42,128 nucleotides of DNA, taken from IMG/VR virus record IMGVR_UViG_3300020572_000017, positions 1-42,128 of that record; one strand, 5' to 3'. This stretch comes from a virus. Positions within the stretch are counted from its first letter, which is position 1. Each line of letters begins with the position of its first letter. Below the pieces are notes generated by a model. That model was not told the origin of the DNA and made no database searches. It worked only from the letters and a program-made list of their open reading frames with translations. A program made the position numbers and the translations under genes. Positions 1 to 42,128 of this stretch are shown here, piece by piece.

Positions 1-1
1 A

Positions 2-1099
2 ATGAATAAAACCGCACTGAAAGTATTAGTTGGTATAGTCGCATTAGCTCTTGCCGGCTGCGCAGCATATTTTTCAATCATTGGATTGTCTAAATTATTT
101 GCTGGAGCATCAATAGCTGTAATTGCAATGGCTTCGACATTAGAAGCTTCGAAATTAGTAATAGCTTCGTTTTTATATCAAAACTGGAAAACAGTAAATA
201 AGACGCTAAGAGCGTATTTATCAATTGCAGTAACTGTTATTGCAATTATTACTTCAATGGGTATCTATGGATATCTATCTGGAGCATATCAAACTACAAA
301 ATCTAAATATGATTTAACTCAAACTCAAACAGATAGTTTAGCTGCTAAAAAATCATATTATGATGCATCCATCACAACATATAAAACTCAATTAGAATCT
401 AAAAATGTTCAGTTGTTGAATTTAACTTCTATTAGAAATTCTCAAGAACAACGAGCAACTCAATTAATAACTTCAAATAGAAGTTCTAACTCTGCAGATA
501 GAAGTGCTAGACAAACAGATAAAACTCTTAAGACTTTAAATAAAGAGATTGAGATATTAAATACTAATATTCTTGCTTATTCAGACTCTTCATCTAAACT
601 TCAAGTTAGTATGACTCAGTTAGGATTGAAAAATGAATTATCTTCAGAATTAGGTTCATTGACTTACATTTCAAAAGTATTAGATGTTCCAATGGATAAA
701 ATAGTAAATGTATTAATTTTACTTTTTATCATTGTATTTGACCCGCTAGCTATTTGTATGGTGTTAGCATTTAACTTCTTAAATAAATCAAATGAAGAAG
801 GCATTAAAGAAACTAAAATATCTAGGCCTGAACGCCCTGTTGCATTTGAAGTTCCAGAAATAGTATTTAAAGAGAAAGAACCTAGGGTAGAATTACCTGA
901 AATTCAGGCAGAACAATCGTCGGAAACACCCCAAATTTCGTCGATAATTGAGCCCTTGAGTATTGTATCCCCGATGCCCGATAAAGACGATATATACGAC
1001 GAAAAAAAGCCGATTATTGACGAAAGGGAAATGCTTAAAAGAAAGAAAATTCAAAAAGGCTATGTAGGTGGTGTAAGTACAGAAACAAAAATATATTAA
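2..1099 (+). CDS. Multi-pass membrane protein with central coiled coil, function unknown
   Basis: The 365-aa product has strongly hydrophobic segments at about residues 7-35, 37-58 and 70-95, and a fourth at about 235-262 that includes FIIVFDPLAICMVLAF. Residues 100-215 between them are Gln/Ser/Lys/Leu-rich and look coiled-coil. The C-terminal 100 residues are hydrophilic, rich in Pro and Glu, and end in a basic tail. An integral membrane protein with a long extracytoplasmic or cytoplasmic coiled-coil loop is clear; the function is not. The ATG is the second base of the window, so upstream sequence that could hold a longer start is not visible. It leads a compact run of + strand genes that includes ClpP-like and HD-domain genes. 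I do not recognise a named family. Confidence 0.75.
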   Translation: MNKTALKVLVGIVALALAGCAAYFSIIGLSKLFAGASIAVIAMASTLEASKLVIASFLYQNWKTVNKTLRAYLSIAVTVIAIITSMGIYGYLSGAYQTTKSKYDLTQTQTDSLAAKKSYYDASITTYKTQLESKNVQLLNLTSIRNSQEQRATQLITSNRSSNSADRSARQTDKTLKTLNKEIEILNTNILAYSDSSSKLQVSMTQLGLKNELSSELGSLTYISKVLDVPMDKIVNVLILLFIIVFDPLAICMVLAFNFLNKSNEEGIKETKISRPERPVAFEVPEIVFKEKEPRVELPEIQAEQSSETPQISSIIEPLSIVSPMPDKDDIYDEKKPIIDEREMLKRKKIQKGYVGGVSTETKIY

Positions 1100-1115
1100 A
1101 TAAAAAATAAAGGTT

Positions 1116-1658
1116 ATGAAAGTTAAAGGTAAAAAAGAAGTAGACAAAAGCATAATGGCTGAGTCTAGATTTAAAACTAAAATTGATGCTAAAGGTCGTC
1201 GATTGATGTTATGTCAAAATTCTGAACCAGGAGGTAAGCATTTCAAAGGAAGACTTTGCAGTGAAATGGTAACAGTTAATTATGACACAGTTGCTGTATT
1301 ATGCTTTAGATGTGTAAACCAAATTGTTGAACCACCTGTACTCAGAGGCACTGCTGTTAAATCAGATAAACCAAAAGGATGGAAATTTATGAAAGAATTT
1401 GTTGCACAAGATGGAACGGTTTATCATAAAGGAGAAGAACAAACTTCATTAAAAGGCACATTACCTGCAACAGTAATTGAACCTAAAACAGAAAAAAAGC
1501 GATTAACCAAAGCAGATAAAGAAATTGCAATGCAATCTTTAGGAACTGAAATTAAAGGATTGAAAGCTGATTTATTTGTAGAAACAAGAAAAGGTAAAAG
1601 AGCAGAAATCACAAGAAGGCTTTCAAAAGCAAATCGAGAACTTAAGAAATTGATGTAA
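1116..1658 (+). CDS. Hypothetical protein with putative Cys4 zinc site
   Basis: This 180-aa basic protein has cysteines at 33, 48, 63 and 66 (LCQNS, RLCSE, LCFRCVNQ), a spacing that suggests one structural zinc site. The C-terminal half (about 115-180) is Lys/Glu-rich and probably helical (KADKEIAMQSL, EITRRLSKANRELKKL). The ATG is preceded by AAAGGTT, the same leader seen before the HD-domain gene downstream. It lies 16 nt after the membrane-protein gene and 50 nt before the ClpP-like gene, so co-transcription is likely. Nucleic-acid binding is a possible reading of basic charge plus a Cys4 site, but I cannot assign a function. Confidence 0.8.
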   Translation: MKVKGKKEVDKSIMAESRFKTKIDAKGRRLMLCQNSEPGGKHFKGRLCSEMVTVNYDTVAVLCFRCVNQIVEPPVLRGTAVKSDKPKGWKFMKEFVAQDGTVYHKGEEQTSLKGTLPATVIEPKTEKKRLTKADKEIAMQSLGTEIKGLKADLFVETRKGKRAEITRRLSKANRELKKLM

Positions 1659-1676
1659 CATTTTGTAATGTCACAT
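1653..1676 (+). other. Small hairpin over the stop codon
   Basis: The segments ATGT-a-ACATT and AATGT-c-ACAT form a 9-bp stem with one A/C mismatch and a TTGT loop, spanning the TAA of the Cys4-protein gene. No T-run follows, so it is not a classical intrinsic terminator. It could be an mRNA 3'-end or processing structure, or chance in AT-rich DNA. Confidence 0.3.
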
Positions 1677-1708
1677 GAATTACTTATATTAAGTTAAATT
1701 TAAAATAT

Positions 1709-2350
1709 ATGAATAAAAGTAGAGGAATAAATTTAGGAGTGTATGACGATGAAGTTAAGAAACCTTCTTCTAAAAAGAAAAAAGAATTAGAAGAAGATAA
1801 AGAACCTTCTATTTTTGATGAAATAGATTATGGATTGAATATTGAAGAGTCAATTGTTTATTTACATGGTGATATTATGTTAGGTAATTTATTTGACTTT
1901 ATTTCTAAAGTTAGAATTATATTAGCTAATAGACCTGAAGAAAAGAAAGAAGACCCAATCAATTTACTTTTAAATTCAAATGGAGGCGATGTTTACGAAG
2001 CGTTAGGAATTATTGATTATATCGAATCACTTTCAGTACCAGTTAATGTAATTGCAAGAGGTAGAGCAATGTCAGCAGGAGCAATGATATTATGTTGTGG
2101 AACTGGTGTGCGTGCTGCTTCTAAATCAACGACAATTATGGTGCATGAAGCTTCGGCTGAAATATTTGGTAAGTCTGCAGACATTAAAGCAAATGCAGAC
2201 CATATTGATGAATTAGAAGAAGACTTTTATAAAATTATGGCTAAGCGAACTAAACAAGATGATGAGTTTTGGCGTAAGGCTTGTAGAAAAGACTTTTATA
2301 TGTCAGCAGTAAAAGCAATGGAGTTAGGTCTAATTGATCAAGTTATTTAA
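1709..2350 (+). CDS. ClpP-like serine protease
   Basis: The 213-aa product carries the ClpP/crotonase-fold signature: INLLLNSNGGDVYEALGI, then the nucleophile in GRAMSAGAMIL (Ser122) and the histidine in IMVHEAS (His146). The acid is probably Asp195 in RKDFYMS, which aligns with the ERDRFMS segment of bacterial ClpP and is followed by AMELGLIDQVI. The spacing of the triad matches ClpP. The first 40 residues are a charged, lysine-rich extension. Phage ClpP-like proteases usually act in head maturation, but here the gene sits with HD-hydrolase and sigma-like genes, far from the prohead genes, which have their own gp21-like protease. A role in degrading host or regulatory proteins is therefore equally possible. 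Length is close to bacterial ClpP (about 200 aa). Confidence 0.9.
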   Translation: MNKSRGINLGVYDDEVKKPSSKKKKELEEDKEPSIFDEIDYGLNIEESIVYLHGDIMLGNLFDFISKVRIILANRPEEKKEDPINLLLNSNGGDVYEALGIIDYIESLSVPVNVIARGRAMSAGAMILCCGTGVRAASKSTTIMVHEASAEIFGKSADIKANADHIDELEEDFYKIMAKRTKQDDEFWRKACRKDFYMSAVKAMELGLIDQVI

Positions 2351-2362
2351 AATAAAAAGGTT

Positions 2363-3109
2363 ATGAATCAAAATACAGAAGCTCAATGGGAGCAATTAAT
2401 GACTTACATAAATGATTATGTAAGTGGTGCTAGAAAAGAAGCATTGGTTAAGATGTATGAAAAGTTAGCAGATAGAGTTTTAACTGCTCCAGCTTCATCA
2501 CATTCAACAAGACATAATTGTTGGCCAGGAGGATATATCGATCACGTTAACAGAGTTGTTAAATGTGCATTGGAATTGCATACTACATGGGACAAATTAG
2601 GATCTAATACTAAAACTTTTACTAAAGAAGAATTAGTATTTGCTGCTATCAATCACGATTTAGGAAAAGTAGGATCTTCGACAGATGATTATTATGTACC
2701 TAATGATTCTGATTGGCACGTTAAAAGAGGACAGATTTATAAAATCAATCCGAAATTGCAATTCATGAAAGTTCCAGACAGAAGTATCTTTTTATTACAA
2801 GAGCATGGAGTTGAATTTTCTGAAAATGAATATTTAGCAATTAAACTTCATGACGGTTTGTATTCAAAAGGAAATGAATCGTATTTGATGGCAGGGTTAC
2901 CTGAGTTTTCACTTAAAACAGATTTGCCAATTCTTTTACATCATTCAGATCATTTAGCTACTTTAATTGAAGCTAATTTACAACATCAACCTGAAGTAGT
3001 TGAAGTGCCTAGCACACCTAATAGAATTAAATCAAAACTAACAAATGTTAATAATCCAGCTGTAGACGACAGTTTGAAGTCAGCATTTGATAAAATATTC
3101 GGAGAATGA
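2363..3109 (+). CDS. HD-domain phosphohydrolase
   Basis: The 248-aa protein has the metal-binding pattern of the HD superfamily: His61 in GGYIDHVNRV, the His98-Asp99 doublet in AAINHDLGKVG, and a downstream HHSDHLAT segment. HD enzymes hydrolyse phosphate esters of nucleotides or cyclic nucleotides; the substrate cannot be read from the sequence. Plausible phage roles are dNTP pool adjustment or removal of nucleotide second messengers used in defence signalling, both inference. The ATG follows AAAAAGGTT. The stop overlaps the next ATG by 4 nt (ATGA), indicating translational coupling with the small membrane protein downstream. Confidence 0.85.
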   Translation: MNQNTEAQWEQLMTYINDYVSGARKEALVKMYEKLADRVLTAPASSHSTRHNCWPGGYIDHVNRVVKCALELHTTWDKLGSNTKTFTKEELVFAAINHDLGKVGSSTDDYYVPNDSDWHVKRGQIYKINPKLQFMKVPDRSIFLLQEHGVEFSENEYLAIKLHDGLYSKGNESYLMAGLPEFSLKTDLPILLHHSDHLATLIEANLQHQPEVVEVPSTPNRIKSKLTNVNNPAVDDSLKSAFDKIFGE

Positions 3110-3396
3110 CAATTATAGTAATTACATTATTAATATGTATTATAGCAGCTTTAGCATTTGGTTGTTATAATTTAATCAAGCAAAATGAATCTTTAGAAGA
3201 AGCTACTTTATTTTATCAATCTAAATTAGAAGAGATAAGAGAAAAAGTACTTCAAACTGAAGTTGAATTGAAGGAATTAGATATTCGCGGCGCTTTCGAA
3301 GCAGACGACGAAGTAGGATTCGTATTTCAGAATATCAAAGAATTATCATCAGAACTAACTAAAACAGTACAATCAACATATGAATACAGAGATTAA
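3106..3396 (+). CDS. Small single-pass membrane coiled-coil protein
   Basis: This 96-aa protein begins with a hydrophobic segment at residues 2-22 (IIVITLLICIIAALAFGCY) followed by a charged, heptad-like region (about 26-90) rich in Glu, Leu and Lys. The topology is type II-like: short N-terminus, one helix, then a soluble coiled coil. Inner-membrane spanins and small membrane-tethered scaffolds both look like this; no lysis genes are adjacent, so I do not assign either role. The start overlaps the HD gene by 4 nt and the end overlaps the sigma-like gene by 17 nt. Confidence 0.75.
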   Translation: MTIIVITLLICIIAALAFGCYNLIKQNESLEEATLFYQSKLEEIREKVLQTEVELKELDIRGAFEADDEVGFVFQNIKELSSELTKTVQSTYEYRD

Positions 3397-4222
3397 TATA
3401 ATAGACGCTGATGTAGACGAAGTTATTGCAAGCTCTAAAGAAGTTATTACAAATGAAGAAGTTGTAACTGACGAAGTTGTAGAAGTAAAAACTCGAGGAC
3501 GCAAACCTAAAAACAAACAATATTTTACTAAAGATACTGAAAATGCAATTTTACTTTATAATCAATTAGAGAATGATTATGAGCGTAATAAGATTTATGA
3601 CGCTGAAATAAAATATCCATTTGATAAGTTAGTTGAAAATATAATTCATACTTTTAAATTCTATCACTTTGATGTTCCATATGAAGATGTTAAACATGAA
3701 GTGGTTGCATTTTTAAATGAGAAAATTCATAAGTATACTGATCCTAATAAAGGAAAGGCATTTTCATATTTTTCAATTATTGCAAAGAATTATTTAATTA
3801 TTCATAACAATGGAAATTATAATAAATTTAAAAATACAGAACAGCCTGAAGTAATTGATGACAGAAGAAATGTTATTAATGAAGTATTGCGTGAAGAAGA
3901 TGTTCAAGAAAAATCAGAATTCATGGATTTGTTTATTAAATATATGGATGACAATTTATCTTCTATGTTTAAAAAGCAAGCAGATATGTCAGTAGCTGAT
4001 TCAGTATTAGAATTATTCCGTAACAGAGAAAACATTGAAAACTTCAATAAAAAGGCTCTTTATATCTTAATAAGAGATCGTACAGGAGTGAAAACTCAAT
4101 ACATTACCAGAGTAGTCAATACAATGAAAAATGCTTATATGGAAATGTATGACAATTATAAAAAGACAGGATTCGCAACAATTAACCAAGCAAAATTTAA
4201 AAAGTCGGAATTCCTAGAATAA
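3380..4222 (+). CDS. Probable late-transcription sigma factor (T4 gp55-like)
   Basis: The 280-aa protein resembles gp55-type late sigma factors of T4-like phages in its middle region. DKLVENIIHTFKFYHFD and VAFLNEKIHKYTDPNKGKAF, followed by SYFSIIAKNYLIIHNN, match in pattern the T4 gp55 segment where a D/N-x-TKYKNPHAYIT motif precedes an aromatic helix binding promoter DNA and RNA polymerase. An N-terminal acidic extension of about 35 residues precedes an AT-hook-like RGRKP at residues 39-43. The C-terminal third is helical and basic (LIRDRTGVKTQYITRVV) and could be a region-4-like or DNA-binding part. A gp55-like factor would direct late transcription of the virion genes and fits the recurrent upstream motif described elsewhere here. 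Similarity was judged by eye; another DNA-binding regulator is the main alternative. Confidence 0.6.
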   Translation: MNTEINIIDADVDEVIASSKEVITNEEVVTDEVVEVKTRGRKPKNKQYFTKDTENAILLYNQLENDYERNKIYDAEIKYPFDKLVENIIHTFKFYHFDVPYEDVKHEVVAFLNEKIHKYTDPNKGKAFSYFSIIAKNYLIIHNNGNYNKFKNTEQPEVIDDRRNVINEVLREEDVQEKSEFMDLFIKYMDDNLSSMFKKQADMSVADSVLELFRNRENIENFNKKALYILIRDRTGVKTQYITRVVNTMKNAYMEMYDNYKKTGFATINQAKFKKSEFLE

Positions 4223-4243
4223 GATATTTATTTTAAAGGAATT
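4209..4243 (+). promoter_or_regulatory. Putative late promoter in an RBS-hairpin, site 1
   Basis: The motif GATATTTATTTTAAA (octamer TATTTATT at 4225-4232) sits in the loop of a 7-bp perfect inverted repeat, AATTCCT (4209-4215) and AGGAATT (4237-4243), with a possible outer G-U pair. The right arm contains the best Shine-Dalgarno-like sequence, AAAGGA (4235-4240), 4 nt before the ATG at 4245. The left arm overlaps the end of the sigma-like gene. If transcription starts a few bases after the octamer, the late mRNA lacks the left arm and the site is open, while read-through mRNA would mask it. Confidence 0.5.
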
Positions 4244-4244
4244 T

Positions 4245-4679
4245 ATGGATTTTGATATAGAAATTTTCAAAGGTAAGTCGTTCTCCGACTTAATGAAAGA
4301 TATTTACTCTAACTCTTCAAAGAAAGATCGTCAGATAAATATGTTAATTGGGGAACTAAGACCCTTAATTAAGAATATTGGTGATGCTACGATAATTGTA
4401 CCATTAATCAAAGAATATTTAGAAGTAGGTGTTAAGAATGATGAGCACCTTGTTAAGCTAGCCGCTGTTGTGCAGAGGCTAGTTTCTACTAGTAATAGGG
4501 TTCAAGCAGAAACAGGCAACTCATGGATGTTATCTGAAGATGAAAAGAGACAGTTAATGGGTGAGTTGGATGAAATTGTAGGAACTGAAAAAACTATTAA
4601 TGAAAAAGTAGTAGAATTATCAACTCAACAAAATCAGATAGAAGCTGAAATTAACGATATTCAAGACGGATTAATATAA
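4245..4679 (+). CDS. Hypothetical protein upstream of the tail hub gene
   Basis: This 144-aa, largely alpha-helical soluble protein has no recognisable catalytic motif. Residues 1-60 contain FKGKSFSDLMKDIYSNSSKKDRQ; residues 100-144 form a Glu/Gln-rich probable coiled coil ending in QQNQIEAEINDIQDGLI. It opens the tail/baseplate block and its TAATG stop/start overlaps the hub-lysozyme gene by 1 nt, so tight co-expression is expected. A small hub, chaperone or assembly role is suggested only by position. The start at 4245 is supported by AAAGGA just upstream. Confidence 0.75.
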   Translation: MDFDIEIFKGKSFSDLMKDIYSNSSKKDRQINMLIGELRPLIKNIGDATIIVPLIKEYLEVGVKNDEHLVKLAAVVQRLVSTSNRVQAETGNSWMLSEDEKRQLMGELDEIVGTEKTINEKVVELSTQQNQIEAEINDIQDGLI

Positions 4680-6664
4680 TGGCAACACAATCATCGACAG
4701 GTGCTGGATCATATCAATTAATGCCGGCAGAAGTATTAGAAGTATTATATTCTGATGCTAATCCAAATTTAATTTATGGTATAAAAGTAAAAGCTCTAGA
4801 TGATACTCCTATAACTAGCGATACTCCAGAAGCAGCTGCATCTGTAATGACTGCAAAGCCATTAAATACTAGTTTTATACGAGTACCAATTGTAGGAGAA
4901 GTAGTTTTAATTTTAAAAGCACCGAGCTCTTACGCTACGGGAATTAGAGCAACTACAGACACTTACTATTTAGATATTGTATCTTTACAATCTAGTATTC
5001 ATCATAATGCTATACCAACAGTAACTGCTAAACAAGTTCAAAAAGGAGAAGCAGCGGGAGATTCAGATAAATATAAAGAGTCTGAAGCTGGAAATACTCA
5101 ACAACCCAGAGAACCTAAAATTGACGAAAACTTTACAGAAAACCCAACCGTTAAACCATTACAACCTTACGTAGGTGATGTATTAATAGAAGGTAGATAT
5201 GGAAACTCAATTCGCTTTTCAACTTCTCCTAAATCAGGTAAATTTACCGTAGCTCCAAGATGGTCTAAAGGACCAGAAGCGGCTCCTATTACTATATTTA
5301 GAAATACAAAGCAAGGAATAGATACTAAAAAAATCAATGATTATGTGTCTGAAGATTTTACAAATGATGATAATATCATTGTAATGGCTTCTGGACAAGA
5401 ACTTCAATTTGAACAAGCATCTGGAGTAACTACTTCAATTGATAGTAAAGGAATAACTTCTTGGAAAGATGAACAATGGGGTACGACTCCACAACTATTA
5501 ATTTCATCAGGTAGATTAGTATTTAATAGTAGCCAAAAAGAAATTATATTCTTTGCAAAGAATGGAATTGGATTATCTTCAGAAACTTCAATTGCAATCG
5601 ATTCAAAAGAAGATGTATCTATAAATGGTAATAAAATTGAATTAGGTACCGATTCTGATGAGCCATTAATTTTAGGTAATAAATGGAAAGAATGGGCATC
5701 TGGATTAATAGATGATTTAGCAAAATTAACAGTACTTACACCGGTAGGCCCGTCATCTCCACTATCAGCTTCACCCCAATGGGCTTCTATAGCAGCCTAT
5801 AAAGGAAAAATAGACTCTTTATTAAGTGAGATATCGTTCACTAAAAAATCGGCCAATATAACGACAGGAACGTCGTCGAAAGTATTAGCAGTTCCAGATT
5901 ATAAAATGACTCCGGAAGAAAAAGCTGCGAAAGAAGAAGAAGTTAAACAAATAAAAGAAGAAGCAGCTACGGTTACTGAAACTCCAGAGCAAACACAAAC
6001 TCGAGATGAATATATTCAATTTAAAGAAGAAGAAATTGAAGATGAAGAAAATCAAAATGCACCCGCAGATGATTATGATCTAGATGATGATAGTGTTGAA
6101 GAAACTGCAAATGATTTATTCTCTTATATAAAAGCAAAAAATGCTGATGGTAGTGGCGGTTCAAATACAGCTCCAGCAGATAATTCTGTAGATTTAGATT
6201 CTAAAGCTATTGGAAAAGGAGTTAACGCAGTTAAAGCAGCTATTAAAGATATCGGTCAATTAGAAAGTCCAGTTAAAACGAATTTTGGTGGTAGAGTAAC
6301 TGAAATGTTAAAAAATACCGGAATTTCAGGTCCAGCATTTTGGTGTGCTGCAGCAGTAACTACATGGTGGAAAGCAGCAGGAATGTCAGTTCCACCCGGA
6401 CCAGCTAGTTGTCAAAATTGGATGAATTGGGCTAAACAAAATAATAGATGGTCAGCAACTCCAGTTATCGGAGCCGCAGCTATTTATATTACTAAAGGAG
6501 GACGTGCACATCATATAGGACTTGTAGCTGAAGTTACTAATAACGGAAGAATAGTTACTATTGAAGGAAATACAACAGGTGGCGGATTTAATAGAGATGG
6601 TGTAGGAGTATTTAAGAAAAATCCTAAATTAACATCAATAGCAGGATTTGTATTACCAGCATAA
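4679..6664 (+). CDS. Baseplate hub protein (gp5-like) with C-terminal CHAP peptidoglycan hydrolase
   Basis: The 661-aa product starts with an OB-fold-like domain (about residues 12-125) and contains the gp5-type signature VLIEGRYGNSIRFSTS (about 163-178), common in T4-like hub/tail-lysozyme proteins. A beta-rich stretch with repeated short strands (about 180-330) could be the trimeric needle stem. Residues 420-500 are an acidic, low-complexity linker (EEEIEDEENQNAPADDYDLDDD). The C-terminal 120 residues are a CHAP-type amidase/endopeptidase: Cys556 in FWCAAAV, His612 in AHHIGLV, then IEGNTTGG. T4 gp5 instead carries an internal glycosidase lysozyme; here a different enzyme sits at the C-terminus. 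It should pierce the outer membrane and open peptidoglycan during injection. It is followed at once by the gp25 and gp6 region. Confidence 0.9.
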   Translation: MATQSSTGAGSYQLMPAEVLEVLYSDANPNLIYGIKVKALDDTPITSDTPEAAASVMTAKPLNTSFIRVPIVGEVVLILKAPSSYATGIRATTDTYYLDIVSLQSSIHHNAIPTVTAKQVQKGEAAGDSDKYKESEAGNTQQPREPKIDENFTENPTVKPLQPYVGDVLIEGRYGNSIRFSTSPKSGKFTVAPRWSKGPEAAPITIFRNTKQGIDTKKINDYVSEDFTNDDNIIVMASGQELQFEQASGVTTSIDSKGITSWKDEQWGTTPQLLISSGRLVFNSSQKEIIFFAKNGIGLSSETSIAIDSKEDVSINGNKIELGTDSDEPLILGNKWKEWASGLIDDLAKLTVLTPVGPSSPLSASPQWASIAAYKGKIDSLLSEISFTKKSANITTGTSSKVLAVPDYKMTPEEKAAKEEEVKQIKEEAATVTETPEQTQTRDEYIQFKEEEIEDEENQNAPADDYDLDDDSVEETANDLFSYIKAKNADGSGGSNTAPADNSVDLDSKAIGKGVNAVKAAIKDIGQLESPVKTNFGGRVTEMLKNTGISGPAFWCAAAVTTWWKAAGMSVPPGPASCQNWMNWAKQNNRWSATPVIGAAAIYITKGGRAHHIGLVAEVTNNGRIVTIEGNTTGGGFNRDGVGVFKKNPKLTSIAGFVLPA

Positions 6665-6710
6665 ATTTCCAGTAAATTCATAAAGTAAATAATTATAATA
6701 AAGAAGAACT

Positions 6711-7181
6711 ATGAACTCAAAAGATTTTATACAAGCACTTCGAAAAGTAATTCGAGAAGAGGTTCAAGTTGCGGTTCGTACAGAATTAAAACAATTTGGT
6801 TCTGTTATAACGGAAACTAAGCAAAAACCAGCACCTCAAGTGCCAACATACAAAGATTCAATTAAACCAAGACCACAAGTTAAAAAACAACTTGTTAAAG
6901 ATCCTGTATTAAATGACTTATTAAATGAAACAAGAGGCTTCGCTAGCGAAGGCCCAGTAGCATATATGGAAGAAGAAACTAATTACAATGATTTTTCAGA
7001 ATGGCCGACAATGAATTCTAGACCAACTTCAAAATCAGTAATGCCGGTTACCGATATTAATGGTAATCGAGTTGATGTAAATCAATTAGCACAAACTGAA
7101 CAAGGAGCTGCTGTTGTAAGTGCATTGACAAAAGACTATTCTGCTTTAATGAAAGCAATCGATAAGAAAAAAGGTAACTAA
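6711..7181 (+). CDS. Hypothetical protein between hub and gp25 genes
   Basis: The 156-aa protein opens with an amphipathic helix (MNSKDFIQALRKVIREEVQ) followed by a Pro/Lys/Gln-rich middle and a short conserved-looking C-terminal segment (VMPVTDINGNRVDVNQLA, then a helix to the end). The disordered middle and helical ends suit a small structural or assembly protein. It overlaps the gp25-like gene by 1 nt (TAATG). No function can be assigned. The 46-nt gap upstream contains AATTATAATAAAG but not the octamer seen at other sites. Confidence 0.75.
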   Translation: MNSKDFIQALRKVIREEVQVAVRTELKQFGSVITETKQKPAPQVPTYKDSIKPRPQVKKQLVKDPVLNDLLNETRGFASEGPVAYMEEETNYNDFSEWPTMNSRPTSKSVMPVTDINGNRVDVNQLAQTEQGAAVVSALTKDYSALMKAIDKKKGN

Positions 7182-7630
7182 TGTCATACGAAAAAAGATA
7201 TCATCCTATAGATTTACTTCCTGATGTAGCAGTTGGGATAAAATTGCCTATTATCGGCGTGGATGGTAGATTATTTGATTTGTCGTATTCTACGGAAGAC
7301 CAAGCAATATCAAATTTAAAGAATTTAATTTTAACTAGACAAGGAGAGCGATTAATGCAACCTTTGTTTGGAACTAAATTACAAGATTCGCTATTTGAAC
7401 AAAATGATGATATTTTAAAAGCTTCTATAAAAGACTCAATTGAACGAGCTGTTGAATTTTGGCTTCCGTATATTAGTATAAATTCTTTAGAAGTTAATCC
7501 AGTTATCGCAGTTGGATCGAGTAGAGAAGAACATGGAGTGCAAATATCATTACAAGTTTCGGTTAATGATCAAGAATCAAATATACCAATAACATTTTTA
7601 GCAACAGCAACTACGGTTGCAGTAATATAA
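7181..7630 (+). CDS. 25: Baseplate wedge subunit, gp25-like
   Basis: The 149-aa product matches the GPW/gp25 family in length and pattern: VGIKLPIIGVDGRLFDLSYST near the N-terminus, then the hallmark NLKNLILTRQGERLMQPLFG, in which the E-R-L-M-x-P-x-x-G block is diagnostic. It ends with short strands (VQISLQVSVNDQ, ITFLATATTVAV). In contractile-tail machines this protein links wedges to the sheath and nucleates sheath assembly in the inner baseplate. Its position directly before a gp6-like gene is the typical T4-like arrangement. The start is the TAATG overlap with the preceding gene. Confidence 0.93.
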   Translation: MSYEKRYHPIDLLPDVAVGIKLPIIGVDGRLFDLSYSTEDQAISNLKNLILTRQGERLMQPLFGTKLQDSLFEQNDDILKASIKDSIERAVEFWLPYISINSLEVNPVIAVGSSREEHGVQISLQVSVNDQESNIPITFLATATTVAVI

Positions 7631-7634
7631 TATA

Positions 7635-9509
7635 ATGGCGCAGAACAAAAAAGATATAAGATACTTAAATAAGGATTTTAGTCAGTACAGAGCTAACTTA
7701 ATTGAGTTTGCAAAAAATTACTTTCCAAACACTTATAATGACTTCAATGAATCATCACCTGGTATGATGTTTATTGAAATGGCTTCTTATGTAGGAGATG
7801 TATTATCATACTATACTGATAACCAATTAAAAGAATCTTTATTAGACTACGCTTCTAATAAACCTAATGTATTAGCATTAGCTTCTAATGTAGGTTATAA
7901 AGTTAAAAATACAATTCCAGCTTCTGTTGATTTAGATGTATTTCAATTATTACCTGCTAAGTCAAGTGCAAATGGAAAAATACCAGATTGGACTTACGCT
8001 TTGACTTTGAAAGAAAATATGGTTGTTCGTTCTGAAACAACTAACACTGAATTTAGAACTTTAAATTTAATTAACTTTGCAGCTTCTAGCAGTTTTGATC
8101 CTACCGATGTTAGTGTATATCAAGTAAGTGATGTTGATAATACTCCAGAGTACTATTTACTTAAGAAAAGCGTAAAAGCTCTTTCAGGAACAATTCAAAC
8201 TAAAACTTTTGAGTTTGAAAATGCAAAACGATTTGATAAAATATTAATTAGCGACACAGACATTATTGAAGTTTTATCTGTAACAGATTCAGATAATAAT
8301 TTATGGACTGAAGTGCCATTTTTAGCACAAGACATGGTGTTTGAATCAATTGCAAATACAGTACAAAATGATCCTGAGTTATCAGCATATGTAGATGTAC
8401 CTTATCTTTTAAAATTAAAAAAGACAGCTCGAAGATTTATTACTAAATTTAGATCTGATAAAAATTTAGAAATTCAATTTGGACCTGGTATATCAGATAA
8501 TGACGATGAAGAAATTATTCCTAATCCAGACAATGTCGGTTCTAGTTTAAATGGATTGCAAATTCAATTTGACCATCCAATTGATCCTTCAAACTTTATG
8601 TATACAAAATCATATGGTTTGGCACCTTCAAATACAACATTAACTGTTAGATATACAGTCGGTGGAGGAGTTCAATCAAACGCAGCTGCATATACATTGA
8701 AAAATATAGCAGACGTAACATATCAAATAGATTCTCAAGCATTAGATGCTACTTTATTAAATAGAATTAAAGCTTCAGTTGCATGCACCAATCCTTTTCC
8801 AGCAGCAGGCGGTAAAAGTGAAGAAACGATTGATGAGATTAGACAAAATGCAATGGCATCTTTTGCATCTCAACAAAGAGCGGTAACGACTCAAGATTAT
8901 ATTATTAGAGCATATTCAATGCCTTCGAGATTTGGATCTGTTGCAAAAGCATATGTAATTCAAGATCAACAAATTAATCCTGACAATGGTCAAGAGATGA
9001 TACCTAACCCATTAGCCATTAACTTATATACTTTAGGATATGATGGAAATGGAGCTTTGGCGCCGTTAAATGCAGCTGTGAAAGAAAATTTAAAAACATA
9101 CATTAACAATTATAGAATTTTAACAGATGCAGTTAATATTAAAACTGCATACATTATTAATATAGGAGTGAAATTTGAAATTATTACATTACCTGAATAC
9201 AATTCAAATGAAGTTCTAATTAAATGTATTGATAAAATAAAAACGATATTTAATAACAAGCTATGGCAAATTAATCAGCCTATAGTTATTTCGAAATTAT
9301 ATACAGAATTAGATCGAGTAGAAGGAGTTCAGTCAGTTACTTCAGTACAAATTGCAAATTTATTTGATACTAATAGTGGGTACTCTGGTAATGTATATGA
9401 TATAAGTGCAGCGACTAAAGCAGGAGTAATTTATCCTTCATTAGATCCTTCAATATTTGAAATTAAATATCCAAATAAAGATATCATTGGTAAAGTTGTT
9501 TCGCTTTAA
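7635..9509 (+). CDS. 6: Baseplate wedge subunit, gp6/J-like
   Basis: The 624-aa protein has the gp6-type N-terminus IRYLNKDFSQYRANLIEFAK followed by FNESSPGMMFIEMASYVGDVLSYY, a typical beginning for T4-like gp6. The middle and C-terminal parts carry Baseplate_J features: PAAGGKSEETIDEIRQNA, SQQRAVTTQDYIIRAYSMP and a KLYTELDRVEGVQSV segment near the end. Gp6 dimers form the continuous ring of the inner baseplate. Length is close to T4 gp6 (660 aa). It lies 4 nt after gp25 and precedes adhesin-like genes where T4 has gp7 and gp8. Confidence 0.92.
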   Translation: MAQNKKDIRYLNKDFSQYRANLIEFAKNYFPNTYNDFNESSPGMMFIEMASYVGDVLSYYTDNQLKESLLDYASNKPNVLALASNVGYKVKNTIPASVDLDVFQLLPAKSSANGKIPDWTYALTLKENMVVRSETTNTEFRTLNLINFAASSSFDPTDVSVYQVSDVDNTPEYYLLKKSVKALSGTIQTKTFEFENAKRFDKILISDTDIIEVLSVTDSDNNLWTEVPFLAQDMVFESIANTVQNDPELSAYVDVPYLLKLKKTARRFITKFRSDKNLEIQFGPGISDNDDEEIIPNPDNVGSSLNGLQIQFDHPIDPSNFMYTKSYGLAPSNTTLTVRYTVGGGVQSNAAAYTLKNIADVTYQIDSQALDATLLNRIKASVACTNPFPAAGGKSEETIDEIRQNAMASFASQQRAVTTQDYIIRAYSMPSRFGSVAKAYVIQDQQINPDNGQEMIPNPLAINLYTLGYDGNGALAPLNAAVKENLKTYINNYRILTDAVNIKTAYIINIGVKFEIITLPEYNSNEVLIKCIDKIKTIFNNKLWQINQPIVISKLYTELDRVEGVQSVTSVQIANLFDTNSGYSGNVYDISAATKAGVIYPSLDPSIFEIKYPNKDIIGKVVSL

Positions 9510-9521
9510 ATATAATTAATT

Positions 9522-10631
9522 ATGATCTGGTCAATACCTACATTACAAGACACTACAATATACGAAACTGATCCTTATAGAAATACTGGATTAGACCAAA
9601 TTTTAGAACTGCGAAAAGAAGGAGATAACTCAACAGGAGATTTGTCTGAATCTAGAATATTAATCAAATTTGATTTGTCTTCATTATCTTCAATATTATC
9701 TGATAATAGCATTTCAATAAATAATATTACTGCAGATTTAAAATTGTATACTGTACAAGAATTTGAAGTACCTCAATCATATAATATTGAAGCAAAAGCA
9801 GTTTCAAATAATTGGGTAAATGGAACAGGTTATTTAACCTCTCCTGCCGGCATTCAAAATAGCGATAGCATTACGGATGGAGCTACTTGGAAATCAGTTT
9901 CCGGTACTGGATCATTAAATTGGTCAGATATAACAACCGCAGGAACAGCTAGAGCATATAATATTGAAACAGGTGGTGGATCTTGGTATACAGCTTCAAT
10001 AGTTAGTCAATCATTTAATTTTAAAACAGACGATACTTTAAGTATTGATGTTACTAATATTGTTAAAGCTTGGCATACTGGTTCAATGACAAATAATGGA
10101 TTTTTAGTTACATTTAAAAATTCAGAAATTACAACAGCACATTGGCCTAAAACAGTAATGCAATTTTATGGATCAGATACTCATACAGTATATGAACCTC
10201 AATTGTTTATTAACTGGACAGGTTCTTTATATAGCACAGGATCTTTATCTGTCGTAACTTACGAAGACAATCCTATTGTTTATGTAAATTCTTTCAAAGG
10301 TGAATTTTTAAAAGATAAAAAAGTTAGAATTTCTTTAGGAGCTAGACCAAAATATCCTAGACCGGCATTTAGTCAAAATTCAACGTTTGCAACTTTAAAA
10401 GCATTACCAGCAACGTCGTATTATCAAATCAAAGATGCTCATAACGACAATATTATTATTCCATACAGTGATTATACTAAAATAAGTACTACTAGTGCAG
10501 GATCGTATTTTGATTTTTACACTACTATGTTATATGGAGAAAGATTTTATAAATTTGAAATTAAATCAATATTTTCTGGAGTAACAGAATATTTTACTTC
10601 AAACGATTTTACATTTAAAATAGTTAAATAA
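9522..10631 (+). CDS. Tail/baseplate-associated protein with DNRLRE-like carbohydrate-binding fold
   Basis: The 369-aa beta-rich protein resembles DNRLRE/CBM-type domains over about residues 7-235. It shows an N-terminal DTTIYETDPYRNTG, then SRILIKFDLSSL, and later DVTNIVKAWHTG with NNGFLVTFKNSE and a closing PQLFINW. That order (D-T-x-x, R-x-L-x-x-F-D, D-V-T-x-x-V, G-F-x-x) is characteristic. Residues 240-369 form a second beta domain ending in FKIVK. DNRLRE modules occur in secreted polysaccharide-active or wall-binding proteins. Its position after gp6 suggests a baseplate-mounted surface-binding protein. It overlaps the next start by 1 nt (TAATG). Confidence 0.75.
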   Translation: MIWSIPTLQDTTIYETDPYRNTGLDQILELRKEGDNSTGDLSESRILIKFDLSSLSSILSDNSISINNITADLKLYTVQEFEVPQSYNIEAKAVSNNWVNGTGYLTSPAGIQNSDSITDGATWKSVSGTGSLNWSDITTAGTARAYNIETGGGSWYTASIVSQSFNFKTDDTLSIDVTNIVKAWHTGSMTNNGFLVTFKNSEITTAHWPKTVMQFYGSDTHTVYEPQLFINWTGSLYSTGSLSVVTYEDNPIVYVNSFKGEFLKDKKVRISLGARPKYPRPAFSQNSTFATLKALPATSYYQIKDAHNDNIIIPYSDYTKISTTSAGSYFDFYTTMLYGERFYKFEIKSIFSGVTEYFTSNDFTFKIVK

Positions 10632-11512
10632 TGATATCATACGAGTTACATGAATTTGACCCTGCTAAAATAATGACAGGGGAAATCAATCCTGATAAAA
10701 TTGAACCAATTAAATTTCCTCCTTTTGAAAAAGACTCAAAGGGAATGACTGTTATTGATAAAAATCAAGATGTATCTTCTAAAAGAATTTTAGTTAATCT
10801 AAATACACAAAAAACATCACAAACAAAATTCAATCAGGTTATTGATGTTGAGTTTGCTGAATTTACTCGTAAAGATAGCGGTGCACCAATTAATTTTTTA
10901 CAAGCTAAAATAGATGCGTTAGAAACTGAAAGACAAACACTATTGTCTAGTAAACAAACAGATGCTCAAAAAATTAAAAGTCTTAATGATAGAATTGCTC
11001 AACTTTTAGAGCAAATGAAAACTATGATTCAAAACCCAGGAACTCCTACGGTAAATGCAGAACCTGAATCAAATAAAGTTTCAAATATATTACGTTTTAA
11101 TAAAAGTCTAATTTCACGTAAAATTGAAAATGGAATCCCAGCAGACAGGTTGTTATCAAAAAATAAAAAATACATTGCAGTAATGCAAGATGATAGAAAC
11201 TTCGTAGTATATAAAGGAGAATTTGATATTTACGGTCAAGCAATTAAAGATATTCCATATGAAGCTGACTGGGCGTCTAACACTTATAGATCGACTGCCG
11301 GTACATGGTACCTTTTAGTATATGAATATGGATTAGGCATTAATTTAGTTGATAATGGCACTGACGATACGTTTGCATGGGTTAAAGAAATAAGTACTAG
11401 ACAAAATAATACGGTTAAACCAGCACTATCAGACACTGGAACGTTATTATTAACTGATGAAGGTAAATTAGTTCTTACCAATTACGGAATGAAAGTTTGG
11501 GCTAACAAATAA
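10631..11512 (+). CDS. Bulb-type lectin domain protein, candidate receptor binder
   Basis: The 293-aa product has three parts: an N-terminal region (1-85) likely to attach to the virion, a coiled coil at about 88-135 (DALETERQTLLSSKQ, RIAQLLEQMKTMIQ), and a C-terminal bulb-type (B-type) lectin domain at about 165-293. The lectin part contains YIAVMQDDRNFVVY with an exact Q-x-D-x-N-x-V-x-Y mannose-binding signature at Gln186, Asp188, Asn190, Val192 and Tyr194. A degenerate repeat follows near the end (SDTGTLLLTDEGKLVLTNYG). A coiled-coil stalk capped by a lectin in the tail block fits a host glycan-binding role; that is inference from domain and position. Confidence 0.82.
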   Translation: MISYELHEFDPAKIMTGEINPDKIEPIKFPPFEKDSKGMTVIDKNQDVSSKRILVNLNTQKTSQTKFNQVIDVEFAEFTRKDSGAPINFLQAKIDALETERQTLLSSKQTDAQKIKSLNDRIAQLLEQMKTMIQNPGTPTVNAEPESNKVSNILRFNKSLISRKIENGIPADRLLSKNKKYIAVMQDDRNFVVYKGEFDIYGQAIKDIPYEADWASNTYRSTAGTWYLLVYEYGLGINLVDNGTDDTFAWVKEISTRQNNTVKPALSDTGTLLLTDEGKLVLTNYGMKVWANK

Positions 11513-11522
11513 AACAACCTGG

Positions 11523-11553
11523 AATATCTTAATAAGATATTTATATTAAAGAA
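11523..11553 (+). promoter_or_regulatory. Putative late promoter with hairpin, site 2
   Basis: GATATTTATATTAAAG (octamer TATTTATA at 11538-11545) lies 12 nt before the ATG at 11558. AATATCTT (11523-11530) and AAGATATT (11534-11541) form an 8-bp hairpin with a 3-nt loop that covers half of the motif. An alternative fold pairs TCTTAAT (11527-11533) with ATTAAAGA (11545-11552) with one bulged A, which resembles the other sites more closely. The motif match is strong; the structure is ambiguous. Confidence 0.45.
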
Positions 11554-11557
11554 ATAA

Positions 11558-14500
11558 ATGTTATCAGTTTACACTAATCAAAAAGAACTTTTAAAAGCAT
11601 CTAGCACTTCAAAAGTGTCTAGATTAGAGTCTGTTGATAAAGCTCTTTTAGATGTTCGAAATTATTCAGTAACATTAAAATCAAGTTCATTACCTAATTT
11701 AGAATTGCATGTATATACTCCAGACGGAGTTTATTTAACCGGCAATCATAAAGCAATTTATTCTATTGAAAGTAATGACACTACTTCTAATTTAATTGCT
11801 TATCAACATGTAGGAATAGATGCTGTTAAGGAATTAGAAACGTTAGGAATTACCAGAGGTCAATATAGATTAGTATACAATTTCGTTGATAATATTTTAG
11901 GTAGTTATGAAAGCCAAAAAGCTTGGATTAAAGAAATATCGCCTTCTAGAAGAGAATTAAGAATTCAATTAGCTGACAATTCTAATACTGAATTATTACG
12001 ACAGCTGTTTGAATTGCGTGATAGATGGGAAGAATTATCTACAAATGACATATTCGATTCATTTGTCTTAAACTTTGGATTTAATGAAACGTATCAAATA
12101 ATTAATTTTAGATTTGATATTGATTTTACAGACACTCCAGAAGTAATTGTAAAGCTATATAATCCATTACCTGCAAAGTATGGAGAAAAATCTAAAGTTT
12201 GGATTTCAGAAGAAATTATCAATCCAATATTAGATGTCGTTTCTATTATTCCTAAATATATTCCAGATCCAGTTAATACATTAGCTGGTCCTAATTTTGA
12301 ATTAGAATCTGAAGAAGGAGGATCTGTAGCAACAGACTTTAAATCTTGGAATGATTTATTATCTACAAATGTATCAACTTCACAACAATTAATTGATTCT
12401 CAATTTTCTGGCTCATTAGCAGGAATTAAATTAAATATCAATTATAGATTATTTGACAATTTTGTTCACTATGGATCTGCAGTTGAGCGAGTTAAAAACT
12501 TCAAATACAAATTAGAGTTAATTGAATATTATACAAATCAATCTGAAACTTTATCTCAAGTAATCGGAGGAACTATCGTTAACAATAATATATCAGATGT
12601 TTACTTTAAAAGAAATGCAGTTGTAAGTGGTTTTGATGATTTTGAAAAGTATTTATTTTTCGAGTCAACAGGTTCTAGATTATATACACATTACGATTCA
12701 GGCACGGGCTCAATTGACCCATGGCCTAAAAAAGCAGCTACTGCATTTACTTGGTTAGATGCTTATACTTTATGGAGTACATATAGTAGCAATTGGACCG
12801 AAGCAGGAGACCCTGATCCATATGAATATTTTAAAATTCAAGAAGCGACAAATTCTGTTAATGGAGAAACTTATTATGCAGACTTATTAGAAAAAGCTGA
12901 AATATACGATAGATTCAATACACATAAACTTCAAAATACAATTCCTTTACATATTCAAGACTCAGACGACTCAGATGAGTTTTTGTTGTTTGTAAATATG
13001 TTAGGTCAGCATTTTGATATTTTATGGACTTACGTTAACAGTCTTTCAAGTATACATACTCGAGAAGAACATCCTAAAGATGGTATGTCTGAAGATTTAC
13101 TTTATCAAGTAGCCTCTTCTTTAGGCATTAATCTATTAAATGGAAGATCATCTTCTGAATTATGGAAATACTCTTTAGGTGTTGATGAAAATGGAATTGC
13201 TTTACAAGATGGTACAAATGGAATTACTTCAATTTCAGACGCATCTAATACAAAAGAAATTTGGAGAAGAATTGTAAACAATTTACCTTATATATTAAAA
13301 ACCAAAGGCACTTCTAGATCTGTAAAAGCTCTTTTATCTTGTTTTGGTATTCCAGCATCCGTATTAACTATTAAAGAATATGGCGGTCCTTCAACATTTA
13401 CTGATAATGATCATTATCCAGAGTATGTGCATGATGTTTATCATTATGCTTGGAACTCACAAACAGGTAGTTTAGAGTTACCGCTAGCTTCTTATAAAAA
13501 TAGTTTAAATAATTACGTAGCTCCTAATACGCTAGAATTTAGATTTAAAACAGATAATAACAATTTATATCAATTAGGAAGTTATTATAATGTAATGAGT
13601 GACTCATTATACGGTACTTTATATTTAGAAAAAGATGCCGCAGATGATCAAGAAGGTACATTAAGATACTCTTCTTATACTAATTTAATTACAATTCCTA
13701 ATTTACAAATATTTGATGATAGCTGGCATACAGTTGCTATATCAGAAGAAATAAATCAAGCTAATTCATATTCTCTTGTAAATGTAAATGACATTTATAC
13801 AAATAACGGATCTGGATTATTAGGAGGAGGCTCAGTATACATTTACGATGAGATAACAACTCAACCTAAAGCATATTGGTCTGGAAGTTTACAGGAACCA
13901 GTAAGTATTAATCAACCATTTAGTGGTGGTCAAGTAAAATTTAATAAAGATGGTAATATTGAAAATAAACTTCAACCTGGTATTGCTTCTATATGGGACA
14001 ATGTTAATAGTTTATTAGGATATATTTACATTACTAGCGTAACTGATTCAACTCCTACTATAACAGTAAATTATATAGAGCCAGCTAGTAATTGGGACGG
14101 AGCTGCCGTAGCTTATATTAGTGATAACGTTAATAACGTATGGAAAGGAAATTTAGTTGAAGCTGTAATTAATCAAGTAAGTCAGCCAGGTTCTATAGGT
14201 CCAGCAATTATAACAACTTTACAGGTAAATGGAGAGTCACTATTTTTAAAATCATTAGACTTAACTGGAAATCCTACCCCGTTTGGAATTAATTTTCCTA
14301 TATTCCGTACAAACAACCTAACATCAAATAGTTCGTTTTGTTATACATATGGTTTATTAGATTGGGATGGTAATATAACTAGCTATGCTGGATACGACAC
14401 CATTACTTACGATACTACTTTAAAAGTAGCTAAATCGCTATATGGCAATACTATATACATTAAATCAGGAAGTCATTCTACGAGTACAGTTACATCAATT

Positions 14501-16042
14501 TTAAATCGTAATTTAATATCTGATCCATATGGATATAATGCTAATGTACTTAATTTTGGAACTGCCAGTTCCGCTCGTACTATATATGGATTAGGAGGCA
14601 CTGCATTATCTAAATTTAATGGCCATTATCATGAAATTCGTTTATGGTCTGGATCATTAAATGATAATTCATTAGCTGAGCATGCAGCATCTCCTGCTAC
14701 ATATACGTACAACTCTGATAGAGCTACGTTAACAGCCGGTTCAGAAGCATCTAAACCATATGACCATTTATTGCAACGATTTACTCTAGCAAATAAATCT
14801 ATATTAAGCGGCTCACTTTATCAGCCTTCAGTACATCCTAATCAAACTGTAAATACAGGATCTTTATATTATACAGGATTTGCAAATTCAGGATCAATTA
14901 AATTTGAAGGATTTGAAGAAATTTATTATACACCATCACCTTCGTTAGGAGGTTCAAGTTTATATACAAATAAAGTAAGAATTGAATCTGCAAGTTTAGA
15001 TCCTAACGTTAGATTGAATACTAAAACTCGAGTTGAGAAATCTTCTTTTGATAGATATTCCATAGACTCTAATAGATTAGGTATTTACTTTTCTCCTCAA
15101 ACAGCAATTAATGAAGATATTTTTAATCAATTAGGATATTTTGAAATTGACGATTATATTGGAAATCCAAACGATACCTATAACGACACTTACAGAGACT
15201 TAAATAATTTTGCAATTTCATATTGGAAAAAATATGAAAATAGAAATGACTTCGAAGCTTATTTCCGTGCTTTGGAAATATACGACTTTACAATGTTTAA
15301 ATACATTAAAAAGTTATTACTACCTCAAAGATCAAATGCTATTGTAGGTTTAGTTGTAGAACCAAACGTATTAGAAAGAAGTAAAGTTAAATTACTTAAT
15401 AAACCAGTAATAGAAAACTTAACTAAAGAAGCTAATATTGAACCTGTCGAATTAATTTTAAGTAGTGAGTATCAGTCATTAAAAGGTATTGTAGATGCAA
15501 TGACAAATGAATTGTCAGTTGATGTTGATCCTATCAAAATAGGAGAAATTAAAGCTGCAAATGAAATTACACTTTCAAGTGAATATGAATATTATCCTAG
15601 CACAATTGAAGGAGCTATTAATGTAGATCGTTTAGGAGACGCGTGGACTCAAAATCGTTATATTGGAAAATATAAAGTAGTTGAATCTGGATCATACAAT
15701 GTATTACAAACTACAGTATATAATTCTAGATTATCTAATCATTTATTAACTGTAGATGAATATTTTTATAGTTCATCCGTATCAGCTTCATTGAATAAGT
15801 TTTATTCGTCAAGCTTAAAATATGCAGAAGTTAATAATTTTTATGGCACAGGCAATGAAAATGCCAAATGGTTTGGTAGTAAATTAACAGGAGCCGGAGT
15901 TAATATTAATTCTGCTAATACAGTAGATGGCGGCCCAGTAGTAAAAATTACCAAAGTTAATCCGAATACAATAGTATTTGCAAACAATCAGGTTACAACC
16001 GTAAATAAATCAATATCAGGAACTAAAACAAAATCAATATAA
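11558..16042 (+). CDS. Giant baseplate/tail protein with tail-protein-I-like core and LamG-like domain
   Basis: This is the largest gene here, 1494 aa. Residues about 455-610 resemble a tail protein I or gp7-type baseplate segment: FLLFVNMLGQHFDILWTYVN, EDLLYQVASSLGINLLNG, then WRRIVNNLPYILKTKGTSRS and VKALLSCFGIP. Residues about 620-1045 form a concanavalin A/LamG-like adhesive region (NTLEFRFKTDNNN, IFDDSWHTVAISEE, GHYHEIRLWSGSLN). Residues 1080-1330 return to a conserved-looking structural part (FEIDDYIGNPNDTYNDTYRD, FRALEIYDFTMFKYIKKLLL). The position after gp6 is where T4 has gp7, and the length exceeds T4 gp7 (1032 aa), consistent with an inserted lectin-like module. A baseplate wedge periphery protein displaying a glycan-binding domain is the best reading. 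No enzyme motif seen. Confidence 0.75.
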   Translation: MLSVYTNQKELLKASSTSKVSRLESVDKALLDVRNYSVTLKSSSLPNLELHVYTPDGVYLTGNHKAIYSIESNDTTSNLIAYQHVGIDAVKELETLGITRGQYRLVYNFVDNILGSYESQKAWIKEISPSRRELRIQLADNSNTELLRQLFELRDRWEELSTNDIFDSFVLNFGFNETYQIINFRFDIDFTDTPEVIVKLYNPLPAKYGEKSKVWISEEIINPILDVVSIIPKYIPDPVNTLAGPNFELESEEGGSVATDFKSWNDLLSTNVSTSQQLIDSQFSGSLAGIKLNINYRLFDNFVHYGSAVERVKNFKYKLELIEYYTNQSETLSQVIGGTIVNNNISDVYFKRNAVVSGFDDFEKYLFFESTGSRLYTHYDSGTGSIDPWPKKAATAFTWLDAYTLWSTYSSNWTEAGDPDPYEYFKIQEATNSVNGETYYADLLEKAEIYDRFNTHKLQNTIPLHIQDSDDSDEFLLFVNMLGQHFDILWTYVNSLSSIHTREEHPKDGMSEDLLYQVASSLGINLLNGRSSSELWKYSLGVDENGIALQDGTNGITSISDASNTKEIWRRIVNNLPYILKTKGTSRSVKALLSCFGIPASVLTIKEYGGPSTFTDNDHYPEYVHDVYHYAWNSQTGSLELPLASYKNSLNNYVAPNTLEFRFKTDNNNLYQLGSYYNVMSDSLYGTLYLEKDAADDQEGTLRYSSYTNLITIPNLQIFDDSWHTVAISEEINQANSYSLVNVNDIYTNNGSGLLGGGSVYIYDEITTQPKAYWSGSLQEPVSINQPFSGGQVKFNKDGNIENKLQPGIASIWDNVNSLLGYIYITSVTDSTPTITVNYIEPASNWDGAAVAYISDNVNNVWKGNLVEAVINQVSQPGSIGPAIITTLQVNGESLFLKSLDLTGNPTPFGINFPIFRTNNLTSNSSFCYTYGLLDWDGNITSYAGYDTITYDTTLKVAKSLYGNTIYIKSGSHSTSTVTSILNRNLISDPYGYNANVLNFGTASSARTIYGLGGTALSKFNGHYHEIRLWSGSLNDNSLAEHAASPATYTYNSDRATLTAGSEASKPYDHLLQRFTLANKSILSGSLYQPSVHPNQTVNTGSLYYTGFANSGSIKFEGFEEIYYTPSPSLGGSSLYTNKVRIESASLDPNVRLNTKTRVEKSSFDRYSIDSNRLGIYFSPQTAINEDIFNQLGYFEIDDYIGNPNDTYNDTYRDLNNFAISYWKKYENRNDFEAYFRALEIYDFTMFKYIKKLLLPQRSNAIVGLVVEPNVLERSKVKLLNKPVIENLTKEANIEPVELILSSEYQSLKGIVDAMTNELSVDVDPIKIGEIKAANEITLSSEYEYYPSTIEGAINVDRLGDAWTQNRYIGKYKVVESGSYNVLQTTVYNSRLSNHLLTVDEYFYSSSVSASLNKFYSSSLKYAEVNNFYGTGNENAKWFGSKLTGAGVNINSANTVDGGPVVKITKVNPNTIVFANNQVTTVNKSISGTKTKSI

Positions 16043-16049
16043 TATTAGA

Positions 16050-16079
16050 TTTTTAAAGAATCTATATTTATTAAAAAGG
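16050..16079 (+). promoter_or_regulatory. Putative late promoter with AT-only inverted repeat, site 3
   Basis: CTATATTTATTAAAAAGG (octamer TATTTATT at 16065-16072) lies 17 nt before the ATG at 16090. TTTTTAA (16050-16056) and TTAAAAA (16071-16077) form a 7-bp A/T-only stem with a 14-nt loop; AAAAAGG at its right edge is the likely ribosome-binding sequence. The AT-only arms make the structure weaker evidence than at 18085 or 34239. Confidence 0.4.
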
Positions 16080-16089
16080 TATAAATAAA

Positions 16090-16767
16090 ATGGGATACTT
16101 AAATAACAGTACAATTACCGTAGATGCTATTCTTACTAAAAAAGGTAGAGAATTACTTGCTCGCGGTAAAGATGAATTTAAAATTACTCAATTTGCTTTG
16201 AGCGATGACGAAATCGATTATGATTTATGGAATCCTGCTCATCCACTTGGGTCTGATTACTATGGCGTAATTATAGAAAATATGCCTTTAGTAGAAGCAT
16301 CGGCAGATGAATCAAATATTATGCGTTATAAATTGGTAACATTGCCTAAGAAAACAGCAAGGATTCCAGTTATATCAGTTTCACAAACTTCAATCAGTTT
16401 AACTTCTCCTGGTCAAAGATTTACCGTAGTACCAACTACAACTAACTTTGATAAAGGAAATGCAACTTTAGGCTACACAGCAATTTTATCTAATTCAGAT
16501 GTTGCTACATTGCAAGTTAACCAACCAGTTACTTCAGGAGTTAGTCCTACAGTACCTAGATTTATTGGAGATTCGGAAGCAGCTCAGACTGTTAGCGCAG
16601 TTGGATTTAGCTTTAATTTAATTGCTAAACAACAATTAGTATCAGATGTTCAAGCAACGCTTACTATTATAGGAAATGAAACAGGTGGTAGAACAACAGT
16701 TAACGTTACAGTTAAGAAAACATCTTTAGCAACAGCAACTGGTACTTCAATTAGTAACGCACAATAA
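16090..16767 (+). CDS. Conserved tail-region structural protein, function unknown
   Basis: The 225-aa product starts with MGYLNNSTITVDAILTKKGR and has a conserved-looking N-terminal domain to about residue 95 (ITQFALSDDEIDYDLWNPAH; DYYGVIIENMPLVEA). It then shows an Ig-like beta domain (about 95-220) with regular Thr/Val strands (PVISVSQTSISLTSPGQ, ATLTIIG, TTVNVTVKKT). An N-terminal attachment domain with a C-terminal Ig-like module is a common design for virion proteins. Codon use and spacing match the surrounding tail genes. It is 17 nt upstream of the next gene. I cannot give it a T4 gene number. Confidence 0.75.
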   Translation: MGYLNNSTITVDAILTKKGRELLARGKDEFKITQFALSDDEIDYDLWNPAHPLGSDYYGVIIENMPLVEASADESNIMRYKLVTLPKKTARIPVISVSQTSISLTSPGQRFTVVPTTTNFDKGNATLGYTAILSNSDVATLQVNQPVTSGVSPTVPRFIGDSEAAQTVSAVGFSFNLIAKQQLVSDVQATLTIIGNETGGRTTVNVTVKKTSLATATGTSISNAQ

Positions 16768-16784
16768 TAAAATTATAAAATAAC

Positions 16785-18062
16785 ATGGGAGTAATTAGAT
16801 TACCATTTGGACAAACAGTAACATTACCAACAGCAATGGCGCCAGCGTCATTAGCTCAAGTATCTGCACCACGAGCTGCATTAGCTCCGGCTGTTAGTTT
16901 GCCTCAAACCGCTCAACTTCAAAGTGAAATTGAGACAAGAGCTCGTGCGATAGCAAATGAAATAATCAAGCAGCAGGCATTGCAATCACAGGCAGCTGCT
17001 AACGGAAGAGTATTTACTAGATTTGATGCAGCTTCTGATATTATCGAAAATCAAAAGACTTTTGTAACAACTGGATTATTTTCTGGTAATGCAGCGACTA
17101 TGTCTTATGCTTATACAGGTTCTATTCAATCAGCAGCATCAAAAGGATATTATTATGATGTATGGAATGGTAATGCTACCACTTCAGAATCACAATTTTC
17201 AATTGCATGGGGTCATAGATTAGGTTCTGGATCTTCAGCAGCTGGAACGCTAAACGATTCTCCTGCTCGAGCTATTTATTCACAATATCGTTTATTGCTA
17301 TTAAACCCTGGCGACACAACATTTACTTTTGGTGATGGTCAATCTTCAGATTCAGTATATGCAGTTAATTTTAATAGAGCTAGAATCAAAGATAAATTAG
17401 ATCCAGGAAATTGGCAAATTAATTTAGGTAATTTAAGTGGTTCTGCACCAAACAATGCACATACCGGTTCAAACGTAGCGTATTTAGGAACTTCAGTTAT
17501 TAAATTAATTGACGATTCAGGTCAAACTCAAGAAACTAATTTAACAGCAGCGGGTAGAGTATTTAATATTGTATCTGGTACAATTACCAATGGAGTTCAT
17601 AATTCAACAGCTCCTAAATATTATGGATTAGCTTACCCAGATATGGGAATGTTAATTTTAAATGGAGATGCAATGAATGCATCAGCTTCATTTAACATAG
17701 TATCTGGCTCAAATGTAGCAGGAGATAATGCTTGGAAATTATATACAGCAATTTCAGGAGCAATGAGCGCTGATAGAGTTAATAATGCGATGCAAGCAAG
17801 AAATGAAGAAACAGTAACTTCAACTCACTTCTTTGTAAGAATTAAAAATGGTGAATATAACTTTTCAAATAACCCAACGTTCACAACAGGTTCAGTAGGT
17901 GAATTTGCTCAAGCAACATTTATCGGAGATCCTAAAACATATATTACGACAGTAGGTATGTATAACGATCGTCAAGAATTACTTTCAGTTGCTAAATTAT
18001 CGCAACCAATTCAGAAATCATTTAGCAATGAAGCTTTAATTAAAGTTAAGTTAGATTTCTAA
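16785..18062 (+). CDS. Virion structural protein A with shared C-terminal module
   Basis: The 425-aa protein begins with an Ala/Pro/Gln-rich helical region (1-75) and continues as a beta-rich body. This body includes IAWGHRLGSGSS, ARAIYSQYRLLLLNPGD and VNFNRARIKDKLDPGNWQ. The last 80 residues (EYNFSNNPT, YITTVGMYNDRQELLSVAKL, then SQPIQKS and a final strand) resemble the C-terminus of the 577-aa product of the next gene. Both end in short beta strands. This suggests two tail-associated proteins built on a common attachment or trimerisation module. The function is otherwise unknown. A strong motif plus hairpin lies in the 64-nt gap downstream. Confidence 0.78.
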   Translation: MGVIRLPFGQTVTLPTAMAPASLAQVSAPRAALAPAVSLPQTAQLQSEIETRARAIANEIIKQQALQSQAAANGRVFTRFDAASDIIENQKTFVTTGLFSGNAATMSYAYTGSIQSAASKGYYYDVWNGNATTSESQFSIAWGHRLGSGSSAAGTLNDSPARAIYSQYRLLLLNPGDTTFTFGDGQSSDSVYAVNFNRARIKDKLDPGNWQINLGNLSGSAPNNAHTGSNVAYLGTSVIKLIDDSGQTQETNLTAAGRVFNIVSGTITNGVHNSTAPKYYGLAYPDMGMLILNGDAMNASASFNIVSGSNVAGDNAWKLYTAISGAMSADRVNNAMQARNEETVTSTHFFVRIKNGEYNFSNNPTFTTGSVGEFAQATFIGDPKTYITTVGMYNDRQELLSVAKLSQPIQKSFSNEALIKVKLDF

Positions 18063-18084
18063 AAACATAAAAAACACCAATAAG

Positions 18085-18116
18085 TAGGCTCTTTGATATT
18101 TATATTAAAGAGCCTA
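18085..18116 (+). promoter_or_regulatory. Putative late promoter inside a perfect 10-bp inverted repeat, site 4
   Basis: TAGGCTCTTT (18085-18094) and AAAGAGCCTA (18107-18116) are perfectly complementary. The 12-nt loop, GATATTTATATT, is the core of the recurrent motif (octamer TATTTATA at 18097-18104). The ATG is at 18127. No T-run follows, so it is not an intrinsic terminator. This is the clearest example of the motif-in-loop arrangement; the mixed-base 10-bp stem is unlikely by chance at this spot. Confidence 0.6.
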
Positions 18117-18126
18117 TCTACTATAT

Positions 18127-19860
18127 ATGGGAAAACCAGGTGCATTCAAAAAAATAGGTAATCAAGACCAAACGATTACTCCTTTTAAGGCTTTCAAGTC
18201 TTGGAGATATGAGTCAACAGCTAGTTTAGACGCTTCTGGAATTGATAGATTAGTTGCAATTAAACCTAATCCAAACGTTTATTCAGGAAATAAAGTAACT
18301 TTGGAAACATGGCAACGAGAATTAGATTCAGGATCTTTATTAGTCAATTCTGCTAACTTTAAAGAATCTGCTTTAATGTGGTACAGTCTTGATCATTTAT
18401 ATTTTAAAAGAGCTGGTAAACCTTTTGAAACATTTGGCTATTCAGACCCATATAAAATAGAAAGAACTTTATTTGATGAAGCTTCTATTATTTCAATTCC
18501 ACAAAAACAATTTGGAGAAGGAATTAAACCAGGCTCTGTTAAATTGCATTTAACCAATCCTGCATTGTTAGCAACTTCAATGTCGTTTGTAGATGATGGA
18601 AAAGGCAATTTAATAGATTTGGCATTACCAGAGCCAGTTGATCAAGAACTTTTATATTTAGGATTTAATTCTTCTACATATGCAAAGAATTGGACTTCAG
18701 AAACAGTATCCACTGAAGATACGGATATAGTAAATGTATTTAAAGTAGATACTATAGTACCTGAAGTAACTGTAACAGGTAAAAATGTTTGGATATCTCC
18801 TAAATATGAATTACCTTCAGGATCTTGGGGTAATGCAGCACATTTCTATGAAGATAGTTATATTCGAATTCCAAACAAAGATGAATTCAATTTTAAACAA
18901 TCTCAAGATTTTGCAATTTCATTCTGGCTTAAGCGAGATGCAGTAACTGCAACAGATCAATATGTGTTATCAAAACGCACAACAGGCACGGCAGAAACTC
19001 TTAATAAAAAATTAATTAATACTTTAGATGTAAATGTTAACGCATCACAATATCCATTTGAAATTTATTATCCTTCAGGTTCATTTGCATTAACTTGTAA
19101 AATGTCTGATGGCGGAAGCACTTCTACATTATCAAACATACATAATGTTAGTGATCGAATTCACGTAATACTTCAAAAAACAGGTTCATTGATGCAACTA
19201 TGTATTAATGGAGTCGTAGCTGGTAGCACAAATGCGCCAAAAGGTAATTTCCATAACAATGCAGATGTATTTTTAGGCTCGTTAGGATTAAATTCAAATA
19301 GTATAGGCAATAAAGGATTTGTAGGAGCTATTGATGAATTTTTCATTTTCAATAAAGCATTAAATAACACAGAAAGAGCTACAATATCAACTACTTCATA
19401 TGATGTATTAATGAGTACCAATACCAATGCAGTTGGAAATGTATTTTATGAGCATGGTATTATTGTAATTTCAGATCCTAGACCAAAATATGGAAAAGGA
19501 ATTTATAGAATGTTCAATGATAAAGTATATAACTACTTAACAGGTCAGACACAGCAAGGTAATTTAACTGAATTTTATTTAGAATTTAATTCAACAGTTA
19601 CTTTATATGAGCATGAATATATTTGCAAACTAAAAGAAGATGAATTTAACTTTACATCTAATCCAACAATTCGAGAAGATAACAATGTAAATTCAGAAGT
19701 ACCAAAAGCAATAGTATCAAATACTCATTTTGCTCCTTATATTACAACAGTAGGTTTATATACTAAAAATGGAGAATTAGTAGCAGTAGGAAAATTAGGA
19801 ACACCAATTAAAAAACGAGATGATGTTGATTTAAATCTTATCATTCGTTTCGATATATAA
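18127..19860 (+). CDS. Virion structural protein B with LamG-like domain and shared C-terminal module
   Basis: The 577-aa product has a conserved-looking N-terminal domain (1-225: FKAFKSWRYESTASLDASGI, LMWYSLDHLYFKRAG) followed by a LamG/concanavalin-like lectin domain at about 235-430. That domain shows FYEDSYIRIPNKDEFNF, FAISFWLKRD, ALTCKMSDG and the characteristic closing GAIDEFFIFNKALNNTE. The C-terminal 90 residues (DEFNFTSNPT, YITTVGLYTKNGELVAVGKL, GTPIKK) match the end of the 425-aa neighbour. The LamG domain suggests polysaccharide or cell-surface binding from the virion. It ends 14 nt before the endonuclease I gene, with no visible terminator. Confidence 0.8.
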   Translation: MGKPGAFKKIGNQDQTITPFKAFKSWRYESTASLDASGIDRLVAIKPNPNVYSGNKVTLETWQRELDSGSLLVNSANFKESALMWYSLDHLYFKRAGKPFETFGYSDPYKIERTLFDEASIISIPQKQFGEGIKPGSVKLHLTNPALLATSMSFVDDGKGNLIDLALPEPVDQELLYLGFNSSTYAKNWTSETVSTEDTDIVNVFKVDTIVPEVTVTGKNVWISPKYELPSGSWGNAAHFYEDSYIRIPNKDEFNFKQSQDFAISFWLKRDAVTATDQYVLSKRTTGTAETLNKKLINTLDVNVNASQYPFEIYYPSGSFALTCKMSDGGSTSTLSNIHNVSDRIHVILQKTGSLMQLCINGVVAGSTNAPKGNFHNNADVFLGSLGLNSNSIGNKGFVGAIDEFFIFNKALNNTERATISTTSYDVLMSTNTNAVGNVFYEHGIIVISDPRPKYGKGIYRMFNDKVYNYLTGQTQQGNLTEFYLEFNSTVTLYEHEYICKLKEDEFNFTSNPTIREDNNVNSEVPKAIVSNTHFAPYITTVGLYTKNGELVAVGKLGTPIKKRDDVDLNLIIRFDI

Positions 19861-19874
19861 AACAAAATATAGTT

Positions 19875-20279
19875 ATGGCAAGAAAAAACCCATATAGTAA
19901 AAAAGCGGTTGCAGCTAAGTACGGATTCCGTAGTGGCTTGGAAATGGATATTGATAATTCTTTAAAAGAGCAGGGAGTTGATGGAGAGTATGAACAGCAT
20001 ATAATTGAATATGTTAAACCAGAAACTAAACACAAATATCACCCTGACTTTAAACTTCCAAATGGAATATTTGTAGAAACAAAAGGAAGATTTTTAACAG
20101 ATGACAGAAAAAAGCATTTGTTAATTAAAGCTCAGCATCCAGAATTAGATATTAGATTTTTATTTCAAAACTCTAAAAGTAAAATTAGTAAAGGATCAAA
20201 AACTACATATGCCGATTGGTGTATAAAGTATTCGTTCAAATTTGCAGACAAAGAAATACCTGCAGATTGGCTAAAATAA
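19875..20279 (+). CDS. T7 endonuclease I-type Holliday junction resolvase
   Basis: The 134-aa protein is very close in pattern to phage T7 gp3 (endonuclease I, 149 aa). It contains FRSGLE, then HPDFKLPNGIFVETKGR, DDRKKHLLIKAQHPELDIR and a C-terminal FADKEIPADWLK. All metal-site residues are present: Glu23, Glu38, Asp58, Glu68 and Lys70, corresponding to T7 Glu20, Glu35, Asp55, Glu65 and Lys67. The enzyme cleaves branched DNA and is needed to debranch replicated concatemers before packaging. T4 itself uses the unrelated endonuclease VII (gp49), so this is a non-orthologous replacement or an acquired gene. It is followed by primase and Mre11-Rad50 genes, forming a DNA-processing cassette inside the tail block. 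Confidence 0.95.
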   Translation: MARKNPYSKKAVAAKYGFRSGLEMDIDNSLKEQGVDGEYEQHIIEYVKPETKHKYHPDFKLPNGIFVETKGRFLTDDRKKHLLIKAQHPELDIRFLFQNSKSKISKGSKTTYADWCIKYSFKFADKEIPADWLK

Positions 20280-20317
20280 TTTGGAGTAACCGAATGATTA
20301 TCTTATATTTAATCTAG

Positions 20318-21265
20318 ATGATAAGTACTAAGCTAATCCAATTGATCGAGTCTGTCTTAGGCAGAGGTAAGGTTACTAACAAAGGTAACATAGCTCATCA
20401 TTGTCCATTTTGTCATTCTCCTAGAAAGAAATTAGAAGTACAATCTGTTACAAGTGATAAAGGAGAAAATCCTTGGCATTGTTGGGTTTGTAATAAGTCA
20501 GGTAAAAAGCTTTCGACCTTATTTAAGGCATTAAACGTAAGCCGTGATAAACTGTCTGAGCTGTATAAATTACTTAACAGCCAACCCAAATATAGTAACA
20601 GTAAGAACGACGGCTTACGCCAATCTATGACGGTCCTAGACCTGCCTAAAGAGTATATTCCCTTGTATAAACATTCTGAATCTATAGAATATAAAAATGC
20701 TATACATTATTTAAGAGCCAAACGAAAAATATCTCTTTCTGAGATAGTAAAATATGGTATTGGATATTGTGAATCAGGTGAATATAGTAAAAAGATTATA
20801 ATTCCTTCATATGATGAATTTGGTAAATTAAATTTCTTTGTAGGAAGAGCTTATTACGACGCAGAATCATTTAAACATAAAAATCCAGACTATTCTAAAA
20901 ATTGTGTTGGATTTGAATTATTTATAAATTGGTCACTTCCTATTGTATTAGTAGAAGGTGCATTTGACGCAATTGCAGTTAGACGAAATGTTATTCCATT
21001 ATTTGGTAAAACTATATCTGAAGATTTGCGTAAAAAGGTTATAGAAAACAAAGTTACTCAAGTATATATTTGTCTTGATAAAGACGCTCAAAAACAAGCT
21101 CTAGAACACGCAGAGTATTTTATGAACAATGGAGTGCAAGTTTATTTTGTTGATTTACAAGAAAAAGATCCAGCAGATATTGGATTTGAAAGAATGTGTA
21201 CATTAATAAAAGAAACTCAACCATTAACTTTTGCGAAATTCATAGAGTATAAATTATTTGCATAA
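20318..21265 (+). CDS. 61: DnaG-type DNA primase (T4 gp61-like)
   Basis: The 315-aa protein has a CHC2-like zinc-binding N-terminus: HHCPFCHSPRK (Cys29, Cys32) and NPWHCWVCNKSGKK (Cys55, Cys58). A TOPRIM domain follows, with the glutamate in IVLVEGAFDAIAV (Glu213, Asp217) and the acidic VYICLDKDAQKQA segment. Length is close to T4 gp61 (342 aa). It should make RNA primers for lagging-strand synthesis with a replicative helicase that is not in this window. The start follows TTATATTTAATC, a one-mismatch form of the recurrent octamer. It overlaps the recombination-nuclease gene by 1 nt (TAATG), so both are probably translated together. Confidence 0.92.
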   Translation: MISTKLIQLIESVLGRGKVTNKGNIAHHCPFCHSPRKKLEVQSVTSDKGENPWHCWVCNKSGKKLSTLFKALNVSRDKLSELYKLLNSQPKYSNSKNDGLRQSMTVLDLPKEYIPLYKHSESIEYKNAIHYLRAKRKISLSEIVKYGIGYCESGEYSKKIIIPSYDEFGKLNFFVGRAYYDAESFKHKNPDYSKNCVGFELFINWSLPIVLVEGAFDAIAVRRNVIPLFGKTISEDLRKKVIENKVTQVYICLDKDAQKQALEHAEYFMNNGVQVYFVDLQEKDPADIGFERMCTLIKETQPLTFAKFIEYKLFA

Positions 21266-24200
21266 TGAAAACATTTAATATTGGAATAGATAAAATTGAT
21301 AAAATATATCATTTAGCTGATATCCACATTAGAAATTTAAAAAGACATCAAGAGTATAAAACGGTATTTGAAAGAACTGTAAATGCTATTAAAGCAACTA
21401 TAGGTCCTAATGATATTATATTTTTAGGAGGAGATATTGTGCATGCCAAAACGGATATGACACCGGAATTAGTACAATCTGTGCAAGAGTTCTTTAAAAT
21501 GTTTGCAGATATTGCTCCGACAATATTAATTACAGGTAATCACGATTGTAATTTAAACAATAAATCTAGATTAGATGCATTGACTCCAATTGTAAATGCA
21601 CTTAATCATCCAAACATGTATTATCTCAAAGATTCTGGGGTATATCATATAGCCGACAAACACTTTGTAGTTATGTCTGTTTTTGATAAACCTAAAGATT
21701 TCATCAAAGCAGATTCATTTACTGGAGATTATAAAATTGCACTTCATCATGGAGCTGTAAATAACGCTTTAACTGACATTGGATTTCGGTTAGTTAATGA
21801 CAATGTAGATATTGATACTTTTAAAGGATATAATATTACATTGTTAGGGGATATTCATAAACCTAATCAATATTTAGACGAGGCGAAGACTATCGCATAT
21901 CCAGGTTCACTTATACAGCAAAATTACGCAGAAGCTTTACTTCATGGAATGTTAGTGTGGGATACAAATACATCTCAAGCAGAGTTTGTAGAAATTCCAA
22001 ATGACATTTGCTATTATACTTTGGAAATTGATAATAACAATTTCAATCCAATTCCAGATTTATTAAAAGGTAAAACAATTCGTCTTAGAATTAAGTCACA
22101 AAATACAGAACCCGCAGATTTAAAAGCAGCTATTGCTGAAATTAAAACTGATTTTAATATTGAAGAGTTTACAATTCAAAAAGTTAATGACTTTACTCAA
22201 AATAAAACTCGAGTACAAAAGATTAATATTGGAGATGTTCGAGATACTGAATATCAAAATGAACTTATTTCAAAATATTTAGAAAATAAATTTGCGTTAG
22301 ATGATGATATCTTAGATGGAGTTCGCCACGTTAATAGAACTGTAAATTCAGGATTACCTACATTAGAAATAAATCGAAATGTATCTTGGATTCCAAAGCG
22401 ATTTGAGTTTTCAAATATGTTTAGTTATGGAATTGACAATGTAATTGACTTTACTAATATGAAAGGAGTGTATGGAATATTCGCTCCTAACGCTTCAGGT
22501 AAATCAACAATGTTAGATGCTATTACATATTGTATATTTGATAAATGTGGAAGAACATCTAAAGCTTCAAGTGTAATGAATAATAAATCTGGTTCGTTTA
22601 AATGTAAATTTAACTTTGAATTAGATGGAAAAGATTATTTTATTGAAAAGATAGCAACTAAAGGAAGAGGTAACCACGTAAGGGTAGATGTTGACTTTTA
22701 TACTATAGACGATTTAGGTCAAAAAGAATCTTTAAATGGTAAAGAAAGAAGTGAGACAAACGATCATATCAGACAATTATTAGGAACTTATGAAGATTTT
22801 GTTTTAACTGCGTTGTCAGTGCAAAATAACAATTCAGGGTTTATTGATATGGCTCAAAAAGATCGTAAAGATTTGTTAGCACAGTTTTTAGATATTAATA
22901 TATTTGAAGATTTGTATAATATTGCCAATCAAGATATTAAAGAAGTAGCTACATTAGTTAAAGAGTATCAAAGGCAAGATTTTGGAACTCAATTAGCACA
23001 AGCAATAACAGACATTGACACTTTCTCTAAAGAACATAAAAGTTATCAAATTGATAAACTTGAATTAGAAAGTAAAATTGAAAAGATAAATGAACAAATA
23101 CTTCAATTAACTGGAGATTTAGTTCCAATTGATTCTTCAATTGAAAATATTGATTTATTAAATGACACAAAATCTAAAGTAGAAAAATTAGCAATTGATT
23201 TAAGCATTGATGCTGTAAATAAAACGGAAGAATCATCTAATGTTGAAATCAAAATTGCAGAATTAAATTTGGAATTGAATAAATTTAATATTTCAGAAAT
23301 TCAAGCTCGTATAGATGTTTTAGAAAGTATTAAAACTAATGAAAATACTTTAGTAGGTCATGTAGAAAGGCTTAAAGCAGAAGTTCGTCATAAGCTAGAA
23401 AAAATGGAAAAGCTTAATGATTTAGAATATGATGAAAATTGTAAATTCTGTATGGATAACGTTTTTGTTAAAGACGCTATTGCTACTAAAGCTTCTATAG
23501 AGCATGATAAATCAGAAGCTCAAGAGTTAGCAAATAAATTAGATGTAGTTAAGCAAAAAATTGCAGAATTAATTCCTTCTGTTCAAGAAAAAGAAGATTA
23601 TAATAAATTGCAAAGAGAAATTCATCAAAATGAATCTGTTAAATCTTCTATCGAATCTGCATTACATCAAATAGATTCTAAACAACATCAATTAGCAACT
23701 AAATTAAATGAAGTTGTTCATCAAATTGAAGAATATTATAAAAAAGAAGCTGCTATTAAAGAAAATAAATTAATTAAAGCAGTTATCAATAACTTAAATG
23801 ACGAGGTATCTTCATTGAAATCAGATTTAAGTATTTTAAATGATGATATTTTAAATTGTCATTCAAATATGTTAGTTGCTGAAAAATTAAAAGAAAAAGC
23901 AGAAGAATCTATTGTCAAATTAAAAGATTTAACACAGCAGTATAAATTCTATGAATACTATTTACAAGCAGTAAATCGAGATGGAGTTCCATATGACTTA
24001 ATTACTACGGCAGTTCCATATATTGAACAAGAAATCAATAATATACTTACTCAGTTAGTTGATTTCAATTTAATGCTTGAAATGGATGGTAAAAATATTA
24101 ATTGTTATATTGTATATGATCAAGATAACTTCTGGCCAATAGAATTAACTTCAGGAATGGAAAAGTTTGTATCGTCACTAGCAATTAGAACTGCATTGAT

Positions 24201-24423
24201 CAATGTATCTTCATTACCTAGACCAAATTTCCTAGCTATTGATGAAGGATTTGGTGTACTTGATTCTGACAACTTAAATTCCATATTCAATTTATTTGAT
24301 TATTTAAAAAGTCAATTTTCATTTATGTTAGTAATTTCTCATATTGACTCTATGAGAGATGTAGTAGACCATTTAGTAGAGATTGTTAAAACCAACGGAA
24401 ATTCCAAGATCTATTACATTTAG
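21265..24423 (+). CDS. 47/46: Fused Mre11-Rad50 (gp47-gp46) recombination nuclease
   Basis: The 1052-aa product joins two T4 proteins in one chain. Residues 1-330 are a calcineurin-like nuclease (Mre11/SbcD/gp47): Asp19 and His21 in LADIHIRN, Asp57 in FLGGDIVH, GNHD (Asn92-His93-Asp94), His161/His162 and GDIHKP (Asp196, His198). Residues 385-1052 are the Rad50/SbcC/gp46 ATPase. Walker A is APNASGKST with Lys413, followed by long coiled coils and a zinc hook Cys726-x-x-Cys729 (CKFC). The LTSG signature lies near Ser963 and Walker B is AIDEGFG with Asp993-Glu994. In T4 these are separate genes and form the end-resection complex for recombination-dependent replication. Both halves look intact. 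Confidence 0.95.
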   Translation: MKTFNIGIDKIDKIYHLADIHIRNLKRHQEYKTVFERTVNAIKATIGPNDIIFLGGDIVHAKTDMTPELVQSVQEFFKMFADIAPTILITGNHDCNLNNKSRLDALTPIVNALNHPNMYYLKDSGVYHIADKHFVVMSVFDKPKDFIKADSFTGDYKIALHHGAVNNALTDIGFRLVNDNVDIDTFKGYNITLLGDIHKPNQYLDEAKTIAYPGSLIQQNYAEALLHGMLVWDTNTSQAEFVEIPNDICYYTLEIDNNNFNPIPDLLKGKTIRLRIKSQNTEPADLKAAIAEIKTDFNIEEFTIQKVNDFTQNKTRVQKINIGDVRDTEYQNELISKYLENKFALDDDILDGVRHVNRTVNSGLPTLEINRNVSWIPKRFEFSNMFSYGIDNVIDFTNMKGVYGIFAPNASGKSTMLDAITYCIFDKCGRTSKASSVMNNKSGSFKCKFNFELDGKDYFIEKIATKGRGNHVRVDVDFYTIDDLGQKESLNGKERSETNDHIRQLLGTYEDFVLTALSVQNNNSGFIDMAQKDRKDLLAQFLDINIFEDLYNIANQDIKEVATLVKEYQRQDFGTQLAQAITDIDTFSKEHKSYQIDKLELESKIEKINEQILQLTGDLVPIDSSIENIDLLNDTKSKVEKLAIDLSIDAVNKTEESSNVEIKIAELNLELNKFNISEIQARIDVLESIKTNENTLVGHVERLKAEVRHKLEKMEKLNDLEYDENCKFCMDNVFVKDAIATKASIEHDKSEAQELANKLDVVKQKIAELIPSVQEKEDYNKLQREIHQNESVKSSIESALHQIDSKQHQLATKLNEVVHQIEEYYKKEAAIKENKLIKAVINNLNDEVSSLKSDLSILNDDILNCHSNMLVAEKLKEKAEESIVKLKDLTQQYKFYEYYLQAVNRDGVPYDLITTAVPYIEQEINNILTQLVDFNLMLEMDGKNINCYIVYDQDNFWPIELTSGMEKFVSSLAIRTALINVSSLPRPNFLAIDEGFGVLDSDNLNSIFNLFDYLKSQFSFMLVISHIDSMRDVVDHLVEIVKTNGNSKIYYI

Positions 24424-24442
24424 ATATTTATTTTAAATAGAT
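24409..24442 (+). promoter_or_regulatory. Putative late promoter with hairpin, site 5
   Basis: GATATTTATTTTAAA (octamer TATTTATT at 24425-24432) begins just after the stop codon of the fused nuclease gene. ATCTATT (24409-24415) and AATAGAT (24436-24442) form a perfect 7-bp stem with a 20-nt loop holding the motif. The ATG of the fibre-like gene is at 24456. The site lies exactly where transcription changes from a DNA-metabolism gene to a virion gene, which fits a late promoter. Confidence 0.5.
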
Positions 24443-24455
24443 ACCTAATCAAGTA

Positions 24456-26984
24456 ATGGCTAAAAAAGAAATAACATACCAAGGTCTAGTCGACTTAAAC
24501 GTTCAGGTAGAAGACATTAGTTTAAGCTCACCCAATTATTTCAGAGTGTCTAAACTGCCTTCTGAATTTACTGCTGGTAAAAACGTGTTTCGGTTCAAAG
24601 GAAACGCTTCATTATTTGCAGAAGGAGCTCCTATATACATTGAAATTTTAGATGCAAATGGAGATCCAATTTATTATGAAACTAGTTTAGATTTAGAGTC
24701 AGCAGAACAAGCTGCTATTGTTACAGTTTATATAAATGAAGATACTGCCCCAGGCGTAGCAATTATTGCTATTTGCAGTACTGCAAACTATGACATTGAT
24801 GGAAAGATATTAGATACAACACAAATTAATGTTCGTTGGACTAATCAAATTTATATTGATGTTTCTAAAAGAAATGAAGCTGAAATAATTTTTGATGCCC
24901 TTCCAGAAGTCACTGTATTTCCATCAACAGGTTCTTATATAGTTAAAACTTATTTCGGAAATAATAAAGTAGCTCAATTAGCATTTTCATCATCTAAATA
25001 TTATTATAGAAACGATACACCAATTGTAACTGGATATATTGGAAATATTGGAAATGGAGTAGCTGCTAATTATGTAATTGATCCAAATAGTTTAGAAGCC
25101 GCGACAATTACATTTCCAATATCTTCATTACAGAATGCAACTCCAGCTGCTCTTAACACAATAACTACTACTCAATTTACTAGCAGTGTTGATTCATTTA
25201 TTTATAACACAGATATTTTATGGTTTAATCTAGATCAAGCTTATGGAGACACATGGGATCCATTAACCGCTAAATTATTAATTGCCGGAGCAATACCAGT
25301 AAATAAAACAGTATCTGATTATTTAAGTGTAGGTCAAGAAGTTCAATTAGCAGTTGACACCTTTTACGATTATGAAATAATTACAGCAAGAATTGTTAGC
25401 ATTAATAGTAGTAATGAAATAACTTTAGATAATACTACTTCTATTACTGATCCATTATACACAGGTACTCTGCTACCATCTATAGGAATTAAACTTGCAC
25501 AACCTTTAACAGTTGATCAGACTAACGGAATTGAGCATATTTATAGCAATGCTTCTTTTAGTACAAATCCAACATTTACATTTGAACAATTACCAAATGT
25601 AAGTGCTAGTACTCAAAATACAAACAATTTAGTTACTGTATATTTTAACAATTTAGAACCTCAAACAGGAACAGTATCTAAAATTAGATCATATTATCGC
25701 TCATCGGGTATTGGAGAATATATTCTTTCAAATGAAACAGATATATCTGGACAAGAAACAGAATTTGGATTTAATACAAATGTAGTAACCGCTTCGTTCT
25801 TTTTACCTACAACTCAAAGAAATGATAAATTAGATTTTAAATTTGAATTTGTTAATCCTGCTGGATTTGTTTCAAAACAAGTTGTAGAATCTGTAAACAA
25901 TACATTTTTAGGTGGCAACACTTACATAGGAGGTGATGATAATTTATTAACGGGATCTTTATATGTAGCAGGCTCAACTGGAACTGGAGTTCACATTTCA
26001 GGAAAAGGAAAGTCAGCGATGATTCGCAGTATTGGATATACAGGATTTCAAAATGCAATCGCGCCAGGAGGAACGGGAGGATTTGTAATGTATTCTGGAT
26101 CTATTCAACCTTTATTAGGTTCCGCAGAATCATATTCTGGAGTAGGTTTAGAGTTAGTAGCAAATTCAGCTTCTTATTTTAAATACGCTACTGCAGGAGG
26201 TGGAACGTTAGACATTAGAACAAATTCATTCTTTTTTGGATCGCCTAGTTCATCTTTTATAAGCTCATCTAATGGAGCAATTTCAATATTCTCTAATAAT
26301 TTCAAATTAAATACAATAGGTCAAGTTACTGCTTCTGCAATTTTAGTAAATAAAGTTGTTGCTAGTACAGCTCAGACAATGATTGATACTTCCAATGCTA
26401 TATTGGACGCTACAAATTTAGGAAGAACTTTATATCACGATCCAACCGAGTATACTGTACAGTCAGCTAGTTTTTCTGGATTTAACACTACAGGTACATA
26501 TATAGGATCTACAGTATTTCAAGGATTGAAAAATGAGTTTAAGTATACTATATCATATCAAAATAAAATGATAATTTCTGCGGCCGCAAGTGCAGTTGTT
26601 ACTAAAACAACTAGTTTAATTGCTAGTTGGTCATATGCAAATTCCGGATCTAATTACGACATGACTCATTTTTATACTACCAATATGTCATTGAATGGCA
26701 CTGCAGTTGGAACTTATACTAAAACGTTTTCTGAAGATTTAGCTGAAGGTTCAGCTCTTGAATTAACTAATCAAGTTCCATTCGGAGGGTCAGATTATAC
26801 AGGGTATCAAGGAAAATTAATGCGAGTTGATTTGTATTTAAGAATAGGAGGGCCTTCAGGCGCGAGTGGTATTTCAACTATAACAGGCTCGATTAAAAAT
26901 ATTACTATAACAGGTACTCGAGGTTTAGGGTCTTCATGGGGTCAGGAATTAACAGAAGATCCAATTGGAGGAGGATTTTTTTAA
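24456..26984 (+). CDS. Tail fibre-like structural protein
   Basis: The 842-aa protein is almost entirely beta-strand-rich (Thr, Ser, Asn, Ile, Gly, Tyr). Residues 1-160 form a conserved-looking domain (ITYQGLVDLNVQVEDISL; FRVSKLPSEFTAGKNVFRF; QINVRWTNQIYIDVSKRN). Residues about 485-640 contain Gly/Ser-rich short repeats (GGNTYIGGDDNLLTGSLYVA, GGTLDIRTNSFFF, SSNGAISIFSNNFKLN) like a triple-stranded beta-helix of fibre or spike proteins. The C-terminal 180 residues could be a receptor-binding or trimerising head. No catalytic motif is seen. It pairs with the collagen-like fibre gene immediately downstream. The role is inferred from composition and context. Confidence 0.7.
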   Translation: MAKKEITYQGLVDLNVQVEDISLSSPNYFRVSKLPSEFTAGKNVFRFKGNASLFAEGAPIYIEILDANGDPIYYETSLDLESAEQAAIVTVYINEDTAPGVAIIAICSTANYDIDGKILDTTQINVRWTNQIYIDVSKRNEAEIIFDALPEVTVFPSTGSYIVKTYFGNNKVAQLAFSSSKYYYRNDTPIVTGYIGNIGNGVAANYVIDPNSLEAATITFPISSLQNATPAALNTITTTQFTSSVDSFIYNTDILWFNLDQAYGDTWDPLTAKLLIAGAIPVNKTVSDYLSVGQEVQLAVDTFYDYEIITARIVSINSSNEITLDNTTSITDPLYTGTLLPSIGIKLAQPLTVDQTNGIEHIYSNASFSTNPTFTFEQLPNVSASTQNTNNLVTVYFNNLEPQTGTVSKIRSYYRSSGIGEYILSNETDISGQETEFGFNTNVVTASFFLPTTQRNDKLDFKFEFVNPAGFVSKQVVESVNNTFLGGNTYIGGDDNLLTGSLYVAGSTGTGVHISGKGKSAMIRSIGYTGFQNAIAPGGTGGFVMYSGSIQPLLGSAESYSGVGLELVANSASYFKYATAGGGTLDIRTNSFFFGSPSSSFISSSNGAISIFSNNFKLNTIGQVTASAILVNKVVASTAQTMIDTSNAILDATNLGRTLYHDPTEYTVQSASFSGFNTTGTYIGSTVFQGLKNEFKYTISYQNKMIISAAASAVVTKTTSLIASWSYANSGSNYDMTHFYTTNMSLNGTAVGTYTKTFSEDLAEGSALELTNQVPFGGSDYTGYQGKLMRVDLYLRIGGPSGASGISTITGSIKNITITGTRGLGSSWGQELTEDPIGGGFF

Positions 26985-27006
26985 AATTTAATTTAATAAC
27001 AATACA

Positions 27007-27021
27007 GATATTTATTACAAA
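27007..27021 (+). promoter_or_regulatory. Putative late promoter motif, site 6
   Basis: GATATTTATTACAAA (octamer TATTTATT at 27009-27016) lies 16 nt before the ATG at 27033. I see no convincing short inverted repeat around it: TTTAATT upstream can pair with AATTAAA at 27026-27032, but the loop would be over 30 nt and the arms are AT-only. The motif is accepted on sequence and position alone. Confidence 0.4.
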
Positions 27022-27032
27022 GACCAATTAAA

Positions 27033-28085
27033 ATGGCTATAACAAATTTATCATCTCAATACATTTCATCTTCATTTCAAAGCTTGATGCAAGTATCAAG
27101 TTCCAATGCAGTATACAATGGATCAGGAACTCAAATAACTACATTGTTAGTTAGTGCGTCTTACGCCACTACATCATCATACGCTTTAAATGCCGCAACT
27201 GGATCGCAAGGAACTTCTGGTGCTCAAGGTGCTACGGGTACAGCAACTCAAGGTATTCAAGGTCGTCAAGGAGTTACTGGTACAGGAACTCAAGGAGCGA
27301 CTGGCGCAGGTGCTCAAGGTACTATAGGTACTCAAGGAAATTCAGGTGTTCAAGGAGCGACAGGCACTAGCATTCAAGGAGTTCAAGGTACATCTGGCGC
27401 AGGAGGAAGTCCTGGTGGAAGTAATTATGATGTGCAATATAATAATGCTGGAAGCTTCGGTGGAACTAATTTATTAATAATTTCCGGTAGCGGCGTGTTT
27501 AATACAGCTGCTGTTTACAATAAAGCTAGCTTTATAATTAACGATGCAGATGCATCCGGAGATTCATATGGAACTAGAACTCAGATATCAGCAATTGCCG
27601 GTACAGTATACGATTTTACCGGAACTAATTTAAAAGTTCTTGATGGTAATATTATGGAGCTAGCTCCTATAGGAGTTGGAGCTTCTTTCAATATCGGTGA
27701 TGTAATACAATTTGTAGCAGCATCAGGTGAATGGGAAGCAATAACAAACGCTTCTGATACAAAATTAGCAGAGGGTAGTATTGGCGTAGTAGTTGAATCG
27801 ACTGGGTTTGGATCAAATGTTAAAGTATTGTTTAACGGATTAATTGTTGTTAAAGCACATGGCGCATATTGGGGTGGGTTTAGTTCAGGTATACTACCTA
27901 GTCGTACTGTATATCCTCGCGATACGACTGGCGGAGGCATTACGACATTAGGTACTACACGTCCAGGTACAGCTGGATACATTTTACGAGCTTTAGGCAC
28001 TGTCTTAGCAGATACTTTAGATACTCCTGGCGACCATTGGTTAACTGTACAATGGAGACCTGAACTTAAAGGAACTGTAATTTAA
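27033..28085 (+). CDS. Collagen-like tail fibre protein
   Basis: In the 350-aa product, residues about 57-130 are collagen-like Gly-x-y triplets dominated by Gln, Thr and Ala (GTQGNSGVQGATGT). They are followed by NYDVQYNNAGSFGGTN, a linker often seen after such stretches in phage fibres. The C-terminal domain (about 150-350) is beta-rich with IGDVIQFVAASGEWEAI and a final HWLTVQWRPELKGTV. The first 55 residues resemble a virion-attachment or assembly region. Collagen-like triple helices are used as rigid fibre shafts; the C-terminal domain would then be the tip. The gene is 47 nt after the large fibre-like gene. Confidence 0.8.
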   Translation: MAITNLSSQYISSSFQSLMQVSSSNAVYNGSGTQITTLLVSASYATTSSYALNAATGSQGTSGAQGATGTATQGIQGRQGVTGTGTQGATGAGAQGTIGTQGNSGVQGATGTSIQGVQGTSGAGGSPGGSNYDVQYNNAGSFGGTNLLIISGSGVFNTAAVYNKASFIINDADASGDSYGTRTQISAIAGTVYDFTGTNLKVLDGNIMELAPIGVGASFNIGDVIQFVAASGEWEAITNASDTKLAEGSIGVVVESTGFGSNVKVLFNGLIVVKAHGAYWGGFSSGILPSRTVYPRDTTGGGITTLGTTRPGTAGYILRALGTVLADTLDTPGDHWLTVQWRPELKGTVI

Positions 28086-28102
28086 AATTTATATTATCAA
28101 TC

Positions 28103-30295
28103 ATGATAAAAAACGTAGTAGCAATATATCCAGGAAGATTTCAGCCGTTTGGTAAACATCACGCAGCTGCCTTCAAATGGCTGCAACAACACTTTGGCGG
28201 AGCGAATTGCTACATAGCAACTTCGAATGTCATAGACCTACCTAAATCGCCCTTTTCTTTCAAAGACAAGGCAGACATTATAAGACATTATGGTTTCGAC
28301 GATAGGCTTGTACAGGTAAAGAATCCATATAAAGCGGAGGAGATAATGCGCAATTACAAGCCAGAGGATACTGCAGTAGTATTTATGGTAGGTGCAAAAG
28401 ATATGAAAGAAGATCCTAGGTTTAAAATTGGTAAAAAGAAAGATGGATCTGATTCATATTTTCAAGAATATGAAGCAAATAAAACAAATCTTCAACCTTT
28501 TGATAAACATGGATATTTAGTAGTTGCACCCCACGTTTCAATGAGCGTTCCAGGATACGGAGAAATGTCAGGTACCTCAATGAGAAAAGCTTTAGGTGAT
28601 GTAAAAACTCCTAGATCTCAAAAGATAAATTTATTCAAAGCTGTTTTTGGTTGGTATGACGAAAAGCTAGCTAAAATGATATTTGATAAATTAGAAGCTG
28701 TAAATGAATCTAAATTATCAATTGCAGAAGTAATGAAAAAAAAGAATTTAAAAATAGAAACAACTCAACCAGATCAAACTAAATTATTTAGTAAAGATTG
28801 GTGGAATGAATCGTTAGAATTAACAGAGGCAGTTTCAATTGAAGATATTAAATCTAAATTTAGTAAGTTTGTAAAAGCTATTAAGCAAGAAAGTCAAGAA
28901 ACCAAAGAAGCTTTCAAGCTATTGATATTAGCTGCAACTGGAAAGAAAACTTTAACAGACGCTGAACAAAAACAAATAGGAGATCAATTAAAAGATGTTC
29001 TTAAAACAATTGGATTAACAGCAATTGCAGTTATGCCAGGAGGATTTATTGCTGGTATATTAATTAAAGTACTTAAAGCAGAAAAATACATAACTCCTTC
29101 TTCATTTATGGAAGGATATATGTCTCCAGAACAACAAAAAGCACATGACGAGAAAATGATTAAACTAAAAGACTTTTTAGATACTAATACAGGTAAGCCA
29201 TTTGTATACGATTTCGATGAATTTCCTAAAACCGTTTATGGAGTAAATATTGAAGAGTCTTTGATCATGGAAGGCGGAGCGGGTGGTCATATGGCGCATC
29301 CATTTAATATTCCAACGGTTAAGACAGGAAAAGATTTAGTTACTGTATTTCAAAGATCAATTGATTATTTGAAAAAAGGACCTGCTTCTGTAAAAATTGA
29401 TGGAGTAAATGCTTCTATTCGTTTAATTACGCTAGACAATAAAAAGACTTTTGTAATGGATAGAGGTTCTAATAAACCTTTAGATGTTAAAGGAATTACC
29501 AAAGCAGAATTAACAGATCGTTTTGGTGAAGGTCATGGAATGATTAAAATTGGAGGTACTGTATTAGATATTTTCAATGAAGCATTATCTGAAATTACGC
29601 CAGCTCTTAAAAAATTAGGATTATGGGATAATCCTAACGTAATGTTCAATTTAGAATATGTAGCTGGATCAACTAACGTATTGTCTTATAATAAAAATTT
29701 CCTAGCAGTTCATGGATTGTTAGAAATTGCACAAGTAACTCCAACTAAAAGAGCTACTAAAGAAAAAGCATATAATAAAGCAGCAATGCAAGACTTATTA
29801 AATAATTTAGTACCGTCAGCATCAGAGCGTGGATATGAAGTGCTAGGTTCTATTCCAACTACATTAGATGGAGAACCTGATTTGTCAAAAGAATTAAATA
29901 AATCATATACAGTTAATTTCGGAGATAAAAAAGAAACTAAAACTCTTTCTCAATGGTTAGCAAAAGCAACTATACCAGACGGAGATATTAAAACCGTAGA
30001 TGGTAAAAGAATAGCTGCTTTATCTAAAGATGTTTTAATTAAAATATCAGACGGGGTAGCTTTACCAGAATACATTGCAGATCCTAAAGATTACAAAGCT
30101 GCAGTAGATGGGTTTGTTATTTACATAGCTACTATGAAATTAGGAGATGCTATTTTAGCTAAGCTAAATTCTCCATTAGGCCCCGTATCAGAGCATGAAG
30201 GTATTGTTATTCGTGATACTAAAATTTACAATAAACCATTTAAAATTACTGGTAAATTCATTTTAGGCGGATTAGCGACATCTTTTAAAAAATAA
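28103..30295 (+). CDS. Three-domain fusion: NMNAT-like nucleotidyltransferase, LETM1-like domain, RNA ligase-like domain
   Basis: Residues 1-200 of this 730-aa protein are a cytidylyltransferase/NMNAT-type fold: GRFQPFGKHH at 11-20 (a variant of the usual F-H-x-G-H site) and SGTSMRKAL at 156-164 in the place of the S-x-x-x-I/M-R motif. Residues about 245-345 resemble a LETM1-type helical domain (KLLILAATGKKTLTDAEQKQ, AIAVMPGGFIAGILIK, ending ITPSSF). Residues 391-730 look like a covalent nucleotidyltransferase/ligase. Motif I is KIDG with nucleophile Lys431, followed by MFNLEYVAGS, EGIVIRD (699-705) and FKITGKF (713-719). Joining a NAD- or nucleotide-synthesising enzyme to a polynucleotide ligase could couple cofactor supply or RNA repair. 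Segments LTE-A (240-243) and IME-G (388-391) separate the domains. Substrates are not established. Confidence 0.82.
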   Translation: MIKNVVAIYPGRFQPFGKHHAAAFKWLQQHFGGANCYIATSNVIDLPKSPFSFKDKADIIRHYGFDDRLVQVKNPYKAEEIMRNYKPEDTAVVFMVGAKDMKEDPRFKIGKKKDGSDSYFQEYEANKTNLQPFDKHGYLVVAPHVSMSVPGYGEMSGTSMRKALGDVKTPRSQKINLFKAVFGWYDEKLAKMIFDKLEAVNESKLSIAEVMKKKNLKIETTQPDQTKLFSKDWWNESLELTEAVSIEDIKSKFSKFVKAIKQESQETKEAFKLLILAATGKKTLTDAEQKQIGDQLKDVLKTIGLTAIAVMPGGFIAGILIKVLKAEKYITPSSFMEGYMSPEQQKAHDEKMIKLKDFLDTNTGKPFVYDFDEFPKTVYGVNIEESLIMEGGAGGHMAHPFNIPTVKTGKDLVTVFQRSIDYLKKGPASVKIDGVNASIRLITLDNKKTFVMDRGSNKPLDVKGITKAELTDRFGEGHGMIKIGGTVLDIFNEALSEITPALKKLGLWDNPNVMFNLEYVAGSTNVLSYNKNFLAVHGLLEIAQVTPTKRATKEKAYNKAAMQDLLNNLVPSASERGYEVLGSIPTTLDGEPDLSKELNKSYTVNFGDKKETKTLSQWLAKATIPDGDIKTVDGKRIAALSKDVLIKISDGVALPEYIADPKDYKAAVDGFVIYIATMKLGDAILAKLNSPLGPVSEHEGIVIRDTKIYNKPFKITGKFILGGLATSFKK

Positions 30296-30325
30296 GATAA
30301 TTATTATTATAAATAAAAAAATGCC

Positions 30326-30931
30326 ATGGCAACGAAGTTACGTAATATAGAAGCAATTAAAAAAATGCTAGATGGTACTCACCGTACTCAAAATAAAACA
30401 ACGGTTGGGTTTTCAGATGCAGATAAAGTTGCTAATCAAAACAAAAAAAGAGCGGTTGGTGAATGTTGGGTTGAGAATGGGGATGAATGGGAGCAAAGAG
30501 AAGGCTTTAAAATTAAAAAGGGTAAAATGGATGAAATCCGTCAACTCATTGCTAATAAAATGCCGTCGACATGTCCTAAGTGCAATAATTCAATGACAAA
30601 GCGATTGGATGAAAAGTTCTGGAAGTTAGAAAAACATTGTTTTGACTGTCAAGTAGATTTCGAACATAATCTTCGTATTGAAGGAAAATATGAAGAGTAT
30701 GAAAAAGAAAGAATGCTTAAAAATGCAGAAGCTTGGTTAAAAGATGCAGAGCAAGAGGCTAAAGAATTAATTGAGTCTTTTAGAAACCCTGCTAACTTTA
30801 CCAATGTAGATGGCACGACAGAACAATGGAATGGTGGAATGACTGCAGAAGAAATTGCAGACAAAATAGAAAAAGAATTTGTACTTTTCAAAGAAAACTT
30901 TATAAACGAATTAAACAACAACAATAAGTAA
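30326..30931 (+). CDS. Zinc-ribbon protein, function unknown
   Basis: The 201-aa protein has a central zinc ribbon, Cys83-P-K-Cys86 and Cys105-F-D-Cys108 (TCPKCNNSM and HCFDCQVDFEHNL). Before it is a basic conserved-looking region (ECWVENGDEWEQREGFKIKK), and after it a long acidic helix to the C-terminus (KEEMADKIEKEF-like composition). The start at 30326 is preceded by TATAAATAAAAAA; an out-of-frame ATG lies 5 nt upstream at 30321. It overlaps the next start by 1 nt. Zinc ribbons often bind nucleic acids or RNA polymerase, but nothing more specific can be said. Confidence 0.8.
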   Translation: MATKLRNIEAIKKMLDGTHRTQNKTTVGFSDADKVANQNKKRAVGECWVENGDEWEQREGFKIKKGKMDEIRQLIANKMPSTCPKCNNSMTKRLDEKFWKLEKHCFDCQVDFEHNLRIEGKYEEYEKERMLKNAEAWLKDAEQEAKELIESFRNPANFTNVDGTTEQWNGGMTAEEIADKIEKEFVLFKENFINELNNNNK

Positions 30932-31533
30932 TGACGCAAATTATAGTAGCATTTTTAACTGGTGTCGCAGGCCCAATATTAGTTATGCTAATCAAAGCTC
31001 ATTTAGACAGCAAAAAATCTCCATCCGATATGGTTGCAGATGCTGTAGAAATAGGAAATTTAGTAACCACTAAAATTGAACATATAAAAGATGAATTCAG
31101 CGCAGATCGAGTATGGGTAGCTCAATTTCACAATGGAGGTCATTTTTATCCAACCGGAAAATCAATAGCTAAATTCAGTGTATTTTACGAAACCGTTAAA
31201 GTAGGAATTCAATCAATACAAAATAATTTCCAAAATATACCAGTTAACTTATTTTCAAAATCAGTTAATGAGTTATTAGAAAATGATATAATTGAAATTC
31301 ACGATTTTAAAGATGAAAAAATTCCAACATTTGGATTGAAATATATAGCAGAAGAGTCTGGATGCAAATCTGGATATTTATTTGCAATTAAATCTATAGA
31401 TGGTAAATTTATTGGCACTTTAGGTTTAGATTTTACAAAAAGAAAAACTAAATTAGATATTGAATCTATAAATCATTTAGCAGTACACGCTTCAGCAATA
31501 GGTGGAGTATTAATGACACATTTACAAAAATAA
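30931..31533 (+). CDS. Membrane-anchored GAF-like domain protein
   Basis: This 200-aa product has an N-terminal hydrophobic helix at about 4-24 (IIVAFLTGVAGPILVMLI), a short linker helix, then a domain of about 140 residues with a GAF-like pattern. That domain shows ADRVWVAQFHNGGHFYPTGK, the middle FGLKYIAEESGCKSGYLFAI and the last strand GKFIGTLGLDFTKRK, followed by a terminal helix (INHLAVHASAIGGVL). GAF domains bind small molecules such as cyclic nucleotides, or act as redox or dimerisation modules. A membrane-tethered phage GAF protein could sense or sequester a host ligand; this is inference. Overlapping TAATG with the zinc-ribbon gene indicates coupling. Confidence 0.7.
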   Translation: MTQIIVAFLTGVAGPILVMLIKAHLDSKKSPSDMVADAVEIGNLVTTKIEHIKDEFSADRVWVAQFHNGGHFYPTGKSIAKFSVFYETVKVGIQSIQNNFQNIPVNLFSKSVNELLENDIIEIHDFKDEKIPTFGLKYIAEESGCKSGYLFAIKSIDGKFIGTLGLDFTKRKTKLDIESINHLAVHASAIGGVLMTHLQK

Positions 31534-31543
31534 TAAACATATA

Positions 31544-32248
31544 ATGGATCCTAAAATTTCAAAAGACTTAAAAAAGGCTACTGAAGAACTTCAGTCTAAG
31601 ATGCTTGTAATGCAACAAGCTGAAGCTGATATGTTAACTCTTAAAACTGCATTTGTAAACGCTACAGATCCAGCTAAAAAAGAAAAACTAAAGCCAGCAT
31701 TAATTGCAATGGCTAAAAAATTAAAAGCAGCAGAAGCAGAAGCTGATCAAGCAGATGCAATGTTTCATAAAGCATTGTCATTAGAACCAGAAGATGTAGT
31801 TGATTTATTAGATCATAAAATTCAAGAGCATATTATTCGTACTACTATTAGAAAGATTGTTAAAGAATCTTTAAATGAAGCAGTAGAAGAGCCAGTTTCA
31901 TTACATGATGAAATTTCAAAGTGGTTTACTTCTAATAAAAAGAAATTGGAAGATTTAGCAGATGAAGATGCATGGGATGAGTTTTACGATTTAGGATTTG
32001 AGAAATTCCCAGATGCAGATCAAGACGATGTAGCTCAAGCAATGAATACTTGTGCTATCGCTGCTGATTGGTTTGAAAATGAAATTGAAGATTTTAGACA
32101 AACTGAAAAGGATTTGGAAATGATGGCATTCGGAGAAAAGAGTCAACAAAAAGGAATTAAAATGGGCGATTATGATAAAAAAATGAAAATGCCTAAAGAA
32201 TCTTCAACCGAATTATATATCGAGTCAAAAAAAAAGATAACAAGGTAA
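31544..32248 (+). CDS. Helical accessory protein, zero-frame product of a probable frameshift gene
   Basis: The 234-aa product is helical and highly charged. Residues 1-85 are Lys/Ala/Glu-rich (LKKATEELQSKMLVMQQAEAD). IRKIVKESLNEAVEE at 103-117 contains an [L]-x-E site of prohead-protease type (L110-N-E112). Residues 118-200 form a second acidic domain (DEISKWFTSNKKKLEDLADE; AMNTCAIAADWFENEIEDF). The frame runs into nine A residues (32227-32235) and stops 10 nt later after KKITR. The conserved start-less frame that follows suggests that part of the ribosomes shift -1 here, giving a 318-aa product. The function is unknown; packaging in the head is suggested by the LNE-A segment and neighbours. 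Confidence 0.7.
   Translation: MDPKISKDLKKATEELQSKMLVMQQAEADMLTLKTAFVNATDPAKKEKLKPALIAMAKKLKAAEAEADQADAMFHKALSLEPEDVVDLLDHKIQEHIIRTTIRKIVKESLNEAVEEPVSLHDEISKWFTSNKKKLEDLADEDAWDEFYDLGFEKFPDADQDDVAQAMNTCAIAADWFENEIEDFRQTEKDLEMMAFGEKSQQKGIKMGDYDKKMKMPKESSTELYIESKKKITR
32230..32236 (+). promoter_or_regulatory. Candidate -1 frameshift slippery site A AAA AAG
   Basis: Zero-frame codons are TCA AAA AAA AAG, so the heptamer A_AAA_AAG is in the correct phase, as in the E. coli dnaX frameshift site. A -1 slip continues with GAT AAC AAG GTA into the conserved downstream frame. I see no clear upstream Shine-Dalgarno stimulator and did not establish a downstream structure. The alternative is one missing A in the homopolymer. 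Confidence 0.5.
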
Positions 32249-32499
32249 TTGAGGAATCTGAATATAAAGGCAGAAAAGTAAAATTAGGCAAACCATTTTA
32301 TACTCCAGGAGGTCCTAGAAAGCGTGCAGTATATGTACGAAATGAAAAAGGAAATGTAGTAAAAGTAGGATTTGGTGAGCCAGGAATGAAAATTAAAAAG
32401 AACAATCCAGCTCGAAGAAAATCTTTTAGAGCAAGACATAATTGTGAAAATCCAGGACCTAGGTGGAAAGCTAGATATTGGTCATGTAGAGCTTGGTAA
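32236..32499 (+). CDS. Conserved basic domain reached by -1 frameshift (no start codon of its own)
   Basis: In the -1 frame relative to the upstream gene there are 87 codons before the TAA at 32497-32499. They encode EYKGRKVKLGKPFYTPGGPR, AVYVRNEKGNVVKVGFG, then MKIKKNNPARRKSFRARHNC and a terminal RYWSCRAW. I recognise this sequence type as a conserved small domain in T4-like and other large phages, so it is very likely real coding sequence. This frame is closed by a TAA at 32194-32196, and between there and the domain it has no ATG, GTG or TTG. The first in-frame ATG is in the middle of the domain. Expression therefore needs a frameshift at 32230-32236, a rare start (ATT at about 32248), or a sequencing error. 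The function is unknown; it is strongly basic, so nucleic-acid contact is plausible. Confidence 0.75.
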   Translation, partial: DNKVIEESEYKGRKVKLGKPFYTPGGPRKRAVYVRNEKGNVVKVGFGEPGMKIKKNNPARRKSFRARHNCENPGPRWKARYWSCRAW

Positions 32500-32512
32500 A
32501 AATAAAATAATA

Positions 32513-33439
32513 ATGAAAACCGAATTAATACAAGAATCTATTAGACTTAGAAAATTAGCAGGTTTAGTAATTAACGAAGATGCTACAGATGATAAAGCAG
32601 CTGAAGAAGTAAAAGATTTAATTACTAAAGTTTCAAACTATGAAGAGTTTGTTGCTAAATTAGGTACATTAGCGTCTGATAAAAAAGTGCAAGCATTTAT
32701 CACTTCAGGCAGAACAGACGGAGACCAAACAGATGATTTATTAAAAGCAGTTTCAAAAGCAATTAAAGTAACTGATTTAAGACCTACTCAAAATGAAATT
32801 GATGTTAATGGGTCATTGAAGTGGCCATTAACAAAAGCAGATTCTCTAGCTAATTGTTTAGGAAATAACACAGTAACTATTAAAGCTCCAATTGTAACTT
32901 ACAATGGAGAATATATTATAGACGGACATCATAGATGGAGTCAGTTATATGCTATGAATTCCAGAGGTGTAATTGATGCTATTGATTTAGTAGGACCTAA
33001 AATAAATCCTGTAGATGTATTAAAGATAGTACAATTAGCTATTGCAGCTGAATTAGGTAAAGTACCAACTCAAAGCGTGCAAGGTCAAAATCTTTTAAAA
33101 GCAGACGCTAAATTTGTTCGTGAGTATGTTATTAAAAATATCACTCCAGAGTGTATTGATGTATTTAAAAGATTTCGTTCTAAAGTTGCAAATGTAAATA
33201 AAGCAGAAGGAATTGCAGATGGTATTGTAGTACCTAATATTAATTCAATGCAAAAAACATCACAGCCAGTAGCCGGAGCACCTAAAAGAGATGTAATGCC
33301 TCAGACTGATGATGCAGTTAATGCAATGAAAAATATTTCCAAAGGAGTTGTTAATTATAATGAGCCGTATATACAAGAAGAATCAGTAAATAAAAAATTA
33401 GATAATATGCTTAAAAAGTCTATTATCAAAATAAAATAA
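32513..33439 (+). CDS. ParB-like domain protein with N-terminal capsid-targeting-like peptide
   Basis: I start this gene at the ATG at 32513 (308 aa), not the in-frame ATG at 32444, because the longer form would overlap the conserved RYWSC-ending frame by 56 nt and adds residues with no family character. The N-terminus MKTELIQESIRLRKLAGLVI, then N-E-D, has an amphipathic helix ending in I20-N-E22, like T4 internal proteins that are cut by the prohead protease. The middle (about 90-150) resembles a ParB/sulfiredoxin-like nucleotide-binding fold: LRPTQNEIDVNGSLKWPL, then IVTYNGEYIIDGHHRWSQL with D137-G-H-H-R141. The rest is helical. A packaged, injected protein with ParB-type NTPase or nuclease activity is an attractive but unproven reading. 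Confidence 0.75.
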   Translation: MKTELIQESIRLRKLAGLVINEDATDDKAAEEVKDLITKVSNYEEFVAKLGTLASDKKVQAFITSGRTDGDQTDDLLKAVSKAIKVTDLRPTQNEIDVNGSLKWPLTKADSLANCLGNNTVTIKAPIVTYNGEYIIDGHHRWSQLYAMNSRGVIDAIDLVGPKINPVDVLKIVQLAIAAELGKVPTQSVQGQNLLKADAKFVREYVIKNITPECIDVFKRFRSKVANVNKAEGIADGIVVPNINSMQKTSQPVAGAPKRDVMPQTDDAVNAMKNISKGVVNYNEPYIQEESVNKKLDNMLKKSIIKIK

Positions 33440-33440
33440 T

Positions 33441-33986
33441 ATGATAAAATTAGTAGATTTATTAAAAGAAGACGAAGCACCAAAGTGCCCCGTAGCTACT
33501 CAAAACGTTGAGGTTAATTTAGAACATCGTCAAATTGCTATTGACAAATATGGATATGGTCCATTGAATCCGAACAATCCAAATATTAAATTTTGGAAAG
33601 ATAAAGCGGCTACTTGGAAATTAGATACCATGGAAGAAGCTAAGGATTCAAGATGTAATTCATGTGCCGCTTTTAATATTACTTCTAGAATTTTAAATTG
33701 TATTGAAGTTGGATTAGCATCTGGAGAAAAGTACGTAGCTCCTGAAGAGAAGCCAGTAGAACAAGGGCCAGAACAACAAATGGAAGCTGCTGAAGTACCT
33801 TCATGGTTACAGCCAGAAGCTCCTGAAGCTGAGGCAGAATTAGATGATACTCAAGGAGCTGAAAAAGACGCTTGGAATACTATAGAAGCTGGAAAATTAG
33901 GATATTGCACAATGCTTAAATTTAAGTGTGCAGGTTCGAGAACATGTAATGCTTGGATTGTAGGCGGTCCTGTAAAAGATAAATAA
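33441..33986 (+). CDS. Cysteine-rich conserved phage protein, possible metal or Fe-S site
   Basis: The 181-aa product has seven cysteines in two groups: Cys16, Cys72, Cys75 and Cys87 (KCPVAT, RCNSCAAF, LNCIEV), and Cys156, Cys163 and Cys169 (GYCTML, KCAGSRTCNAW). Between them is a Pro/Glu-rich low-complexity stretch (100-140). The pattern suggests one metal or iron-sulfur site assembled from both ends. YGYGPLNPNNPNIKFWKDKA is a conserved-looking core that I associate with hypothetical proteins of T4-like phages. The first ten residues, MIKLVDLLKE-D, again end in L-x-E like a capsid-targeting peptide. It follows the ParB-like gene by 1 nt. Confidence 0.78.
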   Translation: MIKLVDLLKEDEAPKCPVATQNVEVNLEHRQIAIDKYGYGPLNPNNPNIKFWKDKAATWKLDTMEEAKDSRCNSCAAFNITSRILNCIEVGLASGEKYVAPEEKPVEQGPEQQMEAAEVPSWLQPEAPEAEAELDDTQGAEKDAWNTIEAGKLGYCTMLKFKCAGSRTCNAWIVGGPVKDK

Positions 33987-33989
33987 TTT

Positions 33990-34232
33990 ATGTTAATTAC
34001 CACAGTTTTAGAAGCTCAAATTCTAGCTGCATTTCAAAAAATGACAACTGGAGAAACTGATTTAGCAGCTGCGCAGCGAACTCTTGCAAAAGATTTAGCA
34101 ACCGCAATAGATGCTTATATTAAAACAGCTACAGTAATCGTTCCTCCAGGACAATCAGTAACCGGCGTAGCAGGTCCAGCACCAGTAGTTGCAACCACAG
34201 TAACGCCGTCAGCCCCGGCAATTATTACCTAA
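33990..34232 (+). CDS. Small hypothetical protein with Pro/Val/Thr-rich tail
   Basis: This 80-aa protein has an N-terminal helical part (LEAQILAAFQKMTTGETDLA; LAKDLATAIDAYIKTATV) followed by a low-complexity tail PPGQSVTGVAGPAPVVATTV. Similar short proteins with a helical front and a PPGQ-type tail are frequent near virion genes in phages, but their role is not known to me. It begins 3 nt after the preceding stop. Small size and low complexity limit certainty, though codon use and tight spacing support expression. Confidence 0.65.
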   Translation: MLITTVLEAQILAAFQKMTTGETDLAAAQRTLAKDLATAIDAYIKTATVIVPPGQSVTGVAGPAPVVATTVTPSAPAIIT

Positions 34233-34238
34233 TATTTA

Positions 34239-34271
34239 CTACCTTTATATTTATATTAAATAAAAAGGTAG
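34239..34271 (+). promoter_or_regulatory. Putative late promoter in an 8-bp hairpin, site 7
   Basis: CTACCTTT (34239-34246) and AAAGGTAG (34264-34271) form a perfect 8-bp stem; the 17-nt loop holds ATATTTATATTAAA with octamer TATTTATA at 34248-34255. The right arm contains AAAGG, the likely ribosome-binding sequence for the ATG at 34275. Mixed-base arms and overlap with the ribosome-binding site make this a strong example. Confidence 0.55.
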
Positions 34272-34274
34272 ATT

Positions 34275-34895
34275 ATGACATTTATTAAAAAGAATTTTTC
34301 TTACATTATAATCGCTGTACTTGCTGCAGTGATTTTTTTACAACGTTCTTGTTCAACCACTACAAAAGATGGTAAAGAAATTTTAAAAATTGATGGAAAA
34401 AAATATGAGGTAATTAAACGTGAAATTGATACTGTAAAAGTATCAGTTAATCACAATGTTTATAAACAAGGAAAAGACATTTATCGAGATGTTCCAGTAT
34501 ATATTCAAATTCCTGCAAACGCTGACACAGCTGCAATTATTAAAGAATATTTTGCAATGCACGTTTACAAAGATACATTAAATTTAAAAGATAGTTTAGG
34601 ATATGTTTCTGTAATAGACAGCATTACTAAAAATGGGTTAGTTGGTAGACAATGGAATGCACAAATAATTAAAACTGTAATTAACAATACAACATATTTA
34701 AAAGAATTACCTAGAACTCAATTATATTTAGGAGGTTCATTAGGAATTCAAAAACCTAGTTACACTACAATAGGATTTAATGCAATATTAAAAACTAAAA
34801 AAGACCATATGTATGGATTAGGAATTGGAACAAATTCTGAATTAAATACATATATCCAAGGTTCTATGCTTTGGAAGATTTCACTTAAAAAATAA
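34275..34895 (+). CDS. Membrane-anchored periplasmic-type protein
   Basis: The 206-aa product begins with a basic start and one hydrophobic helix (MTFIKKNFSYIIIAVLAAVI at 1-20, continuing to about 26), followed by SCSTTTKDGKEILKIDGKKY. A cysteine at 27 follows the helix, but the preceding QRS is a poor lipobox, so an uncleaved anchor is more likely. Residues 45-150 are mixed helix/strand; the C-terminal 50 residues (LYLGGSLGIQ, MYGLGIGTNSEL) have the alternating pattern of outer-membrane or beta-barrel-like strands. Proteins of this layout are common in phages of Gram-negative hosts. A spanin-like role is possible but not supported by neighbours, which are packaging genes. Confidence 0.68.
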   Translation: MTFIKKNFSYIIIAVLAAVIFLQRSCSTTTKDGKEILKIDGKKYEVIKREIDTVKVSVNHNVYKQGKDIYRDVPVYIQIPANADTAAIIKEYFAMHVYKDTLNLKDSLGYVSVIDSITKNGLVGRQWNAQIIKTVINNTTYLKELPRTQLYLGGSLGIQKPSYTTIGFNAILKTKKDHMYGLGIGTNSELNTYIQGSMLWKISLKK

Positions 34896-34898
34896 GTT

Positions 34899-36482
34899 AT
34901 GAGTCAACAATCCTTAAAGGATATTATAAGAGAAGAATACAAGAAATGTTTACAGGATCCGGTTCACTTTATGAAAAAGTATTGCCAGATCCAACATCCT
35001 CAAAAAGGTAAAATTCCATTTCACTTATATCCATTTCAAGAGACCGCATTAAGAGACCTGCGAGACAACGATTATAACATCATATTAAAATCTAGGCAAC
35101 TAGGTATCTCTACATTAAGTGCAGGCTATGCACTATGGCTTATGACGTTTTTTGGGGATAAAAATATCCTAGTAATTGCGACTAAACAAGAGGTTGCAAA
35201 AAATCTAGTATTAAAGGTAAAAGTCATGTATGAAAATTTACCTTCATGGCTTAAATTACCAGCAGCAGAAGATAATAAATTATCACTCAGATTAAATAAT
35301 GGGTCTCAAATCAAAGCAACTTCATCATCAGGTGACTCTGGTCGTTCTGAAGCATTGTCTTTATTGATTATAGATGAGGCTGCGTTTATTTCCAATGTAG
35401 AAGAAATTTGGATATCAGCACAGCAAACGCTAGCAACAGGAGGTGGAGCTATTATATTATCAACTCCTAATGGTACTGGTAATTTTTTCCATAAAACATG
35501 GGTAGGAGCTGAAGAGAAGCGAAACAGATTTAATACTATTAGATTGCATTGGTCAGTGCATCCTGATAGAAATCAAATTTGGAGAGATAAACAAGATGAA
35601 CTATTAGGACCTAAAGGAGCAGCTCAAGAATGTGATTGTGACTTTATTTCTTCTGGACATACTGTAATTGATGGTGCTTTATTACAATGGTATAATCAAA
35701 CTACAATACAAGATCCTATAGAAAAAAGAGATTCTGAAAATTTATGGATTTGGGAGAAACCAGATTATTCTCGAGACTATATTGTAGTAGCGGACGTTGC
35801 TCGTGGAGATGGAGCTGACTATTCAGCATTTCATGTTATTGATGTAGAATCAGTAACGCAAGTAGCGGAATTCAAAGGCCAAATATCTACTAAAGATTAT
35901 GGAAATCTTCTAGTTAATATTGCTACAGAATACAATGATGCTTTATTAGTAATTGAAAATGCCAATGTAGGTTGGGCTTCTATTCAAGTAGCAATAGACA
36001 GAGGCTATAAGAATTTATACTATTCTCCTAAAGATGGTCAAGTATCAGATGTATCTCAACAATTAGCTAGATATGTAGATTTAAAAGATACATCACAAAT
36101 GACTCCTGGATTTACAACTTCTTCTCGTACTCGTCCTTTGGTAATTTCCAAATTAGACACTTACATGAGAGAAAGAGTTCCGGTAATTCGTAGTCGTCGA
36201 TTAATTGAAGAGCTTTTCGTATTTATTTGGAATGGTTCAAAAGCAGAAGCACAACATGGTTATAATGATGACCTTGTTTTATCATTTTGTATTGGATTAT
36301 GGATAAGAGATACAGCCCTTAAATTAAGACAACAAGGCATTGAATTGAATAGGAAAACTTTAGACTATTTTGGTAAAGGAAATGGCGTATATTCTGCTAA
36401 TGCAGGGTCTAGAAACCAAGCCGGTTGGACAATGAGCACCGGTCAAAAAGGTCAAGATGAAGATTTAACATGGCTTCTTTAA
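34899..36482 (+). CDS. 17: Terminase large subunit (gp17-like)
   Basis: The 527-aa protein is the DNA-packaging motor. The ATPase domain has LKSRQLGIST at 63-72 as Walker A, IATKQEVAKNLV, the Walker B LLIIDEAAFI (about 155-164) and LSTPNGTGNFFHK as coupling motif. The C-terminal RNase H-like nuclease shows VVADVARGDGADYSAF (about 298-313), LLVIENANVGW (about 350) and DDLVLSFCIG (about 457), supplying the acidic metal ligands. T4 gp17 is 610 aa. The Walker A position normally held by Lys before S/T is Ile70 here, as in other SRQLGIS-type terminases where an upstream basic residue is thought to substitute. It is directly followed by the portal gene; in T4, gp18 and gp19 lie between. Confidence 0.96.
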   Translation: MSQQSLKDIIREEYKKCLQDPVHFMKKYCQIQHPQKGKIPFHLYPFQETALRDLRDNDYNIILKSRQLGISTLSAGYALWLMTFFGDKNILVIATKQEVAKNLVLKVKVMYENLPSWLKLPAAEDNKLSLRLNNGSQIKATSSSGDSGRSEALSLLIIDEAAFISNVEEIWISAQQTLATGGGAIILSTPNGTGNFFHKTWVGAEEKRNRFNTIRLHWSVHPDRNQIWRDKQDELLGPKGAAQECDCDFISSGHTVIDGALLQWYNQTTIQDPIEKRDSENLWIWEKPDYSRDYIVVADVARGDGADYSAFHVIDVESVTQVAEFKGQISTKDYGNLLVNIATEYNDALLVIENANVGWASIQVAIDRGYKNLYYSPKDGQVSDVSQQLARYVDLKDTSQMTPGFTTSSRTRPLVISKLDTYMRERVPVIRSRRLIEELFVFIWNGSKAEAQHGYNDDLVLSFCIGLWIRDTALKLRQQGIELNRKTLDYFGKGNGVYSANAGSRNQAGWTMSTGQKGQDEDLTWLL

Positions 36483-36502
36483 AAAATAGATATTTATTTA
36501 AA
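36478..36502 (+). promoter_or_regulatory. Putative late promoter motif, site 8
   Basis: GATATTTATTTAAAA (octamer TATTTATT at 36491-36498) follows the terminase stop codon; the portal ATG is at 36522. TTTAAA at 36478-36483 and TTTAAA at 36497-36502 can pair around a 13-nt loop, but the AT-only palindromic arms are weak evidence for structure. The motif itself is a good match. Confidence 0.4.
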
Positions 36503-36521
36503 ATAATTTAATAATCACACT

Positions 36522-38339
36522 ATGGCAGACAAATCATTATTCGGTCGTTTAAAACGACTATTCAATAATAATGTGGTAGTGCGCAGAGTTGGAAAAAATC
36601 AGTTACGAGTTGTTGATAACGATCACTTACAATCTTTGGGTAATGCACATAATTCAAAGTTTATCGACCGTTTTACACGCTTACATGGCGTACGTCCTAA
36701 TTCATTAAATACTTATAATCCTAATTATAACTACTTTTCTTCTAAAACAGAATTGTATACAGATTATGAAGTAATGGATCAAGATTCAATTATTTCATCA
36801 GCATTAGATATCTATGCAGATGAAACCGTAATGAAAGACGATTTTGGAGATGTATTGCGAATTACCAGTAACGACGAAAACATTAAAAAAATACTTCATA
36901 ATTTATTTTATGATATTTTAAATGTAGAATTTAACCTTTGGCCATGGACACGTAATATGTGTAAATATGGAGATTTATATTTGCATTTAGATGTGCAAGA
37001 AGAAATCGGTATTATCAATGTAACTCCTATGTCAGCATATGAAATCATTCGTGAGGAAGGAATGGATATTAATAATCCATATCACGTACAATTCAAACAG
37101 CTAGGCGGAGGAAATATCACTTATGAAAATTTCGAAATAGCGCATTTTAGAAACTTAACAGATTCAAACTTTTTACCATATGGTAAATCAATGATTGAAG
37201 GTGGTCGTAAAGTTTGGAAACAATTAACATTAATGGAAGATGCGATGTTAATTCATCGTATTATGCGTGCACCTGAAAAGCGTATATTTAAAATTGACGT
37301 AGGTAATATTCCACCTAATGAAGTTGATAACTACATGCAGAAAATCATGAACACCATGAGAAAGACTCCGTATGTAGATGAAAAAACAGGAGAGTATAAT
37401 CTTAAATTCAATATGCAAAACATGTTGGAAGATTATTTCCTACCAGTTCGTGGTGGACAGTCTGGAACAGAAATTGATACATTAGCTGGTATGGAATTTA
37501 CCGGTATTGATGATATTGAATATCTTCGTAATAAAATGATGGCTGCTTTAAAAGTGCCAAAAGCATTTATTGGATATGAAGAAGGTATTTCAGGTAAAGC
37601 TACTTTAGCAGCTGAAGATGTTCGTTTTGCTAGAACAATTGAAAGAATTCAAAGAATTATAATTTCTGAATTGACTAAAATTGCTATTGTGCATTTAGTT
37701 GCTCAAGGATATGAAGATGCAGAGTTAATAGACTTTGAATTGACTATGACTTCTCCTTCAACTATTTACGAACAAGAGAAGTTAACTTTATATAATACCA
37801 AAGTTGATTTAGCTAAATCAATGTTAGAAGGTAAAATTATTTCTAGAAATTGGATCTTTAAAAACATCTTTAATTTAACAGAAGATGAAATGGAAGAAAT
37901 GGAAATGGGAATTATTAAGGATCAAAAAGATACATTTAGAATGACTAAAATAGCTGAAGAAGGCGAAGATCCGGCAAACCCAAAACCTAAAGAAAAAGAA
38001 AAAGAAGAAGGTGAAGAAGATGCTAATCCATTTGGAGAAGGTATTGATAAGCTTCAAAAAGAATATGATAAACGATCTAAAAATCGTAATACTCCTGAAG
38101 TACCTGAAGGTGGATGGCCTGGAGCTGGTCGACCTGAAGAGCCTGTAAAATACAATTCTCATGATCACCCTAGAGGGTATGATCCAATAGGAAAAGTAGC
38201 ATGGAAAAACTCTAGAAATGAATCGACTAACCCTATTAAAAAATATGGATTGGAAAAATTAATTTCTAAAAAGTCGAAAATACTAGCAGAATCGAGTATT
38301 ATGGATGAAACAATTATAATTCAAGACGATATAATTTAA
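36522..38339 (+). CDS. 20: Portal protein (gp20-like)
   Basis: The 605-aa product has the T4-type portal pattern: YSSKTELYTDYEVMDQDSII-like beginning (about 68-87), SALDIYADETVMKD, then EIAHFRNLTDSNFLPYGKSM with IEGGRKVWKQLTLMEDAMLI. RIMRAPEKRIFKIDVGNIPP and KMMAALKVPKAFIGYEEGIS follow, the latter being a portal hallmark. The C-terminal 120 residues are charged and disordered, ending in ISKKSKILAESS with an L588-A-E590 site of prohead-protease type. Twelve copies should form the DNA-entry ring and the capsid assembly initiator. Length is close to T4 gp20 (524 aa) plus the tail extension. Confidence 0.95.
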   Translation: MADKSLFGRLKRLFNNNVVVRRVGKNQLRVVDNDHLQSLGNAHNSKFIDRFTRLHGVRPNSLNTYNPNYNYFSSKTELYTDYEVMDQDSIISSALDIYADETVMKDDFGDVLRITSNDENIKKILHNLFYDILNVEFNLWPWTRNMCKYGDLYLHLDVQEEIGIINVTPMSAYEIIREEGMDINNPYHVQFKQLGGGNITYENFEIAHFRNLTDSNFLPYGKSMIEGGRKVWKQLTLMEDAMLIHRIMRAPEKRIFKIDVGNIPPNEVDNYMQKIMNTMRKTPYVDEKTGEYNLKFNMQNMLEDYFLPVRGGQSGTEIDTLAGMEFTGIDDIEYLRNKMMAALKVPKAFIGYEEGISGKATLAAEDVRFARTIERIQRIIISELTKIAIVHLVAQGYEDAELIDFELTMTSPSTIYEQEKLTLYNTKVDLAKSMLEGKIISRNWIFKNIFNLTEDEMEEMEMGIIKDQKDTFRMTKIAEEGEDPANPKPKEKEKEEGEEDANPFGEGIDKLQKEYDKRSKNRNTPEVPEGGWPGAGRPEEPVKYNSHDHPRGYDPIGKVAWKNSRNESTNPIKKYGLEKLISKKSKILAESSIMDETIIIQDDII

Positions 38340-38353
38340 AAGATCATAGTTTA

Positions 38354-38370
38354 CATATTTATTATTAAGA
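38354..38370 (+). promoter_or_regulatory. Putative late promoter motif, site 9
   Basis: CATATTTATTATTAAGA (octamer TATTTATT at 38356-38363) is 25 nt before the ATG at 38389, in a 49-nt gap after the portal gene. I see no convincing inverted repeat. The match outside the octamer is poorer than at other sites. Confidence 0.33.
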
Positions 38371-38388
38371 AAATAACATTAAGCCTGA

Positions 38389-39234
38389 ATGAAAAATTTA
38401 AAACACTCAAAGTTTAAAAACACCGGCGTTCTATTTGAATTGCTTGTTCGACAAGTTGCGTCGGATACTTTGAATAATAATGATTCAAAGGCAATACCGC
38501 TTATTAAAAAGTATTTTGCTAAAAACACAGAATTAGCAAAAGAACTTAACCTATATCAGACTTTGGTTAAAGAAAAATTCTCTAAAGAGGATAAAGCAAA
38601 CCACTTGATCGAAGCCGTATTAGCTGCAAAATCAAATATTAATCAAGCCGTATTAAGTAGACAAAAATACAATTTGATTAAAGAAATCAAAGACACTTAT
38701 AATTTAGAAGATTTTTTCAAATCAAAGGTAAATAATTATAAGCCATTAGCAGCTATATTCAAATTATTCGAATATACAATTGCCGACAATCCAGTAGAGT
38801 CTGTAAATAACAGATATACTATTGTAGAACACATTACTCGTAATGATGTTAAAAAGCCAACTCAAATAAATGAAATGGCTGACTTTATCAAACAAGATAA
38901 AGAAGTTCGTTTATTATCTTATAAGATTTTAGTTGATAGATTCAATGAAAAATATTCTAATTTAAACGAAGGACAAAAAGGTTTATTAAGACAATATATT
39001 AATGCAGTATCTGAAGGAGCTGAATTAAAAGAGTTTATTAATAAAGAAGTAGCTAAACTTCAAAAAGATCTTAAGTCATTAACTGCGAAAGTTGATGATA
39101 AAGTAGTTAAAATTAAATTAACAGAGGTAACTAATCTTTTAAAAGATATCGCCAATGCTAAATCAATTAAAGACAATCACGTATTGAATTTGTTACGTTA
39201 TCATGAATTAATCAAAGAACTTAAGAAAGTATAA
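38389..39234 (+). CDS. Conserved helical protein of the head gene cluster
   Basis: The 281-aa protein is helical and rich in Lys, Leu, Asn and Glu. It starts MKNLKHSKFKNTGVLFELLV and then RQVASDTLNN, an N-terminus I associate with hypothetical proteins next to the portal gene in T4-like phages. Other conserved-looking parts are LIKKYFAKNTELAKELNLYQ, EYTIADNPVESVNNRYTIVE and a C-terminal coiled coil (LQKDLKSLTAKVDDKVVKIK). There are no membrane segments or enzyme motifs. Its position between portal and prohead protease, where T4 has gp67 and gp68, suggests prohead core assembly. That is inference. Confidence 0.75.
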   Translation: MKNLKHSKFKNTGVLFELLVRQVASDTLNNNDSKAIPLIKKYFAKNTELAKELNLYQTLVKEKFSKEDKANHLIEAVLAAKSNINQAVLSRQKYNLIKEIKDTYNLEDFFKSKVNNYKPLAAIFKLFEYTIADNPVESVNNRYTIVEHITRNDVKKPTQINEMADFIKQDKEVRLLSYKILVDRFNEKYSNLNEGQKGLLRQYINAVSEGAELKEFINKEVAKLQKDLKSLTAKVDDKVVKIKLTEVTNLLKDIANAKSIKDNHVLNLLRYHELIKELKKV

Positions 39235-39236
39235 CA

Positions 39237-39566
39237 ATGGCAAACGGTAATTTAAACGCAAAACCAACTCAAGCACCTTACGTAGCTTCAAATCAATATT
39301 ATTCAGCTACCCCAGGATCAGCATACACTAGAGTTGTGCATGTATCTGGATCATTAAATAATCCATTTACTGCTACTGGAAGCTTTGCTAATCCAGCTGG
39401 GTTTATTATATTAGCTCAAGGATCTATATCTTTAAAATTTAACGGTTCAGACGTAACTTATCCTAGCGGTCAATTTCATGAACCAGGTGCAGCTCACGTA
39501 ATTTATAATTTACCATTGGCATACGCAGCTGCTTCAGCAACTGGGTCGTTATTAGTATTATATTAA
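39237..39566 (+). CDS. Small beta-rich virion protein candidate
   Basis: The 109-aa product is rich in Ala, Ser, Thr, Gly and Tyr with alternating strands (TRVVHVSGSLNNPFTATGSF; FIILAQGSISLKFNGSDVTY). It lacks charged helices, unlike its neighbours. The composition is typical of small exposed virion proteins such as head decoration or fibre-attachment proteins. It starts 3 nt after the preceding stop, between portal-proximal and protease genes, favouring a head role. No family was recognised. Confidence 0.68.
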   Translation: MANGNLNAKPTQAPYVASNQYYSATPGSAYTRVVHVSGSLNNPFTATGSFANPAGFIILAQGSISLKFNGSDVTYPSGQFHEPGAAHVIYNLPLAYAAASATGSLLVLY

Positions 39567-39576
39567 TTTATAATTT

Positions 39577-40077
39577 ATGTCATATTTAGATACATTTAAA
39601 AAGTTTCGTTTAACAGAATCAGCAGAAGCTGAAAATATCTTCAAAGAAGAAGATGAGTTAGATGAAATGTCGACATCAGCAGGAGCTGGTGCATACGATA
39701 CTCCTAATGCCTTTGGTGAATTAGGAGATGACACTATTGAAATGTTGGGTTATAAAAAAGTAAAAAAAGTAAAAAAAGAAGCTGTAGAAGAATCTGACTT
39801 TAAAAAACTTTCAAAAGAAATGTTTATTAATGAGATTGCTTATAACGAATATAAAAAAGATCCAATAGCATCGCCTAAACAAAAAATCAATACTTCAATT
39901 AACTACATTAATAAAGGGTTAAAAGAAATTGAAAAAGTTGTTAATCATAATGTACGATTAAAACAAGAAATGGGTGTAGACAATGGTATTTATTGGAAAT
40001 CGTCTCGTGAAAATCTTACTAAAATTAGTGAGCGTTTATTGAGAGTTTCTAAACAATTAAAAGAACTAGCATCTTAA
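39577..40077 (+). CDS. Prohead-region internal protein candidate
   Basis: This 166-aa acidic/helical protein begins MSYLDTFKKFRLTE-S, where an amphipathic helix ends in L12-T-E14, resembling the T4 capsid-targeting peptide cut by the prohead protease. A disordered stretch follows (DEMSTSAGAGAYDTPNAFGE), then KKVKKVKKEA and a helical C-terminal half (INTSINYINKGLKEIEKVVN). It lies directly before the protease gene with a 1-nt gap. A role as core or internal protein is inferred from position and the N-terminal motif. Confidence 0.7.
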   Translation: MSYLDTFKKFRLTESAEAENIFKEEDELDEMSTSAGAGAYDTPNAFGELGDDTIEMLGYKKVKKVKKEAVEESDFKKLSKEMFINEIAYNEYKKDPIASPKQKINTSINYINKGLKEIEKVVNHNVRLKQEMGVDNGIYWKSSRENLTKISERLLRVSKQLKELAS

Positions 40078-40078
40078 C

Positions 40079-40690
40079 ATGGAAAATAAGAAATTAATAG
40101 TAGACTATATTACATTTGACATCACTCCGGAGATGATCAATGAGTCTATGGAAAAGAATAACGGTAGATTAATGGTTAAAGGTGTATTGCAAAGAGCAGA
40201 TGCTAAAAACCAAAACGGTAGAGTTTACCCTAAAGATATTTTAATTCGTGAAGCTAAAAAGTATAACGATATTAATATCAAAGAAAGAAGAGCTTTAGGT
40301 GAATTAGATCATCCAGATTCTTCAATCGTAAATTTAAACAACGTATCTCATAATATTACAGAGATGCATTGGGAAGGAAATGATTTATGTGGAACTGTAG
40401 AAGTTTTATCAACTCCATCAGGTAACATCTTAAAAGAGTTATTTAAGTGTGGTATTAAATTAGGTATTTCTTCTAGAGGTTTAGGATCAGTTAAACAATT
40501 AGGAGAGTCTGAAGTTGAAGTTCAATCAGACTTTGAATTAATCGCTTTTGACTTTGTGTCTAATCCATCAACTCATGGAGCCTTTTTAGCACCTATGCAT
40601 GAATCAGTGCAAGCAGACTTAAATAATAAGGCTGCTAAATATGAAAAAGTAAATCATTTAATTACTGACATTTTAACTGACAATAAATAA
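40079..40690 (+). CDS. 21: Prohead core protease (gp21-like)
   Basis: The 203-aa product matches T4-type prohead protease: MVKGVLQRADAKNQNGRVYP near the N-terminus, catalytic His78 in LGELDHPDS and Ser131 or Ser132 in LGISSRGLGS, then FELIAFDFVSNPSTHGAFL. The fold is shared with herpesvirus assemblin-like serine proteases. It cleaves scaffold and capsid proteins after (L/I)-x-E sites and is then lost by autocleavage. Many neighbours have such sites. T4 gp21 is 212 aa. It sits between an internal-protein candidate and a small gene preceding the scaffold candidate, matching T4 order 20-67-68-21-22-23. Confidence 0.95.
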   Translation: MENKKLIVDYITFDITPEMINESMEKNNGRLMVKGVLQRADAKNQNGRVYPKDILIREAKKYNDINIKERRALGELDHPDSSIVNLNNVSHNITEMHWEGNDLCGTVEVLSTPSGNILKELFKCGIKLGISSRGLGSVKQLGESEVEVQSDFELIAFDFVSNPSTHGAFLAPMHESVQADLNNKAAKYEKVNHLITDILTDNK

Positions 40691-40691
40691 T

Positions 40692-41081
40692 ATGGGACTA
40701 TTTAAGCAATTAATGGAATCTGAAATTAAGAAGTCATTAAATGAGGTTGAAATTATAGAACCGTCAGAACAAATTATAAAGGCAATGATGAAAGTTTTAA
40801 AACTTAAAACTGGAATTATAGCTACCGTAACTGTAGATCAAACCAAAGCAAATGTAATTACTTACACTGCAGATTTATCTAAAGAAATTCGCACTCCGGT
40901 AATGCAAGCTTTATTTAGCACATTGACTTTGGATATATCTTGCAGAACAGTTCCTCAATCAATTGGAGGTTATTCATTTGATATATCCGTTAATTATACT
41001 CATCCTCAAGGTGGGTCTAATGGAAAAAATTTAGGAACGATATTTTTACAAAACGGTAAATTTACTTCAAGATTTTATTAA
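40692..41081 (+). CDS. Small prohead-region protein with capsid-targeting-like N-terminus
   Basis: The 129-aa protein begins MGLFKQLMESEIKKSLNE-V, with two L-x-E sites at L7-M-E9 and L16-N-E18 in an amphipathic helix. The remainder is a compact alpha/beta domain (IIKAMMKVLKLKTGIIATV; TLDISCRTVPQSIGGYSFDI; a C-terminal GKNLGTIFLQNGKFTSRFY). The start follows the protease gene by 1 nt and the end overlaps the next start (TAATG). Function unknown; an internal head protein targeted by its N-terminal peptide is plausible. Confidence 0.72.
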   Translation: MGLFKQLMESEIKKSLNEVEIIEPSEQIIKAMMKVLKLKTGIIATVTVDQTKANVITYTADLSKEIRTPVMQALFSTLTLDISCRTVPQSIGGYSFDISVNYTHPQGGSNGKNLGTIFLQNGKFTSRFY

Positions 41082-42103
41082 TGCCATATATAGCAAGAAA
41101 ACAAGGAGACAAATATGCGGTGTATAAAAAAGACACTGGAAAGCTAGTTGGTCGCACAGACGGAAACAAAGAAGCATTACGTAAATATCTTGCAGCTTTA
41201 CATATAAACGCAGAGTCAATTAAATTAGAAAATATGAAACCAAATAAAACAATTAAATTAGCTTCATTAATCAATCTTAAGGAAAGTGAACAACATCCAG
41301 TAGATGGTATGAGCACTGAGCAAAAGAAAGCTTTTTTAGAAGCTGTATATCGCTTCGCAGAACATTCAAATGACATTTATAGAACACATTCTTTAAGAGA
41401 AACTTCTAAACATTTAAGTACATTAATTGAAGCAGCACATCAATTAACTTTATCAGAAACTGAAGATTGGTTTGACGCTAATACAGTTAATCGTCATATG
41501 AAGCATTTAGATGAAGCTCATAAAATATTTGAAAAGACTGCATCTGAAATGTCAGTACTTCAGCAGCGTTTAGAGTCTGCTTATGAAGATATCGGAAGCA
41601 CTTTATCTAAATACTATGACATTAATGGAATGGTAAATGAAGCATCTGCAGAAGCAGGAGCTGGAGCTGATTATCAAAAGTTTTTTCAAAAAGCAATGAA
41701 GAAATTTAAAATTCAAGAACCTGGAGACTTAGAAGATGATAAATCTAAAAAGAAGTTTTTTAATTGGATTGATACAAATTACACTGCTAAAACAGAGCCT
41801 ACAAAAGATAAAGGCGAAAAAGAATCTGAAAAAGAAGAAGTTAAAGAAGGTAAATATGCATTTGGTAATCCTGCATTAGACGGCGCTGCTAGAAAAAGAG
41901 TATGGAATATGATTATGAAACGCTCTAACAATATGAAAAAGCTTAAAAAAATAGCTGAATTAGCAGATTTAGTAGCGGGCACAAAAACTTCTATAACCGA
42001 TATCGACGATGTTCATGAGTTAGTTGATGACTTGACAGGAGCTCAATTTGAAAAATTCTATAATGAAACGTTGGCCAATGCAATGGCACAAAAATTAATA
42101 TAA
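41081..42103 (+). CDS. Prohead scaffold candidate (gp22 position)
   Basis: The 340-aa product has a small N-terminal domain (1-45: KYAVYKKDTGKLVGRTDGNK, EALRKYLAALHIN), then KTIKLASLINLKE-S with L66-K-E68. A long charged helical region follows (80-190, with AEHSNDIYRTHSLRETSKHL). A Gly/Ala-rich acidic stretch (EASAEAGAGADYQ) leads to Lys/Glu-rich sequence and a final domain (KYAFGNPALDGAARKRVWNM; DLTGAQFEKFYNETLANAMA). Composition and position directly after gp21 correspond to T4 gp22, the scaffolding core protein. Sequence similarity to gp22 is not evident by eye. It overlaps the following gene by 1 nt, expected to be the major capsid protein gene by T4 order. Confidence 0.65.
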   Translation: MPYIARKQGDKYAVYKKDTGKLVGRTDGNKEALRKYLAALHINAESIKLENMKPNKTIKLASLINLKESEQHPVDGMSTEQKKAFLEAVYRFAEHSNDIYRTHSLRETSKHLSTLIEAAHQLTLSETEDWFDANTVNRHMKHLDEAHKIFEKTASEMSVLQQRLESAYEDIGSTLSKYYDINGMVNEASAEAGAGADYQKFFQKAMKKFKIQEPGDLEDDKSKKKFFNWIDTNYTAKTEPTKDKGEKESEKEEVKEGKYAFGNPALDGAARKRVWNMIMKRSNNMKKLKKIAELADLVAGTKTSITDIDDVHELVDDLTGAQFEKFYNETLANAMAQKLI

Positions 42104-42128
42104 TGAAATTATACGACGCTATACCAGC
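42103..42128 (+). CDS. Start of next gene, cut by window end
   Basis: An ATG overlapping the preceding TAA (TAATG) opens a frame reading MKLYDAIP before the window ends. By T4 gene order (21-22-23) this could be the major capsid protein gene, but eight codons cannot show it. Confidence 0.5.

Follow-up and report, generated by a model that had tools for sequence, protein, structure and literature searches.

Hairpins around late-promoter-like motifs are predicted to mask the start regions of selected genes in a T4-like phage

Regulation at the level of the leader has been published for T4 gene 49. For T4 e, a passage of one report (PMC3014915) describes late promoters lying within a hairpin, long early transcripts masking the start and late ones having no 5' arm. 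A passage of a second report (PMC2988022) describes, for I-TevI, I-TevII, I-TevIII and segB of T4 and for mobE of Aeh1, a hairpin that masks the ribosome-binding site on transcripts initiated upstream, together with a late promoter that lets the late RNA escape. The masking mechanism itself is already known from T4, as these passages set out (PMC3014915, PMC2988022). Among the titles and abstract openings of the open-licence PMC literature, we recognised no report of such leaders, or of the motif described below, in Bacteroidota or immuto-like phages. In the phage studied here the same logic would run as follows: a late promoter would be embedded in a self-complementary leader; a read-through RNA initiated upstream would hold both arms, and its fold would close the start region; an RNA from the embedded promoter, devoid of the left arm, would leave the start region open; and translation of the masked gene would depend wholly on its own late promoter, as it does for T4 e and I-TevI.

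The window, that is, the whole stretch of DNA analysed, is a 42,128-base virus fragment, and 38 plus-strand ORFs were taken from its list of 51. Judged by its gene set (terminase, portal, protease, wedge, SbcC-like, primase and endonuclease I genes), the window phage is a T4-like myovirus:

7181 and 7635, plus strand, baseplate wedge proteins
19875, plus strand, T7-type endonuclease I (Phage_endo_I)
20318, plus strand, primase
21265, plus strand, SbcC-like subunit
34899, plus strand, terminase
36522, plus strand, portal
40079, plus strand, prohead protease

The closest named phages are Flavobacterium phage immuto and Microcystis phage Mel-JY01 (53–57% identity for terminase and portal), and the host probably belongs to the Bacteroidota. 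One search for relatives covers the best 80 of at least 600 matches.

A motif of the form (G)ATATTTAT(W)TTAAA begins 21–34 nt upstream of nine start codons in the window, so that its 14-nt core stops 7–20 nt short of the ATG. Besides the copy at 18095–18109, discussed with its hairpin, it is found at these positions:

4223–4237, plus strand, late-promoter-like motif GATATTTATTTTAAA
11536–11550, plus strand, late-promoter-like motif GATATTTATATTAAA, without significant flanking stem
16063–16077, plus strand, motif variant TATATTTATTAAAAA before gene 16090, stem not above chance
24423–24437, plus strand, late-promoter-like motif GATATTTATTTTAAA
27007–27021, plus strand, motif variant GATATTTATTACAAA before gene 27033, stem not above chance
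34246–34260, plus strand, motif variant TATATTTATATTAAA, between the arms of the 34239 hairpin
36489–36503, plus strand, motif variant GATATTTATTTAAAA upstream of the portal gene, stem not above chance
38354–38368, plus strand, motif variant CATATTTATTATTAA before gene 38389, stem not above chance

Matches with at most one mismatch occur in nine of ten related records, one of the ten being almost a copy of the window. In the two richest records the coding strand is preferred 14:1 and 15:0, and a reversed control pattern gave 0 or 1 match per related record. Upstream of the plus-strand annotated genes of immuto, ATATTTAT was found for 12/84 in the virion half and 7/148 elsewhere, and its reverse complement for 0 and 1, respectively; the corresponding counts for the T4 box TATAAATA are 3 and 4. 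No enrichment of the T4 box is seen (9 matches vs 11.8 expected), and TATTTATA differs from it in the two central bases. The motif is presumably the late promoter of this phage, and its RNA would start near the TTAAA end.

A first-pass annotation had quoted four pairs of complementary arms around this motif, and all four are indeed in the sequence (4209–4215/4237–4243, 18085–18094/18107–18116, 24409–24415/24436–24442 and 34239–34246/34264–34271). The hairpins and the genes that matter most for them are:

3380–4222, plus strand, gene for a probable gp55-like late sigma factor, directly before the 4245 leader
4209–4243, plus strand, hairpin AATTCCT / AGGAATT, upstream of gene 4245
18085–18116, plus strand, hairpin TAGGCTCTTT / AAAGAGCCTA, upstream of gene 18127, both arms non-coding
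18127–19860, plus strand, gene 18127, 577 aa, laminin-G/ConA-like domain (Pfam PF13385, E 1.5e-13)
24409–24442, plus strand, weak hairpin ATCTATT / AATAGAT, upstream of gene 24456, other pairings possible
34239–34271, plus strand, hairpin CTACCTTT / AAAGGTAG, upstream of gene 34275, both arms non-coding
34275–34895, plus strand, gene 34275, 206 aa, hydrophobic N-terminal segment

We compared the pairing energy of each left flank with its own right flank, for the nine motif leaders, against 1000 mononucleotide shuffles and 16 pairings with flanks of other sites. At 18096 none of the shuffles and none of the pairings was as good; the values were p=0.004 and 0/16 at 4224, p=0.057 and 1/16 at 34247, p=0.19 and 3/16 at 24424, and p=0.20–0.97 at 11537, 16064, 27008, 36490 and 38355. 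Minimum-free-energy folds of the whole hairpin, scored against 200 dinucleotide shuffles, gave z values of −5.7 for 18127 (0/200), −3.4 for 34275 (3/200) and −1.7 for 4245 (13/200). A third test calculated the energy needed to open the start region (−18 to +6) in the read-through RNA and in an RNA starting in the motif, the start site being assumed; its z is taken against mononucleotide-shuffled upstream sequence, and a leader with z above 2 is called masked. Predicted opening energies for read-through and late RNA were 22.4 and 6.6 kcal/mol at 18127 (z 11.5), 12.8 and 3.4 at 34275 (z 3.8), 11.6 and 4.0 at 4245 (z 3.0), and 7.3 and 2.7 at 24456 (z 1.4). The remaining five motif leaders of the window ranged from −0.8 to 0.6, and a z of 2 or more was reached by 0/27 non-motif leaders. 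Folding the leaders with and without the left arm, the check suggested by the first-pass annotation, predicts masking with the arm and release without it at 18127, 34275 and 4245. Its more general statement, that the motif sits in inverted repeats, holds beyond chance very strongly at 18085 and clearly to borderline at 4209 and 34239; the repeat at 24409 is marginal taken alone. At 16050 and 36478 the weaker, AT-only pairs do not exceed chance (related leaders masked 0/29 and 0/46), and the flank-energy and opening-energy tests led us to reject them as signals. Mononucleotide shuffles were used in the flank, swap, opening-energy, family, T4-control, two-record and non-motif tests, and the shuffle controls are uncorrected for the relatedness of the leaders.

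The same opening-energy calculation recovers T4 e and 49 (16–18 vs 1–5 kcal/mol, z 4.3–4.6) and gave z −1.9 for T4 57A; comparing read-through with late RNA in this way is a computable test for such masks. T4 e shares its computed signature with the window masks and differs in its box (TATAAATA vs TATTTAT(A) in the window phage), in gene and lineage, and in having a strong Shine-Dalgarno sequence in the right arm, where 18127 has none. In T4 49, too, a hairpin covers the start and encloses a late-promoter-like box (z 4.6); the resolvase-type gene 19875 (Phage_endo_I), directly after masked 18127, is itself unmasked (z −0.9), unlike T4 49.

The 18127 hairpin is the best of the set. Its motif occupies the loop and the inner stem, with 14 consecutive pairs in the predicted fold, and the protein encoded downstream presumably has a virion role. 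The stem is kept in 27/28 distinct leaders, one with two mismatches; these were located by protein homology, the motif not being required, and 4/28 come from loci fetched by motif pattern. The remote homologues L107–L109 lie outside this set. Alignment A2 is restricted to leaders that carry ATATTTAT, identical copies being removed (26 leaders). In it, paired cells make up 94.6%, and four pairs have changed on both sides. None of 500 shuffles was as good on four of the five pair-count measures (117/500 on the fifth), and the counts lie far above slid controls; the counting tool warns that relatedness inflates them. Eight of the 26 rows stem from loci L216–L329 (at least that many loci), in which the motif and three inner pairs are pre-selected because the fetch used the exact pattern TTTGATATTTATATTAAA. 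L189 and L192 carry a wholly different stem, AAGCCCCG/CGGGGCTT, before an 18127 homologue of 32–37% protein identity, and lose pairs in A2 because their right arms are aligned one column off. Outside A2 stand L166 and L103, with the stem and the motif GGTATTTAT, and L187, with no stem, 29% identity and an uncertain start. The family of 18127 leaders is masked in 9/10 members, and a helix-only test, which counts family members at p<0.01, gave 8/10 for this family and at most 2 for any other. The hairpin sits downstream of virion-cluster genes, so early read-through into 18127 is not obvious.

The genes leading up to 34275 have no clear virion matches. At the terminase-side junction (homologues of 33990/33441 to terminase, synteny checked), a stem is present in six of eight leaders and absent from two. 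The arms are CTACC/GGTAG in three leaders, ACTGTC/GACAGT, ACTGTC/GGCAGT and TAACATTACT/AGTAATGTTA in the others, and in L113 the stem comprises 18 pairs and extends as far as the start codon. The mean energy is −10.0 kcal/mol for own arms and −5.1 for swapped arms (8 leaders, P 0.0004), a P value that is optimistic since we chose the set and the fragment lengths after the candidates had been seen; L111, a copy of the L012 arms, was omitted. An earlier swap test with the 34275 leaders, L012 and L005 gave P 0.023, and the helix-only test P 0.13 for 34275, whose family is small. Masked members number 2/4 in the 34275 family and 5/20 in the wider family of terminase (34899) leaders. It had been claimed that the arms covary, on the ground that they differ between sites and stay complementary. 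Differences between sites alone are not covariation; within orthologues, the claim is borne out at 18127 and at the 34275/terminase junction, and pair counts at 4245 are near control.

The left arm of the 4245 hairpin lies inside the 3' end of ORF 3380–4222, and its right arm ends 1 nt short of the ATG. In a second (MDKN) clade of 4245 leaders the stems partly co-vary (own vs swapped arms, P 0.0016); changes on both sides are near control there, and shuffles reached the observed percentage paired in 12/500 cases and the other measures in 76–270/500. No own-vs-swapped effect appears in the window's own clade (P 0.57). Related 4245 leaders are masked in 4/23 cases, and an internal ATG of the 4245 gene in two of a family of three. 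A mask at 4245 is probable. The upstream ORF probably encodes a gp55-like late sigma factor: its homologues match the PHROG late sigma family (G014, E 3.8e-5; immuto, E 0.008), a family matched in 5/15 records in genome searches and in none of the nearest relatives. The window protein itself has 0 PHROG matches, 2/30 of its homologues match phrog_234 (best E 0.0026), and hhalign against T4 gp55 is weak (E 0.029, probability 1.7). Its predicted fold (pLDDT 76, pTM 0.41) finds mostly sigma-factor or initiation-complex entries in the PDB, all weak matches (best E 0.14).

For 24456, whose hairpin has its left arm inside the 3' end of the SbcC-like ORF, related leaders are masked in 11/15 cases with varying pairings, and own arms compare with swapped ones at P 0.028. 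At both 4245 and 24456 the position of the left arms in coding sequence speaks against a mask.

Stems, their conservation, compensatory change at two leaders, a strand-specific motif, and predicted masking and release together make it likely that a mask of the T4 e/I-TevI type operates at a subset of genes, namely 18127, 34275, 4245 and probably 24456. For this subset the T4 e/soc/49 logic put forward in the first-pass annotation fits, with predicted masking and release and with compensatory change at two leaders; its general extension does not. An early read-through RNA would have to exist and its translation be blocked in the cell. Timing in the style of T4 e and I-TevI is indicated for selected genes of a distant phage lineage, with compensatory change in relatives.

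The best-surviving alternative, which we consider rather improbable, is that the quoted repeats are for the most part chance products of AT-rich sequence and that the 18127 hairpin alone is functional. The modest p values at 34247 (0.057) and 24424 (0.19), the 4245 pair counts near control with a fold z of only −1.7, and a helix-only family test that singles out 18127 would all fit this; the swap test at the terminase junction (P 0.0004), the opening-energy z values of 3.0–3.8 at 4245 and 34275, and the 0/27 non-motif leaders reaching z 2 argue against it. The inverted repeat could also be a DNA operator, or a cruciform, that a regulator occupies at the late promoter, rather than an RNA mask. 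It is centred on the promoter motif, and a passage of PMC2988022 gives T4 I-TevI an operator overlapping its late promoter. However, orthologue arms change sequence yet stay complementary, the stems tolerate G-U pairs, as RNA does, and the predicted effect hits the start region, so that we hold an operator to be unlikely. Equally unlikely, in our estimate, is a signal that marks where the upstream message ends or is processed (as a terminator, a ribonuclease site or a stabiliser of the 3' end). At the terminase leader of some relatives, the same motif does come right after a terminator-like hairpin that has a T-run (L221, L251, L256, L262 and immuto; seen by eye), and this makes insulation by a hairpin plausible: gene, motif and presumed insulation from upstream transcription are the same, but the relatives' hairpin would act on transcription and the window mask on translation. 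Against a 3'-end signal, no T-run follows the window stems, a scan covering loops of 3–8 called no terminator-like site at them, and right arms extend to the start codon in the leaders of L113 and L007 and in the 4245 leader of the window. An intrinsic terminator at the window hairpins was rejected on the missing T-run and terminator call (loops 3–8).

How far the mask of T4 e type extends was surveyed in 31 families of at least three leaders each, with non-redundant members and 25 shuffles per leader (masked, z above 2). More than half of the members are masked only for 18127, for 24456 and for the internal-ATG family of the 4245 gene. Masked members number 0/46 for 36522 (portal), 0/29 for 16090, 0/14 for 30326, 0/12 for 27033 and 2/44 for 38389, and also 0/5 for 28103, 0/4 for 7635 and 0/3 for 40079. 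The portal, 16090, 27033 and 38389 leaders, inside the virion cluster, have the motif and are masked in 2/131 cases (2/145 with 30326). Sixteen families have no window label; their counts are 2/3 (the internal ATG of the 4245 gene), 2/9, 1/4, 1/5 and 1/8, and the remaining eleven have no masked member. Masks are on selected genes and not general, and most other motif-bearing leaders examined have no hairpin. That the hairpins form a general early-translation block on most virion genes, as the first-pass annotation had proposed, is very improbable and was rejected on this survey: the motif does precede nine window genes and many genes of relatives, and 24456 orthologues are mostly masked (11/15), but five motif-bearing families (portal, 38389, 16090, 27033 and 30326) are masked in 2/145 cases, terminase in 5/20, and five of the nine window motif leaders have z no higher than 0.6. 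The idea is limited accordingly, since the mask, unlike the promoter-like motif, is not common.

As to what the mask would cover, the right arm had been said to carry AAAGG-type letters, which is so at 4245 and 34275 and not at 18127 and 24456. SD-like words stand at −18 to −4 in 4/36 leaders (shuffled mean 1.4), and equally in 4/36 at −48 to −34; the leaders are A-rich. The abstract of PMC8710568 gives SD pairing a small role in Flavobacterium johnsoniae. Because SD-like words are rare, the leaders A-rich and the role of SD pairing small in that bacterium, the mask is better seen as one that shuts the start region than as one that conceals an SD sequence, and "start region" is a better term than the overlapped "ribosome-binding site" of the first description. 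If the host belongs to the Bacteroidota, it could be tested directly whether such masks work without Shine-Dalgarno pairing. A wider reading, which we regard as possible rather than probable, would join these elements: a T4-like lineage distant from T4, probably on Bacteroidota where SD pairing matters little, would use promoter-in-hairpin leaders as translational insulators at the boundaries between early or middle genes and the late genes that follow them, one such boundary lying directly after its own late sigma gene. A terminator would take their place at the terminase junction of some relatives, a homing-endonuclease-like gene would have the same device, and the hairpin would serve as an interchangeable module for timing, concealing an A-rich start region and not an SD sequence.

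In stretches fetched from two related records, 3/14 (G001) and 4/12 (G002) motif leaders have z above 2. Those of G002 are 18127 (z 9.2), 24456 (5.0), 4245 (3.9) and the terminase junction (4.6). The G001 leaders of 4245 and 11558 are unmasked (z 0.7 and 1.5); its masked leaders precede 18127, a ferritin-like gene (z 2.4) that comes after a dUTPase gene, and a zinc-finger/Vsr-like gene (z 8.8). The Vsr match of the latter (E 2.6e-5) is below the Pfam cut-off, and we take the gene to be homing-endonuclease-like from its features. In this it resembles the T4 I-TevI group, which are homing endonuclease genes; the masked genes of the window have no such match. Several masked leaders sit behind genes without virion matches, a rule that 18127 breaks. 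Own arms also differ from swapped ones in the 11558 leaders (P 0.0006), and scattered masks occur in families otherwise without sign of a hairpin: 4/16 for 11558, 2/23 for 6711 and 2/9 in one unnamed family.

The strong hairpin that encloses the late-promoter-like motif in the leader of one gene from a related phage gave a z of 8.8 for the opening of the start region against shuffled upstream sequence. This leader and a further repeat, in the window, are as follows.

L343 1-786, minus strand: gene with a C2H2 finger and Vsr-like, leader near G001:73682 (long related record)
11523-11541: second inverted repeat, AATATCTT-AAT-AAGATATT, in the leader of gene 11558

The L343 product contains a C2H2 finger and its match to Vsr is sub-threshold; we take the gene to be homing-endonuclease-like. 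In the 11523-11541 repeat, the right arm extends into the motif itself, and several orthologs of gene 11558 have a similar appearance.

Looking at the terminase leaders of L221, L251, L256, L262 and the Flavobacterium phage immuto (119017), we found a terminator-like hairpin and T-run directly 5' of the motif. The immuto leaders at 128591 and 130599 resemble the 119017 arrangement.

Window gene 3380-4222 is probably a gp55-like late sigma factor gene. The protein itself had no match in PHROG; in many relatives its homologs lie directly 5' of the 4245 gene.

The L111 terminase gene (10033-12060) is split, residues 4-162 and 156-201 matching about 1.4 kb apart, the pattern expected of an intron or intein. 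The L113 match likewise stops at residue 162.

PP395634.1 (Mel-JY01) was deposited as a Microcystis phage, yet its terminase and portal group here with those of a Flavobacterium phage; its host label may deserve checking. Its head gene cluster encodes ribosomal protein bS21 (L210 22183-22410), which bears on SD use within the lineage.

Follow-up and report, generated by a model that had tools for sequence, protein, structure and literature searches.

A candidate head-targeted precursor containing an NMNAT/PPAT-type nucleotidyltransferase and an RNA-ligase-fold module, encoded beside T4-type head genes

The window analyzed here is the whole 42-kb fragment, positions 1 to 42,128, of IMG/VR virus record IMGVR_UViG_3300020572_000017. 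It contains an intact ORF of 730 amino acids, whose modules are listed in Table 1 together with the relevant neighboring genes. Tail genes lie upstream of the ORF and T4-type head genes downstream, with the terminase, portal and gp21-like prohead protease genes reached after 4.6 kb. The predicted protease is 31% identical to T4 gp21 and keeps the His of GELxHP and the Ser of GxSSRG, which we take to be the catalytic residues of gp21-type proteases. The product of a gene closer to the ORF has a T4-like targeting N-terminus and is likely also packaged in the head, judging from this sequence. A terminase gene was found in 117 of 186 loci encoding related ligase modules, in all 117 cases downstream on the same strand and 0.6-6.3 kb away. 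Moreover, all ten tested records that hold the nucleotidyltransferase (NT)-ligase gene encode a T4-type Gp23 capsid protein. Nine of these capsid proteins have [LIV]xE|[AS] near residue 60 (the bar marks the cut position; the T4 gp23 control reads LTE|A at residue 65), and the tenth, from a huge-phage sequence, gave no alignment near this position.

Table 1. Features of the candidate precursor ORF and of its head-gene neighborhood, in window coordinates
Feature	Position	Strand	Details
Candidate precursor ORF, 730 aa	28103..30295	+	ATG start, one uninterrupted frame
NMNAT/PPAT-fold nucleotidyltransferase (NT), predicted	28103..28708	+	Residues 1-202; GRFQPFGKHH and SGTSMR; candidate cut AVNE202|S
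xxWW segment, FSKDWWNESLELTE	28787..28828	+	Ends in candidate prohead-protease site LTE242|A
Optional helical module	28829..29113	+	Residues 243-337; candidate cut FME337|G
Short module, GYMSPEQ...FVYDFDEFPKTVYGV	29114..29272	+	Residues 338-390; candidate cuts at its end, IEE385|S and IME390|GG
RNA-ligase-fold covalent nucleotidyltransferase, predicted	29273..30292	+	Residues 391-730; start GGAGGHMAHPF; K431 (KIDG), EGIVIRD, K714 (FKITG)
Neighboring protein, T4-like capsid-targeting N-terminus	33441..33986	+	MIKLVDLLKE|DEAP; targeting pattern match
T4-type terminase large subunit	34899..36482	+	Pfam/PHROGs profile searches
Portal protein	36522..38339	+	phrog_213
T4 gp21-type prohead (head maturation) protease, proposed processing enzyme	40079..40690	+	phrog_207, E=1e-55

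Several other genes of the window should be mentioned in their own right. A 201-aa protein with CxxC pairs is encoded immediately 3' of the ORF (30326-30931); it has homologues in 168 of the 186 ligase loci, and Pfam and PHROGs searches gave no family for it. The product of 32444-33439 weakly matches a ParB-like nuclease, contains a DGHHRW motif and has a VINE|D site at its N-terminus. A 1052-aa ORF (21265-24423), metallophosphoesterase-like at the N-terminus and SbcC-like in the remainder, is a possible SbcD-SbcC fusion, while 1709-2350 resembles a ClpP-type head-maturation protease (phrog_94), a second one beside the gp21-type enzyme. In the related locus of the cultured Microcystis phage Mel-JY01 (L032), which has the NT-ligase ORF, a gene annotated as ribosomal protein S21 (22183-22410) lies amid the head genes, close to the prohead protease.

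The initial annotation had assigned the N-terminus to an NMNAT-like transferase on account of its GRFQPF and SGTSMR motifs, and profile searches and structure prediction agree with this assignment. The module scores 24.6 bits against Pfam CTP_transf_like (cut-off 21) and matches the phrog_395 cytidyltransferase at E=4e-6. In an AlphaFold2 model of the full-length chain (pLDDT 80.8; alignment of 36 sequences), this part matches structures of NMNAT, NaMNAT and PPAT (Foldseek E 9e-4); the comparison with NadM 2r5w gives Z 11.3 and 4.7 A over 167 residues (VIA), tied with PPAT and NadD. The model thus indicates that the N-terminus probably has an NMNAT/PPAT-type fold, i.e., the Rossmann-type HIGH nucleotidyltransferase fold; because the three kinds of structure tie, the fold does not single out the substrate. 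All 57 ORFs of the GRFQP subtype of NT carry both GRFQP[FM][GS]xHH and SGTxxR. They depart from the (H/T)xGH motif, keeping its last His and having G or S at its first position in 57 of 57 cases, while the other NT subtypes carry TGAH or HxGH. The activity of GRFQPFxHH-type NTs is uncertain because of this replacement of the first His/Thr.

The C-terminal motifs that had been taken for those of an RNA ligase, KIDG, EGIVIRD and FKITGKF, are likewise present, and the predicted fold is RNA-ligase-like. Relatives of this module form two subtypes, ligA and ligB. Conservation of Lys431, on which the initial annotation had staked its ligase assignment, is complete among 42 ligA relatives (alignment A4), as is that of the EG of motif IV and of the Lys of FKxTG; KxDG, EGxV and KxTG are kept in all 42 ligA and all 24 ligB sequences. 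Predicted alone, the module reaches pLDDT 91.4. The nearest solved structure is T4 RNA ligase 1 (5tt6; Z 9.3, 3.9 A, 179 residues), and nearly all top-ranking structures are RNA ligases (Naegleria, fungal, archaeal and T4 RNA ligase 2), at modest Foldseek E-values (4.6e-3). Sequence comparisons place the module outside the families searched: no Pfam family covers ligA (E >= 0.0047, seen in 2 of 15 sequences), PHROGs gave weak matches and no covering family, PDB sequence searches, whether started from the single protein or from the ligA and ligB profiles, returned chance matches only, and hhalign of T4 Rnl2 against both profiles was not significant. The two subtypes are homologous to each other in the N-terminal half (hhalign 98.8%, E 6e-17). 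The module shares with T4 RNA ligase 1 and RNA_ligase (PF09414) the predicted fold, KxDG, EGxV and the motif-V lysine, but differs from them in lacking a significant sequence match, in the KxTG form of motif V and in an added GHMxHP start. It is, by its modeled structure, a new family within the RNA-ligase fold, and it may act on RNA, DNA or protein.

The region between the two modules had been described as a LETM1-like domain. Among six members of the helical module, one reaches Pfam LETM1_RBD, at E=0.12, and PDB and Pfam profile searches with the six gave nothing significant; the LETM1 label is thus unsupported, and residues 243-337 are kept simply as a helical module, present in just 7 of the loci compared for it. 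Residues 338-390 are a separate module of 53 residues that the earlier reading had missed. What is supported of the proposed fusion of three domains is the presence of NMNAT-like and RNA-ligase-like modules in one ORF; the LETM1 part is not, and to describe the product as one enzyme fused from three parts is probably mistaken.

Relatives in IMG/VR number at least 533 for ligA and at least 254 for ligB. The loci compared here are the best 80 of each, and the locus set is therefore biased to the query. In a set of 50,697 phage records, 2 match the full-length query and 3 match the ligase part of a ligB fusion. A search for a cellular origin among 84,980 species genomes yielded 4 relatives; the contigs of two are 400 kb long and may belong to phages. 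The ligase relatives L221 and L222 are on such 400-kb contigs, labeled as Firmicutes MAGs, perhaps misbinned huge phages, and L221 has several targeting-like N-termini, MKSLIQYISE among them. The NT modules fall into three subtypes (GRFQP, GGFKPLTGAH and GGFKPPHxGH), of which the first two are each found with ligA or ligB and the third with ligA. Further modules between NT and ligase are optional, some ORFs consist of the ligase only (L100, L102, L020, L034), and the longest chains add domains such as GNAT (below the Pfam cut-off) or DUF192. In huge-phage locus L033, the DGHHRW motif is also found fused ahead of NT-ligB, and in L004 (5983-7833) the fusion is broken into two ORFs inside the ligase part. 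A short module, CW.GYKQVG.KKKG...PNCV(P), is shared by several freshwater fusions and marine T4-like proteins; its loci include L013, L016, L041, L201 (9577-10893) and L204 (5592-7544).

The module borders are marked by a conserved type of sequence, which the earlier reading had also missed. T4 gp21 cleaves after Glu in L/I-x-E, and an Asp at P1 blocks processing in T4 (PMC9026906, in the part available). Of the 97 distinct junctions before the ligase (172 ORFs), 94 read [LIVMF]xE|GG, whatever stands upstream, and 91 have [LI]xE. P1 is Glu in 94/97 and P3 is L, I or V in 97/97, with P2 free (entropies of 0.23, 1.02 and 2.54 bits for P1, P3 and P2, respectively); the three exceptional sequences have D or C in place of Glu (LISD once, LLLC twice). 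Fifteen of 187 ligase ORFs stand outside this count: 5 of them fit, L033 does not, L039 and L040 are without HMxHP, and 7 are truncated. As a sequence pattern, the junction motif matches the L/I-x-E specificity of T4 gp21, although the ligase fold itself might account for the conservation of the GG at P1'. Before the 338-390 module, 43 of 52 distinct junctions have Glu at P1, followed by G, A or S in 41; Glu is found in 46 once three shifted junctions are counted, and 6 of the 52 are still without it. Candidate sites are concentrated in linkers (9.6 per 1000 residues, vs 2.4 in NT and 3.5 in ligase modules), where 155 were observed vs 56 in shuffles (maximum 77), i.e., about threefold. Of 90 distinct xxWW segments, 64 have a site in the next 17 residues and 67 have one in the next 39, the latter vs 15% of shuffled sequences; the usual spacing is 5-14 residues. 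In the window protein, the candidate sites E202, E242, E337, E385 and E390 are at domain borders, those after E242, E385 and E390 being of the (L/I)xE form; the low-confidence linkers of the model are 202-231, 329-340 and 380-395. The ligase module itself contains two looser sites, E476 and E493.

Relatives of the window protein also carry N-termini resembling those that direct T4 proteins to the head. T4 IPII and IPIII begin with MKTYQEFIAE|A, and a strict ten-residue pattern was derived from T4 positions 4, 7, 8 and 10, having been written after the T4 and cyanophage N-termini were seen. It matches 44 of 1092 distinct plus-strand ORFs of the IMG/VR loci, vs a mean of 1.5 and a maximum of 7 in shuffled sequences; in controls it matched 1 of 387 distinct minus-strand ORFs and 6 of 5804 internal methionines. 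The matching peptides, which read MIKLxDLLKE or similar, sit on nine unrelated bodies; one such protein, that of 33441-33986, is encoded in the window. The ligase-only ORF of huge-phage locus L034 contains MKFLKSYEEFLNENLILE|GG. In L012, MMKLKSLINE stands inside the fusion, immediately before the GGAGGHM of the ligase, as would result from joining a tagged ligase gene to the end of the NT gene. In a 197-aa ORF of L079, the peptide MIKLLDILRE precedes a WYHGSTIDI segment, which presumably recalls ADP-ribosyltransferases. The window ORF itself, which starts MIKNVVAIYPGRF, is without an N-terminal capsid targeting sequence.

Marine phages provide a parallel. According to the available parts of two virion-proteomics papers, NMNAT-like proteins of S-SCSM1 and S-CREM2 are listed among virion proteins, S-CBWM1 and S-SZBM1 are mentioned alongside, and the authors name contamination as possible (PMC9602691, PMC10665884). 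The two NMNAT-like proteins, of S-SCSM1 and S-CREM2, start MKSFLQFLKE|A and MKNFSSFLTE|A. Sixteen marine or other phages were hand-picked from lists (466 and 535 records in two of these) or from papers. Eleven of 15 NT proteins from these phages match the strict pattern, Melnitz has a nine-residue form, and the copies of P-HM2, S-CAM1 and S-PM2 are without a targeting peptide. A KxDG ligase-like gene (T4-like GC 71) is directly upstream of the NT gene in 8 of the 16; Melnitz has one gene in between, 6 show no such neighborhood, and in S-PM2 the two parts are fused in the opposite order, with the ligase-like part first. The HxxH and KxDG of this cyanophage family fall in register with ligA. Its hhalign comparison with ligA and ligB, made with five sequences, is not significant (probability ~1%), and Foldseek gave one match, to an S-PM2 protein (E=8.8e-5); for these reasons we call the family ligase-like and not a proven relative of ligA.

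Modules that are swapped freely and joined by sites of the T4 prohead-protease type are likely to end up as separate head proteins. In our opinion, it is therefore quite likely, on sequence grounds, that the ORF encodes a head-targeted precursor cut by the prohead protease into separate enzymes inside the head. The precursor would enter the prohead, here probably by way of the internal FSKDWW...LTE segment and not an N-terminal tag, and the gp21-like protease would then cut after Glu at the intermodule (L/I/V/F)-x-E|(A/G/S) sites. This would release an NMNAT-like nucleotidyltransferase and a ligase-like covalent nucleotidyltransferase with the new N-terminus GGAGGHM. At infection, the two enzymes would leave the head with the DNA and, in the cell, help to maintain NAD(H) and to repair nucleic acids ahead of phage gene expression. 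The module limits, site conservation, targeting peptides of relatives, synteny and folds are supported by sequence; prohead entry, cutting, ejection, the activities and substrates of both enzymes and the benefit to the phage we infer. A role of the packaged enzymes in NAD supply and repair is a tentative proposal; a counter-defense function is plausible. The chances appear evenly balanced for a wider generalization, namely, that the prohead protease of T4-like phages serves as a polyprotein processor for strings of unrelated effector modules joined by "WW plus L-x-E" targeting-and-cleavage units. Such strings would be loaded as one chain and freed in the head, an NMNAT-plus-ligase kit would be delivered ahead of any phage gene expression, and marine cyanophages would carry the same NMNAT-like cargo behind a plain T4-type targeting peptide.

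The marine phages also supply an argument for an ordinary multidomain enzyme that is never packaged and whose domains stay joined and cooperate in the infected cell, salvaging NAD and repairing RNA or DNA: their KxDG ligase-like and NMNAT-like genes, with the arrangements described above, are in the replication region, and three of the NMNAT-like copies have no targeting peptide. Against this stand the position of our gene by head genes, the protease-type junctions, the low-confidence linkers and the targeting peptides of relatives, and we regard such an enzyme as unlikely.

T4 RNA ligase 1 (gp63) promotes tail-fiber attachment. A structural or assembly protein, in which the ligase-like domain aids tail-fiber attachment or head assembly and catalysis is secondary, would fit both this nearest solved fold and the tail-fiber-like gene directly upstream of the ORF (27033-28085). 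That neighbor is not conserved, since just 6 of 186 ligase loci have tail-fiber homologues, and the catalytic motifs are invariant; an assembly role is accordingly very improbable. The two enzymes might instead form a coupled cycle, the ligase taking AMP from NAD+ and freeing NMN, from which, with ATP, the NMNAT-like enzyme remakes NAD+. The pair does persist despite recombination of three NT and two ligase subtypes, and in marine phages the two lie side by side or are fused, but joint packaging alone may explain the pairing. Moreover, the nearest folds are ATP-dependent RNA ligases, and no NMN-binding domain was seen. We consider this cycle the least probable of the readings, with a very slim chance of being correct.

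Head-packaged T4 proteins and polyvalent proteins are already known (PMC9026906, PMC5512222, PMC9503650, as far as available), and the proposed precursor shares features with both. Like the T4 internal head proteins (IPI-III, Alt), it combines L/I-x-E sites, a gp21-type protease and proposed ejection with DNA, and its relatives have ten-residue targeting peptides. Unlike these proteins, which have one cargo per precursor, it has several modules with candidate cuts between them; its targeting segment would be internal and not N-terminal, and its cargo is of the NMNAT/ligase type. Polyvalent proteins of phages and conjugative elements, as described in the accessible text of PMC5512222, unite unrelated activities in one chain, are encoded near late virion genes and are thought to be injected. 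The NT-ligase ORF likewise encodes several unrelated domains and lies by virion genes. Processing of polyvalent proteins is ascribed to zincin-like metallopeptidases, unlike here, and neither an NMNAT-plus-ligase architecture nor prohead-protease sites were found in the accessible account of that set (PMC5512222). The virion NMNAT-like proteins of S-SCSM1 and S-CREM2 share the HIGH-type nucleotidyltransferase; they are virion-detected and have a targeting peptide, but are encoded by a separate gene with no ligase in the chain, and the available parts of the papers do not mention a targeting sequence. In the open-licence literature, as far as accessible, our searches showed no description of effector modules separated by prohead-protease sites, of a head cargo that combines NMNAT and ligase, or of a cyanophage NMNAT with a targeting peptide.

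If the proposed precursor is processed and packaged in this way, the enzymes that supply NAD and repair nucleic acids would be at work from time zero of infection, when NAD-draining or tRNA-cutting host defenses strike first. There would also be a testable reason for the recurrence of NMNAT-like proteins in cyanophage virion proteomes, for which contamination is not excluded in the available text of the original reports. T4-like phages are very common in water, and the targeting peptide together with the L-x-E cut rule would list packaged effectors straight from their genomes.

Follow-up and report, generated by a model that had tools for sequence, protein, structure and literature searches.

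How a phage might express a conserved protein domain that lacks a start codon is the question raised by positions 31,544 to 32,499 of a viral stretch of 42,128 nucleotides (IMG/VR record IMGVR_UViG_3300020572_000017; the whole stretch is referred to as the window). The window comes from a contractile-tailed phage and encodes baseplate, terminase and portal. Within it, an ORF of 234 aa ends TCA AAA AAA AAG ATA ACA AGG TAA, and the -1 frame opens at this point into a conserved basic domain (Table 1). A sequence-only reading had proposed that a -1 frameshift of the dnaX type fuses the two. Its description of the locus was accurate: the zero frame runs through TCA AAA AAA AAG to a nearby stop, no ATG, GTG or TTG lies between the upstream stop of the -1 frame and the domain, and the product read through a -1 shift, put there at about 318 aa, would be 318 aa long, as would that from one added A. 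The third frame meets a stop one codon past the run. The conserved part of the zero-frame ORF reads 'WDxFYxLGFxKFPxxDQDDVAQAMN..MGDYDKK'.

Table 1. Features of the junction between the N part and the basic domain in the window.
Feature	Position	Strand	Remarks
Zero-frame ORF	31544..32248	+	Coiled-coil-like helical N part, then conserved part; C-terminus SKKKITR, stop
Nine-A run, TC-A9-G; proposed slippage site	32227..32235	+	G at 32236; from sequence and homologue conservation
A AAA AAG heptamer, phased to the zero frame; candidate site for a -1 ribosomal shift	32230..32236	+	Phase checked
Zero-frame stop TAA	32246..32248	+	Four codons past the A run
-1 frame ORF, no ATG/GTG/TTG upstream of the domain	32197..32499	+	Preceded by TAA 32194; stop 32497-32499
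Conserved basic domain VIEESEYKGRK...RYWSCRAW, phrog_7595	32245..32499	+	E 6.5e-11; predicted fold, pLDDT 82.5

We compared the junction with that of homologues, which come from lake and sea metagenomes. An A run of eight to ten (mode nine) stands at the junction in 37 of 37 distinct homologues, although such counts overstate independence because the homologues share ancestry. Among 30 non-redundant homologues, the run has nine A in 25, ten in four and eight in one. Some loci (L158, L178, L199, L206 and L211) first came from a pattern search asking for A runs; in a scan with the N part only, in which no run was required, all 36 untruncated loci had one. It is built in different codon phases, namely TCA AAA AAA AAG, TCT AAA AAA AAA G, TTA AAA AAA AAG and TCA AAA AAA AAC, and it is kept irrespective of the frame of the domain (-1, 0 or +1).

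The frame itself is far less stable. Most homologues have the domain in frame. The eight contigs of the window clade agree on the -1 state, one of them (L003) with G-A8-G instead of A9: a TCA to TCG change cuts the run to A8 and leaves the heptamer intact and the state unchanged. Apart from this substitution, no variation in run length occurs among these eight contigs, all of them consensus contigs, and the junction sequence of the window is repeated in contigs from at least six other metagenomes. A -1 shift is also needed in the more distant homologues L006, L011, L016, L108, L116 and L124, and the heptamer A_AAA_AAG is correctly placed relative to the zero frame throughout the -1 lineages. 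The direction of the shift is not conserved, since one lineage (L178 and L211, an identical sequence on two contigs) has ten A and needs +1. Ten A are also carried by L119 and L126, and near relatives can have opposite states, as in L016 (A9, -1) versus L119 (A10, in frame). In a tree of the N part plus domain, well-supported branches require five or more switches between the in-frame and the out-of-frame state, and four sister pairs combine -1 with in-frame; each other replicated clade has one frame state only. The comparison bears out the view that the fusion is more than chance, as the -1 ORF encodes a domain with many relatives in viral contigs, run and shift are seen again in homologues whose dS is close to 1 or higher, and the -1 state is shared by the window clade and several more distant lineages. 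However, the constant feature across the homologues is the A run and not the -1 frame.

Lysine codons elsewhere on these contigs are 83% AAA. In the other ORFs of the same contigs, however, KKK is written AAA AAA AAA in 0 of 42 cases, and runs of at least nine A number one against 19.4 ± 2.8 expected from synonymous shuffling. The window's other ORFs have none against 3.9 expected from the same procedure, in which the start of one of the 38 ORFs was off by a single base (32514, not 32513) with hardly any effect on the sums. These phages avoid A9 runs yet keep one at this junction, and codon bias alone was rejected as the cause of the run because A9 is avoided in other genes. Synonymous shuffling retains A9 at the junction in about half of the cases, and part of the A-richness is due to a protein-level need for KKK. 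A second long A run in the window, an A8 at 28736-28743 (ATG AAA AAA AAG AAT), lies inside the gene 28103-30295, which encodes a cytidyltransferase-like protein of 730 aa and has the same A8 in its homologue on L089; slippage at this place would truncate the protein behind the first domain.

The two frames that do not lead into the domain are closed soon after the run. Both stop at a mean of 2.5 codons past it (maximum 8), compared with 11.1 ± 3.7 for random codons, and none of 2000 random draws, taken from these same, mutually related genes irrespective of local composition, had stops as close. We also searched for signals in the RNA. Folding without pseudoknots gave no stable structure 3' of the run (z +0.9), and a 3' stimulatory RNA structure is disfavoured within that scope. 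A larger fold spans the site (z -2.6). No Shine-Dalgarno-like signal was seen by eye at the dnaX spacing, and no Rfam family was found in the window.

Together, these results suggest that the A9 run is probably a conserved slippage site by which one gene gives two proteins, with RNA polymerase as the most likely agent. Polymerase slippage is preferred because the run is kept in in-frame and +1 lineages and no 3' structure was found. We propose the following model. The polymerase would add or drop A's over the run, giving mRNAs that differ in their downstream frame. Those in the frame of the domain would yield a long protein consisting of the N part and the basic domain (318 aa in the window), and the others would reach a stop within a few codons and yield a short protein, the N part with a short tail. 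Slippage of this kind would work from any genomic frame, so that the domain may drift among -1, 0 and +1 while the run stays. In the window lineage, -1 frameshifting by the ribosome at the A_AAA_AAG heptamer could contribute to the same products. From the sequences we infer that slippage occurs, that both products are used and that it is chiefly the polymerase, not the ribosome, that slips. E. coli RNA polymerase, which may differ from that of the phage host, slips little on eight A (PMC6260861), and for this reason L003 may rely on the ribosome.

The mechanism of the sequence-only reading, a programmed -1 shift of the ribosome on A_AAA_AAG like that of E. coli dnaX, is one of two that fit; in its pure form, RNA polymerase would have no role. 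The recoded fusion of that reading is well supported and its heptamer phase is correct, but a ribosomal shift is not the sole candidate because the A run is equally kept where the domain is in frame or at +1 and no 3' structure was found. The heptamer, among the most shift-prone in E. coli (PMC5009743), is correctly phased in all -1 lineages, including L003 with A8, and in L011 and L108 the zero-frame stop follows directly after AAG. The correct phase is, however, the automatic outcome of A9G plus a -1 state, and the A9 of in-frame relatives and the +1 lineage L178/L211 would be left unexplained. With neither a downstream structure found nor, by eye, a Shine-Dalgarno-like signal at the dnaX spacing, we regard a purely ribosomal shift as unlikely.

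Alternatively, the run could be a hot spot of mutation or a switch for phase variation, whose indels would toggle the domain and whose shifted genomes would make no fusion. Homopolymers are hypermutable, and the frequent flips of state between near relatives such as L016 and L119 are what a switch would produce. But all eight window-clade consensus contigs, and each other replicated clade, show a single state, and close stops in both other frames are not predicted by a switch. The domain is moreover under purifying selection within the -1 clades (L011-L108, dN 0.036, dS 1.04; L002-L003, dN 0.019, dS 0.139), so that in these clades it is not a dead remnant. A mere switch thus seems improbable.

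Reinitiation at a rare start codon such as ATT might instead yield the domain as a separate protein. An ATT in the domain frame of the window does overlap the zero-frame stop, and some other phages have the domain alone behind its own ATG, as MAEY.... Such relatives, which the sequence-only reading had expected to speak against a frameshift, occur in other gene contexts and do not overturn the fusion. An ATG, GTG or TTG for the domain was absent from the shifted lineages tested, and a start codon of its own was rejected on this ground; the ATT is absent at that place in L011 and L108, and reinitiation would leave the A run unexplained, making it a very remote prospect. Finally, a sequencing or assembly error hiding a plain fusion gene, a caveat of the sequence-only reading, is scarcely credible: the domain would be back in frame with ten A instead of nine, the number seen in L119 and L126, but contigs from six or more further metagenomes carry an identical run and frame, L003 arrives at -1 with G-A8-G, and several lineages share -1.

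The proposed polymerase slippage has parallels in known systems. In Thermus dnaX, A9 with near stops in both other frames gives products at about 1:1 (PMC5009743, PMC1088944). The window junction resembles that of Thermus thermophilus in its nine-A run, its close stops in both other frames and the two products expected; two products arise in T. thermophilus without an RNA stimulator (PMC5009743, PMC1088944), and none was found at the window junction. Thermus dnaX is, however, a cellular gene for DNA polymerase in which the long form is read without a shift, whereas here a phage gene is concerned whose genomic frame varies among relatives and for which slippage is proposed. Slippage on a poly-A run in tssM gives the long form in Citrobacter rodentium and the short form in Yersinia pseudotuberculosis (PMC4256274), so that short and long forms, and an outcome of the slip that depends on the lineage, would be shared with the present family; tssM belongs to type VI secretion, its run in C. 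rodentium is A11, two species were tested, and the site is absent from most tssM genes. E. coli dnaX shares the A_AAA_AAG heptamer in zero-frame phase, but there the shift is stimulated from both the 5' and the 3' side and leads to the short product, whereas no stimulators were found at the window junction and the shift would lead to the long one. Phage Ig-like domains are described, in a passage of PMC5009743 citing Fraser 2006, as attached in frame in some phages and by a -1 or +1 shift in others. They likewise are promiscuous C-terminal domains joined in frame or by a shift; the domain is a different one, and every member of the present family keeps the very run of the proposed slippage, irrespective of frame. 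Slippage that yields two products from one gene has been described in insertion elements and a small number of bacterial genes, and the literature searched yielded no described case in tailed phages. The chemistry is ordinary; the unusual point is that the run is kept through repeated frame changes.

The domain joined at this junction is widespread. It belongs to phrog_7595, a phage family without known function, and has at least 594 confirmed relatives in viral contigs; it occurs in 26 phage records, including those of Pelagibacter, Roseobacter, Flavobacterium and Methylophilales phages. In most relatives, among the matches listed, it is fused in frame to the ends of quite different proteins. 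A scan of the collection for a startless domain joined by a slippage run in other gene contexts found only the present N family. The predicted structure comprises four strands plus C-terminal helices. A search of solved structures with the domain gave no convincing match, and a Pfam search with the window protein gave none; weak matches to DUF5754 appeared in 8 of 34 relatives, and a search of 12 related contigs for DUF5754 itself came up empty.

The N part had no relative among phage records or in the bacterial and archaeal genome collection. It is helical in the model of the homologue L102, whose full-length model is poor (pLDDT 65). An in-frame homologue (L101:3001-4140) has an insert of about 60 aa between run and domain, and in L128:3001-3656 the N part consists of two genes, the second beginning MIKLKDLLKEA. 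In L130, L158, L199, L206 and L262, an extra stretch of about 75 aa lies between N part and domain, flanked by an A9-10 run at either side. Downstream in the window, a GTG-started ORF (32444-33439) overlaps the domain end; its likelier start is the ATG at 32513 (MKTELIQES...).

What the two proteins might do is hinted at by their context. In the present N family the domain is preceded by [LIV]xE-[A/S/G]EY, which we take to resemble a T4-type prohead-protease site, and the window encodes at 40079 a head maturation protease family, phrog_207, presumably similar to T4 gp21. N-part homologues often begin MIKLKDLLKEA. The internal proteins of T4 carry a capsid targeting sequence (PMC3012670). Short genes with T4 capsid-targeting-like, leader-like starts (MIKLVDLLKED, MIKLKDLLKEA) are seen at window 33441-33983 and among the N-part homologues. 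On the leader-like starts, the protease-like site and the head maturation protease family, it is tempting to guess that the proteins of this gene could be head-internal proteins.

We further suggest, tentatively and with somewhat less than even confidence, that the junction is indifferent to frame: selection would hold the run and not the frame, indels would retune the ratio of short to long protein, and in these phages this ratio may set the dose of the basic domain, possibly packaged into the head, that a head protein carries. If true, indels that are fatal to an ordinary gene would here merely shift the short:long ratio. For annotation, the family carries a warning, as one base decides whether annotators see a whole, a truncated or a split gene, and the domain would be lost by pipelines. 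The widespread phrog_7595 domain gains a testable mode of expression, and the gene family offers a natural experiment in how programmed slippage arises and is tuned.
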